Source of the DNA: Alphaproteobacteria bacterium
Lineage (GTDB): Bacteria; Pseudomonadota; Alphaproteobacteria; Micavibrionales; Micavibrionaceae
DNA: 55,581 bases
Direction: 5' to 3'
NCBI GenBank assembly: GCA_023150415.1
Contig: JAKLKY010000008.1
Location: forward strand, 1 to 55,581
Shown: one piece after another, positions 1 through 55,581 of the stretch
Layout of the letters: every line of letters starts with the position of its first letter
Numbering within the stretch: the first letter of the stretch is position 1
Program-made: the position numbers and the translations under genes
Notes under the pieces: model-generated
Told to the model about the DNA's origin: nothing
The model's database searches: none
Seen by the model: only the letters and a program-made list of their open reading frames with translations

Positions 1-1
1 A

Positions 2-1468
2 GATATTCCAGGAGAAAAGCCACTTTATTACACGCGTACGAAGAATAATGACCTGGTGTTCGGTTCCGAGATTCAAGCTCTGGCCTGTCATCCCGGTGTT
101 GAGACATCTTTGAACATCCAATCTTTATGGGATTTTCCTACTTTTCTTTGGATTCCAGAGCCGAATACGATTTATAATGGTATATCAGTTTTGCCCCGTG
201 CGCATTATTTGGAATTTGATGGGACAAAACTTTCGTTACATGCTTTTGAGAATAAATTTAACGAATTTCAGTATAGTCCTTCCGACTCCTGGTCAGATCT
301 AGTAGAAAAAACGCGCGCTGTTGTATCGCAAGCTGTCTATAGCCGTTTGCTGTCTGATGTGCCCGTTGGAGCTTTCTTAAGTAGCGGTTTGGATAGCTCG
401 ATAGTATGTACGCTGGCCAGGCAGAGGCTGACCGATCTGACAACGTTTTCGATTGGATTTATGCCTGATGCGGTTGATCCCTATGAAGGGCATGCGGATG
501 AATCTGCAGAAGCGGAAGCATATGCAAGGCATTTAGGCACAAAACATCATGTCATTCGTGTCAGGGGGGCAGATTTTAAACAGGATCTATCCCTGTTCTG
601 TCAGCGCGCTGGACAGCCTTATGCAGTCTCTTCAGGTTTGGGGGTTATGGCTGTGGCGCGTGAGGCTAGAAAAAGAGGAATTAAGGTGCTGTTGTCAGGC
701 GATGGGGCAGATGAATTATTTGGCGGTTATTCGTGGTATAAGTGGTTTTCTCATTCTGCTATGAACTTGCCTGACATATCGGATAATCCATCTGTTTCCA
801 TGCATTCTATGGGCCTTTCTGCGGAGCAGATCATTTCCTGTATTGCAGCTTACGCGCCTGCCAAGCGTGCATGGGCGTGGCATTACTATGCATCCGAACA
901 AGAAAAGGCGGATTTATTCACGCAGGATATATCAAATAATGCGTTGAGTTCTGTAAGGATATTTGAATCCTATAAGCCTACAGGTGCGTGGGAAGTTATG
1001 GACTATATAAGGCAGGATCGCGCGTGTTATCTGCCTAATGAAATGATGGTGAAATTGGACCGCATGACCATGGCGCATTCTGTAGAAGGACGCGCCCCCC
1101 TGGTTGCGCCATCTATATTGAATTTTGTAAAGAATTTAAATTATGAGCATATGGTTAAAGGGGATGTACTAAAACCTCTCTTGCGGGCGGCATTTGATGA
1201 TTTACTTCCTGCTTCAATAACGCGTCGCGCCAAGCATGGTTTTCGGGTGCCGATCGATACATGGTTGAAAGGTGAATGGAATGATCTTTTTGAAGAAGCA
1301 TTCTCCAGTGCATCAGCTCTTCATCGCTTGGGCATTCTCTCAAAGGATGCAAGAGAGAAGGCAGTCCGTATGCTGCATGATCCGATGCGTGTTAACGGTC
1401 ACAGTCTTTTCTGCTTTATAATTCTAAATCTTTGGCTGGAGCAGAACAAAGCAATTTCAAGGTTATAG
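2..1468 (+). CDS. Asparagine synthase-like amidotransferase, 5' end cut by window
   Basis: C-terminal part of a glutamine-dependent asparagine synthetase (AsnB family), which uses ATP to amidate a carboxylate with ammonia from glutamine. The reading frame is open from base 2 and its first residues (D-I-P-G-E-K-P-L-Y-Y) match the end of the family's glutaminase domain, so the true start lies upstream of the window. The synthetase domain carries the ATP pyrophosphatase loop S-S-G-L-D-S-S near base 390 and a second conserved motif L-S-G-D-G-A-D-E-L-F-G-G near base 700. The stop is one base before the next gene, so the run is probably one operon. Such enzymes are common in extracellular polysaccharide loci, where their substrate is usually not asparagine; that role is inferred. 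Family assignment is secure, substrate unknown. Confidence 0.9.
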   Translation, partial: DIPGEKPLYYTRTKNNDLVFGSEIQALACHPGVETSLNIQSLWDFPTFLWIPEPNTIYNGISVLPRAHYLEFDGTKLSLHAFENKFNEFQYSPSDSWSDLVEKTRAVVSQAVYSRLLSDVPVGAFLSSGLDSSIVCTLARQRLTDLTTFSIGFMPDAVDPYEGHADESAEAEAYARHLGTKHHVIRVRGADFKQDLSLFCQRAGQPYAVSSGLGVMAVAREARKRGIKVLLSGDGADELFGGYSWYKWFSHSAMNLPDISDNPSVSMHSMGLSAEQIISCIAAYAPAKRAWAWHYYASEQEKADLFTQDISNNALSSVRIFESYKPTGAWEVMDYIRQDRACYLPNEMMVKLDRMTMAHSVEGRAPLVAPSILNFVKNLNYEHMVKGDVLKPLLRAAFDDLLPASITRRAKHGFRVPIDTWLKGEWNDLFEEAFSSASALHRLGILSKDAREKAVRMLHDPMRVNGHSLFCFIILNLWLEQNKAISRL

Positions 1469-1469
1469 T

Positions 1470-3305
1470 ATGGACGACATGCGCGATCCTCTTATGCACT
1501 TTACCTTTCAAAGGATCTTTGATGACAAGAATCTTTTTTATTCTTCCCATGAAGGAATTTTTGTGAGGGATACTGAAGCAAATGTTGTTTTGTCACATGC
1601 GAATACGCTGAAAATTATTGGGCATCATTTCAATCCGCAGAAAAGGCATCGTGTTGTCGTTATAGGAAGTCCCATATGGAATTATCATGTTTCCCGTGAT
1701 GTGCTTGCTTCCGAGTTATCTTCACTTGATCCAAATAAGGTCGAAAGTATCGTATCGCGTATAAATGGGGAATTTTCATTAATATCATTAGATGAGATAT
1801 CAGGTACGTTGCGAGTTTTTACCGATCGTTTTTCATCCTACCCGATATTTTGGGCGCTTACGCAAAAGGAATTTTGCTTAAGCTATGCATATATTGATCT
1901 TGTACAGCATTGCAGGCATTGGCCGGGATTTAAGCTGAGATCTGAAAAGGCGTATGAATTTTTTATCTTGCAGCGTCTGATGGGTAATCAAACGCACGAC
2001 AACTGCACTCTGTATTTGGAGCCAGCATCATGCCTGACGGTCACAGTTGATAAAAAGACAACGGTGCATTCTTACTGGCGACCTGACTACGAAAAGAACA
2101 GGTCACGGAATCGTACACAGGCGATTAATTTATTCTCAGATCTTTTGTCTCAAGCGATTGAGCAACGATTCGGTACAACCCAGCAGGGCACGGGCCTTTT
2201 TCTAAGTGGAGGGCATGATAGTCGTCTAATTGCGGTGCACACACAAAGGCCACTGACTTGCTATACATTGTCCTTTGAAGATAATTATGAAGTTCAGTGC
2301 GCGCGCCGTATTGCGCAAGCATCAGGTCATCCGCATGTGTTTTCCAGGCTTAATCAGAATTTCTTTGAAGACAGCTTTGATGTTGCAGCAAATCTATGTT
2401 CAGGGCTCTTTGCAACCGATCACAGTCTATTTTTGCACGATTACATGAGCCCTCGCTTGCATTCTGATATCTATCTGCACGGACATGGCCTCGATTTCAT
2501 GTTTCAGGGCATGTATCTTTATGCACGCCATAAAAACTTGTTCGGATACTCTATACCTCCTAAAGAATTCTTGCCCTTGCCAGAAGATTTAAGCAGGAGT
2601 TTCATTGATGGCATATCTTATCGACTAAAATTTAATTTTCGGGGCCTATTAAATCATGCTGTCCACAAAGAATTTGAACAGCATCTATACGATACTGTGA
2701 AAGATGTTGAGCATCGTGCACAGGCGCTTTCAGATGATCGAAGAGATCACTGGGAATATCTTACATTCCACCATCTTTCACGTCATTATACATTCTCAAA
2801 TATTCTAAGTCAGAGAACATGTGGTGAAACTAGAACGCCATGTCTCGATAATAACATTTATGATTTTTATCTCTCTCTTCCATATGAAATGCGCTTGAAT
2901 GCAGATATGATGCGTGGCGCTTTGTATAAGAAGAGCCCGCATGTGGCAAATTTACCTGCAGCAAATCATGCGCTTCCTGCGGGGTGGAACCCGTATCATA
3001 AGGCTATCTTGCTAATGGTTAGAAAGGGGCTGCGTCATATCACGATGAATAAATATGCCGCAGGACCATCTGGTAAAGACCGAACATGGCCTGATCGCGA
3101 TGAATATTTTCGTAGCCATGAAAAGTATAGGAATTTGGCATTTTCCGCTCTTTATGATAGGGACTTTCGTGAATTTTTGAATTTTCTTGATTGGGATAAA
3201 TTGGAGTCCATACAATCAGGAATTTTGAATCAAAAATACAGCGGAGCATTCTTGATAACACTACTCAGTTACTATCGTTTTTATAGAACTGTTTTCCCTT
3301 TATAG
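1470..3305 (+). CDS. Divergent asparagine synthase-like protein, nucleophile-less glutaminase half
   Basis: A 611-residue AsnB-like protein. The synthetase half is recognisable from L-F-L-S-G-G-H-D-S-R around residue 243, a variant of the S-G-G-x-D-S-S ATP-pyrophosphatase loop. The N-terminal half resembles a glutaminase fold (residues about 70-190, with F-T-D-R-F-S-S-Y-P-I-F in the place of the usual D-R-x-G-x-K-P-L-Y), but the protein begins M-D-D-M and not M-C-G, so the catalytic N-terminal cysteine is missing. It therefore cannot hydrolyse glutamine in the usual way; it may use free ammonia, another amine, or act as an ATP-dependent ligase or cyclase. It lies between two other family members with gaps of 1 and 17 bases. 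Family call is firm, chemistry unknown. Confidence 0.8.
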   Translation: MDDMRDPLMHFTFQRIFDDKNLFYSSHEGIFVRDTEANVVLSHANTLKIIGHHFNPQKRHRVVVIGSPIWNYHVSRDVLASELSSLDPNKVESIVSRINGEFSLISLDEISGTLRVFTDRFSSYPIFWALTQKEFCLSYAYIDLVQHCRHWPGFKLRSEKAYEFFILQRLMGNQTHDNCTLYLEPASCLTVTVDKKTTVHSYWRPDYEKNRSRNRTQAINLFSDLLSQAIEQRFGTTQQGTGLFLSGGHDSRLIAVHTQRPLTCYTLSFEDNYEVQCARRIAQASGHPHVFSRLNQNFFEDSFDVAANLCSGLFATDHSLFLHDYMSPRLHSDIYLHGHGLDFMFQGMYLYARHKNLFGYSIPPKEFLPLPEDLSRSFIDGISYRLKFNFRGLLNHAVHKEFEQHLYDTVKDVEHRAQALSDDRRDHWEYLTFHHLSRHYTFSNILSQRTCGETRTPCLDNNIYDFYLSLPYEMRLNADMMRGALYKKSPHVANLPAANHALPAGWNPYHKAILLMVRKGLRHITMNKYAAGPSGKDRTWPDRDEYFRSHEKYRNLAFSALYDRDFREFLNFLDWDKLESIQSGILNQKYSGAFLITLLSYYRFYRTVFPL

Positions 3306-3322
3306 CGCCTAGAGGAAAGAGC

Positions 3323-5116
3323 ATGTGCGGATTTGTCGGTTGTAAACTGAGGCGTCCTTTGAATCAGGCCGATATTAATATGCTTCGCCATATGCGAAAG
3401 GCCATTAAATATCGTGGGCCTGACGATGAAGGCGAATTTTTTGATGTAGAGCAGGGGCTTTATCTTGGGCATAATCGCCTCGCGATAATTGATCTAGATT
3501 CGCGTTCAAAGCAGCCCATGAAACGCGGCAATCATGTGATCGCGTATAATGGTGAAATATACAATTACCTTGAGCTTAAAGAGAAGCTCTTAGGTGTAGC
3601 TGATTTTCAGACAACAGGCGATACAGAGGTCTTGCTGGAAGGCTGGCGTTATGAAGGCATTCGAAGCCTGGCTCCTTTAGATGGCATGTTTGCCTTCGCC
3701 CTTTGGAATGGCCACCAATTATTTCTTGTAACGGACTGGTTTGGTGAGAAGCCGCTCTATTATTTTGAAAATTCTGAAGGGCTGTATTTTTCTTCTGAGC
3801 CTGGTTCATTGATTGATGCTTTGCAGATCAGCTTTGAGCCCGATGAACAAGCGCTCTCTGATTTCTTATATTTAGGCTATGTGCGTGCGCCAAAGACGGG
3901 GTTCAAGAACTTAAGTGTTTTATCTCCTGCATCTGTTTTGCAATTGCAAAGTGACGGCACTAAAGAAATTTCACGATATTGGGACTTACCACAAGAAACT
4001 GGACATTTACCATTGAGCCGTTCGCTAATTCAGGAGACTAAAGATCGCCTATGTATTTCGCTACAACGACGCCTTCGAAGCGATGTTCCTGTTGGATTAT
4101 TTCTTTCAGGCGGTGTTGACAGCAGTCTGTGTGCTGCATTGTGCAAGTATGAGCTAGGGATTGATTTGCATACTTATACAGTTTCATTTCCTGATGGGCA
4201 CGATGAGAGTGTTGCAGCCAGTGCAATTGCCAGTCACCTCAAGCTTTCTCATACTATTATTCCTTCACAGAATGATGATGCAGGTGGGATTAAGATTCTT
4301 GCTGATTTATTTGGCATCCCCAATGATAATATGACGGCGCTGGCGATATATCAGATGTGTGCTGCAGCGAAGAAAAATCTTACAATTGCGATTACTGGAC
4401 TTGGTGGAGATGAGATTTTCTATGGCTATAACAGGTACGAGCATTTTTATAAGAACAGAATGTTCTACTGGCTCGCCAATCACGCGAAATTTGTATTAAA
4501 GGGTTTGTCTTACATATTGCCCGGCCAGCAATCCTCTTTGATTAAGGATTTGTCACAAGGGGATCGGGATTGGCAATTTCTGAGAATTAAGAACGGGGCG
4601 GCATTTGATCTGTATAAAAAAATAATACCGCCTAAGGGGCATTTCATAGAGAAATTCATACCATTTTTTGAAGCAACGCGTGAATTTGATATTCAGAATT
4701 CTTTGCCTCAGAGCTTCATCCCTTCTGTAGACCGAGGGAGTATGCGTGCTTCTGTAGAGGTTCGAACTCCTTTTCTTAATCGCGATCTTTACGAATTCAT
4801 TCGTACTCTGCGTCAGAGCGATCTTATTGCAGGTGGTAAAAAATTCTTGGCAAGAACAATATTGCAGGAATACTTGCCGCTTAATCTTCTGACAGAAGGA
4901 AAGCAAGGATTTGTTTATCCTGCAAAACGGCATATCAGCAGCGATGATATTTTGCATTCTGCTCTTGCAAAGCTGCACCAAGGATTTTCAAGAAGCGTCA
5001 TAGAAGATATTTGCACAGATACCAGTAATGCCCAAAACACATTGCTGATGTTACGTTTGTCCTTGTTGACTTATTTCACAACGCACTTTCATTCACATCA
5101 AAAAATAGCGGCATAA
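3323..5116 (+). CDS. asnB: Asparagine synthase (glutamine-hydrolysing), complete
   Basis: A 597-residue class II amidotransferase with all expected parts. It begins M-C-G-F-V-G, giving the N-terminal nucleophile cysteine after methionine removal. The glutaminase domain has H-N-R-L-A-I-I-D-L, Y-N-G-E-I-Y-N and T-G-D-T-E-V-L. The synthetase domain has the ATP loop F-L-S-G-G-V-D-S-S near residue 259 and G-L-G-G-D-E-I-F-Y-G near residue 360. A purine-rich AGAGGAAAGAGC precedes the ATG. It is the third AsnB-like gene in a row and the only one shown here to have both working halves. It probably amidates a sugar or acid intermediate in polysaccharide assembly; a role in asparagine supply is the alternative. 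Confidence 0.92.
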   Translation: MCGFVGCKLRRPLNQADINMLRHMRKAIKYRGPDDEGEFFDVEQGLYLGHNRLAIIDLDSRSKQPMKRGNHVIAYNGEIYNYLELKEKLLGVADFQTTGDTEVLLEGWRYEGIRSLAPLDGMFAFALWNGHQLFLVTDWFGEKPLYYFENSEGLYFSSEPGSLIDALQISFEPDEQALSDFLYLGYVRAPKTGFKNLSVLSPASVLQLQSDGTKEISRYWDLPQETGHLPLSRSLIQETKDRLCISLQRRLRSDVPVGLFLSGGVDSSLCAALCKYELGIDLHTYTVSFPDGHDESVAASAIASHLKLSHTIIPSQNDDAGGIKILADLFGIPNDNMTALAIYQMCAAAKKNLTIAITGLGGDEIFYGYNRYEHFYKNRMFYWLANHAKFVLKGLSYILPGQQSSLIKDLSQGDRDWQFLRIKNGAAFDLYKKIIPPKGHFIEKFIPFFEATREFDIQNSLPQSFIPSVDRGSMRASVEVRTPFLNRDLYEFIRTLRQSDLIAGGKKFLARTILQEYLPLNLLTEGKQGFVYPAKRHISSDDILHSALAKLHQGFSRSVIEDICTDTSNAQNTLLMLRLSLLTYFTTHFHSHQKIAA

Positions 5117-5122
5117 AAGAAC

Positions 5123-8648
<3,526 letters not shown>

Positions 8649-8673
8649 GATTTTATTCCTCCACTTTGGCTTA

Positions 8674-9639
8674 CTATAGCGGTGTTTGCGCCGCGCTTTC
8701 AAGCGCCAGCAATAAATCATCAAATCCGGCCCAGAACGCGCTGCGGATTTCGTCTTTCTCCATCAGGATTTCGTGCCGCGCACGAGGGAATTCCAGCAGC
8801 CGGATATGGGGTAAAATCTTCGCCGCGCGGCGGATCGCGCGGTTGTCCACAAACGCCTCGATCCCGGCCAGCGCCATGATGCCGGGAATGGTGATCGCTT
8901 TGAGATCTTCGTCGCGGATGGCCAGGCAGGAGCGCACGGCCTCATACACCCATTTGTATGTCACACCGCCAACCTGCAAATCGGGATCAGCCAGGCACCA
9001 AAGGTTATGAACTGCATCGCGCACGGCATCGCCGGAGAAAAAGCCGCGTCCCGGCGTCGGGCGCATGAGCGTCGTCCAGTCGCCGGCGCCGGGGGCGTAA
9101 GCCTCCCCGCGCAAATGTGCCACCAGGCGCGTCATGCGCAGGCGGATCATCCCCGGCCAGCGCGCAAGGGCGAAAATGCCCAGCATCGGCGCCGAGAGCG
9201 CGTAGGCTTTGAATATGGTGGGATTCTGGATGAGATAGCGCAGCCCGATATTCCCGCCCATGGAATGCGCGAGGAGGATCAGTTGTGATTGGGGACACAT
9301 TAATTTAATGTGTCCCCGGATGAGTTCGTCTAAATCCTTCACGTCTTCGTCAAAGCCGGTGCTATGCCGTTTGTGGGGATTGGGCAGATAGCGGCCCGAG
9401 CGCCCCTGCCCGAACCAGTCGATCACGAATACGCCGAGATTGCGTTTGAGCAGATCATGTGCCGTTTCGAAATATTTCTCGCAGAATTCCGAGAGGCCGG
9501 GAAGAACGACGACGATGGCGCGGGGATTCTCCGGCACCGCAAAACCATAGCGAATGCGGCGGCTTTCACGCGTGTATGTACCCCATTGCCAGCCGGGTGG
9601 CGCCAGGAAGCGGGGTTCGAGAGAAGGCGGATTCGGCAT
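8674..9639 (-). CDS. Alpha/beta hydrolase, lysophospholipase-like
   Basis: A serine hydrolase of the monoacylglycerol lipase / lysophospholipase L2 type, about 321 residues. The nucleophile elbow is A-H-S-M-G-G, the acid is likely the aspartate in E-A-F-V-D-N, and the catalytic histidine is in R-A-R-H-E-I-L-M-E near the C-terminus. W-F-G-Q-G-R-S-G-R is the conserved lid-side motif. Its ATG overlaps the pntB stop by one base, so translation is probably coupled. A 27-base palindrome sits in frame just before the nucleophile strand, adding G-H-I-K-L-M-C-P to the protein; see the repeat entry. Substrate unknown; membrane lipid or ester turnover is likely. Confidence 0.85.
   Translation of the reverse strand: MPNPPSLEPRFLAPPGWQWGTYTRESRRIRYGFAVPENPRAIVVVLPGLSEFCEKYFETAHDLLKRNLGVFVIDWFGQGRSGRYLPNPHKRHSTGFDEDVKDLDELIRGHIKLMCPQSQLILLAHSMGGNIGLRYLIQNPTIFKAYALSAPMLGIFALARWPGMIRLRMTRLVAHLRGEAYAPGAGDWTTLMRPTPGRGFFSGDAVRDAVHNLWCLADPDLQVGGVTYKWVYEAVRSCLAIRDEDLKAITIPGIMALAGIEAFVDNRAIRRAAKILPHIRLLEFPRARHEILMEKDEIRSAFWAGFDDLLLALESAAQTPL
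9291..9317. repeat. GGGGACAC-type palindrome inside a coding sequence
   Basis: A perfect inverted repeat with 13-base arms and one central base (left arm GGGGACACATTAA). It is 27 bases long, so it keeps the hydrolase reading frame. An almost identical copy lies at 41084-41110 in the phage cassette, and related copies at 28801 and, broken, at 12617. Confidence 0.92.
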
Positions 9640-11027
9640 CAATGCTCCAGCGCCTTGATGATTTCTTCCGTCATTTTTTTGGCGTCGCCCAGGAGCATGA
9701 GCGTGTTATCGGCGAAGAAGAGCGGATTGTCCACGCCGGCATAGCCCGCGCCCATGGATCTTTTTACAAAGAGCACCGTCTTGGCCTTTTCCACGTCCAG
9801 CACGGGCATGCCGTAAATCGGCGATGAGGGATCGGTTTTCGCGGCCGGGTTGGTGATGTCATTGGCGCCGATGACGTAGGCGACATCGGCCTGCGCGAAA
9901 TCGCGGTTGATGTCCTCCATTTCGAACACGGAATCATAGGGCACGTTGGCCTCGGCCAGCAGGACGTTCATATGGCCGGGCATGCGCCCTGCGACGGGAT
10001 GGATGGCGTATTTCACGTCGACACCTTCGCGCTTCAGCGCGTCGGCCATTTCGCGCACGGCGTGCTGGGCCTGCGCCACCGCCATGCCGTAGCCGGGGAC
10101 GATGATGACGCGCTGCGCGTTTTTCATGATGTAGGCGGCGTCTTCCGCTGCGCCGATTTTGGCCTGCCGGTCGCCAACGGCGCCCGCGCTGGCGCTGGTC
10201 TCGCCGCCGAACCCGCCCAGGATGACATTGAGGAACGAGCGGTTCATCGCCTTGCACATGATGTAGGACAGGATCGCGCCGCTGGCACCGACCAGCGCGC
10301 CGGTGATGATCAGCAGATTGTTATGCAGGGTAAAACCGATGCCTGCTGCCGCCCAGCCGGAATAGGAATTGAGCATGGAGACAATCACCGGCATGTCCGC
10401 GCCGCCGATCGGCATAATCAGCAAGACACCCAAGGCAAAGGACAGCAGGGCGATGCACAGGAACAGAAAGCCGCTTTCGCTCATGCAAAATGCGATGATC
10501 AGCACCAGAAGCAAAATCCCCAGCGCGGCGTTGAGGACATGCTGACCCTTGAATTTGAGGGGCTTGCCGCTGATGCGGCCCTGCAATTTGCCCCATGCGA
10601 TGATGGAGCCGGTGAAGGTGACAGCACCGATGCTGAGGCCCAGCGCCATTTCCAGCAAACTGCCGGCAGCGATGGCGCCCGGCGTGCCGATGTTATAGGC
10701 GCTGGGGTTCAGGAAGGCGGCCGAGGCCACGAACACCGCGGCCAATCCCACCAGCGAATGAAACCCGGCCATCAGCTCGGGCAGGGCTGTCATGGCGATG
10801 CGCTTGGCAATCCACCAGCCGATGCTGCCGCCGATCGCTATGCCGAGCACGACAAGGACATAGCCACCCATCTGCGGCAATGCCAGCGTCGTCAGGACTG
10901 CCAGCGCCATGCCTGCCATGCCGAGTTTTAACCCGCCGCGCGCACTTTCCGGATGCGACAGCCCTCGCAGCGCCAGAATGAACAGCACGGCGGAGACGAG
11001 ATAGAGGAGGTGGGAGAGGGATTCCAT
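9639..11027 (-). CDS. pntB: NAD(P) transhydrogenase subunit beta
   Basis: Membrane and NADP(H)-binding subunit of the proton-translocating transhydrogenase, which uses the proton gradient to transfer hydride from NADH to NADP+ and so supplies NADPH. The 462 residues begin with about nine hydrophobic helices (to about residue 260) and end in the dIII NADP-binding domain with [15 protein letters not shown], then [18 protein letters not shown] and [10 protein letters not shown]. Five bases separate it from pntAB upstream. The length is typical. Confidence 0.97.
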
Positions 11028-11032
11028 GGCTA

Positions 11033-11461
11033 TTATCCCTTCTTCTTAAACATTTGCAGCATGCGGTGGGTGATCATGAACCCGCCGAAGATATTCACCG
11101 AGGCCAGAATGATCGCGAAGAAGGCCAGAACCATTGAAAATCCCCCCGCCTGCATCAGGCCCGCAGCCAGAATGGCGCCGACGATGATGACGGATGATAT
11201 CGCGTTGGTGATCCCCATGAGGGGTGAATGCAGTGCGGGCGTGACGCGCCAGACGACGTGATAGCCCACAAAACACGCCAGCACGAACACGGTTAGGCCC
11301 GTCACGAAAAACGGCACGTCGCCGCTATGCGCCTGGATGACGGTCATGGCCGTCTGGTCTGCGAGGCGGGCGGCGGAATCGGCCAGGGCCTGCGCCTGTT
11401 CAGCCAGATTTTGCACATCGTATTGCAGCATGTTGCTGGGCGTGTTGATTGTTTCGGGCAT
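11033..11461 (-). CDS. pntAB: NAD(P) transhydrogenase alpha subunit, membrane part
   Basis: The small membrane part (142 aa) of the split alpha subunit. Three to four hydrophobic helices follow an amphipathic N-terminus, with [20 protein letters not shown] as the conserved signature. The start ATG overlaps the pntAA stop by one base (TAATG), so the two halves are translationally coupled. Splitting alpha into two proteins is typical of Rhodospirillum-like alphaproteobacteria, in contrast to the single PntA of enterobacteria. Confidence 0.95.
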
Positions 11462-12576
11462 TACGCACCTTCCTTTGTTTTGAGGAGAATGGCTTTGATG
11501 ATGTCATCCTCCGTGTTGAGTTTCAGCGCGCCGCTCTCTTTATCAATGATAAGCTGAAGCAGCGCGAGAACATTACGGGCATAAAGTGCGCTGGCATCGG
11601 CGGCCAGCAGAGAAGGAAAATTCCGGTGGCCGATGATGGTGACGCCGTTTTCTACGATGATTTTTCCAGGCTGGGTCAACGCGCAGTTGCCGCCATTTAC
11701 GGCAGCCAGATCGGCGATGACCGCGCCGGGTTTCATGCGCGCCACCATTTCCTTGGTAATCAAAACTGGCGCGGCGCGGCCGGGGATGAGTGCTGTGGTG
11801 ATGACGATATCCTGTTTGGCGATATGCTCTTCGATCAGGGCTTGCTGTTTCTTTTTATACTCTGCCGACATTTCCTTGGCGTAGCCGCCGGCAGTTTCGG
11901 CCTGTTTGAATTCTTCATCCTCGACGGCGATGAAGCTGGCGCCCAGCGACTGCACCTGTTCCTTCGAGGCGGGACGCACATCGGTGGCGGAGACGATCGC
12001 GCCCAGGCGCCGCGCGGTGGCAATCGCCTGCAAACCCGCTACGCCCGCGCCCATAATAAATGCCTTGGCGGGCGGCAGGGTGCCAGCGGCGGTCATCATC
12101 ATTGGGAAGATGCGGCCGTAATGGTGGGCAGCTTCCAGCACGGCGCGATAGCCCGCCAGATTCGCCTGCGACGAGAGAACATCCATGGGCTGCGCGCGGG
12201 TGATGCGCGGCACCAGCTCCATCGCCAGACCCTGCGCGCCGGATTTATGAAGACCAGCGATAAATTCCTTTTCTTCGTGCGCATTCATCAGGCCGATGAT
12301 CAGCGCGTCTTTTGAAAGTGCTATATCCTTGAGAGCATACGGTGCATTGACGCACAGGATGATTTGCGCCGCCTGAGCCGTTTTGGCTGCATCGGATACA
12401 ATGGTGGCTCCGGCTTCCGCATAGTTATGATCTGTAAAACTGGCCCCGGTTCCGGCCCCCGCTTCGACGCTGACCTGAAGTTTCAGGGCGAGCATCTTTT
12501 TGACGGTTTCAGGGGTAGCGGCGACGCGTGTCTCATCAGGGGCACGTTCGCGCGGAATAAAGACGTTCAGGCTCAC
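11461..12576 (-). CDS. pntAA: NAD(P) transhydrogenase alpha subunit, NAD-binding part
   Basis: Soluble NAD(H)-binding domain dI (371 aa), related to alanine dehydrogenase. Visible are P-R-E-R-A-P-D-E-T-R-V-A-A-T-P at the N-terminus, the Rossmann glycine motif M-G-A-G-V-A-G-L-Q-A, and the region R-P-A-S-K-E-Q-V-Q-S-L-G-A, which holds the mobile loop. The start was placed at a GTG preceded by AAGGAGAC; an in-frame codon 18 residues upstream adds a non-conserved peptide. It is first of the pntAA-pntAB-pntB operon, and a degenerate palindrome lies in its upstream region. Confidence 0.95.
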   Translation of the reverse strand: MSLNVFIPRERAPDETRVAATPETVKKMLALKLQVSVEAGAGTGASFTDHNYAEAGATIVSDAAKTAQAAQIILCVNAPYALKDIALSKDALIIGLMNAHEEKEFIAGLHKSGAQGLAMELVPRITRAQPMDVLSSQANLAGYRAVLEAAHHYGRIFPMMMTAAGTLPPAKAFIMGAGVAGLQAIATARRLGAIVSATDVRPASKEQVQSLGASFIAVEDEEFKQAETAGGYAKEMSAEYKKKQQALIEEHIAKQDIVITTALIPGRAAPVLITKEMVARMKPGAVIADLAAVNGGNCALTQPGKIIVENGVTIIGHRNFPSLLAADASALYARNVLALLQLIIDKESGALKLNTEDDIIKAILLKTKEGA

Positions 12577-12616
12577 GATGGTCTCCTTTGAATCGTACAA
12601 TGCCGCAAACTGCAAA

Positions 12617-12658
12617 GGGGGCACAATCATTATTGTGCTTGCTTAGGCGAGTGTCCCC
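12617..12658. repeat. Degenerate GGGGRCACAAT palindrome
   Basis: GGGGGCACAAT, loop CATT, ATTGTGC form a perfect inner hairpin (621-638), but the closing GTGTCCCC is displaced by about 15 bases. It looks like the 28801 element with an interruption. It lies between the divergent pntAA and tolC-like genes, so it could sit in both 5' regions. Confidence 0.6.
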
Positions 12659-12791
12659 ACCACTTTGTAGCTTTATGTCATCAACCGCCAGTTATGATTG
12701 CTTGCCGATTCGCAGGTTATCCTATAAATTTTCATGAGGCGCAGTGATTTGCCTCGCGCCTGATTCGTCTTGCTCCTCTTTTGTCCCAGCT

Positions 12792-14120
12792 ATGCGTTTG
12801 AAGCTTCTCCTCTTCGCGAGTGTCGCCTGGATTATGAGTCCATCCCTGAGCCATGCGCAAACGCTGAGCGAGACGGTGCAAAAGGCCCTGTCTTCCCACC
12901 CGAAGAATGAAGAGGCGCAAGCCTCGCTCGATGCGGCGCGCGAAGATGCCGAGGAGCAGTTTTCCGGCTATTTCCCCAAAGTTTCCGTCGGCACGACGGG
13001 CGGGCGGATTTATGGCGATAACGCCACCAGCCGCGGCCTGTCGACTACGCGCGGCGAGGCGTATTCCTATCTGTGGGAGGGTAATATATCGGCGCGGCAG
13101 ATGTTGTTCGACGGTTTCGAGACCGATAACAAAGTGCGCGCAGCGAATGCGCGGGCGGGTTCAGCGAAAATGAGCGCAGCCGATGCGCGTGAACAGCTTG
13201 CGGCCCGTGCCGCGCAGGCCTATATCGAGTTGCTGCGCGCGCGGACGGGGCTGGCGATGCTAAAGACGCATGAGAAGAAGGTCGATAATTATCTGGCGCG
13301 GATCAAAAGCATGGTCGATCAGGGCGCGGCGGATGAGGCTGATCATCAGATGGCGCGCGATATTCGCGTTATTTTGGATGGGCTGATTACCGATTACAAA
13401 GGCCAGATGCGCGCCGCAGAAGGCAATATGCTGGAGATTGCGGGTACGTTGCCGGAAGGGCCCCTGAAAAAGCCAGCTGTGCCGATGCAGGCGATTCCGG
13501 CGAACAGCGATGAGGCGGTGCGTCAGATCCTTGCCAATCATCCGGCTCTGCGCGCGGCGGCGCTGTCGGCGAAATCCAGCACGTATGATATTCAGGCGCA
13601 GAATGCACAGCTTTATCCCGATGTCAGCGGTGAATTGTCTTATCTTAAAAGTGACAAGCGTGATCTGATCGGCGGCGAAATGGAAGACGCACGGGCCGTG
13701 GTTAAACTGAACTGGGCATTTGACACCGGCGGCGCCACGATGGCGCGCATTGCCCGCAGCCGCGATGAAGAACGCGCCGCACAGGCGCGGCAAAAAGAAC
13801 TTGAGCGCACGCTGATGCGTGATGTGCGGCTGGCCTATGCGGAATATGACACCGCGCGCGAGCAGATCATCCATCAGGAGAAGCGGCGCAAGCTCAATAA
13901 AACATTAATGGATACGTACGGGTCTAAATTCGAGGGCGCGCAAATATCCTTGCTGCAACTGATGCAGGCCGATAATCAGCTGTTTATTACGGAGCTTGAG
14001 AAAATGAATGGCGAGCATCGCTTGCTGGCTGCACAATTTGCCATCATCGCCGGCATGGGGCGGATGCAGGAAGCGCTCGGTCTGGGTGGTTTGCAGAAGG
14101 TCAGCGCCCATGAGCCGTGA
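12792..14120 (+). CDS. TolC-family outer membrane channel of type I secretion
   Basis: Forms the outer-membrane and periplasmic tunnel through which the adjacent ABC exporter releases its substrate. Starting at M-R-L-K-L-L-L-F it has a clear signal peptide with predicted cleavage after S-H-A-Q. The mature protein is long coiled-coil helices alternating with short strands, with the duplicated TolC architecture, about 442 residues in all. An ATG 16 codons upstream lacks a good ribosome site and would bury the signal peptide. Its stop overlaps the start of the ABC gene, so it is first in the four-gene operon. No dedicated secretion substrate is visible in the window. Confidence 0.9.
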   Translation: MRLKLLLFASVAWIMSPSLSHAQTLSETVQKALSSHPKNEEAQASLDAAREDAEEQFSGYFPKVSVGTTGGRIYGDNATSRGLSTTRGEAYSYLWEGNISARQMLFDGFETDNKVRAANARAGSAKMSAADAREQLAARAAQAYIELLRARTGLAMLKTHEKKVDNYLARIKSMVDQGAADEADHQMARDIRVILDGLITDYKGQMRAAEGNMLEIAGTLPEGPLKKPAVPMQAIPANSDEAVRQILANHPALRAAALSAKSSTYDIQAQNAQLYPDVSGELSYLKSDKRDLIGGEMEDARAVVKLNWAFDTGGATMARIARSRDEERAAQARQKELERTLMRDVRLAYAEYDTAREQIIHQEKRRKLNKTLMDTYGSKFEGAQISLLQLMQADNQLFITELEKMNGEHRLLAAQFAIIAGMGRMQEALGLGGLQKVSAHEP

Positions 14121-16233
14121 TCCGCTGCTGGAATCCCTGGTTTACCTGACGGCTCATCACGGACGCGCGCGATCAGCATCGGCGATCCGCGCCGGGTTGG
14201 CCTATGATGCCAAAGGCATGGGGCCGGGTCTGTTTTGCCAGGCGGCGGAGCGCATGGGACTGAAGGCGGCGTTGCTGCAAAAGCCCGCGATTGCCGCGAT
14301 TGCGGATTCTGTTTTGCCTGTCGTGTTGTTACTAAAGGAGGCGCAGGCGCTGGTGCTGCTGCGGCGGCGGGGGGATATTCTGGATGTGTTCGATCCTGCG
14401 CTGGGCCGCGCGCGGGAGATGAACAAGCAGGATCACGAGGCCTATGGCGGCTATGCGCTCTACGTTTCGCCGCGGCCCGAATTTTTGAATCCGGAAACGC
14501 CCGATCCGCAGGACATGCGTCGGCACTGGTTCTGGTCGGTGGTGTGGGAAAATCGCAAGGTCTACGGGATGGTTTTGATTGCAGCTGTGCTGATTAATCT
14601 GTTCGCGCTCGCGGGACCGCTATTCATCAAGAACGTCTATGACCGCGTCATTCCCAATGAGGCGATCGAGACCGGCTGGGCGCTGGGGCTTGGCGCGCTT
14701 ATCGTTTTTGTCTTTGATTTTATCTTGCGCAATCTTCGCGCTTATCTCATCGACATTGCCGGACGCCGGATAGATGTTTTGGCAGGCGCGCGGATTTTCG
14801 ATCACCTGATGGATATGCGCATGGCACATCGTCCGCGCTCGAGCGGGGCGTTCGCCAATATGTTGCGTGATTTTGATTCCGTGCGCGAGTTTTTCACATC
14901 AGCAACAGTTACGGGGCTGGTGGACCTGCCTTTCGCGCTGTTTTTTATCTTTATTATCTTTCATCTGGGTGGTGCGCTGGCCATGATTTTGCTGGGGCTG
15001 ACGTCGCTTGTTATGATCGCGGGCGCATTGATCCATTTGCATCTTAAGGGCGTCGTGCGTGGCGCCGTGCGCACGGCGGAGACAAAGCACGGCCTTCTGG
15101 TGGAGAGCATCAATGGGCTGGAGACCATAAAGGCGGTGGGCGCAGACGGACATTTCCGCGCACGCTATGCCGCGCAGATGGCGTTGAATGCGCGCTACGG
15201 TCAGGCTTCGCGCTTCTGGTCGGGGATGGGCATTAATCTGGCCAATCTCGCGCAGCAAAGCGCGTCGGTGCTGCTGGTGCTGGCGGGGATGTATCTGGTT
15301 CAGAGCGGCGATATGACGGTGGGGAGTCTCATTGCCGCTGTCATTCTGGCGGGGCGTGCGCTGGCGCCGATTGGCCAGGTTGCGAATTTGATGGCGCGCT
15401 ATCATCAGGCCGGCAGCGCCCTGCGCACGCTCGAAGCCGTGATGCAAACGCCGGTTGAGCGCCCGGCGGGCCGCGTCTTTCTCAGCCGCCCGAACTTGAA
15501 AGGCGCGATCGCTTTTGAGAATGTCAGTTTCGCCTATCCCGGCGTGGCGCGGCCGGTACTGCAGAATGTCAGCTTTCGCATCCAGCCCGGCGAGCGCGTA
15601 GGAATCATTGGTCGCGTGGGTTCGGGCAAGAGTACGATCGCGCGTCTGATGATGGGGTTGTATGAAGCCGATGAAGGGGTAATCTTGCTGGATGAGACGG
15701 ACACGCGGCAGATTGATCCGGCCGATATACGCCGCGCGATGGCGTATATCGCGCAGGATGTAACACTGTTTTCCGGTAGTGTCCGCGATAACATCGCCAT
15801 TGGATCGCCGTGCGCCAGCGAAGAAGAAATTCTGGCTGCCGCGCAGGCATCGGGCGTGCATGAGTTCGTCGCGCGTCATCCCATGGGTTATGATGCGCCG
15901 GTGGGCGAGCGCGGCGAAGGCCTTTCGGGCGGACAGCGCCAGGCGGTGGCGCTGGCGCGCGCCTTGCTTGCGGGGCCTCAAATTTTCGTCTGCGACGAGC
16001 CGACCAATGCGCTGGACATGCAGGCGGAAGAGGGCTTCAAGCGCACAATCCGCGAGCAAACGCAGGGCAGGACGCTGGTCTTGATTACCCATCGCAACAG
16101 CACGCTGGATTTGCTGGACCGCTTGATCCTGATCGATCAGGGTCGCGTGGTGTTGGATGGGCCGCGTGAGCAGGTTCTGGCCGCACTGGCCGCAGGGCAG
16201 GTCAAAGTGCCCAAGGAGGCGAGCCGCGCATGA
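14110..16233 (+). CDS. Type I secretion ABC transporter (permease/ATPase)
   Basis: Inner-membrane ATPase exporter, about 708 residues. Domains in order: a C39-peptidase-like domain (1-130) without the catalytic cysteine, as in HlyB and LapB; a six-helix membrane domain (about 150-430); and a nucleotide-binding domain with Walker A G-R-V-G-S-G-K-S near residue 501, signature L-S-G-G-Q-R-Q near 605, and Walker B I-F-V-C-D-E-P-T-N. The degenerate C39 domain implies substrates with C-terminal signals (RTX toxins or adhesins) rather than double-glycine leaders. The start was set at M-S-R-D-P-L-L-E, overlapping the TolC stop; a longer frame exists upstream but duplicates the TolC region. Confidence 0.93.
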   Translation: MSRDPLLESLVYLTAHHGRARSASAIRAGLAYDAKGMGPGLFCQAAERMGLKAALLQKPAIAAIADSVLPVVLLLKEAQALVLLRRRGDILDVFDPALGRAREMNKQDHEAYGGYALYVSPRPEFLNPETPDPQDMRRHWFWSVVWENRKVYGMVLIAAVLINLFALAGPLFIKNVYDRVIPNEAIETGWALGLGALIVFVFDFILRNLRAYLIDIAGRRIDVLAGARIFDHLMDMRMAHRPRSSGAFANMLRDFDSVREFFTSATVTGLVDLPFALFFIFIIFHLGGALAMILLGLTSLVMIAGALIHLHLKGVVRGAVRTAETKHGLLVESINGLETIKAVGADGHFRARYAAQMALNARYGQASRFWSGMGINLANLAQQSASVLLVLAGMYLVQSGDMTVGSLIAAVILAGRALAPIGQVANLMARYHQAGSALRTLEAVMQTPVERPAGRVFLSRPNLKGAIAFENVSFAYPGVARPVLQNVSFRIQPGERVGIIGRVGSGKSTIARLMMGLYEADEGVILLDETDTRQIDPADIRRAMAYIAQDVTLFSGSVRDNIAIGSPCASEEEILAAAQASGVHEFVARHPMGYDAPVGERGEGLSGGQRQAVALARALLAGPQIFVCDEPTNALDMQAEEGFKRTIREQTQGRTLVLITHRNSTLDLLDRLILIDQGRVVLDGPREQVLAALAAGQVKVPKEASRA

Positions 16234-17597
16234 GCAAGATCAAGCAATCGCTGCGCCGGTTCGAGCATCTGGCCTTCGGCGCGCAAGGCGAGGGTGAGGC
16301 AGCGTTTATGGACGATGTGCACAGCGCGCAAAACTTGCAGCCTTCGCGCGCAGCGCTGGCAATGTTTTATGTGGTTGCGGCCCTGTTTATCATTGCGCTG
16401 CTCTGGGCGGCAATCACGCATATCGAGGAAATTACGCGCGGGCAAGGGCGCGTGGTGCCTTCGCGCGAGATTCAGATCGTGCAGTCTCTGGAAGGAGGTA
16501 TTCTCGCGGAATTGCTGGTGCAGGAAGGGCAAAAGGTTGAGAAAGATCAGGTGCTCATGCGCCTGAGCGATGTTCAATTTTCCTCGGAAGAACGTGGCGC
16601 CGAAGCTAAGCTCGCAGGTTTGAAGGCCAAGCGTGCGCGCCTGTCGGCTGAGGCGGTCGGGCAAGCGCCGGTCATGCCGGAGGATGTAGCGACGACGCAC
16701 CCGGAGATGGTGAAGATCGAGATGGATCTTTATGCCTCGCGCAAGCGGGAGTTGGATAATTCCATGGGAATTTTGGAGGACAAGATCAACAAGGCCTTGG
16801 CCGATCAGGCGGAGACACAGGCGCAGATCGAGCGCTTGGGTGAAAGTGCGCGGCTGTTGAACGAGGCGCTGGCGATCACGCGCAAGATGGTGGAACAGCG
16901 CGCCATGCCCAAGCTGCAGCAGATCAACCAGGAGCGCGAGCTAAACGACACCGAAGGTCAGTTGAAGGCCAGTCAGGAGCGGCTGAAATCTCTGGATGCC
17001 GATCTGGAAGTGGCACGCAAGGAAAAGGAAAGCCAGAACGCACGCTTCCAATCTTTGGCGCTGAGTGAGATGAATGATGTCGAAACACAGATTGCTGGCC
17101 TGTCGGAGCAGTTGAAAACCATTGGTGATCGCGTGGACCGGGCCGAGCTGCGTGCGCCCGTGGCCGGGATAGTGAATGCGATTGCGCTCAAGACGATTGG
17201 CGGGGTGATTGAGCCGGCGATGAAATTGGTGGAGATTGTGCCGCTCGATGAATCGTTGAAAATCATCGCCCGCGTTGGGCCGGAGCAGGTGGCCTTCCTG
17301 CGCCCCGGCCTGCCGGCGAAGGTAAAGATCACGGCTTATGATTCCCACAAATACGGCGCGCTGGACGGCACGTTGGCGCGGATTGCCTCGAATTCGCAGA
17401 CCGACCAGGAGGGCAATGTCTTTTTCGAGATCGAGGTGCACACGGCGCGCAATCATCTGGGGCCGGAGAACGCGCCGCTGCCGATCACGCCGGGGATGGT
17501 GGCGGATGTTGATGTCATCACCGGCAAGCGTAGTATTCTGGATTATCTGCTCAAGCCGATTTTTCAGGCTCAAGAACGCGCGCTGACGGAGCGATAA
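16230..17597 (+). CDS. HlyD-family type I secretion adaptor
   Basis: Periplasmic membrane-fusion protein (455 aa) joining the ABC exporter to the TolC-like channel. It has a short cytosolic N-terminus, one transmembrane helix (about residues 45-67), a lipoyl half motif (V-Q-S-L-E-G-G-I-L-A-E-L-L-V-Q-E-G), long coiled-coil hairpin helices (about 130-290) and a beta-barrel domain with L-R-A-P-V-A-G-I-V-N. Its ATG overlaps the transporter stop (ATGA). The set resembles the LapBCE system for large adhesins, but the cargo is not in the window. Confidence 0.93.
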   Translation: MSKIKQSLRRFEHLAFGAQGEGEAAFMDDVHSAQNLQPSRAALAMFYVVAALFIIALLWAAITHIEEITRGQGRVVPSREIQIVQSLEGGILAELLVQEGQKVEKDQVLMRLSDVQFSSEERGAEAKLAGLKAKRARLSAEAVGQAPVMPEDVATTHPEMVKIEMDLYASRKRELDNSMGILEDKINKALADQAETQAQIERLGESARLLNEALAITRKMVEQRAMPKLQQINQERELNDTEGQLKASQERLKSLDADLEVARKEKESQNARFQSLALSEMNDVETQIAGLSEQLKTIGDRVDRAELRAPVAGIVNAIALKTIGGVIEPAMKLVEIVPLDESLKIIARVGPEQVAFLRPGLPAKVKITAYDSHKYGALDGTLARIASNSQTDQEGNVFFEIEVHTARNHLGPENAPLPITPGMVADVDVITGKRSILDYLLKPIFQAQERALTER

Positions 17598-17598
17598 A

Positions 17599-19827
17599 AT
17601 GCGCGGGATTTTGCAGACACTCTTTCTTCTGGCCTTGCTGGCGGGGCTGGTGGGCTGGAGCGATGCCGACAATGTGGTGCGCCAGCGTCTGCAATTCGCT
17701 GTGTTTGACACGTATAACCGCCTCTATCCGCGTCCGGCGCCGGAGGGCGCACCGGTTGTGATCGTTGATATCGACGAGCAATCACTCAAGGAACTGGGGC
17801 AATGGCCCTGGCCGCGCACAGTGCTTGCGCGGCTGGTGGATCAGCTGGCGGCGATGGGCGCAAAGGCGGTGGCGTTTGATATGGTTTTTGCCGAGCCCGA
17901 CCGCACGACGCCCGTTCGCATCGCTCAGGCCTTGCCGACGGGCAGCGATTACGACGCCGTGCGCCAAAGCCTGACGCAGTTGCCTGATCATGATGCAATC
18001 TTTGGCGCGGCTATTGCTCGCAATGGCCGGGTTATTACCGGATTTACCCATGCGGCGGAGAAGGACACGCTGGCGCCGCCAGTACTGCGCCAGCCGTTTC
18101 TGGTGCGTGATGCCGACCGTAAGAATTTTCTCCTGCAGGCGCAAAATCTGCATGGCGCGGCCAATACATTGCCTGTTCTTACGGCCGGCGCGGCGGGCAA
18201 TGGCAGTTTCATCGCCAGCCCGGCAGGCGACGGGATCTTGCGCGAGGTTACGCTGGTGTTCAGTGGCGAGCCGGCCTTCGGGCCGCAAATTTACCCGGCG
18301 CTGAGTATTGAGGCGCTGCGCGTTGCGCTGGGTGGGGCCGGCGGATTTTCACGTATCGAACCTGCGACGCAGCAGCGTTTTTACGATCCGGATTATTTGC
18401 TGCGGATTGGATCTCAGACCGGTAAGGATTTCATGGCGCGCGTTCAAATCCCGCTGGATGCAGACGGGCATCTGTGGGTGTATTACCGTCCCCTGATGCG
18501 TGAAAATTACATTCCAGCCCATCAGGTGATTGATGCCGCGATGAGTGATGCGATTGCGCTAAAAATAAAAGATAAGATTGTTTTGGTTGGTGCGTCGCCG
18601 GAAGGGTTGAAGGATGTGCGCTCGACACCGCTTGATCTGTTCGTGCCGGGTGTTGAGGTGCATTTTAACGTGATCGAGCAGACATTGCAGGGTAAATTCC
18701 TGCTTCGGCCGTATTTCATTAAAGGCATGGAGGCGCTCGTCATTGGCGCGATGGGGCTGGCCATTATCGCGCTCACGCCATTTCTCGGTGCACTTGGTAT
18801 GATGTTGATTGCCACCGGGTTTATCGTGGCCAGTTTTGCAGGATCGTTCTACGCCTTTCATACATGGGGTTTGTTGCTTGATCCGCTCTATCCGGCCCTG
18901 TGCGTCGGGATTATTTTTTCATTCTCCGCGCTGTTTTCCTTCATGCGCGCCGAGGCGCAGCGGCGGCAGGTGCGCCAGGCATTCGGGCTTTATATTTCAC
19001 CCGATTATATGAAGGAGTTGACGCGCAATCCGGGCAAGCTGCAGTTGGGTGGTGAGACGCGAGAACTCAGCATCATGTTCACCGATATCCGCAACTTCAC
19101 GACTATTGCCGAAGGGATGAACCCGGCGGCGCTCATTACGCTCATGAATGATTTCCTGACGCCGATGTCAGAGCAGGTGATGCGCCAGCGCGGCACGATC
19201 GACAAATATATTGGCGATGCGATGATGGCGTTTTGGAACGCGCCGCTCGATGATCCCGATCATGCGCGTCATGCCTGCCGCGCAGCGCTGGGGATGCAGA
19301 GTGTTCTGGAGCCGATCAATCAAAGACTTGCGCTCGAGACGCCTCTGCGCGTAGGGATTGGGCTGAACACGGGACCCTGCGCGGTGGGGAACATGGGCTC
19401 GCGGCAGCGCTTTGCCTATTCGGCGCTGGGCGATGCGGTAAATCTGGCTTCACGGCTTGAGGGTCTGACGAAAACTTACGGCGTTCCGGTTCTGGCGGGT
19501 GAGGCGATTGTTTCGCGCGCGCCTGAGTTTGCATTTCTGGAAGTTGATCTGATCCGTGTGAAAGGTAAGAGCCAGGCCGTGCGGGTTTATGCGCTGCTGG
19601 GGGATGAGGCATGCGCGCAGACCCCGGAATTTAAGGAACTGACACAGAATCACGATAAATTTTTAAACCTCTATCGCGCACAGAAGTGGGAAGAGGCGCT
19701 GGCCGCACTCACGCCGAACGCGAAACTGGATGCGCTTCATGAAGTCTACCGCAAGCGTATCAGCGCATTCAAGGATACCCCGCCGCCTGCAGATTGGGAT
19801 GGCGTGTTCAAGGCGCAGACGAAGTAG
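17599..19827 (+). CDS. CHASE2-domain class III adenylate/guanylate cyclase
   Basis: A 742-residue membrane sensor that probably makes cAMP or cGMP. An N-terminal membrane anchor precedes an extracytoplasmic CHASE2 domain (about 35-350; I-V-D-I-D-E-Q-S-L and G-A-S-P-E-G-L-K-D-V-R-S-T-P), three membrane helices (about 375-445) and a class III cyclase domain (about 480-665). Catalytic residues look intact: metal-binding aspartates in F-T-D-I-R and Y-I-G-D-A-M-M-A-F, the base-binding lysine in D-K-Y-I-G-D, and the transition-state Asn/Arg pair in L-G-D-A-V-N-L-A-S-R. The start is one base after the HlyD stop, making it the fourth gene of the secretion operon. Part of its tail is repeated at 20991-21116. 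Confidence 0.93.
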   Translation: MRGILQTLFLLALLAGLVGWSDADNVVRQRLQFAVFDTYNRLYPRPAPEGAPVVIVDIDEQSLKELGQWPWPRTVLARLVDQLAAMGAKAVAFDMVFAEPDRTTPVRIAQALPTGSDYDAVRQSLTQLPDHDAIFGAAIARNGRVITGFTHAAEKDTLAPPVLRQPFLVRDADRKNFLLQAQNLHGAANTLPVLTAGAAGNGSFIASPAGDGILREVTLVFSGEPAFGPQIYPALSIEALRVALGGAGGFSRIEPATQQRFYDPDYLLRIGSQTGKDFMARVQIPLDADGHLWVYYRPLMRENYIPAHQVIDAAMSDAIALKIKDKIVLVGASPEGLKDVRSTPLDLFVPGVEVHFNVIEQTLQGKFLLRPYFIKGMEALVIGAMGLAIIALTPFLGALGMMLIATGFIVASFAGSFYAFHTWGLLLDPLYPALCVGIIFSFSALFSFMRAEAQRRQVRQAFGLYISPDYMKELTRNPGKLQLGGETRELSIMFTDIRNFTTIAEGMNPAALITLMNDFLTPMSEQVMRQRGTIDKYIGDAMMAFWNAPLDDPDHARHACRAALGMQSVLEPINQRLALETPLRVGIGLNTGPCAVGNMGSRQRFAYSALGDAVNLASRLEGLTKTYGVPVLAGEAIVSRAPEFAFLEVDLIRVKGKSQAVRVYALLGDEACAQTPEFKELTQNHDKFLNLYRAQKWEEALAALTPNAKLDALHEVYRKRISAFKDTPPPADWDGVFKAQTK

Positions 19828-19885
19828 TTTTTGCCTGCCTTATAACTTTTTCTCGTTTTATTGAGATTGTTCTCGTCAATTTTTT

Positions 19886-19912
19886 TACCACCAAGGCACT
19901 AAGGACACGAAG
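19886..19912. repeat. Single arm of a CACCAAGGCAC-type word repeat
   Basis: ACCACCAAGGCACTAAGGACACGAAG-like text, made of short degenerate words (CACTAAG, CACGAAG). It resembles one arm of the hairpin at 30781-30832, but no partner arm is present here. It lies between the cyclase and an unknown gene. Confidence 0.5.
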
Positions 19913-19927
19913 AATTACAAAGATGCT

Positions 19928-20770
19928 TTATATTTCTAGATTATAATTACTTGTGTGTTGGTGGTTACTTTGGTTGAACAGTGTTACTGCTTTTGTAATA
20001 GATGCTGTCTTATTAGGATCTTTGAATCCGCGCGTTGCAAAAAGGCGTAGTTGTTCTGAACGTTTACTGTCTAATAAAGACAATGTTGGCTCATTTTGTC
20101 CTGGTCCGCCGCTTTGATCAAATTGAGAAAATATCAAATTTTCGGGTCTAATGACTGCACATTGTATAGGTGCGGTAATATCATAGAGCCTGAAAATTTC
20201 TACTTCACCCTCTGTACCTAAATCAGGATAGACGGTATGGGCAGGGAAAATTTCTTTACTCAGTGCCCACTGACCTGTAGCCATTATAACAACGGATGCT
20301 TCTTTTGCACTGACTACAGAAATATTTTGCTTAGAACGCGATAGTGTTTCGAAAAATCTCTGCTGCAATTCAGTTGCCTTATGACTCACTGAAGAACTTT
20401 TTAAGCACTTTCCAATGGACATAAGTTCAGTAATTAATGGTTGAGGGGTGTCCTTTTGTAGAAGGATTTTAATACGTGCGTCACTTCCAAAACCGATTAT
20501 TATCCTGGAACCGTCAGGTGTAAATGTTGGTGAACGAATTTCTGTCCACATCATGTCAACATGCGGCCCTGGTAAATCGGCATGCCTTCTGTGTGAAGGA
20601 TTTCTTTCAGATAGATGGGGAGTGGTGAGTTTTATGTTATTCCCATCTACCGTCCATTCTCCAAAACTAACCACAGCATGTTGATGTGAACCGCGCACGA
20701 CAACGGACTTTTCTGGTGTACCGTCAGCATTTGAAACAAACACATTTATCAAATTCATAGCGTTACTCAT
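19928..20770 (-). CDS. Hypothetical protein, possible beta-propeller repeat
   Basis: About 280 residues, not recognised. The segment S-P-T-F-T-P-D-G-S-R-I-I-I-G-F-G-S-D (about 90-107) resembles a TolB/PD40 beta-propeller blade, and an earlier V-S-N-A-D-G-T-P-E also fits that pattern; the rest shows no clear repeats. No signal peptide. The start was set at M-S-N-A-M-N-L; nine further residues are possible upstream, and neither start has a strong ribosome site. Base composition is visibly AT-richer than the cyclase, and the gene lies in a scar between the cyclase and a second copy of the cyclase tail, so it is probably imported. Confidence 0.6.
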   Translation of the reverse strand: MSNAMNLINVFVSNADGTPEKSVVVRGSHQHAVVSFGEWTVDGNNIKLTTPHLSERNPSHRRHADLPGPHVDMMWTEIRSPTFTPDGSRIIIGFGSDARIKILLQKDTPQPLITELMSIGKCLKSSSVSHKATELQQRFFETLSRSKQNISVVSAKEASVVIMATGQWALSKEIFPAHTVYPDLGTEGEVEIFRLYDITAPIQCAVIRPENLIFSQFDQSGGPGQNEPTLSLLDSKRSEQLRLFATRGFKDPNKTASITKAVTLFNQSNHQHTSNYNLEI

Positions 20771-20851
20771 GGGGACTATAATATGCATACAGGACACGAT
20801 CTGTCAAATAATTGTGGTTTTTCTTGTGAAATTAAGGCGGAGATATGCAGC

Positions 20852-20985
20852 TTAAGAACAGTGAATATCTGCTAGAATTTTGCACTTTTCTTGAATGATA
20901 GGCATCAGCGTCTGGTCGGCGGTATCAGGAATAACCTGTGTGTATACCCAGCCGTCGCGTTTGAGGATGGCAAACACAGGAACTT
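20852..20985 (-). pseudogene. IS1595-family (ISXO2-like) transposase fragment
   Basis: On the minus strand the frame reads A-A-G-K-V-P-V-F-A-I-L-K-R-D-G-W-V-Y-T-Q and continues V-I-P-D-T-A-D-Q-T-L-M-P-I-I before a stop. This matches the well-known ISXO2-like transposase core (A-A-G-K-x-P-V-F-G-x-L-K-R-G-G-x-V-Y-T). Only about 44 codons survive, without the rest of the DDE domain or recognisable ends. It abuts the duplicated cyclase tail directly, so an old IS insertion or deletion probably shaped this junction. Identification is from memory of the family pattern. Confidence 0.65.
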
Positions 20986-20990
20986 TGCCC

Positions 20991-21116
20991 GCTGCACTCA
21001 CGCCGAACGCGAAACTGGATGCGCTTCATGTGGTCTACCGCAATCGTATCACCGCATTCAAGGAGAACCCGCCCGGCGATGATTGGGATGGGGTTTATAA
21101 GGCGGTGGGGAAGTAA
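20991..21116 (+). pseudogene. Remnant duplicate of the cyclase C-terminus
   Basis: The frame A-L-T-P-N-A-K-L-D-A-L-H-V-V-Y-R-N-R-I-T and following D-D-W-D-G-V-Y-K repeats the last 40 or so residues of the cyclase ending at 19827 (A-L-T-P-N-A-K-L-D-A-L-H-E-V-Y-R-K-R-I-S; D-W-D-G-V-F-K). DNA matches closely but with scattered substitutions and small codon changes, and both copies end in a stop at the same place. The 5' part is replaced by the transposase fragment. It looks like the tail of a lost second cyclase paralogue rather than a recent copy. Confidence 0.8.
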
Positions 21117-21157
21117 GGGCTCCAAAAAATCATAAAGAAAAATTTTTTAAACAATCC

Positions 21158-21185
21158 GGGGACGCAACAAAAAGGTTGCGTCCCC
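21158..21185. repeat. GGGGACGCAAC palindrome
   Basis: Arms GGGGACGCAAC and GTTGCGTCCCC around the loop AAAAAG. The 28-base element is identical to the one at 43874-43901 in the phage cassette. It lies just past the purC stop on the minus strand and could end that transcript, though the following T-run is poor. Confidence 0.9.
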
Positions 21186-21195
21186 TTGTATGGTT

Positions 21196-22050
21196 TTAAA
21201 TCTTCCGCGGTTTGAGCGGCTTGATTTCCTTGAGTTTACGCTCCCGCGCCAGTTCGTTTTCGATGAGGTCAAGCGTTTCGGCGAGCTGTTCGTTGATACT
21301 GCCGCCCTTGTTGATGATTCCGCCAGGCGGCACGAGGCCTAGTTTCTCAGCGATGTATTGATAGCCCTCAATCACGTCGCCGAGATCAAAGCGGAAGCGA
21401 TCCTTGTCCAGCTTCTCCCCGGATTTCATATCCCACAGGCGGCAGTTGTCGGGTGAGATTTCATCCGCCAGAACCAGATACAGCTCGCCGTGTTCGCCCC
21501 AGATGCGCCCGAACTCCAGTTTCAGATCGACCAAACGCAATCCGATTCCGGAGAACAACCCTTGGAGATAGTCATTGATGCGCCAACTCATCGCCACCAT
21601 TTCATCCAACTCATATGGGTCGGCCCAGCCGAAGGTGATGATATGCTCCTCATTGACCAGAGGATCGCCCAGCGCGTCATTTTTGTAATAAAACTCGACC
21701 AACGGGCGCCCAAGAATTGTTCCCTCATTCACGCCAAAGCGTTTGCACAGCGATCCGGCCGCGACATTGCGGATGACCAGCTCAATCGGTACGATTTCAA
21801 CTTTGCGCACCATTTGCTCGCGCATATTTACTGAGCGCAGGAAATGCGTGGGGATGCCGATGCTCTCCAGCCGTGTCATCAAATGCGCCGAGATGCGGTT
21901 GTTCAAAACACCCTTGCCAGCGATTACGGCTTTTTTCTGTGCATTGAAGGCGGTGGCGTCGTCCTTGAAATACTGGATCAAGGTTGTCTGGTCCGGGCCT
22001 TCATAGATAATTTTTGCTTTGCCTTCGTAAATTTGCTTGCGGCGTGCCAT
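21196..22050 (-). CDS. purC: Phosphoribosylaminoimidazole-succinocarboxamide synthase
   Basis: SAICAR synthetase of purine biosynthesis: joins aspartate to CAIR with ATP. The 284 residues start [13 protein letters not shown], followed by the typical [30 protein letters not shown] and [22 protein letters not shown] two codons upstream is an unlikely start. It is preceded by a candidate structured RNA with its own promoter and terminator (22119-22256), which may be an attenuating leader for this gene. Confidence 0.96.
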
Positions 22051-22118
22051 GGGCAACTACAATCCTTGCGCGTGGTGACAAGGCCATTTCTATAGCATTT
22101 AAGAGTGCGAGTTCAAAG

Positions 22119-22256
22119 AAAAAAGCCCCGCATTTGGCCGGGGCTTTTCTTGCGACGAAGCAAGAATATTGTCTTTTACGTGGTCTTCCTGTTTAACTCG
22201 CCCGATTTTCGGTTGTGCGAAGTATGTTGCTCCCCAACACGATTGTATACTCTATG
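22119..22256 (-). ncRNA. Candidate small RNA or purC leader with intrinsic terminator
   Basis: A promoter-terminator unit on the minus strand. The -35 TTGCAT (22291-22286) and -10 TATATA (22268-22263) are spaced by 17 bases, giving a start near 22256. The transcript would hold a CCGA/TCGG hairpin, then TTCTTGC/GCAAGAA (22166-22147), then a perfect 10-base terminator stem (AAAAGCCCCG/CGGGGCTTTT, 22148-22121) followed by T6. That gives roughly 140 nt. The terminator ends about 70 bases before the purC ATG, so it could be a riboswitch-like leader or a free RNA (6S-like size). I do not recognise a known family. Confidence 0.5.
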
Positions 22257-22262
22257 TTCTAA

Positions 22263-22291
22263 TATATAGAAGGCAAAATGAGCGTATGCAA
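22263..22291 (-). promoter_or_regulatory. Sigma70-like promoter for the candidate RNA
   Basis: TTGCAT, a 17-base spacer, TATATA, reading leftwards. An alternative -10 (TATATT) lies two bases further on with a 19-base spacer. Confidence 0.5.
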
Positions 22292-22418
22292 GAAAAAAGC
22301 GGAGGTAGTTCCCTTTAAGTAAGATTTATGCACGGATTTATTCTTTGCTCATATTTTTCTTGAAATTTGGCACAGCGCGGCCCATGTTCATCGGCAGGGT
22401 GCGAAAGGACAAGAGACA

Positions 22419-22643
22419 ATGGATGCCGCGACAATCAAGATGTTGATAGAAAAAGGGATTCCTGACGCGCAAGTGAGCGTGGATGATGTGCGCGGCGATG
22501 GTCAGCATTTTGCGGCCTATGTGACGGCACCAGTTTTTATGGGAAAATCAAGGGTGCAGCAGCACCAGATGGTTTATGCCGCATTGAAGGATATTAGCAG
22601 TCAGATTCACGCGCTGGCGATACAAACCGGGGTTGCAAATTAA
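22419..22643 (+). CDS. BolA/IbaG-family protein
   Basis: A 74-residue BolA-fold protein. Conserved are the strand-helix core around D-D-V-R-G-D-G-Q-H-F-A-A-Y-V and the C-terminal R-V-Q-Q-H-Q-M-V-Y-A-A-L containing the histidine that binds an iron-sulfur cluster together with a monothiol glutaredoxin. The glutaredoxin partner is the next gene, 14 bases downstream, which strongly supports a role in Fe-S cluster trafficking or iron sensing. Confidence 0.93.
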   Translation: MDAATIKMLIEKGIPDAQVSVDDVRGDGQHFAAYVTAPVFMGKSRVQQHQMVYAALKDISSQIHALAIQTGVAN

Positions 22644-22657
22644 TAAGGGAGAAAGCA

Positions 22658-22999
22658 ATGCAAAACGTGATTTTCGAACGAATTGAAAAGGATCTTAAGG
22701 GCAATGATGTTGTCCTTTATATGAAGGGCACGGCGGCCTTTCCGCAATGTGGGTTTTCAGCGTTGGTGGTGCAGGTGCTATCGCAGCTGGGCGTGCCATT
22801 CAAGGATATCAACATTCTTGAAGACAGCGCCCTGCGCCAGGGCATCAAGGATTACACGAACTGGCCGACGATTCCCCAGCTGTACATCAAGGGTGAATTT
22901 GTCGGTGGCTGTGACATTGTGCGCGAGATGTATCAGAGCGGCGAGTTGCAGCAGCTGCTGTCTGATAAGGGCGTGGCGCATCAATCATCGGCGGCTTAA
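22658..22999 (+). CDS. grxD: Monothiol glutaredoxin, Grx4 family
   Basis: A 113-residue CGFS-type glutaredoxin that carries a [2Fe-2S] cluster with glutathione and a BolA partner. The active site is F-P-Q-C-G-F-S; the glutathione-binding W-P-T-I-P-Q-L-Y-I and G-G-C-D-I-V are present. A GGGAGAAAG ribosome site precedes the ATG. Its 3' end overlaps the convergent rodA gene by four bases. Confidence 0.96.
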   Translation: MQNVIFERIEKDLKGNDVVLYMKGTAAFPQCGFSALVVQVLSQLGVPFKDINILEDSALRQGIKDYTNWPTIPQLYIKGEFVGGCDIVREMYQSGELQQLLSDKGVAHQSSAA

Positions 23000-24126
23000 A
23001 ACCGGCTTAGACGGCTGTCGCTGTAGAGGCTGCAGGACATGATAAGGCCGAAGGCGATCATTACCGCCAGCATCACCGATCCGCCGTAGGAAATGAGGGG
23101 CAGGGGAATTCCTACAACAGGAATCAGACCCATGACCATCGCGATGTTGATGAACACGTAAAGCGAAAAATTGAAGGTCAGGCCCAGCGCCAGAAACCGC
23201 CCGAAATTGTTGCGGCAGCGCAGGCCGATCCAGGTGCCGTAAATAAAGATCAGAGCAAACAAAAACAGCAAGAACAGGCCACCGATGAATCCCCATTCCT
23301 CGGCCCAGAGTGTGAAAATGAAATCCGTGTGTTTTTCCGGCAGAAAGTTCAAACGGCTTTGTGTGCCTTCCAGATATCCTTTGCCGCTGATGCCACCTGA
23401 GCCGATGGCGATTTTCGACTGGATAATGTTATAGCCCGCGCCCAAGGGGTCGTTTTCAGGATTAAGAAATGTCTCTACACGGCGCTTTTGGTAGTCATGC
23501 ATGAACATCCAGACAACGGGAATTGCTGCCGCGCCAGCACCAATGCCAAGAATAAATAGCCAAAGCGGCGCGCCGGCCAGAAACACCATCGCTGCACCGC
23601 CCAAGACGATCATGATCGCCGTGCCCAAATTCGGCTGTAGCAGGACAAGGCCTGTGGGGATGAGAATGACAATGGCCGGTAGGATTAAGGTGCTGAGGCG
23701 GCGTGTGTCCTCCGCCGCTGTGCCGTGGTAATAGCGGGCAAGCACCATGATTACCGCGATTTTTACTAGCTCGGAAGGTTGCAGCTGCATGAATCCCAGA
23801 TCGATCCATCGTTGTGCGCCCATGCCGATACGCCCCATCAATTCAACAAACATCAAAAGCCCCAAGCCAATGAAATAGGCGGGCCAGGCCAGCTTATACC
23901 ACCAGCGCAAATCAATGACGGCCAGTACCAGCATGATGATCAGGCAAAAAATAAAACGCACGCCTTGACGACCCGCCCAGGGCTCGATCTGCCCGCCTGC
24001 GGCGGAATACAGACAAGCCAGCCCTAGACAGGCAAGACAGACAACAAGAAAGATAAGTGACCAGTTGATCTGGCTCATCCGGCCAATTACGGAGCGTTCG
24101 TTACTGATATAAATCGGCCCGGTCAT
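22996..24126 (-). CDS. rodA: Rod-shape SEDS glycosyltransferase RodA
   Basis: Polymerises lipid II glycan strands for lateral cell-wall growth, in a complex with PBP2. A 376-residue polytopic protein with about ten hydrophobic helices and the SEDS signatures R-W-I-D-L-G-F-M-Q-L-Q-P-S-E-L-V-K and G-I-P-L-P-L-I-S-Y-G-G-S near the C-terminus. The start overlaps the mrdA stop. It is last in the mreB-mreC-mreD-mrdA-rodA run. Confidence 0.97.
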   Translation of the reverse strand: MTGPIYISNERSVIGRMSQINWSLIFLVVCLACLGLACLYSAAGGQIEPWAGRQGVRFIFCLIIMLVLAVIDLRWWYKLAWPAYFIGLGLLMFVELMGRIGMGAQRWIDLGFMQLQPSELVKIAVIMVLARYYHGTAAEDTRRLSTLILPAIVILIPTGLVLLQPNLGTAIMIVLGGAAMVFLAGAPLWLFILGIGAGAAAIPVVWMFMHDYQKRRVETFLNPENDPLGAGYNIIQSKIAIGSGGISGKGYLEGTQSRLNFLPEKHTDFIFTLWAEEWGFIGGLFLLFLFALIFIYGTWIGLRCRNNFGRFLALGLTFNFSLYVFINIAMVMGLIPVVGIPLPLISYGGSVMLAVMIAFGLIMSCSLYSDSRLSRF

Positions 24127-26039
24127 GTGGCTGGTCCTTTCTTTTGTTCTTGGCCTGTGCCGGGGCTGGAACTGAGGGGCTGCAGCAAGTTTTGCACAGA
24201 GCCTTGCTGCTGGGCAGGGTCAACCTTCAGCGTTACCGCGAGAACATCGCGCGCCAAGGGTGCCGCCGCTGCTGCACCGCCCACACCATGTTCGACAACC
24301 GTGGCACACACATAGCGCGGATTGTCCATCGGCGCGTAGCCCACAAACAGCGCGTGATGGCGGTGATGCCAGGGTAGGTCCTGATTTTTTACGCCGGCGG
24401 CGCGCTGTTCGCGGGTGATACGCCGTACCTGCGCGGTTCCTGTTTTCCCGCCCATTGACAGGCCGGGCTCTGTCATGCGCGCGCCGTAGGCTGTGCCGCC
24501 CGGTTCATTCACCACGCGGTCCATGCCTTCCTTGATCAGGGCCAGATGCGCGGGGTTTATCTTCAGCGATGGCCATTCGGGGGCGTTGTAGATTTTATCG
24601 CCCTGTGCGGCAATCAGATGCGGGCGCACCGCCTTGCCGCCGTTGACCAAGCGCGCAGTCATGACAGCAAGCTGGAGCGGTGTAGCCAGCGTATATCCCT
24701 GGCCGATGCTGGCGACGATGGTTTCACCCAAGGCCCAGCTTTGGCCCAGCGTGGATTTTTTCCAGTTCTTGTCGGGCACCAGTCCGGGTCGTTCTTCCTC
24801 CAGCTCAAAGCCCAGCTTCTTGCCCAGACCCATCATGCGTGCGGTTTCTGCAATCGCCTCGATCCCGATCTCGGTGGCAAGGTCGTAGAAATAAGTATCG
24901 CAAGAGACCACCAGGGCTTCGATCACGTTGACACTGCCGTGGCCTTCGGGCTTCCAGCAATGAAAGCGCGCATTGCCGAAATCATAATGGCCCGTGCAGG
25001 TCACGCGGCGTGCAGCATTGATTTTCCCTGTGCGCAAGCCTGCCAGTGCGGTTATCATTTTGAATGTCGAGGCAGGCGGGTATTGTCCAGCTACCGCCTT
25101 ATTCGTCAGCGGTACGGTGGGGTCGTTCAAGAGCGCGTTCCATTCCTGCGGCGACAGACCGCGTGCAAAGGCGTTCGTGTCATAGCCCGGACAAGACGCC
25201 AAGGCATAGACAGCACCCGTGTGCGCATCCATCACGACGACGCTGGCGCTGCGCTCTTTCATGAGCCGTTCATGCGCTTGCAGCTGCAAATGTGCGTCGA
25301 TGCTGAGTCTAAGTTTCTGTCCCGGCCGTGGCGGGTTTCGCTTAAGTTCGCGAATCTCGCGCCCAACGACGTTGACTTCGACTTCGGCGCTTCCGGCCTG
25401 GCCGCGCATGGGTGTGTCCATGCTTTTCTCAAGGCCGGCCTTGCCGATGCGGAATCCGGGCAGCTTCAGAAGCGGATCGTCGGTTAGCTCGGCCTTGCTT
25501 ACGCTGCCGACATAGCCAATCAGGTGCGAGGTTGCAGGACCGAAAGGATAGTTGCGAATTTCTCCCATCTCGGTAGAAAGCCCCGGAAGATTGGGCAAGT
25601 TGACCTCGACAGTTGCGACATCCTGCCAGTCAAGTGCCTCCTTGATATCGATGGGTGCGAATTTGGGGGAACGCTTGGCCTGTTCAAGGACCTTGCGGAT
25701 GACGGAGTCTTCCAAGTCGATGTGCTTTTGCAAGCGGCGCAAGGAAGCCTCGATGTCATCAGTTTGCTCAGGAATGATTTGCACACGGAAATTTTGTGTG
25801 CTCGTGGCCAGCGGTATGCCCATGCGATCGAGAATTTCGCCGCGCGGCGGTGGCAGAATTTTCACATTGATGCGGTTGCGGTCGGAGAGCGTTTTATACA
25901 GCCCGCCCTGTGAGATCTGCAGCCAGCCGAGCCGCCCCCCCAGAATGCCCAAAATTCCAAGCTGCATCCCTGCGATAAAAAATGCACGGCGCGTGAGGAT
26001 GCGCGCATTCTTCGCATCATCATTGACCAAGATGCTCAT
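24123..26039 (-). CDS. mrdA: Penicillin-binding protein 2 (transpeptidase)
   Basis: Cross-links new peptidoglycan for elongation. From M-S-I-L-V-N-D-D it has 638 residues: short cytosolic tail, one membrane helix (about 22-42), a dimerisation domain, and the transpeptidase domain with catalytic S-T-F-K near residue 324, S-C-D in the second motif and G-K-T-G-T-A near 529. An open frame extends 55 codons upstream, but that stretch overlaps mreD and is not conserved; the chosen ATG overlaps the mreD stop (ATGA). An alanine-rich tail follows the last domain. Confidence 0.95.
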   Translation of the reverse strand: MSILVNDDAKNARILTRRAFFIAGMQLGILGILGGRLGWLQISQGGLYKTLSDRNRINVKILPPPRGEILDRMGIPLATSTQNFRVQIIPEQTDDIEASLRRLQKHIDLEDSVIRKVLEQAKRSPKFAPIDIKEALDWQDVATVEVNLPNLPGLSTEMGEIRNYPFGPATSHLIGYVGSVSKAELTDDPLLKLPGFRIGKAGLEKSMDTPMRGQAGSAEVEVNVVGREIRELKRNPPRPGQKLRLSIDAHLQLQAHERLMKERSASVVVMDAHTGAVYALASCPGYDTNAFARGLSPQEWNALLNDPTVPLTNKAVAGQYPPASTFKMITALAGLRTGKINAARRVTCTGHYDFGNARFHCWKPEGHGSVNVIEALVVSCDTYFYDLATEIGIEAIAETARMMGLGKKLGFELEEERPGLVPDKNWKKSTLGQSWALGETIVASIGQGYTLATPLQLAVMTARLVNGGKAVRPHLIAAQGDKIYNAPEWPSLKINPAHLALIKEGMDRVVNEPGGTAYGARMTEPGLSMGGKTGTAQVRRITREQRAAGVKNQDLPWHHRHHALFVGYAPMDNPRYVCATVVEHGVGGAAAAAPLARDVLAVTLKVDPAQQQGSVQNLLQPLSSSPGTGQEQKKGPAT

Positions 26040-26581
26040 GGCTGCACCTTCTGGCGTAAACCGATTCGCGCCGACGGCAGAAAGCGGTGCGTGCCCAGCA
26101 GCAAAAGATAAACCGGCGGGAAGAGGATAATGCTCAGCATTGTCGACAGCGCTGCTTGTGTGACGGGGGCGAAGCTGAGGGTCAGTAGAGAGAGCAAACT
26201 CCACTGCAAGAGCATGTGGCTGAGTGCGACTACGGCATAGCTCACCCAGAGCATTGCGAATGTCTGCGCCATAAGAAAGCGGCGCTGGTCGGTGATGATC
26301 CAGCGCACCAGCACCAGCACCAGCATATTTAAGCCGAGGGGAAAATTGCCGATGATGTCAATAGCGGCACCACAGACAAACACCAGCCATGGCGGTAGCA
26401 GTACGGGGCGGTATATCGCCCAGTAATAAAGGCCGATCAGAAACACGGGCGCACGCACGGTGCCAACATAAGGCAGTACAAATCCAACCACATGCAGCCC
26501 CAGCAACAAGGCCAGAAAGCCAAGTGGCACTGCCAGGCGCACCATGCCCTGCAGCCGTTCGGTTAGAAAGGAGAGGATCAT
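26036..26581 (-). CDS. mreD: Rod-shape-determining protein MreD
   Basis: A 181-residue integral membrane protein with five or six helices, from R-L-A-V-P-L-G-F-L-A-L-L-L-G at the N-terminus. It links MreC to the elongation complex. Sequence conservation in this family is low; the assignment rests on size, hydrophobicity and the position between mreC and mrdA. There are 51 bases between mreC and this gene. Confidence 0.88.
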   Translation of the reverse strand: MILSFLTERLQGMVRLAVPLGFLALLLGLHVVGFVLPYVGTVRAPVFLIGLYYWAIYRPVLLPPWLVFVCGAAIDIIGNFPLGLNMLVLVLVRWIITDQRRFLMAQTFAMLWVSYAVVALSHMLLQWSLLSLLTLSFAPVTQAALSTMLSIILFPPVYLLLLGTHRFLPSARIGLRQKVQP

Positions 26582-26632
26582 AGACGATGACTATAATCGG
26601 TTCATAAAATAAAGGAAGGTGGCTTTGCGCTG

Positions 26633-27493
26633 TTATTGCGCGGGCAGGAGATCTGGATCCTGCGCGCGTTCAACAATGCGCACATACATGATCTGGCTCA
26701 GATCCGCGAAGGGCACAACGCGGTAAAAGCCTTGCGGATCCACAACCACTTTGCCCACAGGCAGACCCTTGGGGAACATGCCACCAAAGCCAGAGGTTAC
26801 AACGCGCGAGCCATCGCGAATTTTAACATGCGGCGGCAAGTGGACCAGTTGTGGCAAGTCATCGTTTTGACCTGCCAGGATGGCATGTTGCTGATTTTCC
26901 TCCAGCCAGACAGGAATGCGGGAGTTGATATCATTAATAAGCAAAACACGCGCAGTGATTTGCCCCGCTTCGACAACACGGCCCAGAACACCGCGGTTGG
27001 AGATGACGGCCTGACCGGATTTAACTTTATCGCTTTGGCCCGCAGTGACCAAAATGCTTTTCATGAAAGTGTTTCCTGAGTCCGCAATGACGCGGGCTGT
27101 GACATAGCTATGCTGCGGTTCGGTCACGACGTTCAGCAGATCGCGCAGTGCCATGTTCTCCGAGTTCAGGGTTTGCGCCTTTTCAAACCATTCGCGAAGC
27201 TGGTTGTTTTCCAGCAGCAGGCGCTGGTTTTCCGCTCTCAGATCGGCCAGGCCGGACAGTTCTTGGATCATCGCTGCGGTTTCTTGCATTGGTTTGTTCA
27301 GCGTAATCATCACCGGCGCGACAAGATCTGTGATCATCATGCGTATATCACTGATCCGGTTTGCATTCATGGCGGAGATAAAAAGGATGATGATCGACAA
27401 CACCATAAAAAAGAAATTTCCACCCGCCCCCAGGAAGGGGAACGGAGCCAAACGGGACAGGCTGCGTGCAAAGGACCGGCGTCGCAAAGTCAT
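26633..27493 (-). CDS. mreC: Rod-shape-determining protein MreC
   Basis: A 286-residue bitopic scaffold of the elongasome: cytosolic N-terminus, one helix (about 20-43), a coiled coil with L-R-A-E-N-Q-R-L-L-L-E-N-N-Q-L, and the periplasmic beta domain with I-S-N-R-G-V-L-G-R-V and V-V-T-S-G-F-G-G-M-F-P-K-G-L-P-V-G. It follows mreB after 185 bases that hold only a weak hairpin. Confidence 0.95.
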   Translation of the reverse strand: MTLRRRSFARSLSRLAPFPFLGAGGNFFFMVLSIIILFISAMNANRISDIRMMITDLVAPVMITLNKPMQETAAMIQELSGLADLRAENQRLLLENNQLREWFEKAQTLNSENMALRDLLNVVTEPQHSYVTARVIADSGNTFMKSILVTAGQSDKVKSGQAVISNRGVLGRVVEAGQITARVLLINDINSRIPVWLEENQQHAILAGQNDDLPQLVHLPPHVKIRDGSRVVTSGFGGMFPKGLPVGKVVVDPQGFYRVVPFADLSQIMYVRIVERAQDPDLLPAQ

Positions 27494-27639
27494 TCTCTTG
27501 TTTTATATCAAGTGCAAAAAATAGATAAGAATGTGCGGGAAAAATTACGAAAAACAACCAGAGCTGATCCCAACACCCTTCTCTCTCTAAATCTATATCA
27601 AAACGATTAATAAAATAAATGGGGGTTAGAAAAAATTAT

Positions 27640-27671
27640 GCACAACATCCATTTGTGTGTGTTTTTTGTGC
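27640..27671 (-). terminator. Weak hairpin after mreB
   Basis: On the minus strand GCACAA and TTGTGC close a large loop and are followed by an AT-rich stretch with T6. The 6-base stem is short; it may only partly attenuate transcription into mreC. Confidence 0.3.
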
Positions 27672-27678
27672 GTCTTTT

Positions 27679-28755
<1,077 letters not shown>

Positions 28756-28800
28756 TTATAGCAGAGCGACAGACAGATTGCATCAGGGAAATTACGATCA

Positions 28801-28826
28801 GAGGACACAATTGTGATTGTGTCCCC
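28801..28826. repeat. GAGGACACAAT palindrome
   Basis: Arms GAGGACACAAT and ATTGTGTCCCC around TGTG, with one mismatch. It belongs to the GGGGACAC subfamily and lies between the divergent mreB and the small gene at 28895. Confidence 0.85.
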
Positions 28827-28836
28827 AGACCAGAAT

Positions 28837-28864
28837 TTGACAGGGCTGTGGATGTGCGCTTAAT
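28837..28864 (+). promoter_or_regulatory. Possible promoter of the 94-aa gene
   Basis: A consensus -35 TTGACA, a 16-base spacer and a weaker -10 CTTAAT (4 of 6). It lies 30 bases before the ATG, right after the palindrome. Confidence 0.4.
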
Positions 28865-28894
28865 GAGGTTTAAAAAATGAAATGGAGGTTTTAA

Positions 28895-29179
28895 ATGAAC
28901 AGAGCTGCGAATGGTTACAGGTTGTTGAACACAGAGGAGAGGTTTTCTGCTGTGGGGCAGGATCTGGTTATTTCCGACCCTGCGGAGGTTGCTTGCGTTC
29001 GCGCCTTCGCGAAGAAAAACAAGATTGAAATTTTGGAAGGGGATGCCGGTGTTGTGAGTATAGCTGCGCGTTATATTGATGCCTATCGCGCTTACCGGGC
29101 TGTGGCGCTCGAACGACAATTCAGAGTGTTTTCGGGCCTGCAAAATTGTACCGGGACGGCTCTAGCAGCAGACCTCTAA
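28895..29179 (+). CDS. Hypothetical protein, 94 aa
   Basis: Not recognised. The protein is soluble, mixed helix and strand, with a central V-A-C-V-R-A-F-A-K-K-N-K-I-E-I-L-E-G-D-A segment and Y-R-A-Y-R-A-V-A-L-E-R-Q near the end. A strong ribosome site (GGAGGTTTTAA) precedes the ATG. It stands alone, convergent with rpmJ, and has its own candidate promoter. Confidence 0.6.
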   Translation: MNRAANGYRLLNTEERFSAVGQDLVISDPAEVACVRAFAKKNKIEILEGDAGVVSIAARYIDAYRAYRAVALERQFRVFSGLQNCTGTALAADL

Positions 29180-29200
29180 CCCAACTATTAATTATGATAA

Positions 29201-29326
29201 TTAACCCTGTCTGGCCTTGCAGCGGGGTTTGGACTTGTTAATCACATAGACACGGCCCTTGCGGCGGATGACACGGCAGTTGCGGTCGCGCTTTTTCAAT
29301 GATTTCAAAGAGTTAACAACTTTCAT
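29201..29326 (-). CDS. rpmJ: 50S ribosomal protein L36
   Basis: A 41-residue protein beginning [14 protein letters not shown] and ending K-P-R-C-K-A-R-Q-G. It is the alphaproteobacterial form of L36, highly basic, with one cysteine at C-R-V-I-R-R-K-G-R and one in P-R-C-K, so not the full four-cysteine zinc site. A GAAGGA ribosome site lies upstream. It is a stand-alone gene, as is usual in this class. Confidence 0.95.
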
Positions 29327-29433
29327 GGCCGTCTGTCCTTCTATTCCTTATATGTGATGTCGGGGTTTATGGCATAGGGACGCGCCTAAAGTCAAGCATC
29401 TCTTTAACCAATTGCTAAGCTCTGGGGCGCAGA

Positions 29434-30726
29434 ATGAGAGTGGAGTATCATCTCTGGGTTGATTCCCAGTCCGAATGGATTTCTTCCGAATGGATTTTCA
29501 TGCCAGCGTCCGAGATCACGAACCGCGAATCCCAATTCCTGCGCTTTAACGCAGGTGATGTTATTTTGCGCCAGGGCGAGATTGGCGACAATGCCTATAT
29601 CATCGAAAGTGGCAAGGTTGAGATTTCGCTTCAGCACCCCGACGGCACAGCGCAGGTGGTGGGCACACGCGGCCCCGGCGCGATGATCGGTGAGATGGCG
29701 CTGGTGGATGCGGCGCCGCGCACGGCTACCATTCGCGCGCTGGAGCCGTGCACATTGCTTGAGCTTTCGCGCGCGGATTTTGCGCGTCGGCTGGAGAGTG
29801 TCGATCCGGTGGTGCGCATGACGGCGCAAATTATCCTCACCCGCTATCGCGATACGCTCAAACGCACGTCCTTTATATATGATACAGCCTATTCAGGCGC
29901 GGAGAGCGCCGAACTCGGTTATGCCGGACAAGGCGATGCGCTCTCACAAATCAAGCTTGCCAATGAATTCAAAACCGCGCTGGAGAGCCATCATCTCAAG
30001 CTCCATTACCAACCCATTGTCGATTTGAATACGCGGGCGGTGCATGGCTTTGAAGCGTTGATGCGCTGGAACCATCCCGAGCGCGGCTTCATCCGCCCCG
30101 ATATTTTCATCCCCATCGCCGAGCAGACGGGGATGATCGTCGAAGCCAGCCGTTGGGCGCTGCTGGAGGCGTGCCGCGCACTGAAGCGTATTGAGGGCCG
30201 AGCTGGCTATTTGAACGAACTCTTCATGAGCGTGAATTTCTCCTCCGCCGATTTTGCCTCGGAAAATTTCGTCGAGACGATCTACGAGATCATCAGCAAA
30301 AGCGATGTCGATCCGCATTTCGTGCATCTGGAGATCACCGAACGCTTGCTGATCGGGCAGCCAGAAATGGCCAAACAGACACTGGGTTTGTGCCGCAAAG
30401 CGGGGATGGGCATCTCGATCGACGATTTCGGCACCGGCTATTCATCGCTGTCTTATTTGCATCACTTCCCCATTGATACACTCAAGATCGACCGTGCGTT
30501 TGTCTCGGGCATGACGAAGGATGAAGGTGCGTTGCGGCTGATTCAGTCCATCATCGCGTTGGCCAAGAACATGAAAATGAAAATTATCGCCGAGGGCGTG
30601 GAGGAAGAGCGCGAGGCCGGCATGCTGCGCGATCTGGGCTGCGACATGGCGCAGGGTTATCTGTTCGCCAAGCCGATGGCGGAAGATGACGTCACCGCGT
30701 TCGTAGCGGGTAAACGCACGGTTTAA
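29434..30726 (+). CDS. Cyclic-nucleotide-binding EAL phosphodiesterase
   Basis: A 430-residue soluble signalling protein. Residues about 34-125 form a cNMP-binding domain with the phosphate cassette G-E-M-A-L-V-D-A-A-P-R-T-A-T. Residues about 170-425 form an EAL domain that hydrolyses c-di-GMP, with G-F-E-A-L-M-R-W, D-D-F-G-T-G-Y-S-S-L and A-E-G-V-E intact, so it is probably active. It would let cAMP or cGMP tune c-di-GMP. No GGDEF domain or membrane segment. The ATG has no clear ribosome site; M-P-A-S-E-I-T 22 codons later is an alternative start. Confidence 0.9.
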   Translation: MRVEYHLWVDSQSEWISSEWIFMPASEITNRESQFLRFNAGDVILRQGEIGDNAYIIESGKVEISLQHPDGTAQVVGTRGPGAMIGEMALVDAAPRTATIRALEPCTLLELSRADFARRLESVDPVVRMTAQIILTRYRDTLKRTSFIYDTAYSGAESAELGYAGQGDALSQIKLANEFKTALESHHLKLHYQPIVDLNTRAVHGFEALMRWNHPERGFIRPDIFIPIAEQTGMIVEASRWALLEACRALKRIEGRAGYLNELFMSVNFSSADFASENFVETIYEIISKSDVDPHFVHLEITERLLIGQPEMAKQTLGLCRKAGMGISIDDFGTGYSSLSYLHHFPIDTLKIDRAFVSGMTKDEGALRLIQSIIALAKNMKMKIIAEGVEEEREAGMLRDLGCDMAQGYLFAKPMAEDDVTAFVAGKRTV

Positions 30727-30780
30727 TCTTATGCCCACCATCGTCATCTGCGCAGACGGGGATCTGGCAAATTTTCTTGA

Positions 30781-30832
30781 CCACTAAGACACTAAGCTTT
30801 CCGCGCCTCATGCTGCTTAGTGTTCTTAGTGG
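30781..30832. repeat. CCACTAAG hairpin repeat
   Basis: Arms CCACTAAGACACTAAG and CTTAGTGTTCTTAGTGG match over 16 bases with a single bulge, around about 20 bases. Built from short words like those at 19886. It lies between two convergent genes and, followed by T-rich sequence, may end transcription. Confidence 0.8.
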
Positions 30833-30888
30833 TTAAACTTTTTTATGGCGCTTCGCGCATTCCTAAATGATGGATCAAGGGCACGCGA

Positions 30889-31647
30889 TCAAGCCCCAAA
30901 CTGCTCCCGGAAGATGCGTTCTTGCAGCGGATTGTCGGGATCGAAGAGCAGTGTTTTGCTCACCGAGGCCGACTGGATCACCTCCACGGTTTTGACATCG
31001 CGCACTTCTTTGGAATCGGCGGTAGCGCTGACCGGGCGCTCGAGCGCGCGCAAGACTTCGAAGGTTACGCGCACATCATCTTGCAGCAGGGCGCCGGTCC
31101 AGCGGCGTGGGCGGAAGGGGCTGATGGGTGTTAGGGCCATGAGATTGGCATCGAGCGGCAGGATCGGCCCGCCCGCCGATAGATTATAGGCCGTGCTGCC
31201 GACCGGTGTGGCCAGCATGACGCCGTCGCAGACGAGTTCCTCGATACGGATTTTATCATTCACAGAGATTTGAATTTTCGCTGAGTTGTGGGTTTCGCGC
31301 AGCAGTGAGACTTCGTTGAACGCAAGCTCGTGATGCTCTTGTCCTTTTTTATCTGTGGTTTTCATCGACAGCGGATGGATGACGAATTTTTCGGCACCGG
31401 CGATGCGCTCCTCCAGCTTGTCAACATCGAAGGTGTTGAGCAAAAAACCCAGCGTGCCGCAATTCAGGCCCAGCAGCGGCGCAGGATGATCGAAATGATG
31501 GTGCAGGGCCTCGAGCATCGTGCCGTCACCGCCCAGCACAATAATCGTTTGCGCCTGATCCATCGGCACTTCGCCGTAGCGCCCCTTGAGTTCATTCAGG
31601 GCTTTCTGTGCGCGCGGCTTGCGGGAGGCGTAGTAGGCGATTTTCAT
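30889..31647 (-). CDS. nadK: NAD kinase
   Basis: Phosphorylates NAD+ to NADP+. The 252-residue protein has the family signature G-G-D-G-T-M-L near residue 38, then L-N-C-G-T-L-G-F-L-L-N and the C-terminal N-L-S-A-G-G-P-I-L. The start at M-K-I-A-Y-Y overlaps the pyrE stop (ATGA); ten additional residues upstream are not needed. Co-transcribed with pyrE. Confidence 0.95.
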   Translation of the reverse strand: MKIAYYASRKPRAQKALNELKGRYGEVPMDQAQTIIVLGGDGTMLEALHHHFDHPAPLLGLNCGTLGFLLNTFDVDKLEERIAGAEKFVIHPLSMKTTDKKGQEHHELAFNEVSLLRETHNSAKIQISVNDKIRIEELVCDGVMLATPVGSTAYNLSAGGPILPLDANLMALTPISPFRPRRWTGALLQDDVRVTFEVLRALERPVSATADSKEVRDVKTVEVIQSASVSKTLLFDPDNPLQERIFREQFGA

Positions 31648-32309
31648 GCTGTTTTCTGTGCGTAATGGTCTTGCCATCCCACGGGATCGTTCAGGAAGTG
31701 CTCAACCGTGTTGAGGGTGTGCGTGTCGAAGGCGTTGGTTTCTTTCGCGGCGGCTAGAACATCATGCCAGGTGCACAGCGCGTGCAGATTCAGGCCCATG
31801 GCTTTCATATTCTCCGCACTGGCTTTGAAGATTCCGTAATGAAACACGACGAAGGCATGATCCACTTGCGCGCCGGCGTTGCGCAGGGCATCGACGAAAA
31901 CCTTTTTGCTGCCGCCATCGGTTTGCAGATCTTCCACCAGCACAGTGCGCGGCGCGCCGTCTTCGGGGAAATAGCCCTCGATCTGGTTCATGCGACCAAA
32001 GCCTTTGGGCTGCTTGCGGACATAGACCATCGGTTTTTGCAGGCGCTCGGCCAGAAAGGCGGCGTAGGGAATGCCCGCCGTTTCACCGCCGGCCAGATAG
32101 TCGATATGATCCGCGCCGATTTTTTCTTTCAGCAAGGCGGCGGCCATGTCCATAATTTCTCCGCGCGCCTTGGTAAAGCCGATCAGGCGGCGGATATCCA
32201 CGTAAACGGGACTGAACTTGCCGGAGGTCAGTTTAAAAGGCTGCGCCCCGTTACACAGAACGGAGCGCGTTTCGAGGAGGTGCCAGGCGGTTTTGCTTGC
32301 GAAGGTCAT
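31644..32309 (-). CDS. pyrE: Orotate phosphoribosyltransferase
   Basis: Joins orotate to PRPP in pyrimidine synthesis. 221 residues with Y-V-D-I-R-R-L-I-G-F and the PRPP-binding V-L-V-E-D-L-Q-T-D-G-G-S-K. The lysine pair in Y-V-R-K-Q-P-K-G-F-G is the usual phosphate contact. It sits directly upstream of, and overlaps, nadK. Confidence 0.94.
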   Translation of the reverse strand: MTFASKTAWHLLETRSVLCNGAQPFKLTSGKFSPVYVDIRRLIGFTKARGEIMDMAAALLKEKIGADHIDYLAGGETAGIPYAAFLAERLQKPMVYVRKQPKGFGRMNQIEGYFPEDGAPRTVLVEDLQTDGGSKKVFVDALRNAGAQVDHAFVVFHYGIFKASAENMKAMGLNLHALCTWHDVLAAAKETNAFDTHTLNTVEHFLNDPVGWQDHYAQKTA

Positions 32310-32349
32310 GTCGCATATTCAAACGCCATGCGCTAAAAAGCAAGCGTGC

Positions 32350-32787
32350 TTAGCTGACGGCGCAATCATGTGTAGGAACAAATAACGCCTGCTCTCGAAC
32401 CTGTTCGTCAGGAAACAATTGCGGAAAGGTCAAAGCAAAGGAGGCCAATTCATCTGTTTGTCCTTTTCCTGCGTAGGATACATTTTTTACGATTCCCAAA
32501 GCGCCAAGATCGATATGCCCCTTTGTACAATGTTGGGCAATGTAATTACGCATTTCTTCAACTGTAACAAGCGTTTGGCCTACATAAACTCCGGTCAAAT
32601 CAGTTGGAGAAATTGCCAGTTCCTTATGTGCTCCTTGTTTTGCTAGCTTTGAGAGACATCGAATGGCTTTGTAAACGGCAGACTCTCTAGCTTCTTCAGT
32701 AGAAAATAATCTTTCTCCTGCTGGACAGATATTTTGCCCGGCGACCAGCTTAAAGGAAAATCGGAAATTGTTGTTTGCCTCAGTCAT
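32350..32787 (-). CDS. Hypothetical protein, 145 aa
   Basis: Not recognised. A soluble protein with a charged N-terminus, a helix around A-V-Y-K-A-I-R-C-L-S-K-L-A-K-Q and a mixed C-terminal half. GGAGATTTT precedes the ATG. AT-richer than pyrE, which begins 40 bases downstream in the same direction. It lies at the left edge of the phage cassette and could be cargo or an older host gene. Confidence 0.6.
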   Translation of the reverse strand: MTEANNNFRFSFKLVAGQNICPAGERLFSTEEARESAVYKAIRCLSKLAKQGAHKELAISPTDLTGVYVGQTLVTVEEMRNYIAQHCTKGHIDLGALGIVKNVSYAGKGQTDELASFALTFPQLFPDEQVREQALFVPTHDCAVS

Positions 32788-33096
32788 AAAATCTCCATGT
32801 TGTTCTGTTATTTTTATATTATTTTATGTATTTTCTAATCAACAACGTGCTATTTGTCAAATGGTTCCCGTTTTGCGCCGCAGCAAAAACGCGGTTTTTA
32901 TCCACAGAATCCGCACTTTTGCAGAAATCGGCGTGTGTCAGGAGCCCCCCATCGCTGTGGGCGGATCCGGGTCCAGATGCCGGAATTTGCTCTCACAAAA
33001 ACATACAATGGTGTTGTCAGGGCTTGTTCCAGCTCTTTAATATTCAGACCTAAATAATTGATAAATCACAGAAAATGTAAATCGCTCAGGAAAGGA
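32788..33096. other. Gene-free left flank of the phage cassette
   Basis: No convincing gene. The left part (32805-32845) is very AT-rich and probably holds the promoter of the leftward 145-aa gene. A perfect DnaA box (TTATCCACA) lies at 32898-32906, but alone. No attachment-site repeat shared with the right end was found. Confidence 0.6.
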
Positions 33097-33124
33097 TTGA
33101 CATCCGCAAATTTTCACGTATAAA
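33097..33124 (+). promoter_or_regulatory. Strong sigma70-like promoter of the phage cassette
   Basis: Consensus -35 TTGACA, 16-base spacer, -10 TATAAA. It lies 43 bases before the first cassette ATG, and the LexA-type box begins five bases after the -10. Confidence 0.75.
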
Positions 33125-33128
33125 AAGA

Positions 33129-33153
33129 GAACATTAATAGAACAAAAAGGAAC
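33129..33153 (+). promoter_or_regulatory. LexA-type operator
   Basis: GAAC-ATTAATA-GAAC (33129-33143) exactly fits the GAAC-N7-GAAC direct repeat bound by alphaproteobacterial LexA. A third GAAC follows at 33150 with a 6-base spacing. It overlaps the expected transcription start, so bound LexA should block the promoter until DNA damage. Protein binding is inferred from the pattern. Confidence 0.65.
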
Positions 33154-33166
33154 AAAGAGAAAAACG

Positions 33167-33622
33167 ATGATGATATCCCGATCCTCCTTCTATTCCCATC
33201 CGATCACCGCGATTAAGACCGTGCCGTTCGATTCTGTGGTCGAAGCCTGGTTCTGGTTCATCCAGGCCATGGCCGCCCGCAATGACGGCGCGCGCATCGC
33301 GGCGGGGCGTGCCCCCGTGCCGCGCCCGTGTGAGCCCACGGACATATTAAAGGTTCTGGATCGGCTGGTGCGCAACCGCCGCTTACTCAAGGAACATCTG
33401 CTGGTGTTGCGTCATTACGGGCGGCGGCTGATGGCGCCCGATCCGCGCCGGGTGAAAGAGGCGCGTGCCTATAAATTATGGGTCGAGGCTTTGGATGTCC
33501 TGCATGCGCCGCTGGTGCAAAAAGGAATCGTCGCCGCCAAGACTGCAGCGCGCCCCCACTGGGTGCGCGAAGCCTGCGTCTATGAACGGGAAGATATGGC
33601 AGAAGGGATGGCGGCGGAATGA
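33167..33622 (+). CDS. Hypothetical phage protein, first gene of the cassette
   Basis: 151 residues, basic, mostly helical, not recognised. Features: A-W-F-W-F-I-Q-A-M near residue 27 and an arginine-rich helix (L-D-R-L-V-R-N-R-R-L-L-K-E-H). The basic character could suit DNA binding or a role in packaging, but nothing specific is seen. It is the first gene downstream of the LexA-boxed promoter and overlaps the next gene by four bases, so its expression should follow SOS control. Two adjacent ATGs could serve as start. Confidence 0.65.
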   Translation: MMISRSSFYSHPITAIKTVPFDSVVEAWFWFIQAMAARNDGARIAAGRAPVPRPCEPTDILKVLDRLVRNRRLLKEHLLVLRHYGRRLMAPDPRRVKEARAYKLWVEALDVLHAPLVQKGIVAAKTAARPHWVREACVYEREDMAEGMAAE

Positions 33623-34089
33623 AAACCGGTTTTTCCCAATTGCAGGCTATGCGCGCCTGGGTCGTCTTCTCAGGGGAGACAGATTTGCCGTGGCTGGGGA
33701 TTCTCAAACGCGGCTTTCGTCACTGCTTTGTGATTTTGCATGATGGGCGGCAATGGATTTCCGTCGATCCGATGGCGCATAGCCTGGATATCTGCGCGCA
33801 TCCGCTGCCGGGTGATTTTGATTTGCCGGGCTGGCTGCGCGCGCGCGGGCACAAGGTTGTTGCGGCGCCTCTGGCCCGCGTCCGGCGCGAAGCGCCGTGG
33901 ATGCCGCTGACCTGTGTGGAGGTGGTGAAACGCATTCTGGGTCTGCACCAGCGTTTCATCCTCACGCCATGGCAGCTTTATCGGTATTTAGTAGATGGTC
34001 GCTGGTCGATGGTTATCGGCAGTGCTGACCAGCCGCTATCCACCATCAGCCAACCACTTTTAGAAGGAGATCTTGCATGGGAAGCCTAG
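33619..34089 (+). CDS. Possible permuted papain-like (NlpC/P60-like) phage protein
   Basis: 156 residues. The arrangement R-H-C-F-V-I-L near residue 34, followed by a strand with W-I-S-V-D-P and later P-L-T-C-V-E-V-V-K-R-I-L-G near 109, resembles the permuted NlpC/P60 cysteine peptidase fold in which the cysteine heads a helix. This is a motif guess, not a secure match. The last 30 or so residues are encoded by a word-repeat region (TGGTCGCTGG / CCAGCCGC), so the tail may be a repeat insertion. Its end overlaps the next gene. Confidence 0.55.
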   Translation: MKTGFSQLQAMRAWVVFSGETDLPWLGILKRGFRHCFVILHDGRQWISVDPMAHSLDICAHPLPGDFDLPGWLRARGHKVVAAPLARVRREAPWMPLTCVEVVKRILGLHQRFILTPWQLYRYLVDGRWSMVIGSADQPLSTISQPLLEGDLAWEA

Positions 34090-34310
34090 GATCACGTCCC
34101 AAAATTCCAAGTTACACCCCGCCGGCCTATACGCCGCCGCCTGCGCCCGCGCCGGAGCCGCAAGAGACAGCGGAAGAAAAAGCCGCGCAGCAACGCAAAC
34201 AAAACCTGCTGCAACGATCGCGCGGGCAGTTCGGCACAGTGCTGACCAGTTTTCGTGGGCTTCTGGGGCTTAACAGCGCGCCCGCCCGTAAAACCTTGCT
34301 GGGAGAATAA
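34077..34310 (+). CDS. Small proline-rich phage protein upstream of the portal
   Basis: 77 residues: a proline-rich N-terminal half (P-S-Y-T-P-P-A-Y-T-P-P-P), then a charged stretch, then R-G-Q-F-G-T-V-L-T-S-F-R-G-L-L and A-P-A-R-K-T-L-L-G-E. Small proteins with this kind of ending occur next to portal genes in podovirus-like prophages; their role is unknown to me. An AGAAGGAGATC ribosome site precedes the ATG; the stop is two bases before the portal gene. Confidence 0.75.
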   Translation: MGSLGSRPKIPSYTPPAYTPPPAPAPEPQETAEEKAAQQRKQNLLQRSRGQFGTVLTSFRGLLGLNSAPARKTLLGE

Positions 34311-34312
34311 GC

Positions 34313-35860
34313 ATGACCACAAAAACGAAAAAGGCAAAAACGGCGCGATCTTTGCCGGTCGTCGCTGCGCCGGATGAAGCGTTATTACACCCACTGATCG
34401 CGCGTTATCATGAGGCTCGTAAATCACGTGGCGCGTGGGAAAATCTCTGGCAGGAATGTTATGATTACGCCCTGCCGCAGCGCGGCGATTTTCTGAGCGC
34501 GTATCAACCAGGCCAGCGCCGCACCGATAAAATCTATGACGCCACGGCGATGGATGCCGCCGATCAACTGGCCGCCAGTTTGCTGGGTCATCTTACGCCC
34601 GCCTGGTCGCAATGGTTTGGCCTCAAGCCGGGGCCTGATTTGTCGCGCGCCGAGGCCGAGCGTCTGGCGCCCGTGTTGGAAAAGGCCGCGCGCACGATTC
34701 AAGATCATTTCGATCGCTCCAACTTCGCGGTGGAGATTCATCAATGTTATCTCGATCTCGTGGTTGGCGGCACGGCCAGCTTGTATTTCGCCGAAGCGGC
34801 GCCGGGCGGGTTCTCTGCCTTTCATTTCGCTGCCGTGCCGCTCAGCCAGGCGGTGCTGGGGGAGGGGGCGGGCGGCATGCTCGACACCACCTACCGCCGC
34901 ATGGATCTAACGCTGGAGCATTTGCAGTCGCGTTTTTCCGGCATTGAATTTCCTGCGCGCGTGATGCGCGAAGGTCTGCGCGATCCGCAGCAAACCTTCG
35001 CCGTAATCGAATCTGTCATGCCCGATGGGCTGGTCTATCTTTACCGCGCTGTGCTGGCGGAGGATGAAAGCAATCCGTTGCTGCTGGCGCAGGGGCGTTT
35101 TGCCAATGCGCCATTCATCAATTTCCGCTGGATGAAATCGCCCGGCGAGATTTACGGACGCTCGCCCGTGATGAAGGCGCTGCCCGATATCAAGACAGCG
35201 AATAAAGTTGTCGAGCTGATTTTGAAGAATGCGTCGATCGCCGTGACCGGTATCTGGCAGGCCGATGATGACGGCGTGCTTAATCCGGCGAATATCGAAC
35301 TTGTGCCCGGCGCTATCATTCCCAAGGCGGTGGGATCGCAAGGGCTGCAGCCGCTGGACATGCCGGGGCGGTTTGACGTGTCGCAGCTGGTGCTCGACAG
35401 TCTGCAAGCGCGCATCCGCAACGCATTGCTGGCTGACAAGCTGGCGCCCGTCATCAGCCCGCGCATGACGGCCACAGAAGTGCTGGAGCGTTCCGCCGAG
35501 ATGTCGTTGCTGCTGGGCGCGACGTATGGGCGCTTGCAGTCGGAATTGCTGACGCCGCTTATTGCGCGTGCGTTTGCCATTTTGCGGCGGCGCGGCGAGG
35601 TACCGGACATCAGCATCGACGGGCGTCTGGTTAGCGTCGATTACCGCTCCCCACTCGCCCGCGCGCAGGGACAGCGCAACGTGCAAAACACGATCAGCTG
35701 GCTGAATACCGTACTGGCGATGGGCCCGGCGGCGTCCGGCGCGGTGGATCTTGTTCAGGCTGCGCGGTTTCTGGGCGATGCGCTGGCGGTGCCATCAGAC
35801 CTGCTGCGCACGATGCCTGCACTCATTGACCCCACTTCCACAAACCAAAAGGAGATCTAA
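34313..35860 (+). CDS. Portal / head-to-tail connector, T7 gp8-like
   Basis: 515 residues of the podoviral head-to-tail connector family. Twelve copies form the ring through which DNA enters and leaves the capsid. Conserved features: W-E-N-L-W-Q-E-C-Y-D-Y-A-L-P near residue 40, then Y-D-A-T-A-M-D-A-A-D-Q-L-A, and the C-terminal T-A-T-E-V-L-E-R-S-A-E-M. Length matches T7-like portals. It opens the block that follows T7 virion gene order. Confidence 0.93.
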   Translation: MTTKTKKAKTARSLPVVAAPDEALLHPLIARYHEARKSRGAWENLWQECYDYALPQRGDFLSAYQPGQRRTDKIYDATAMDAADQLAASLLGHLTPAWSQWFGLKPGPDLSRAEAERLAPVLEKAARTIQDHFDRSNFAVEIHQCYLDLVVGGTASLYFAEAAPGGFSAFHFAAVPLSQAVLGEGAGGMLDTTYRRMDLTLEHLQSRFSGIEFPARVMREGLRDPQQTFAVIESVMPDGLVYLYRAVLAEDESNPLLLAQGRFANAPFINFRWMKSPGEIYGRSPVMKALPDIKTANKVVELILKNASIAVTGIWQADDDGVLNPANIELVPGAIIPKAVGSQGLQPLDMPGRFDVSQLVLDSLQARIRNALLADKLAPVISPRMTATEVLERSAEMSLLLGATYGRLQSELLTPLIARAFAILRRRGEVPDISIDGRLVSVDYRSPLARAQGQRNVQNTISWLNTVLAMGPAASGAVDLVQAARFLGDALAVPSDLLRTMPALIDPTSTNQKEI

Positions 35861-35863
35861 ACC

Positions 35864-36505
35864 ATGACTGACAATTTACTGACTGCTGATATTCCCGAAA
35901 AATTTAAAGACCCGCAGACGGGAACGCTGCGCACAGAGGCATTGCTGCAATCGTACCGCGAGCTGGAGAAGCGCCTCTCGCAGAGCCCGGCCGCGCCCAA
36001 ATCGCCCGATGATTACTGCATCGACTGCGCGCACGGCCTGTTTACGCCCGATACGCAAGTGAACCAACGCCTGCATGCCAAGGGCTTTACGCAGGATCAG
36101 GCGCAGGAAGTCTATAACATCGCGGCTGAGAAACTGGTGCCGATGATCCTGGAGGTGCAGGCCGAGTTCAAGGCTGATCGCGAGGTGGAGAAACTCGTCG
36201 CGCATTTCGGCGGCGCTGAACAATGGCGCGAAATCTCCCGCCAGTTGCTAGCCTTCGGCCAGCGCAATCTGCCGGCGGATGTGCTGGAGAACATGTCCTC
36301 ATCATATGAAGGCGTTCTGGCGCTGCAGCGCATGATGCAGGCGGAAGAGCCTTCGCTGGCCCGTTCCGGTGCGACGCGTCCGGCCGCGACGGATGAAAAA
36401 GACTTGCATGCGATGATGCGTGATCCACGCTACTGGCGCGAAAAAGATCCCGCCTTCGTAGCCAAGGTCACCGAAGGGTTTGAGAAGATGTACGCAAGCC
36501 GGTAG
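35864..36505 (+). CDS. Capsid scaffolding protein, T7 gp9-like
   Basis: 213 residues, acidic and helical, with the typical opening I-P-E-K-F-K-D-P-Q-T-G-T-L-R and a terminal helix V-A-K-V-T-E-G-F-E-K-M-Y. Scaffolds guide capsid assembly and leave before maturation. It sits between portal and capsid genes as gp9 does in T7. AGGAGATC precedes the ATG. A palindrome that can serve as a terminator follows the stop. Confidence 0.85.
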   Translation: MTDNLLTADIPEKFKDPQTGTLRTEALLQSYRELEKRLSQSPAAPKSPDDYCIDCAHGLFTPDTQVNQRLHAKGFTQDQAQEVYNIAAEKLVPMILEVQAEFKADREVEKLVAHFGGAEQWREISRQLLAFGQRNLPADVLENMSSSYEGVLALQRMMQAEEPSLARSGATRPAATDEKDLHAMMRDPRYWREKDPAFVAKVTEGFEKMYASR

Positions 36506-36531
36506 GTGGTGGTTAGTGATTAGTGGAAAAG

Positions 36532-36557
36532 GGGGCGCAGCGAAATCGTTGCGTCCC
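36532..36557. repeat. GGGGCGCAGCGA palindrome, terminator-like
   Basis: Arms GGGGCGCAGCGA and TCGTTGCGTCCC pair completely if two G-U pairs are allowed, around AA, and are followed by ATTTTTTTTG. It is a variant of the GGGGACGCAAC subfamily and is likely to end the portal-scaffold transcript. Confidence 0.8.
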
Positions 36558-36597
36558 ATTTTTTTTGTGAGGATTGAAAGATTTTTTAAAAAACAAC

Positions 36598-36626
36598 TTG
36601 ACGTTGAGTGACTTTTGTTCTATAGT
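36598..36626 (+). promoter_or_regulatory. Promoter upstream of the capsid gene
   Basis: TTGACG, a 17-base spacer, TATAGT. It would restart transcription after the terminator-like palindrome, but a hairpin terminator begins at the expected start site. Confidence 0.65.
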
Positions 36627-36635
36627 CATCTCATC

Positions 36636-36682
36636 AACGCCAGAATTGTGTCTTGAAGAAGCGCACAAGTTCGGCGTTTTTT
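36636..36682 (+). terminator. Hairpin terminator right after a promoter
   Basis: AACGCC/GGCGTT outer stem and TTGTG/CACAA inner stem, followed by T6. It begins about where transcription from the promoter just upstream would start, so most transcripts would be about 50 nt. It may be an attenuator for the capsid gene or a tiny RNA. The next 140 bases to the capsid ATG hold no gene. Confidence 0.6.
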
Positions 36683-36823
36683 ATTTCCCCGCAAAACCAG
36701 AGAACTGACCGCCACGGCGATTTCAGCCCGTGTTTTGCGCTGCGCCGCCTTCGGCCCAAACCGGCCAACCGAACCCGCGCATTCATCCCCTAGAAACCAA
36801 CATCAACAACCAAGAGGTAAAGC

Positions 36824-37657
36824 ATGTCGACATCACTCGACCAGGCCTTCATCAAGCAATATGAACGCGAGGTGCATGAGGCCTTCCAACGCCAGGGCTC
36901 CAAATTGCGGGGCACGGTACGCTCTGTTACGAACGTCAATGGCTCGTCCGCCGTCTTTCAAAAAGTCGGCAAGGGGCTGGCGTCCACGAAATCAACACAT
37001 GGCATGGTGCCCGTGATGAATCTGGATCACACCAACGTGGAAATCACACTCACCGATTATTATGCGGGTGATTGGGTTGATCGTCTGGAAGAACTGAAAA
37101 CAAACATCAATGAACGTCAGGTGATTGCGAATGCCGGCGCCTATGCACTGGGCCGCAAGACAGATGAGTTGATTATCAACGCGCTGGCAACCGCATCGAC
37201 GAACGTCATCGTCGATAACAATGTGGGCATGACGCTGGATAAAATTCTGCAGGCGTTCGAGACATTCGGTAACAATGACGTCCCCGATGATAGTCAACGG
37301 TTCTGCGTGGTGGGATGGAAACAGTGGCGCGAGCTGCTGCAGCTCAAGGAATTTTCCAGCGCCGATTACGCTGGCTCGGAAAATCTGCCATTCAGCACCG
37401 TCACGCAGGCCAAGATGTTCCTAGGCTCTGTGTTCATTCCGCATTCGGGATTGCCGAAAGATGGGAGCGATATCCGCTCTTGCTTCTGGTATCACAAAAC
37501 CGCTGTCGGCCACGCCGCCAACAGCGATGTAAAAACCGACATCACCTGGCACGGCGACCGCGCATCGCACTTCGTGAACAATATGATGGGCCAGGGTGCG
37601 GGTCTGATCGACCAGGCTGGCATCGTCGTCATCAAATGCGATGAGACACCGGATTAG
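36824..37657 (+). CDS. Major capsid protein
   Basis: 277 residues of the podoviral coat protein family. Seen are an N-terminal helix with I-K-Q-Y-E-R-E-V-H-E-A-F, the strand V-E-I-T-L-T-D-Y-Y-A-G-D-W-V-D, and the long helix I-A-N-A-G-A-Y-A-L-G-R-K-T-D-E-L-I. Position after the scaffold agrees with T7 gp10. AGAGGTAAAGC precedes the ATG. The gene looks intact with no stops or shifts, which implies recent selection. Confidence 0.88.
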   Translation: MSTSLDQAFIKQYEREVHEAFQRQGSKLRGTVRSVTNVNGSSAVFQKVGKGLASTKSTHGMVPVMNLDHTNVEITLTDYYAGDWVDRLEELKTNINERQVIANAGAYALGRKTDELIINALATASTNVIVDNNVGMTLDKILQAFETFGNNDVPDDSQRFCVVGWKQWRELLQLKEFSSADYAGSENLPFSTVTQAKMFLGSVFIPHSGLPKDGSDIRSCFWYHKTAVGHAANSDVKTDITWHGDRASHFVNNMMGQGAGLIDQAGIVVIKCDETPD

Positions 37658-37674
37658 TGGATTGTGATTGGAAG

Positions 37675-37712
37675 TTGGTGGTTGGAATTTTTTCTTTTTT
37701 ACCAACCACCAA
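37675..37712. repeat. TTGGTGGTTGG hairpin
   Basis: Perfect 11-base arms (TTGGTGGTTGG / CCAACCACCAA) around a T-rich loop, with further degenerate copies of the same words on either side. Related word strings lie at 36500-36525 and 45961-45987. It lies just past the capsid stop. Confidence 0.8.
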
Positions 37713-37757
37713 TAACCAGCCACTAAACACCAAACATCTACAACCAAGGAGATTACC

Positions 37758-37997
37758 ATGGCTTACGTTTCCAACGATCTGAGCGTGCTGGCCTATGCCA
37801 ACAACTTTACGCTCTGGCACTACACCACGACCGATGCGTCCGTCACCAGCGCTGGCTATTTCAACAAGGCTAGCGAAATGATGCGCGTCAATGATCTGAT
37901 CATTGTGAATATCGACACCGACGGCACACCGTCAACAAAATTCTATGTCGTCACATCGAATACAGGCGGCGTTGTGGGGAGCACGCTCTATTCATAG
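37758..37997 (+). CDS. Small virion-associated protein after the capsid
   Basis: 79 residues, mostly beta strand, starting M-A-Y-V-S-N-D-L-S-V-L-A-Y-A-N-N and with G-Y-F-N-K-A-S-E-M-M-R-V-N-D. Proteins of this type lie next to the coat gene in several podoviral genomes and may decorate the head; I know no direct function. CCAAGGAGATTACC precedes the ATG. It is followed by a terminator. Confidence 0.75.
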   Translation: MAYVSNDLSVLAYANNFTLWHYTTTDASVTSAGYFNKASEMMRVNDLIIVNIDTDGTPSTKFYVVTSNTGGVVGSTLYS

Positions 37998-38018
37998 GAG
38001 TCCCCCGCACTGTTGTTC

Positions 38019-38079
38019 GGGCCGCAGCCTCTTTGCGTTTTCCTTCCAGCGCAGCGTTGCTGTGGCCCATTTTTTTTTA
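38019..38079 (+). terminator. Intrinsic terminator after the capsid pair
   Basis: GGGCCGCAGC pairs with GCTGTGGCCC (one G-U) around 30 bases and is followed by A then T9. It would end the capsid transcript. Confidence 0.6.
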
Positions 38080-38080
38080 G

Positions 38081-38151
38081 AATCTCGGAATCTCAGAATC
38101 TCGGAATCTCAGTAAAAAGTGCTTCTGAAGTTCTGAGATTCCGAGATTCTG
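38081..38151. repeat. AATCTCGGAATCTCAG tandem and inverted repeat
   Basis: A 16-base word occurs twice head to tail (38081-38096, 38097-38112), then in inverted form (38133-38151), making a perfect 19-base stem with a 20-base loop. It ends in T5. It lies 18 bases before the tail-tube gene, so it could also affect its translation. Confidence 0.9.
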
Positions 38152-38169
38152 TTTTTAAAGGAGACTTTC

Positions 38170-38739
38170 ATGCCCCTGACCGATATTGCCCTGTGCTCGC
38201 GCGCGTTGATCCGCATTGGCGCCGCGCCCATCACCGCGTTCGACGATGAAAGCGCTGAGGCGGAAATTTCCGGCGCGCTTTATGCTCCGGCGCGCGATGC
38301 GCTGCTCTCATCCTATCCGTGGAGTTTTGCCAGCGGCCAGGTTGCACTTTCGCTGTTGCCCGAGGCACCGCTCGCCGATTACCCCTACGCGTTCGGCCTG
38401 CCCAGCGATTTCCTGCGCGCCATTTCCGTGGGCACCGGCAGCAAAGGGCGCGGCCTGAACTACCGCATCGCGCGCTCCGCCCTGCACACATTTTCCGACA
38501 GCGCCGTGCTGACCTATGTTTTTCGCCCGGATGAAAGCGAATTTCCGCCCTATTTCGATCAGGCGCTGATTGCGCGTCTGGCCGCGGAATTCGTGATTCC
38601 GGTGACAGAAAACACCAGCCGCGCTGAAGCCTTGTTTGCTCTGGCGGAAAAGGAATTCCAGCGCGCCCGGCAAATCGACGCGCAGCAAGACTCTCCCAAC
38701 CGGATTGAGAATTTCAGTTTGATTGATGCGCGGGGGTAG
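38170..38739 (+). CDS. Tail tubular protein A, T7 gp11-like
   Basis: 189 residues of the podoviral gatekeeper family that attaches below the portal. Typical N-terminus M-P-L-T-D-I-A-L-C-S-R-A-L-I-R-I-G, then A-R-D-A-L-L-S-S-Y-P-W-S-F-A, and L-P-S-D-F-L-R-A-I-S-V. Length and position match gp11. A cargo block starts three bases after its stop, separating it from the gp12-like gene that normally follows. Confidence 0.92.
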   Translation: MPLTDIALCSRALIRIGAAPITAFDDESAEAEISGALYAPARDALLSSYPWSFASGQVALSLLPEAPLADYPYAFGLPSDFLRAISVGTGSKGRGLNYRIARSALHTFSDSAVLTYVFRPDESEFPPYFDQALIARLAAEFVIPVTENTSRAEALFALAEKEFQRARQIDAQQDSPNRIENFSLIDARG

Positions 38740-38742
38740 AAC

Positions 38743-39663
38743 ATGGTTTTTGAATTTATCCGAAATGGACTCCTTCAAAATAATGTTGGCAACAATATGA
38801 TTAACAAGGAAAGAGATGTCAAAAAAGTCAAAGAAATTATGAGTCGTCTAGGCAGGTTTGATAATGCCAAATCCCCTGAGCCACATGGAATTATTACACG
38901 GGAGCTTGATCAGTCTATTAAAACGTTTCAGAAAGAGAATAACTTAAAAATTGATGGAATTATGCATCCAAAAGGGGAAACAGAAACAGCTCTGATTGAC
39001 ACGATGTTATATAAGACGGTCCGCAATGGATTAAATTTTTCAGATTTGGAGGAAGAGGATGAAGAAGAAAGTTTACCGCCTGTTCCTCCTCAGAAACCGG
39101 AGCCGCCATCAGACATCACCCCTGAAGAGGAGGATCCGAAGGAATCTCCTGATATTCCACAAGATGAGCCTAAGCATGATTGCAGTCATTTACAGACTGC
39201 ACTAGACAACGCTGAGGCCGCTTTACAACAGAAAGAAGAAGCCTTAGAGCAAGCTTCCACGCAGATTGAAGCGAAGAGAACACAATTGGAATCAAAAATT
39301 TCTGAATTAGAGCAAGAACTGGATGCAATGAAAGCCGCGAAAACACCAACAGATATAGCTGTAACAACTATAGGCATTGCAAGCGGTGCACTAGGCGGTG
39401 GATTGATAGGCTCTATTGGCGGGCCTGGAGGAGCAGCAGTTGGCATATTGACAGGGGGTCATCGGGGTATGGACATTGCAGATGAGGCAAGAGAAGAAGT
39501 CAGTAAAAATATCATGCTTAAAGAAATTGAAATAGAGCAATTGCAATCTCAGCTTGACCAGCTTGATGGAGCGCTAGAAGCGTTTGAGAACGAGGTATCC
39601 GCAGCAGAATCTTTGGTTTCAGAAGTTGAAATCGCTCTAGAACAATGCGAACTATCAGAGTAA
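38743..39663 (+). CDS. Peptidoglycan-binding, coiled-coil, glycine-zipper protein (cargo)
   Basis: 306 residues, AT-rich and unlike the neighbouring virion genes in codon use. Order: a peptidoglycan-binding-like three-helix domain (about 32-85, with A/S-I-K-T-F-Q-K-E-N-N-L-K-I-D-G), an acidic proline-rich linker (102-145), a coiled coil (148-198), a glycine-zipper hydrophobic segment (205-240, G-G-G-L-I-G-S-I-G-G-P-G-G) and a second coiled coil (250-302). The build suggests a membrane-inserting, wall-binding protein. It may replace the missing ejection proteins (gp15, gp16) or be a moron; both are inference. Confidence 0.65.
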   Translation: MVFEFIRNGLLQNNVGNNMINKERDVKKVKEIMSRLGRFDNAKSPEPHGIITRELDQSIKTFQKENNLKIDGIMHPKGETETALIDTMLYKTVRNGLNFSDLEEEDEEESLPPVPPQKPEPPSDITPEEEDPKESPDIPQDEPKHDCSHLQTALDNAEAALQQKEEALEQASTQIEAKRTQLESKISELEQELDAMKAAKTPTDIAVTTIGIASGALGGGLIGSIGGPGGAAVGILTGGHRGMDIADEAREEVSKNIMLKEIEIEQLQSQLDQLDGALEAFENEVSAAESLVSEVEIALEQCELSE

Positions 39664-39664
39664 A

Positions 39665-40045
39665 ATGGCTCAATACAATCTAAATATTCTAAAGGTTCAG
39701 ATGAGCATCAAAGACGTCATCCGCGACACAGCCTTCATTTTTTTTCTGACCTATTGGAGCGGTTTTGTTATGGGTTATGCAGGGCTCATGAATAATCCTT
39801 ACATATTTCTTACAGTGAGTTATGCTGTGGTCTTTTCAGGATTTTGCCTTATTATCTCATGGACGCCCTCAAACGCATTACAGCGCATACTTTCTGTTGC
39901 AGCGCTGTTATGGCTTTTGACCGCTTCGGAACATTTTCCTCGTGGATATTATAAAGAATGGATGATATCAGGCGTGGCCGTTTTTGCCATGGCACTGCTG
40001 AGCTTGTATGGAGCATCTTGCTTAAAGAAGATTTTGAAACCTTAA
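39665..40045 (+). CDS. Hypothetical membrane protein, 126 aa (cargo)
   Basis: Four hydrophobic helices (about residues 17-42, 46-66, 73-92 and 97-122), no recognised family. It starts one base after the preceding stop, so the two are probably translated together; M-S-I-K-D-V, 12 codons later, has a better ribosome site. The pairing with the peptidoglycan-binding protein suggests a shared envelope function. It is followed by a terminator, making this a self-contained two-gene unit. Confidence 0.6.
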   Translation: MAQYNLNILKVQMSIKDVIRDTAFIFFLTYWSGFVMGYAGLMNNPYIFLTVSYAVVFSGFCLIISWTPSNALQRILSVAALLWLLTASEHFPRGYYKEWMISGVAVFAMALLSLYGASCLKKILKP

Positions 40046-40070
40046 AGTAAAAAATATTGATTTTTGAAAC

Positions 40071-40092
40071 CCGCCCACCGGCGGAGTTTTTT
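40071..40092 (+). terminator. Intrinsic terminator of the first cargo pair
   Basis: CCGCC, loop CACC, GGCGG, then AGTTTTTT. The same stem and loop recur in the terminator at 41143, so the two ends are related. Confidence 0.75.
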
Positions 40093-40104
40093 GTCTTTGT
40101 TGGT

Positions 40105-40166
40105 GTAACGAAGCAGCGAAGAAACGAAGTTTATAGGATTCCTTCGCATCTTCGGTTCTTCGTTAC
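40105..40166. repeat. GTAACGAAG hairpin repeat
   Basis: Arms GTAACGAAG and CTTCGTTAC enclose degenerate copies of the same word (GCGAAG, ACGAAG, CTTCG). It lies between two cargo genes. Confidence 0.7.
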
Positions 40167-40217
40167 AAAACAACAGCAGGTGCATTAAACCGCTGATATG
40201 ATTATTAAAAATAAATC

Positions 40218-40248
40218 TTGACTCTCTCTCTCTCTCTTGCTTTATGAT
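40218..40248 (+). promoter_or_regulatory. Possible promoter with a (CT)8 spacer tract
   Basis: A -35 TTGACT (40218-40223) and a -10 TATGAT (40243-40248) are separated by 19 bases, most of them a (CT)8 dinucleotide tract (40222-40237). Loss of one CT would give the optimal 17. Slippage in such a tract could switch the gene downstream on and off. The tract is plain; the promoter is inferred. Confidence 0.45.
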
Positions 40249-40282
40249 AAACAGAAATCAACTGCTTAAGGAAGGAAGAGAT

Positions 40283-41059
40283 ATGACAGACAAAAACAAA
40301 GAAGGAAAATCTGATGCTATTACAAAAAATTGTTCTCCTTCGGCCATAGCCAAAATGATGCGGTTCGTTCTTACGACGGATATAGAAGAAACGACAATAA
40401 TTGATGATCCGAAGGTTGATGTGTTTGATAAGTATAAAAGAGCTCAAGAATTGATAGATACAATAGAGCGGAAAATACAACAACTTGACGAGAATAAAGT
40501 TGGCGTATTCAATGGAATTATTATTGTTAATGATATAGATAATATCACAGATAAGGATGGTAAATATTACGATCCCTTGCTCCCTATTGCCTGGATATGT
40601 AAATCATTTAATGAAATAGCATATATTTGCAATAAAAATGAAGAACTTCATAGTTTTTTTAAGGATAAATTATTGAGTAAATTTACTTCTGACGGTTCTA
40701 CCAGTGGAAGTTTTAGTAACGGTGCTACAATTGAAAGTTTTAGAATGTATTCTTATTATCTTGCACTGTTGAGAGCACAGTTAGGACAAAATATAACAAG
40801 CGACTTTGTGTCAATTGATGTTGCAGTTGAAATTTTAAATGAGGCAATCAAAGTTGGCGCATTGGATTCTGATGGCATAAAACGATCTCTAGAAGATAGT
40901 TACGAGTCTGATGCTGAGGTTGATTTCGTTAATGGGGGTTGGCCTGGATTAACTAAAGAAGAAGACGATGCATATCGAGATGCAATTGCCAGAATTGGAA
41001 TTGATAGTTCTGATGAGGAGCCCGAGTCAGATTCTAAGCCAGAACCCGGGCTTGGCTAG
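40283..41059 (+). CDS. Hypothetical protein, 258 aa (cargo)
   Basis: Not recognised. AT-rich, soluble and acidic, with a mostly helical N-terminal half (Y-K-R-A-Q-E-L-I-D-T-I-E-R-K-I) and a low-complexity acidic tail (S-S-D-E-E-P-E-S-D-S-K-P-E-P). The start at M-T-D-K-N-K-E has a strong GGAAGGAAG ribosome site; an ATG 13 codons upstream falls inside the possible promoter's -10 region. It has its own candidate promoter with a CT tract and a terminator after it, so it forms a separate expression unit within the virion gene block. Confidence 0.6.
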   Translation: MTDKNKEGKSDAITKNCSPSAIAKMMRFVLTTDIEETTIIDDPKVDVFDKYKRAQELIDTIERKIQQLDENKVGVFNGIIIVNDIDNITDKDGKYYDPLLPIAWICKSFNEIAYICNKNEELHSFFKDKLLSKFTSDGSTSGSFSNGATIESFRMYSYYLALLRAQLGQNITSDFVSIDVAVEILNEAIKVGALDSDGIKRSLEDSYESDAEVDFVNGGWPGLTKEEDDAYRDAIARIGIDSSDEEPESDSKPEPGLG

Positions 41060-41083
41060 TCAAACGGAATCCTTAGGGCAATC

Positions 41084-41110
41084 GGGGACACATTAAAGTA
41101 ATGTGTCCCC
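41084..41110. repeat. GGGGACACATTA palindrome
   Basis: 12-base perfect arms around AAG; nearly the same as the copy inside the hydrolase gene at 9291-9317. Lies between the cargo gene and its terminator. Confidence 0.92.
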
Positions 41111-41142
41111 GTTTTAAGAAAGCACAAATTTTATTCTCTCAA

Positions 41143-41166
41143 AACCCGCCCACCGGCGGGTTTTTT
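41143..41166 (+). terminator. Intrinsic terminator of the 258-aa cargo gene
   Basis: AACCCGCC, loop CACC, GGCGGGTT, then TTTTGTTTTTG. Same core as the terminator at 40071. Confidence 0.85.
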
Positions 41167-41172
41167 GTTTTT

Positions 41173-41263
41173 GTCATCGCCTGAATTGCGGAGCAATTCT
41201 AAGGCGACCCAGCTTTGAGATTCTGGATCCCCTTAGGATTTGCACGCAAATCCGGGGGATGAC
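41173..41263. repeat. GTCATCGCC...GGGGGATGAC composite repeat, copy 1
   Basis: About 91 bases with ends GTCATC and GATGAC inverted, containing GAATTGC/GCAATTC and GGATTTGC/GCAAATCC hairpins and the internal CTGGATCCCC. A second copy lies at 49847-49948. Elements with CTGGATCCCC...GGGGATGAC are familiar in alphaproteobacterial intergenic DNA. The sequence up to the gp12-like ATG holds only a ribosome site. Confidence 0.85.
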
Positions 41264-41306
41264 GTTTTTTCAATCATGATCCAATCGCAACAACCAAGGA
41301 AAACAC

Positions 41307-43229
41307 ATGACACGCTTACGCGAGATCAAGACGAATTTCACGGCTGGCGAAGTCTCGCCTGATTTGCTGGGGCGCGGGGATTTGCGCGCGTATGAGAACG
41401 GCGCGCTGGCGCTGCGCAATGTTTTCATCAAGCCGACGGGCGGGGTAAGCCGTCGTTCCGGCCTTGCGTTCGTCGACACGGTGGCGGGCGTGGGGAAACT
41501 GGTGGCGTTTGAATTCAACACGCAGCAGACGTATTTGTTGGTGCTGACGGACTCGCAGATTGCGATTTATCTGGGCGGCATGCTGGAGGAAACTGTGATC
41601 GCGCCGTGGAATGTGGAGCAGATCACGCAGCTGGTCTGGACGCAAAGCGCGGATACGATGCTGTTCACCCATCCCGATCTGCCGCCCAAGAAACTGACGC
41701 GCAGCGCAGGCGGTACCTGGAGCTTAAGCGACTGGAATTTTTTCACCGACAAGAACGTGATTTATCAGCCCTTCTTCAAATTTGCGGACTCACAAATTAC
41801 GCTGACGCCGAGCGCGACGACGGGCACGATCACGCTTACGGCATCGTCCGCCGTGTTCGAGGCGGGGCATGAAAACACGCGTTTATTCGTCGCGGGGCGG
41901 CAGGTGCAGATCACAGATTACGATTCCCCGACTGTGGTCACGGGCACCGTCATTCAGGAGGAAGACGAGGACGGCGATCTTACCGGCCTGCCCAACACCG
42001 ATGCGACGATCGACTGGGCCGAGCAGGCGTTCAGCCCTGTGCGCGGCTATCCCGCCACGGTGGCCTTCCATCAAGACAGGCTGGTGATTGGCGGCAGTCG
42101 GGACCTGCCCAACCGTCTGTGGTTTTCAAAATCAGGTGATCTATTCAATTTCGACCTGGGTGAGGGGCTGGATGATGAAGCCATCGAATTTGCGATCCTG
42201 TCCGATCAGGTTAACGCAATTCGCGGCATATTCTCCGGCCGGCATTTGCAGGTGTTCACATCGGGCGCGGAATGGATGGTGACGGGTGATCCACTGACGC
42301 CGACGGCGGTGCAGATCCGCAGGCAAACGCGCATCGGTTCGGTGGTGGAGCGTTATATTCCGCCCGTGAATGTCGATGGTGCGACGCTGTATGTGGCGCG
42401 CAACAGGCAGGAAATTCATGAGTTTTTGTATACGGATGTGGAGCAGGCCTATAGCTCGTCCGATCTGTCTTTGCTGTCGCGGCATATCATCGCCGATCCA
42501 CGCGATCAGGATTTCGATCAGAAGCGGCGCTTGCTGTTCCTGGTGCGCGGCGACGGGAAATTCGCGACGCTCACCATTTACCGCTCGGAACAGGTGGCGG
42601 CATGGACAGTGCATGAAACCGATGGTGCTGTGCAATCGGTGGCGGTGGTGGGCGATGAGGTTTATCTGCTGATCACGCGCGGGGAGAATATCACGATCGA
42701 GCAATTCGATGATGCGTTTTATCTCGACTCGGCGCTGGCGGGGGAAGTGATGGAGCCCGCCACCACATGGTCGGGTCTGGATCATCTGGAAGGGCAGAGT
42801 GTGGCGATCATCGCCGATGGTGTTCCCGTTGGCAACAAAACTGTGACGAGCGGCGAGGTGGTGCTGGATGATCCGGCGCTGAGCGTTCAGATCGGCCTGC
42901 CCTTCACGCACCGTATTGAGCCGCTGCCGCCCAGTGATATCGGCAATGCCGGCTCGGGGCGGCGTGTGCGGCTGGTGCAAGGGATCTTCCGGGTACAGGA
43001 CACGGCGGCGTTGCGTCTTGATGTCGGGCGTGGGCTAAAGGATGTGCCGCTGCGCCAATTCGGCGCGCCGATCCTTGACGCGCCGCCACCGCTCACCAGC
43101 GGTGATATCCGCGTGCGCGCGCTGGGCTGGCAGAACGACACGACCAAGGCGCTGTGGCGGATTGAGCAAGATGCGCCGCTGCCTTTTACGTTGCTGTCGG
43201 TGTCGACGGAATTGAAAGTGAATGATTAA
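41307..43229 (+). CDS. Tail tubular protein B / tail nozzle, T7 gp12-like
   Basis: 640 residues. The opening T-N-F-T-A-G-E-V-S-P-D-L-L-G-R-G-D and N-G-A-L-A-L-R-N-V-F-I-K-P-T-G-G-V is the signature of podoviral nozzle proteins, and P-A-T-V-A-F-H-Q-D-R-L-V-I-G-G-S and W-F-S-K-S-G-D-L-F-N-F are conserved in the central beta-propeller. The protein forms the tail tip through which DNA leaves. CCAAGGAAAAC precedes the ATG. Confidence 0.92.
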   Translation: MTRLREIKTNFTAGEVSPDLLGRGDLRAYENGALALRNVFIKPTGGVSRRSGLAFVDTVAGVGKLVAFEFNTQQTYLLVLTDSQIAIYLGGMLEETVIAPWNVEQITQLVWTQSADTMLFTHPDLPPKKLTRSAGGTWSLSDWNFFTDKNVIYQPFFKFADSQITLTPSATTGTITLTASSAVFEAGHENTRLFVAGRQVQITDYDSPTVVTGTVIQEEDEDGDLTGLPNTDATIDWAEQAFSPVRGYPATVAFHQDRLVIGGSRDLPNRLWFSKSGDLFNFDLGEGLDDEAIEFAILSDQVNAIRGIFSGRHLQVFTSGAEWMVTGDPLTPTAVQIRRQTRIGSVVERYIPPVNVDGATLYVARNRQEIHEFLYTDVEQAYSSSDLSLLSRHIIADPRDQDFDQKRRLLFLVRGDGKFATLTIYRSEQVAAWTVHETDGAVQSVAVVGDEVYLLITRGENITIEQFDDAFYLDSALAGEVMEPATTWSGLDHLEGQSVAIIADGVPVGNKTVTSGEVVLDDPALSVQIGLPFTHRIEPLPPSDIGNAGSGRRVRLVQGIFRVQDTAALRLDVGRGLKDVPLRQFGAPILDAPPPLTSGDIRVRALGWQNDTTKALWRIEQDAPLPFTLLSVSTELKVND

Positions 43230-43243
43230 AAGATTGTAATTTT

Positions 43244-43324
43244 ACCGCCAAGGCGCCATAGACGCCAAAAAAATCGCCAAGAGAATCATTCTTGGGATGC
43301 TTGGCTTGTTGGCGCCTTGGCGGT
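43244..43324. repeat. ACCGCCAAGGCGCCA long inverted repeat
   Basis: Perfect 15-base arms at 43244-43258 and 43310-43324, with a nested hairpin (CCAAGA / TTCTTGG). Word structure (GGCGCC, CCAAG) resembles the other hairpin repeats. Lies between two virion genes. Confidence 0.9.
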
Positions 43325-43359
43325 TCCCTGCACATATTCTTGAGAGAAAGGAAACAATC

Positions 43360-43848
43360 ATGGGATCGTTTGAACGTGTTTTGAGTTTTATACCGATGGC
43401 GCAAACGGGCCTCGGCTTCCTTGATGATCGCAGTGCCGAAGATCAGGCCATTGCACAGCTGCAGGCGCGCCAGGATGAGAATTTGCGGCAGCTGGAGCAA
43501 AATGCCGCGCTGGATCGCGCAACGCTGGCGGCGCAATCCAAACAGGCGGAGCAAAATCGTTTGGCAGCGCTGCGCCGCGCGGTGGCGCGTCAGCGCGCGC
43601 AGTTTGGCGGGCAGGGGATCGGCGTGGAAGGCGGATCGCAAAACGCGGTGATGCTGGGCCTGTTCGATGAATCCGAGGACGAGCGTGAACAGCGCGAGAA
43701 AATGGATGCCCTGCGCGAAAACGCCATCAATCAGAATCTAGAACAACAACGCAGCCTGAACGTGCTGCAGCGTGAACAGCTCCGCCAGCGGCAGAAATTG
43801 GGACGCACGCGCTCATGGCTGGATCTGGCGGGCGGGGTGTTGTTTTAA
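43360..43848 (+). CDS. Internal virion protein, T7 gp14-position
   Basis: 162 residues, rich in Q, A, R and L and almost wholly helical (A-I-A-Q-L-Q-A-R-Q-D-E-N-L-R-Q-L-E; R-Q-R-A-Q-F-G-G-Q-G-I-G-V-E-G-G-S). Proteins of this build follow the nozzle gene in podoviruses and act as gp14-like internal or ejection proteins, with G-G-Q-G-I typical. The start at M-G-S-F-E-R-V has an AAAGGAAAC ribosome site; a longer frame upstream would run through the inverted repeat. gp15 and gp16 homologues, which normally come next, are absent. Confidence 0.75.
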   Translation: MGSFERVLSFIPMAQTGLGFLDDRSAEDQAIAQLQARQDENLRQLEQNAALDRATLAAQSKQAEQNRLAALRRAVARQRAQFGGQGIGVEGGSQNAVMLGLFDESEDEREQREKMDALRENAINQNLEQQRSLNVLQREQLRQRQKLGRTRSWLDLAGGVLF

Positions 43849-43873
43849 CGCGGGATGTAAAATTACGTATACT

Positions 43874-43901
43874 GGGGACGCAACAAAAAGGTTGCGTCCC
43901 C
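43874..43901. repeat. GGGGACGCAAC palindrome, second identical copy
   Basis: Identical over 28 bases to 21158-21185. It lies between the internal virion protein and the tail-spike gene; the trailing TTTTTC could make it a terminator. Confidence 0.92.
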
Positions 43902-43926
43902 ATTTTTCATACATGGAGAGAAATTT

Positions 43927-45954
43927 ATGACCGACCACATCAAGATGCCGGATGTGACGCCGATTGTGCGTTACCTGGCCGATGGCGAGCAGACCACGTT
44001 TGCCTATCCGTTTCCGATTTTCGCCTCCGAGGATCTGGGCGTTTACATCGACGGCGCGAAGCAGGTGAGCGGATACGCCCTCACCGGCGCGGGCGTAACG
44101 GGCGGCGGCGACGTGACATTTGAAACGCCGCCTGCCGATGGTGCGCTGGTGACGCTGGCGCGCGAATTGCCGATCGAGCGCGTGACGGATTATCTGGAAG
44201 GCGGCGATTTTTCCGCCAATTCGATCAACACGGAACTTGATTATCTGGTGGCTGCGCTGCAGCAGGTCGACCGCGCCAATGATCTTACGCTGCGCTACAG
44301 CGATTTCGAAGCGCCGGGCGATGCCGTGTTGCCGACCAAAGCCTTGCGCGCGAACAAGGCGCTGGGGTTTGATGGTGATGGCAATCCCGTGGCTGTATCG
44401 CTGGAAGGCTCGATGGCCGCGCCGGATTTCACGGCACAAGGCACGGGGGCGGTGACGCGCACGGCGACGGATAAGCTGGGCGATCTGATTTCTGTGAAAG
44501 ATTTCGGCGCGGCGGGCGACGGCATCACGGACGACACGCTGGCGTTTCAGAAGGCGCTGGCGGTGCATGATGCGATCCTGATCCCGCGCGGCGTGTTTTT
44601 GATTACGGGCACGGTGTCGCTGGACACACGCAAATCCCTCATTGGTCTGGGCCAGCGCAGCGTCATCAAGGCGCAGAGCAACAGTTTCTTTGCCCTTGAA
44701 ATTCCCGCGGGTTTCACAACCGTCAGCAATCTGCGCATCGAAGGCGGGCTGGTCGGCATCAAGCTGTGGGGCAAGGATGCCGAATGCGTGCAGAACACGG
44801 TTTCCGACGTGCAGATCATCGGTGCGGCGACGGGTATCGTGCTGGACGGGTATAATGATACGAACAAGCCATGCTACTGGAACCATTTTTCCCGTGTGCT
44901 TATCGAGCAGCCGACGTTGCACGGTGTGCATATGATCCGCACCGGCGTGGGCGACACGCCGAATGCAAATAGATTTTACGCGGTGCGGGTCTTTTCAAAG
45001 AGCGCGCCGACGACGGGCAGCGGTTTTTACGTCGAACATGGCGCGTTCAACAACAGCTTCGTCGATTGCGAGGCAAATGTGAACGGCCCCACGGCGCATT
45101 CGTGTTTTCGCATTGGCGCGGGCAGCAACAAGACGATGCTGATTAACCTGCTGACGGAATCCACCAACACGGTGCCGAATGTACGGCTGGATGCGGGATC
45201 CGTTGAAACCATCATTATGAACCTTACGGCCACCAGCGATGGTGCTGCGATTTACGATTTCTCCGGCGGGAATTACGAGGCGCTGAATGCCGGGTTTCCT
45301 GTAAAAAATCGCATGCGCAAAACCAGCGTGACGGATCTGAACACGACGCTGCAGCGCTTCGACACGGAATTCATCGACACGCCGGGCACGGTGGCGCTTG
45401 ATCTTTCGCATTCCGTGCATATTGTCAACGCCACCAGCGGCGCGATCACCACGACCTTACCCGCCGCGGCAGACGCCGTGGGCGTGCAGATGACGGTGAA
45501 GAAGGTCGACGGAACGGCCAACATCGTCACCGTCAACGAAGATAGCGGGCCGGGGCCGGATGGAAAAGAAATTCAGCTCGGCGGTGCGAATGATTTTGTG
45601 ACGATCTTATCCAATGGCGCCAGCTGGTTTATCACGGCTTCAAACCGCCAGTCGGCGAATACGCGCTATCACGACGGCACGGGCACGTATGATATCGACA
45701 TGGCGGTGGATACGTATCTGCTCTCCAGCTTTGGTGGCCCGATGACAGCGCGCCTGCCGCCGGCGGATGCGACGGAGTCGATCGGGCGTTGCATCACCAT
45801 CAAGAAGACCGATCTCTCCGGCAACGCCATCACCGTGACGGAACAGGGTGGCACCGGGCCCGACCAGTCGCCGCAATCTTTATCAGCGCAGTGGCAATCC
45901 ATCACCGTGCTGTCCAACGGCGCAGATTGGTATGTGACGGCGCGGTATCCGTGA
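43927..45954 (+). CDS. Tail spike, T7-fibre-like N-terminus and pectate-lyase fold
   Basis: 675 residues. Residues 1-130 match the podoviral tail-attachment domain (V-R-Y-L-A-D-G-E-Q-T-T-F-A-Y-P-F; L-E-G-G-D-F-S-A-N-S-I-N-T-E-L-D). From about 175 the V-K-D-F-G-A-A-G-D-G-I-T-D-D-T motif starts a right-handed beta-helix of the pectate-lyase superfamily, typical of polysaccharide-binding or cleaving spikes. The C-terminus holds two tandem modules (about 489-573 and 588-675) sharing L-S-N-G-A-x-W-x-x-T-A. The target is probably a surface polysaccharide of a related cell. Confidence 0.88.
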   Translation: MTDHIKMPDVTPIVRYLADGEQTTFAYPFPIFASEDLGVYIDGAKQVSGYALTGAGVTGGGDVTFETPPADGALVTLARELPIERVTDYLEGGDFSANSINTELDYLVAALQQVDRANDLTLRYSDFEAPGDAVLPTKALRANKALGFDGDGNPVAVSLEGSMAAPDFTAQGTGAVTRTATDKLGDLISVKDFGAAGDGITDDTLAFQKALAVHDAILIPRGVFLITGTVSLDTRKSLIGLGQRSVIKAQSNSFFALEIPAGFTTVSNLRIEGGLVGIKLWGKDAECVQNTVSDVQIIGAATGIVLDGYNDTNKPCYWNHFSRVLIEQPTLHGVHMIRTGVGDTPNANRFYAVRVFSKSAPTTGSGFYVEHGAFNNSFVDCEANVNGPTAHSCFRIGAGSNKTMLINLLTESTNTVPNVRLDAGSVETIIMNLTATSDGAAIYDFSGGNYEALNAGFPVKNRMRKTSVTDLNTTLQRFDTEFIDTPGTVALDLSHSVHIVNATSGAITTTLPAAADAVGVQMTVKKVDGTANIVTVNEDSGPGPDGKEIQLGGANDFVTILSNGASWFITASNRQSANTRYHDGTGTYDIDMAVDTYLLSSFGGPMTARLPPADATESIGRCITIKKTDLSGNAITVTEQGGTGPDQSPQSLSAQWQSITVLSNGADWYVTARYP

Positions 45955-46002
45955 CGATCGGTAGCAAGTAACCAGAAGCCAGTAACGAGAAAAGGAAACT
46001 TG

Positions 46003-46311
46003 ATGAACGAAATCACAACGCCGGAAGCGAGGGAGCAAATCGCGAAATTCTTGCCGAACGCCATTCAAACCGCTTTGAAATCCTATGAGGAGTTTTTAGG
46101 CACGCCCAAGGAAGAGGGCAGTAAAATCGACCCCAAGACTTTCAAGGCGCGTCACGATGCATGCAAGGGGGCGTTGTCGCATTTGGCATCCTTGCTGGAT
46201 TTGTATGATGCGCTGGAGAAAGCGCATGGACCAGCGCAAGACCCCAAACTGCCAATATATATCAAAGCAGCGACAGAGGAGATCGATAGATACGATAAAA
46301 ATAATTCTTGA
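46003..46311 (+). CDS. Hypothetical protein, possible small terminase
   Basis: 102 residues, charged and helical, not recognised by sequence (F-K-A-R-H-D-A-C-K-G-A-L-S-H-L-A-S-L-L-D). It stands between the tail spike and the large terminase, where T7 has gp18, the small terminase of similar size, so that role is possible. The ATG follows AAAGGAAACTTG; a TTG one codon before is less likely. Confidence 0.55.
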   Translation: MNEITTPEAREQIAKFLPNAIQTALKSYEEFLGTPKEEGSKIDPKTFKARHDACKGALSHLASLLDLYDALEKAHGPAQDPKLPIYIKAATEEIDRYDKNNS

Positions 46312-46337
46312 CGTAATTATATTATAATGTGTATGAT
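46308..46337 (+). promoter_or_regulatory. Possible promoter of the 181-aa cargo gene
   Basis: TTGACG, 18-base spacer, TATGAT. The -10 ends five bases before the ATG and there is no ribosome site, so a transcript would be leaderless. A TATAAT at 46323-46328 is an alternative -10 without a good -35. Confidence 0.35.
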
Positions 46338-46342
46338 TTGCT

Positions 46343-46888
46343 ATGTTTCAGCAATCGACACTTGCTCCGGCCTTTGTTAAAGCACGATGTGCCTATGAGC
46401 GCAGCGTAGATCCGGCACGGCCTATGGATTCGATTGCATCGTTGATGGAGGCGCAGTCTTATCTAGCGCAGATTTATCAAGAAATAGGGCGAGATCGGGC
46501 TGTTACGCTTAAGGCATGGCATGCGATTGATGTAAATAATCCCTCTGAGGCTTGGTATACGGCGGTGCGAACTTATGCTTATTTTTACGCGTCGCTAATG
46601 AAAGGAATGGGAGAGTTTTCACCGCTTTTTAATAAAAATTGCTCCTCTGAAATTCGGGCGGCTCTGGGTCTTCCGATTCTGGTAGGTCTTTACAGCGGAG
46701 CCAAATGTGATCCGTCGGCTTCACCAACATTAGGTTTACGTTCGGCGCTTTTAGATCTCAAATTTGATTTGGGACTGCTAAATTATGAGGTAGATGATAA
46801 AACATGGATATCATTAGGAATAAGTCCAAGGGCAATTAAAAATTTGGAGCAACAACCTACTTTCCCTGATCTTATTTTGGCGAATTAA
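46343..46888 (+). CDS. Hypothetical protein, 181 aa (cargo)
   Basis: Not recognised. Soluble, helical, AT-richer than the virion genes. It has Y-L-A-Q-I-Y-Q-E-I-G-R-D-R near residue 36 and A-L-G-L-P-I-L-V-G-L-Y-S-G-A-K near 112. No ribosome site is visible before the ATG. A strong terminator follows, so with its candidate promoter it forms a second independent unit inserted between virion genes, just ahead of the terminase. Confidence 0.55.
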   Translation: MFQQSTLAPAFVKARCAYERSVDPARPMDSIASLMEAQSYLAQIYQEIGRDRAVTLKAWHAIDVNNPSEAWYTAVRTYAYFYASLMKGMGEFSPLFNKNCSSEIRAALGLPILVGLYSGAKCDPSASPTLGLRSALLDLKFDLGLLNYEVDDKTWISLGISPRAIKNLEQQPTFPDLILAN

Positions 46889-46936
46889 ACACTTCTGCAA
46901 GTGATTGAAAATTATTTCTTATACGCTTTGTAAATT

Positions 46937-46960
46937 CCCCCGCCGTGTGCGGGGTTTTTT
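46937..46960 (+). terminator. Intrinsic terminator before the terminase gene
   Basis: CCCCGC, loop CGTGT, GCGGGG, then T6. It would end the cargo transcript 40 bases before the terminase start. Confidence 0.85.
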
Positions 46961-46999
46961 ATTGTCCGCATCACAACCTTGTTTCAGGAACCCAAATGC

Positions 47000-48487
47000 A
47001 TGACCAAAACACCGACGATGACCGAAGCCGATTTCACGCTGTTCACCGTGCTGTGGAACCAGCGCCAGAATATGCGTACGCCTGCCGTTCATTTCACAAT
47101 GGCGCGCTGGCTGGAGGCGATGAACGCGTTGGCCAATCCACGCCTGTTGCTGCAGGCGTTTCGCGGCAGCGGCAAGAGCACGATTGCGGGGCTGTTTGCG
47201 GCGTGGATTTTGTATCGCAATCCGGATTTGCGCATCCTTGTCATCGCGGCGGATGAGGCGCTGGCGGCCAAGATGGTGCGCAACGTCAAACGCATTCTGG
47301 AACGTCATCCGCTGACCGCGCATCTCAAGCCAAAGACGGCTGAGGAATGGGGAGGGGACCGTTTCACCGTGCAGCGCTGGCTGGCGCTGCGCGATCCCTC
47401 CATGCTGGCCAAGGGGATCGGCGCGAATGTCACGGGCACGCGCGCGGATGTGATTATCTGCGACGACGTTGAAGTGCCGAATACAAGCGACACCGCGCAT
47501 AAGCGCCTTGAACTGCGCGAGCGGCTGGCAGAGCTATCCTTTATCCTCACCCCCGGCGGGACAATGTTATATCTGGGCACGCCGCATAGCTATTACACGA
47601 TTTACGCCGATGCACCGCGCGCCGAGATCGGAGAGGAGCGCGTGTTTCTGCACGGGTATGTGCGACTATCGCTGCCGATTATTGACGGCAACGGAGAAAG
47701 CGTCTGGCCGGAGCGATTTACGCAGGCACAGGTGAAGCAAATTCTGACCACGTCCGGCCCTGCGCGTTTTGCCTCACAAATGTTGTTGCAGCCACGCAAT
47801 ATCGCACAGGCGCGGCTCGATCCCGCTTTGCTGAATTTCTACGATGAGGAAATCAACTATACGCGCGAACTACAAAGTCTGTTTATCGGAGGGCGCAAGA
47901 TGGTCTCCGCAAGCGCATGGTGGGATCCGGCCTTTGGCTCCGCCACCGGCGACCGCAGCGTCCTGGCCGTGGTGTATGCAGACGGCGAGGGGCGGCTTTA
48001 TCTGCACAGGGTAGTGTATTTGAAGATCAATCTTTTACCTGAGGAAAACGAAGCCCAGCACCAATGCCGCATCATCGCCGCACACGCCAAGGAATTTTAT
48101 CTGCCCTCCGTCACCGTGGAAACCAATGGCATTGGAAAATTTCTTCCGGGGTTGCTGCGCAATGAAATGGCGCGTTCAAAAACCCCTTGCAGCGTGGTGG
48201 AGGCCATCAGCCGCCGGAAGAAAGAAGAGCGCATTCTTGAATCCTTTGAGGTTCTGCTGGCGGCGCGGCGGCTGTATGTGCATCGCAGTCTTCAGAAATC
48301 ACCCTTTATGGCCGAGATGCAGGAATGGCAGGCCGATGGCGGCGCGTGTCATGATGACGGGCTGGATGCCGCCGCCGGCGCGCTGTCGCAGCAGCCCATG
48401 CGCCTGGCGCGCCTTTACGGTTCCGGCGCGCAAGGCTGGATGCAGGCTGCACGGCCTATGCAGGGCAAAACAGAGTTTGAGGTGTAA
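47000..48487 (+). CDS. Large terminase subunit, T7 gp19-like
   Basis: The ATP-driven motor and nuclease that cuts DNA and packs it into heads; about 495 residues from M-T-K-T-P. ATPase motifs: Walker A A-F-R-G-S-G-K-S-T near residue 53, Walker B D-V-I-I-C-D-D-V-E near 153 and the coupling motif Y-L-G-T-P-H near 192. The nuclease domain has acidic sites in W-W-D-P-A-F-G and D-D-G-L-D-A. A possible start seven codons upstream exists. All catalytic residues I can check are intact, so packaging should be possible. Confidence 0.93.
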   Translation: MTKTPTMTEADFTLFTVLWNQRQNMRTPAVHFTMARWLEAMNALANPRLLLQAFRGSGKSTIAGLFAAWILYRNPDLRILVIAADEALAAKMVRNVKRILERHPLTAHLKPKTAEEWGGDRFTVQRWLALRDPSMLAKGIGANVTGTRADVIICDDVEVPNTSDTAHKRLELRERLAELSFILTPGGTMLYLGTPHSYYTIYADAPRAEIGEERVFLHGYVRLSLPIIDGNGESVWPERFTQAQVKQILTTSGPARFASQMLLQPRNIAQARLDPALLNFYDEEINYTRELQSLFIGGRKMVSASAWWDPAFGSATGDRSVLAVVYADGEGRLYLHRVVYLKINLLPEENEAQHQCRIIAAHAKEFYLPSVTVETNGIGKFLPGLLRNEMARSKTPCSVVEAISRRKKEERILESFEVLLAARRLYVHRSLQKSPFMAEMQEWQADGGACHDDGLDAAAGALSQQPMRLARLYGSGAQGWMQAARPMQGKTEFEV

Positions 48488-48489
48488 TC

Positions 48490-48813
48490 ATGTCTTTTCT
48501 TCAAAATGATCTTGTCTGGTGGATCACAGCGATCGAGGTGCCGGTGCTTGCCGGCTTGTTCGGCTTGATCTGGCACGTCCGCCAGGATTCTGAAACTGCT
48601 TGCGACGATTTGCAGACGCAGATGGAGCGGCGCTGTGAGCAGCTGCGCGAGGCGCTCTCGGCGTTCAAGCTTGAGGTAGCGAAAACCTATGCCTCGCAAA
48701 CTGATTTACGCGATCTGGAAGGACGGCTTGTAAGCCATCTTCTACGCATTGAATCAAAGCTCGATGCGACGGCCCTGAAGGCCGAGGCGGCGCGGGCGAA
48801 AATTTCAACTTAA
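48490..48813 (+). CDS. Small membrane/coiled-coil phage protein
   Basis: 107 residues: one hydrophobic helix near the N-terminus (about 8-28, V-W-W-I-T-A-I-E-V-P-V-L-A-G-L-F-G-L) followed by a long helical, charged region. Position at the head of the lysis genes suggests a spanin- or holin-accessory role; not recognised further. It starts two bases after the terminase stop. Confidence 0.65.
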   Translation: MSFLQNDLVWWITAIEVPVLAGLFGLIWHVRQDSETACDDLQTQMERRCEQLREALSAFKLEVAKTYASQTDLRDLEGRLVSHLLRIESKLDATALKAEAARAKIST

Positions 48814-48831
48814 ATATCAAAGGAGTTACTA

Positions 48832-49311
48832 ATGAAAAAACCAACACTGACGGCGTTGGACAGCAAGGTGCTGTCCGATGCAAAAGCACATGAATTTTAC
48901 AAGACCATGGAATGCGACGTACTGGCGCGTACGCTGTGGGGCGAGGCGCGGGGGGAGGGTAGCATTGGTATGATCGCCGTTGCCTGCGTCATCTTCAACC
49001 GTGTGCGCATCGCGCAGGAGAAGGGCGGTTACTGGTGGGGAAACAATGTTATTCAGGTCTGCCAGAAACCATATCAGTTTAGTTGTTGGAACCGCAGCGA
49101 TCCAAATTTCCAGAAGCTGCAGGCGGTTGATGAAAACGATTTATATTTTTCCACCGCCAAGCGCATTGCCCAACGGGCGCTGGCGGGCGTGCTGAGCGAT
49201 CCCACAGCGGGCGCGACGCATTACCATGCGACGGGGATTGTACCGCCGTGGGCGCGGTCGGAAAAACCGTGTGCGGTGATTGGTGCACATATTTTTTATC
49301 AACTGGTGTAG
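48832..49311 (+). CDS. Cell wall hydrolase, SleB-like (endolysin)
   Basis: 159 residues with the Hydrolase_2 (SleB) catalytic domain: L-A-R-T-L-W-G-E-A-R-G-E-G near residue 32, A-V-A-C-V-I-F-N-R-V and A-T-H-Y-H-A in the C-terminal part. The glutamate in G-E-A-R-G-E is the likely catalytic residue. It would cleave host peptidoglycan to free particles. CAAAGGAGTTACTA precedes the ATG. No signal peptide, so release needs the holin next door. Confidence 0.88.
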   Translation: MKKPTLTALDSKVLSDAKAHEFYKTMECDVLARTLWGEARGEGSIGMIAVACVIFNRVRIAQEKGGYWWGNNVIQVCQKPYQFSCWNRSDPNFQKLQAVDENDLYFSTAKRIAQRALAGVLSDPTAGATHYHATGIVPPWARSEKPCAVIGAHIFYQLV

Positions 49312-49313
49312 CC

Positions 49314-49832
49314 ATGCTCGCTCCCCTCATCACTAAAATCGGTGCGCCGGTGCTGGTGAATATATTGTCTGACGTTTTGCGCGGCGTGGATAATCCGCTG
49401 ACGCAGGGCGCGGCGGCGGCGTTGAAACAAGTTGATGCCGCTTTGAAATCTGGCGATGTTGACGCGCAGGCGCTGCAGACGCATCTGGAGAAGATGGCGC
49501 AGATCGAAAGCGATGAACACAAAGCCCAGGTGTCGCAGGTGAACCAATCTTTGCGCGCCGAAGTCGCGTCCGAGGATGCGTATGTGCGCCGCATGCGCCC
49601 GACTTTCGGCTATCTGATGGCGATCACCTGGGCGGCGCAGATGATGGGTCTGGCCTATGTGATTGTGTTTGAAACAGCGCAGGCGGGCGCGGTTCTGAAC
49701 GCCATGAGTTCCTTGAGCGCGATCTGGGCGGTGGGGTTATCGGTGCTTGGCATTTACGTCTATAAGCGCAGCGAGGACAAAAAACTCATTCCCCGCCCGC
49801 CGGGGCCGGAGACAATTTTTTGGAATCGATAA
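49314..49832 (+). CDS. Holin of the 3-TM superfamily
   Basis: 172 residues: a helical N-terminal half (L-T-K/Q-I-G-A-P-V-L, coiled coil about 40-85), then R-R-M-R-P-T-F-G-Y-L-M-A-I-T-W and hydrophobic helices (about 97-150), the usual Holin_3TMs pattern, with a basic K-R-S-E-D-K-K tail. The start M-L-A-P-L-I-T lies two bases after the endolysin stop; a longer overlapping frame is ignored. It is the last gene of the cassette. Confidence 0.85.
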   Translation: MLAPLITKIGAPVLVNILSDVLRGVDNPLTQGAAAALKQVDAALKSGDVDAQALQTHLEKMAQIESDEHKAQVSQVNQSLRAEVASEDAYVRRMRPTFGYLMAITWAAQMMGLAYVIVFETAQAGAVLNAMSSLSAIWAVGLSVLGIYVYKRSEDKKLIPRPPGPETIFWNR

Positions 49833-49846
49833 AACTCAACCGGCCC

Positions 49847-49948
49847 GTCATCGCCTGAATGGCGCAGCCATTCTAAGGCGATCTAGAATGGGCGATTCAG
49901 AAAGACTGGATCCCCCTAGAATCTGCTGACGCAGATTCGGGGGATGAC
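49847..49948. repeat. GTCATCGCC...GGGGGATGAC composite repeat, copy 2
   Basis: 102 bases with the same ends, first hairpin (GAATGGC/GCCATTC) and internal CTGGATCCCC as the copy at 41173-41263. It marks the right boundary of the phage cassette, just before nhaA. Confidence 0.88.
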
Positions 49949-49966
49949 GACCGGGATATCAATAGG

Positions 49967-49995
49967 TATGACGAATAAGAAAATTCGCGTATAAT
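49967..49995 (+). promoter_or_regulatory. nhaA promoter, leaderless start likely
   Basis: A perfect -10 TATAAT (49990-49995), 17 bases after a weak -35 TATGAC. Only eight bases separate the -10 from the ATG, so the start would fall at or next to the start codon; no ribosome site is visible. Confidence 0.5.
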
Positions 49996-50003
49996 CTTTG
50001 CCT

Positions 50004-51221
50004 ATGAATCACCCCTCCCCTCGCACCCTTATTGGCATGACACAGACATTCCTGAGGCTTGAAGCCGCGGGCGGTGTTTTGCTGGTGGTGTTTGGCCTGC
50101 TGGCTATTATGGTGGCCAACAGTCCGCTCTATGGTTTTTATGATTATGCTTTGAACGCTTTGCGCTTCAGGATCGGGTTTGAGGATACGCTCGGCGTCAT
50201 CGCGCTGGAGATCCGAAAGCCGGTGCTGCTGTGGATCAATGACGGGCTGATGGCGATTTTCTTTTTGCTCGTCGGGCTTGAGATCAAGCGTGAATTCACG
50301 GCCGGGGAGTTGTCGACGCCGGCGCGCGCGGTGCTGCCTTTTCTGGCGGCGGCGGGCGGCATGGTGGTGCCGGCCGGGATGTATTGGCTTATAAATCACT
50401 ACACGCCGGAGAATTTGAGCGGCTGGGCCATTCCCTCGGCTACCGATATCGCATTTGCGCTGGGTGTGCTGAGTTTGCTGGGCAATCGCATACCCACGGG
50501 ATTGAAGGTGCTTTTGATGTCGATTGCGGTGATTGATGATCTGGGCGCGGTGATTATTATTGCACTTTTTTATGGACATCAGGCGATCAGCCTTGGTGCG
50601 CTGGCACTGGCAGGGATCATCATCATTGGGCTTTTTGCCCTAAGCCGCGCCCGGATCGTAGCGGCAACGCCTTATGTCTTGCTTGGTATTTTGCTGTGGA
50701 TGGCGCTGCTGCAATCAGGCGTGCATGCGACGCTGGCGGGGGTGATTACAGCGATGTTCATCCCGTCTCAACATCCGCACAAGCCGGCCGTATCGCCGCT
50801 GGAGCACTGGGTGCATGCGCTGCATCCGTGGGTGGCGTTTGGCATTTTGCCGTTGTTTGCCTTTGCCAATGCCGGCGTGCCGTTCAGCGGCATGGGTCTG
50901 CATTCGCTGGGCGAGCCGGTGACGCTTGGCATCATCGCGGGTTTGTTTATTGGCAAGCAGATCGGGATTTTCGGGACGCTGTTTGCGGCCATCAAGCTGC
51001 GCGTATCGCCGATGCCCACAGATTGCAATTGGATGCAATTATATGGCATGGCGATTTTATGCGGCATCGGTTTTACCATGTCGCTGTTCATTGGCGGGCT
51101 GGCGTTTCATGATCTGGCGCATCAGGCCTCGATCCGCCTGGGTGTGCTGACAGGTTCGCTGGTTTCAGCGGTGGTTGGGTATGGGGTGTTGCAGGTGGCT
51201 CTTCAAAAGGCGACGGCGTGA
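50004..51221 (+). CDS. nhaA: Na+/H+ antiporter NhaA
   Basis: Electrogenic antiporter that expels sodium in exchange for protons at alkaline pH. 405 residues with about twelve hydrophobic helices. Signatures are L-E-A-A-G-G-V-L-L, W-A-I-P-S-A-T-D-I-A-F-A-L-G-V and A-V-I-D-D-L-G-A-V-I-I-I-A with the paired transport aspartates, and G-I-G-F-T-M-S-L-F-I. A TTG two codons earlier is an unlikely start. It marks the return to host genes after the cassette. Confidence 0.96.
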   Translation: MNHPSPRTLIGMTQTFLRLEAAGGVLLVVFGLLAIMVANSPLYGFYDYALNALRFRIGFEDTLGVIALEIRKPVLLWINDGLMAIFFLLVGLEIKREFTAGELSTPARAVLPFLAAAGGMVVPAGMYWLINHYTPENLSGWAIPSATDIAFALGVLSLLGNRIPTGLKVLLMSIAVIDDLGAVIIIALFYGHQAISLGALALAGIIIIGLFALSRARIVAATPYVLLGILLWMALLQSGVHATLAGVITAMFIPSQHPHKPAVSPLEHWVHALHPWVAFGILPLFAFANAGVPFSGMGLHSLGEPVTLGIIAGLFIGKQIGIFGTLFAAIKLRVSPMPTDCNWMQLYGMAILCGIGFTMSLFIGGLAFHDLAHQASIRLGVLTGSLVSAVVGYGVLQVALQKATA

Positions 51222-51377
51222 ATTCACATCATCGCTGGTTAATGGTTTATAGAAATACACCTTTACGCATTCTTAATCAAACTCCGCTAAAACGGGACAT
51301 GAATTTGTGCTAAGTTTAGGCACGGTTCGTCTGTATTTTCTCCTTCCTCTTTCACAGTTTTCACAAGGACATTTATC

Positions 51378-52832
51378 ATGACCAAGACACCCATCACGAT
51401 TGCGCGCGGCGACGGCATCGGCCCCGAGATTATGGACGCGACGCTCAAGATTCTGGACGCTGCGGGCGCGCAGCTGGCGATCGAGGAGATCGAAATCGGC
51501 GAGGCCGTCTACAAGCGCGGCATTAAAAACGGGATTGAAGACAGCGCCTGGGCGTCGTTGAAAAAGACAAAAGTGTTCCTGAAGGCGCCGATCACCACGC
51601 CGCAGGGTGGGGGGTTTAAATCGCTGAACGTCACGATCCGCAAATCCTTGTCGTTGTATGCCAACGTGCGGCCGTGCGTGGCTTATGCGCCGTTCGTCGA
51701 GACCGCGCATCCGAAGATGGACCTCGTGATTGTGCGCGAGAACGAAGAAGATCTGTATGGCGGTATCGAATACCGCCAGTCGCAGGACGTGATGGCGTCG
51801 TTGAAGATTATCTCCCGTCCGGGGACCGAGCGCATCTGCCGTTACGCATTTGAATATGCGCGCGCCAACGGGCGCAAGAAGGTCACCTGCATGACCAAGG
51901 ACAATATCATGAAGCTCTCGGACGGTTTGTTCCACAAAGTGTTCGATGAGATCGGCGCGGAATATCCCGATATTCAAAAAGATCACATGATCATTGATAT
52001 CGGCACGGCAAAGGTGGCCGCGCACCCCGAGATTTTTGATGTTATCGTCACCACGAATTTATACGGCGATATTATCTCCGATGTGGCGGCGGAAGTGACA
52101 GGCTCTGTCGGCCTCGGTGGCTCGTCGAATATCGGCCTTGATTTTGCGATGTTCGAGGCCGTGCACGGCTCCGCCCCCGATATCGCGGGCAAGGGCATTG
52201 CCAACCCCTCAGGTTTATTGCTGGGCGCGGTGATGATGCTGGTGCATATCGGCCAAGGCAAGGTGGCGGGTGATGTGCACAATGCCTGGCTAAAAACCAT
52301 CGAGGACGGCATCCACACCGGCGAGATTTATCGCGCGGCGACCAGCAAAAAGCGCGTCGGCACTGATGATTTCTGCAAGGCGGTGATCGAGCGTCTGGGC
52401 CAGAAGCCTTCGACATTGAAAGCCGTAGATTATTCCAAGGCACCGGCGGGGGGGCTGAAACTGCCACCGCTCAAGCCGCGTCAGGAATCGGTGAAGGAAC
52501 GCGTGGGCGTCGATATCGGTCTGAACTGGGACGGCACAGCGGCAGAGCTGGCGGGGTTGATGCAAGATTGCCTGCAGCCGGAGCAGAATTTAAAACTGGC
52601 GATGATCTCCAACCGCGGCACGAAAGTCTGGCCCGACGGCAACCCTGATACGTTCTGCGCCGATAATTGGCGCCTGCGTTTCATGGCCGCCAACGAGAAC
52701 GAGCCCGTGCGCACGTCGCAAGTGCTGGCGCTCATGAACAATATGAACGAGGCCGGATTTAACTTCACCAAGGCCACGATGCTCCATTCCTTCGACGGCA
52801 AGCCCGGATTCACAGTCGCGCAGGGGGAGTAG
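51378..52832 (+). CDS. icd: Isocitrate dehydrogenase, long Thermus/Rickettsia-like type
   Basis: Converts isocitrate to 2-oxoglutarate in the citric acid cycle. The 484 residues begin with the beta-decarboxylating dehydrogenase core (A-R-G-D-G-I-G-P-E-I, V-R-E-N-E-E-D-L-Y-G-G-I-E, N-L-Y-G-D-I-I-S-D-V, H-G-S-A-P-D-I-A-G-K) and continue into a C-terminal extension of about 140 residues found in the long type. The coenzyme cannot be fixed by eye, though NADP is usual. CACAAGGACATTTATC precedes the ATG. Confidence 0.94.
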   Translation: MTKTPITIARGDGIGPEIMDATLKILDAAGAQLAIEEIEIGEAVYKRGIKNGIEDSAWASLKKTKVFLKAPITTPQGGGFKSLNVTIRKSLSLYANVRPCVAYAPFVETAHPKMDLVIVRENEEDLYGGIEYRQSQDVMASLKIISRPGTERICRYAFEYARANGRKKVTCMTKDNIMKLSDGLFHKVFDEIGAEYPDIQKDHMIIDIGTAKVAAHPEIFDVIVTTNLYGDIISDVAAEVTGSVGLGGSSNIGLDFAMFEAVHGSAPDIAGKGIANPSGLLLGAVMMLVHIGQGKVAGDVHNAWLKTIEDGIHTGEIYRAATSKKRVGTDDFCKAVIERLGQKPSTLKAVDYSKAPAGGLKLPPLKPRQESVKERVGVDIGLNWDGTAAELAGLMQDCLQPEQNLKLAMISNRGTKVWPDGNPDTFCADNWRLRFMAANENEPVRTSQVLALMNNMNEAGFNFTKATMLHSFDGKPGFTVAQGE

Positions 52833-52890
52833 GCTTTATCAATCGCGCAAGACTATTGTTCTTGCATTTTGTTTGGTTTAATTTCCGCCG

Positions 52891-54861
52891 ATGGAATTAA
52901 ATTACATTCGGCATGTTGATGGACTGCGCGCTTTTGCAGTTTTGGCAACAATATTATTTCATTATAAAATTCCGTACTTTCAGGGCGGATATATAGGCGT
53001 TGATATTTTCTTTGTCATCTCAGGTTTTTTGATGACATGGATACTGAGTGAAAGATTCTCTGCCGGGACTTTTAGGTTCTTAGACTTTTATAAATCCCGC
53101 TTCTATCGGATATTTCCAGCGCTTTTTATCGTATCCGCCGCGACATTTTTTTTCGCGCTTTTTATTTTCTCTCCAGACCATCTTAAAAATCTGTCGCATC
53201 GCCTCTTCTATGTACTGTCCTTTACATCGAATTTTTTCTATTGGAAGGATGTCAGCTATTTTAAAGTTCTCAGTAACTACGATCCCTTTGTGCCCACATG
53301 GTCCTTGGGGATTGAGATTCAATATTATTTAACCTGGCCTATTATATTTTTCTTTGCTTATAAATTTTTCTTGAGGCATTTAAAATGGTTTTTGCTGCTA
53401 GTAATTATTGTTTCTCTTGGCGTGTCCGAATTTTTTTTGAATTATACAAATAACTTTGTCTATTACAACCTACCTTTCCGGTACTTTGAATTTGGGATCG
53501 GTTCTCTTGGATTTCTGATCCTGCAAGACAAAAGCCTGTCGGCGTTGATCAAGCGCTTCTCTTTGACAGTCCCGCTGGCTGGGCTATTGCTTATCTCTCT
53601 GCCAGTCTTTTTGTTTGATAGCCAGACAAGATTTCCTGGTCTCAATGCGCTCATGCCGTGCATTGGCGCTGTTTTTCTTATTGTCAGTTGCGCGCGCGCA
53701 CCTGTTCTATTCCTTCTGAATAATCCGGTGAGTGTTTATGTGGGGCGTATCTCATACGTGCTCTATCTTGTGCACTGGCCAATATTTGTCTTTTTTTCTT
53801 ACGTGGTTTTTTCCGATGTCAGTTTGGCTTCCAGAATGGCCCTGATCGCTGTGTCTTGTCTGATCGCCGTTCCTTTGCATCATTTTGTGGAAAATGCGTA
53901 TCGCGGTCGTGCTATCTCCAGGCGCAAGGTTTTGCTCTTGTTGAGTGCAACAAGCTTGATTGTTGGTCTGGCAGTTTTCGCTGTCTTTACCGGCGGTTGG
54001 CCGCAAAGGTTAAGCCAGGAACAACGTCAGGTTCTACAAACTATCAACCAAGAAGCGGAAACGTACCGAAGGGCTTATGAACGAAAATTCCCTATGCCCG
54101 ACGAAACAGCTTTTGATCCCTCTATCCACGCGGGATTGGAGTGCTCCTACGATTACGCGGGCGATATTGATATTCTCGTGTCGTGTTTGTCTTACAACTT
54201 GTCTGCCGCGGGCGGATTTCTTGTGATCGGCGATAGCAACGGCGGCAATACATTTCAGGCGCTGCGCATGGCCTATAAAAAGACAAACTTTGCGTTCTTG
54301 CAGCAATCAGGATGTGCTGCAGCGGCGTTCCGCGAAAATCCACGATCTCAAAATTGGTGCTTTAGGGATGTTGATCAGATTTTAGATAGGCTCGTGTCCA
54401 AGAAAAAAATACGCGGCGTTATTCTGAGTTCACGGTGGGTCGAACAACCCTATGAGCACGTGGCGGAGACGATCGAAAAAATTCAGGCTTTAAAAGCGCC
54501 TGTTTTGCTGGTCGGCCCGACGCCGATGCTCAGGCATAATTTATTTGAGACAATTTTCATGAAGCGTCTTAAAGATCTGTCGAATTTACAGAGTTTGCCG
54601 CTTCAGGATCCTTATTTCTCGCGGGATGTGTTGAAAGTTGAGGCGGAGTTGAAAATGACGGCCAAACGTTACGATATTCCTTATTTCAGCAAAGTCAATT
54701 TTTGGTGCCCGAAAAATGTCTGCACAATATTCATTGCAGGTATGGATGCGCCTTTGTTTTTGGACACGCAGCATTTGACAAAGTCTGGCCTGACTTATTT
54801 CGCGCAGCAGTTACGCGGCGAATTGGCAGTCAGGGATTTTATAGTATCAGCGGACAATTAA
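52891..54861 (+). CDS. Membrane acyltransferase with SGNH domain (OafA/YrhL type)
   Basis: 656 residues that probably add acetyl or other acyl groups to surface sugars. The N-terminal acyltransferase-3 domain has Y-I-R-H-V-D-G-L-R-A-F-A-V-L, G-G-Y-I-G-V-D-I-F-F-V-I-S-G-F-L and about ten helices. The C-terminal periplasmic SGNH domain has the serine in V-I-G-D-S-N-G-G and the D-x-x-H pair in L-D-T-Q-H-L-T. AT-rich, like the amidotransferase block at the left end, so perhaps acquired with surface-sugar genes. Its last 15 bases overlap the convergent folD. Confidence 0.92.
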   Translation: MELNYIRHVDGLRAFAVLATILFHYKIPYFQGGYIGVDIFFVISGFLMTWILSERFSAGTFRFLDFYKSRFYRIFPALFIVSAATFFFALFIFSPDHLKNLSHRLFYVLSFTSNFFYWKDVSYFKVLSNYDPFVPTWSLGIEIQYYLTWPIIFFFAYKFFLRHLKWFLLLVIIVSLGVSEFFLNYTNNFVYYNLPFRYFEFGIGSLGFLILQDKSLSALIKRFSLTVPLAGLLLISLPVFLFDSQTRFPGLNALMPCIGAVFLIVSCARAPVLFLLNNPVSVYVGRISYVLYLVHWPIFVFFSYVVFSDVSLASRMALIAVSCLIAVPLHHFVENAYRGRAISRRKVLLLLSATSLIVGLAVFAVFTGGWPQRLSQEQRQVLQTINQEAETYRRAYERKFPMPDETAFDPSIHAGLECSYDYAGDIDILVSCLSYNLSAAGGFLVIGDSNGGNTFQALRMAYKKTNFAFLQQSGCAAAAFRENPRSQNWCFRDVDQILDRLVSKKKIRGVILSSRWVEQPYEHVAETIEKIQALKAPVLLVGPTPMLRHNLFETIFMKRLKDLSNLQSLPLQDPYFSRDVLKVEAELKMTAKRYDIPYFSKVNFWCPKNVCTIFIAGMDAPLFLDTQHLTKSGLTYFAQQLRGELAVRDFIVSADN

Positions 54862-55581
54862 AGAGCTAGTCGCCTTCAAAGTATTTCCCAGCAAACACGC
54901 AATCGTCATCGGGCCGACACCACCGGGGACAGGGGTGATGGCGCGGGCTTTTTCTCTGGCCGCTTCAAAATCGACATCGCCGCAGAGCTTACCATCAGGC
55001 AGGCGGTTGATCCCAACATCAATTACGATCGCGCCGGGCTTGACCCATTCGCCCTTGATAGCGTGCGGGCGGCCAAGGGCGGCGACGAGGATATCGGCCT
55101 GCGCGCAGAGTTCGGGCAGATTGCGGGTTTTTGAATGCGCCTGGGTGAGCGTGCAATCGGCCTGCAGGAGGAGTTGCCCCATCGGCTTGCCAAACAGGAG
55201 CGAGCGGCCGATGACAAGGGCGTGTAATCCGGCCAGATTTTTTTCAACACTATGAATCAACAGCATCGCGCCCTGCGGCGTGCAGGGAATGAGATTGGGC
55301 CGTCCGCACATCAGCAAACCCATATTCAAAGGCGTCAGCCCATCAACATCTTTTTCCGGCGCGATGGCGGCGGTCAGGGCATCGGCATCCAGATGCGCCG
55401 GCAGGGGCAGCTGGAGCAATATGCCATGCACATTCTTATTGGTGTTGAAGGCCTGAATTTCGGCCAGCACTTCCGCCTGCGTGGCGCGCGCGGGCAGGCG
55501 CGATTCAAAGCTGTGGATCCCGGCTTCGCGGCAGGCCTTGATTTTGCTGCCGACATAGACATGGCTGGCCGGGTCGTCGCC
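54847..55581 (-). CDS. folD: Methylenetetrahydrofolate dehydrogenase/cyclohydrolase, 5' end cut by window
   Basis: Bifunctional one-carbon enzyme interconverting methylene-, methenyl- and formyl-tetrahydrofolate with NADP. The frame is open to the last base of the window. Seen are V-Y-V-G-S-K-I-K-A-C, H-G-I-L-L-Q-L-P-L-P, D-V-D-G-L-T-P-L-N, V-I-G-R-S-L-L-F-G-K-P-M and the C-terminal P-V-P-G-G-V-G-P-M-T. About 245 codons are present, so perhaps 50 are missing. No truncation other than the window edge. Confidence 0.96.
   Translation of the reverse strand, partial: GDDPASHVYVGSKIKACREAGIHSFESRLPARATQAEVLAEIQAFNTNKNVHGILLQLPLPAHLDADALTAAIAPEKDVDGLTPLNMGLLMCGRPNLIPCTPQGAMLLIHSVEKNLAGLHALVIGRSLLFGKPMGQLLLQADCTLTQAHSKTRNLPELCAQADILVAALGRPHAIKGEWVKPGAIVIDVGINRLPDGKLCGDVDFEAAREKARAITPVPGGVGPMTIACLLGNTLKATSSLIVR

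Follow-up and report, generated by a model that had tools for sequence, protein, structure and literature searches.

Gene content of the cassette

The window, by which we mean the whole stretch of 55,581 nucleotides analysed here, is a contig of a 1.9-Mb genome and carries no tRNA gene. HMM scans show that an intact virion and lysis cassette spans positions 33167-49832, with MreB, an EAL protein, NADK and pyrE as its left neighbours and NhaA, isocitrate dehydrogenase (IDH), an acyltransferase and FolD as its right neighbours. Its gene order is o151, o156, o77, portal, scaffold, capsid, o79, gp11-like, three variable genes, gp12-like, o183, spike, o181, TerL, o107, endolysin and holin, and the features are as follows.

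33097..33124 (+): predicted cassette promoter, TTGACA - 16 nt - TATAAA (sequence)
33129..33143 (+): LexA/SOS box, GAACATTAATAGAAC, directly 3' of the -10 element; sole exact match in the window
33167..33622 (+): o151, conserved first gene, all-helical, function unknown (alignment)
33619..34089 (+): o156, conserved, with invariant RHC...C motif residues (alignment)
34077..34310 (+): o77, small phage protein ahead of the portal (phrog_831, E 2e-6)
34313..35860 (+): portal, T7 gp8-like head-tail connector (PF12236, E 1.9e-141)
35864..36505 (+): scaffold or capsid assembly protein, gp9-like (PF05396, E 7e-15)
36598..36626 (+): predicted second promoter, TTGACG-17-TATAGT, 5' of the capsid gene (scan)
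36824..37657 (+): major capsid protein (PF19821, E 8e-81; alignment)
37758..37997 (+): o79, small conserved phage protein (phrog_18004)
38170..38739 (+): gp11-like tail tube protein (phrog_394, E 1e-45)
38743..39663 (+): o306, peptidoglycan-binding and coiled-coil, variable slot (PF01471)
39665..40045 (+): o126, variable slot, unknown (no HMM match; homologue in relative G038 only)
40244..41059 (+): o271, variable slot, unknown (no HMM match)
41307..43229 (+): gp12-like tail nozzle protein (phrog_376, E 2e-148)
43297..43848 (+): o183, gp14-like internal virion protein (alignment; family members match phrog_805 and phrog_418)
43927..45954 (+): tail spike (phrog_1640 at the N-terminus; PF12708)
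46343..46888 (+): o181, window-specific unknown ORF (no match in HMM scans or relatives)
46979..48487 (+): large terminase, TerL (phrog_38, E 2e-86)
48490..48813 (+): o107, small conserved protein after TerL (phrog_29007; weak match to phrog_462, lipoprotein)
48832..49311 (+): endolysin, cell wall hydrolase (PF07486, E 3e-21)
49248..49832 (+): holin, GTA_holin_3TM family (PF11351, E 4e-10)

An earlier, sequence-only reading of this DNA had named the portal, scaffold, capsid, gp11- and gp12-like proteins, spike, TerL, endolysin and holin as present and intact, and the HMM scans agree. Its assignment of a gp14-like protein is weak for o183 taken alone, but the proteins in the same slot of relatives match 'internal virion protein' families. 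The T7 gene order that it described is approached but not reproduced, the 3' end consisting of TerL followed by o107, endolysin and holin. It had also seen no RNA or DNA polymerase, primase, integrase or repressor; no integrase, polymerase, primase, recombinase or repressor was matched by HMM scans among the cassette ORFs of the window, and a further 76 slot ORFs that were scanned, of which 72 came from relatives, contained no replication-, integration- or repressor-type genes either. No small terminase was identified in the cassette, and gp15 and gp16, the large ejection proteins of T7, are missing. It thus meets neither the criterion for a temperate prophage (integrase, repressor or replication genes alongside virion genes) nor that for a T7-like podovirus (its own RNA/DNA polymerase and the gp14-15-16 ejection proteins, of which a gp14-like protein alone is kept). 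One criterion for a gene transfer agent (GTA), that of particle proteins derived from a caudoviricete, is met on the HMM scans.

Several of the smaller proteins remain without an assigned role. For o151 there is no PHROG, Pfam or phage match, and its model (pLDDT 85) gives no significant fold match in PDB or viral libraries; o156 has distant relatives in Vibrio phages (tblastn, E down to 1e-12) and no significant fold match in a structure search of the PDB. Homologues of o306 occupy differing positions in relatives, and o107 is possibly lysis-related, judging by its weak family match. The spike combines a T7-fibre-type N-terminus with a pectate-lyase-like domain. A divergent ORF of 145 aa (32350-32787, minus strand) adjoins the cassette promoter and has no match in the cassette regions of 30 relatives.

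TerL retains its Walker A motif (GxGKST) and acidic residues across 48 sequences, implying that DNA packaging is its likely task. This bears on whether the particle genes might have been exapted for a role that does not involve DNA, such as a protein delivery capsid or a storage compartment. Several slot proteins are of unknown function, which leaves room for such a role, but there is no direct evidence for it and TerL, portal and tail are all kept, with the TerL catalytic motifs conserved; we regard it as the least probable of the explanations considered.

Distribution and chromosomal location

Within the host's order (Micavibrio relatives), 106 of the 142 genomes sampled have the portal gene, as do 84 of the 98 good genomes and 42 of 54 genera. 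It is nearly always single-copy, with identities mostly of 55-75%; a few distant matches at 27-32% identity probably represent ordinary phages. The capsid profile matches 102 of the 142 genomes. In most of the 30 relatives with long contigs, the cassette lies between NADK-pyrE and (NhaA)-IDH-FolD and its core genes follow the same order, the extra genes being confined to a few preferred slots. The synteny that had been proposed as a check is thus present, relatives holding the same cassette in the same chromosomal slot.

Across the class as a whole (385 genomes), about 58 genomes have a capsid match at E < 1e-100 and one more has a partial match, with a gap to phage-like matches and in single copy except for one fragmented case. 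These carriers belong to many families and include genomes of 0.9-1.4 Mb. Named carriers beyond the order include Azospirillum, Magnetospirillum and Telmatospirillum. The cassette is missing from several families of the order; since losses and truncations occur, it is not essential. The capsid gene was not found in the plasmid collection searched.

The cassette is split in several genomes: a portal-scaffold block is separated from a capsid-tail-TerL block, and the frames of both are open. The distance between them is 76 kb in G026, 134 kb in G358, 153 kb in G315 and 244 kb in G440, rising to 1.2 Mb in G517 and 1.6 Mb in G337, and in three further genomes (G042, G065 and G246) the blocks are on different contigs. 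Such a split arrangement cannot be packaged as one element, packaging in one piece being impossible where the blocks are more than 1 Mb apart. The capsid has a size that is usual among phages holding 30-40 kb, so the unsplit cassette, at 16.7 kb, might fit one head. With its fixed slot and split loci, the cassette meets a second GTA criterion, that the genome be fully endogenised, often at several loci.

Inheritance and selection

Trees of five concatenated cassette proteins and of rpoB, each for 52 genomes, are strongly congruent. The Mantel correlation is 0.854, a value not reached in any of 2000 permutations, and is 0.768 when only the family of the window is considered. The two trees have 24 of 49 splits in common, compared with 0.23 expected from label shuffles. 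Among 35 well-supported cassette splits, eleven are contradicted by supported rpoB splits, and some horizontal exchange or tree error is therefore not excluded. The cassette proteins evolve at about twice the rate of RpoB. In the window genome itself, rpoB (G000:C19:8344-12491) is found as three frame-broken pieces, and the assembly therefore probably holds indel errors.

Rough Nei-Gojobori estimates of dN/dS from five close pairs within the order are 0.02-0.18 for portal, capsid, gp11, gp12 and TerL, within the range found for pyrE, NADK, IDH and FolD in the same pairs and at comparable dS. Some accessory genes have higher values, as does one pair from a large-genome family, G192/G486 (0.28-0.45). 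Lengths are similarly constrained: the capsid is within 15% of 277 aa in 56 of 57 genomes and gp11 within 15% of 189 aa in all 55, most being exactly 189; gp12 likewise varies little in length. Internal stops at capsid ends, as in G315 and G410, appear to be terminal stops and were rejected as lesions. Cassette GC follows flanking GC (r = 0.95), as for ameliorated DNA. Purifying selection on the structural genes, the other proposed check, is accordingly evident at a level like that of the flanking genes, and the frameshifts in relatives that would have told against domestication are, like deletions, limited to a small part of the genomes, namely G012, G109, G119 and a few fragments. From the trees and dN/dS, a third GTA criterion, mostly vertical inheritance with co-diversification with the host, is met.

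Could the cassette instead be a prophage remnant or a satellite, repeatedly gained and lost? Some copies are decayed, one genome (G101) carries two, and a closely related capsid gene is present in some phages, all of which would fit. Repeated gain is hard to reconcile, however, with the same slot and co-divergence over an order, low dN/dS, the lack of integrase and replication genes, the split loci, and the failure to find the capsid gene on plasmids. The congruent trees and shared slot already contradict this explanation, and we consider it very improbable. Slot, tree congruence, low dN/dS and the lack of linked replication or integration genes support the domesticated particle that the sequence-only reading had proposed.

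Relationship to phages and viral contigs

The pelagiphages HTVC010P and EXVC031P Hodr, together with T7, share the portal, scaffold, capsid, gp11 and gp12 families with the cassette, in the same order. They differ in being free phages with many further genes, among them large ejection proteins. Hodr is the closest complete phage (capsid 48% and portal 34% identical to the window), and in it ejection proteins of 783 and 1247 aa adjoin the gene at the gp14 position. A search of 19 relatives for the 1247-aa protein, of gp16 size, gave no match, although this is only weak negative evidence.

Capsids 64-71% identical to the cassette capsid occur in a few metagenomic phages, of which some have a primase; the portal, gp11 and gp12 of these phages are mostly at 25-43%. 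Four phage-like contigs, L353 (10001-10828), L355, L377 and L382, show this pattern, with capsids at 64-71% and portal, gp11 and gp12 at about 25-34%, and the L353 capsid nests among those of the order. This placement suggests exchange of the capsid gene between phages and GTA-like cassettes. Relatives with the cassette joined to replication or integration genes, which would have spoken against a domesticated element, were not found; the real phages share the capsid gene only.

Many contigs catalogued as viral in IMG/VR are probably parts of this element. Among the 'viral' contigs there that have the present capsid (L343-L416), 73 of the best 80 resemble fragments of GTA-like cassettes, a call based on the identity of portal, gp11, gp12 or TerL, and some cassette-like contigs carry host flanks (NADK-pyrE). 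Likewise MT838907.1 (L418), a 5-kb 'unverified Bacteriophage sp.' from human faeces with capsid 61% and portal 55% identical to the window, probably represents part of a cassette from an alphaproteobacterium of the gut. One candidate for a linked integration gene, a tyrosine recombinase about 3 kb upstream on metagenome contig L384, was rejected; host-type moaA-like and DUF364 genes separate it from the cassette. Other S24 and integrase matches exist among the viral-contig ORFs; they were placed only for L384, and a siphovirus-type capsid lies beside L369.

Regulation

In 29 of 30 genomes of the order, a TTGAC element is located 48-137 bp 5' of o151, and a LexA/SOS box of the form GAACN7GAAC occurs within 350 bp upstream of o151 in 26 of the 30, compared with 0.2 in shuffles. 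GTTC and GAAC are the alphaproteobacterial LexA motif forms used in PMC6473078. In the whole window 1.25 exact matches are expected by chance, so for the window's own box it is position and conservation that carry weight. Outside the order, 14 of 35 loci have a box less than 200 bp from o151 (hand count), including those of Azospirillum soli and Telmatospirillum, and a box is also found at the separate capsid locus of G192.

A second element, a 16-bp inverted-repeat operator TAGGAN6TCC(C/T)(A/T), precedes o151 in 21 of 30 genomes, and an operator of the TAGGAN6TCCTA type stands ahead of the capsid gene in 16 of 33, among them G026, where the capsid locus is a separated one. No exact copy of the operator is present in the window genome; the capsid-side operator of its relatives corresponds in place to the window's predicted second promoter. 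CtrA control was rejected, TTAAN7TTAA being at background (1 of 30, against 0.9).

Control by DNA damage would also suit a domesticated weapon or altruistic lysis device of the PBSX type, which packages host DNA and kills neighbours and delivers no usable DNA. Besides the SOS box at the promoter, the absence of gp15/gp16 by comparison with Hodr and the presence in the slots of variable genes for peptidoglycan-binding and endolysin-like proteins could be read in this way, as could the biology of the hosts, some Micavibrio being epibiotic predators. Weapon specificity genes usually diversify, however, whereas the spike is conserved over the order (mostly 52-66% identity, dN/dS 0.05-0.1). TerL and the head genes are fully retained, and ComEC is nearly universal, being present in 95 of the 98 good genomes of the order, this one included, although its presence is only permissive for delivery. 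We regard such a device as unlikely.

Proposed function and relationship to known gene transfer agents

We conclude, with a probability of about 0.78, that the cassette is a GTA domesticated long ago from a podovirus of the T7/HTVC010P type. This is a judgement from comparative genomics, in which packaging and transfer are inferred and neither particles nor their DNA have been observed. Also telling against it are the losses and truncations, the unidentified small terminase, the possibility that an unsplit cassette fits one head, and the cassette splits that disagree with rpoB. Under the definition in PMC9662315 the cassette is a GTA candidate, three of the six features being met; we use that wording for this reason, and because random host-DNA content and delivery need experiments.

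In the mechanism that we envisage, DNA damage would lead to LexA cleavage, and the cluster would be expressed in a minority of cells. Scaffold, capsid, portal and TerL would build heads filled with host DNA, gp11, gp12, the gp14-like protein and the spike would form a short tail, and endolysin and holin would lyse the producer. The particle may then carry DNA across the outer envelope only, into the periplasm, from which the recipient would, by hypothesis, import it through ComEC as in natural transformation; recipients may use it for recombinational repair. Periplasmic delivery with ComEC uptake is inferred because gp15/gp16 are gone and ComEC is present. The same loss could mean that perhaps no DNA is delivered at all.

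Few lineages are known to have GTAs, and in Alphaproteobacteria those whose genes have been identified are either RcGTA-like or BaGTA. The RcGTA-like elements (Rhodogtaviriformidae) resemble the cassette in being alphaproteobacterial, vertically inherited and under purifying selection, with a head-tail cluster that lacks replication genes and partly split loci; they differ in their siphovirus derivation and HK97-type head. BaGTA of Bartonella is likewise an alphaproteobacterial domesticated particle, with a different phage ancestry and run-off replication. The RcGTA marker GTA_TIM (PF13547) is found in none of the 142 genomes of the order, so that the criterion of RcGTA homology is not met, and none of the 36 class genomes (of 385) that have it carries the present capsid, compared with 5.5 expected (P 0.002, relatedness ignored). 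LexA-type sites have been predicted in the promoter of the Dinoroseobacter GTA (PMC6473078).

The suggestion that a podoviral GTA would be new has been overtaken in part. The podovirus-like FpGTA of Faecalibacterium, with two separated operons and about 8.5 kb of packaged host DNA, was reported in 2026 (PMC12946183), but of the present element we found no description in the literature searched. FpGTA shares with it the podovirus-like character and separated loci; it differs in being confined to one genus of Firmicutes, and no link to the present lineage is established, no FpGTA sequence having been compared.

Going further, we favour by a modest degree the proposal that a T7-type podovirus was domesticated independently at an early stage of the class and gave rise to a third class of alphaproteobacterial GTA. 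On this view its SOS control is direct, it and RcGTA exclude each other, and the inner-membrane part of the T7 ejectosome has been lost because the particle need only deliver to the periplasm, uptake being completed by ComEC. If true, a second ancient GTA, podoviral and complementary to RcGTA, would imply repeated and persistent domestication of particles in one class, and would bear directly on which selection keeps GTAs. Model hosts are at hand in Azospirillum and Magnetospirillum, with DNA damage as inducer and TerL and ComEC as targets for a genetic test.

The cassette may also explain old reports of particles with 10 kb of host DNA in Azospirillum. A. lipoferum and strain B510 are reported to yield small, mitomycin C-induced particles with random host DNA of about 10 kb (Boyer 2008, cited in PMC3899980), for which siphovirus-like clusters were proposed as the source. 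The genus carries the present cassette, with a LexA box in some species, and a link between the two is at this stage a hypothesis, strain 4B not being covered. As a separate observation, Azospirillum cassettes (L169, L182, L189 and other loci) have an EAL-domain gene, c-di-GMP phosphodiesterase-like, between scaffold and capsid, about 4.2-4.5 kb after the portal start.
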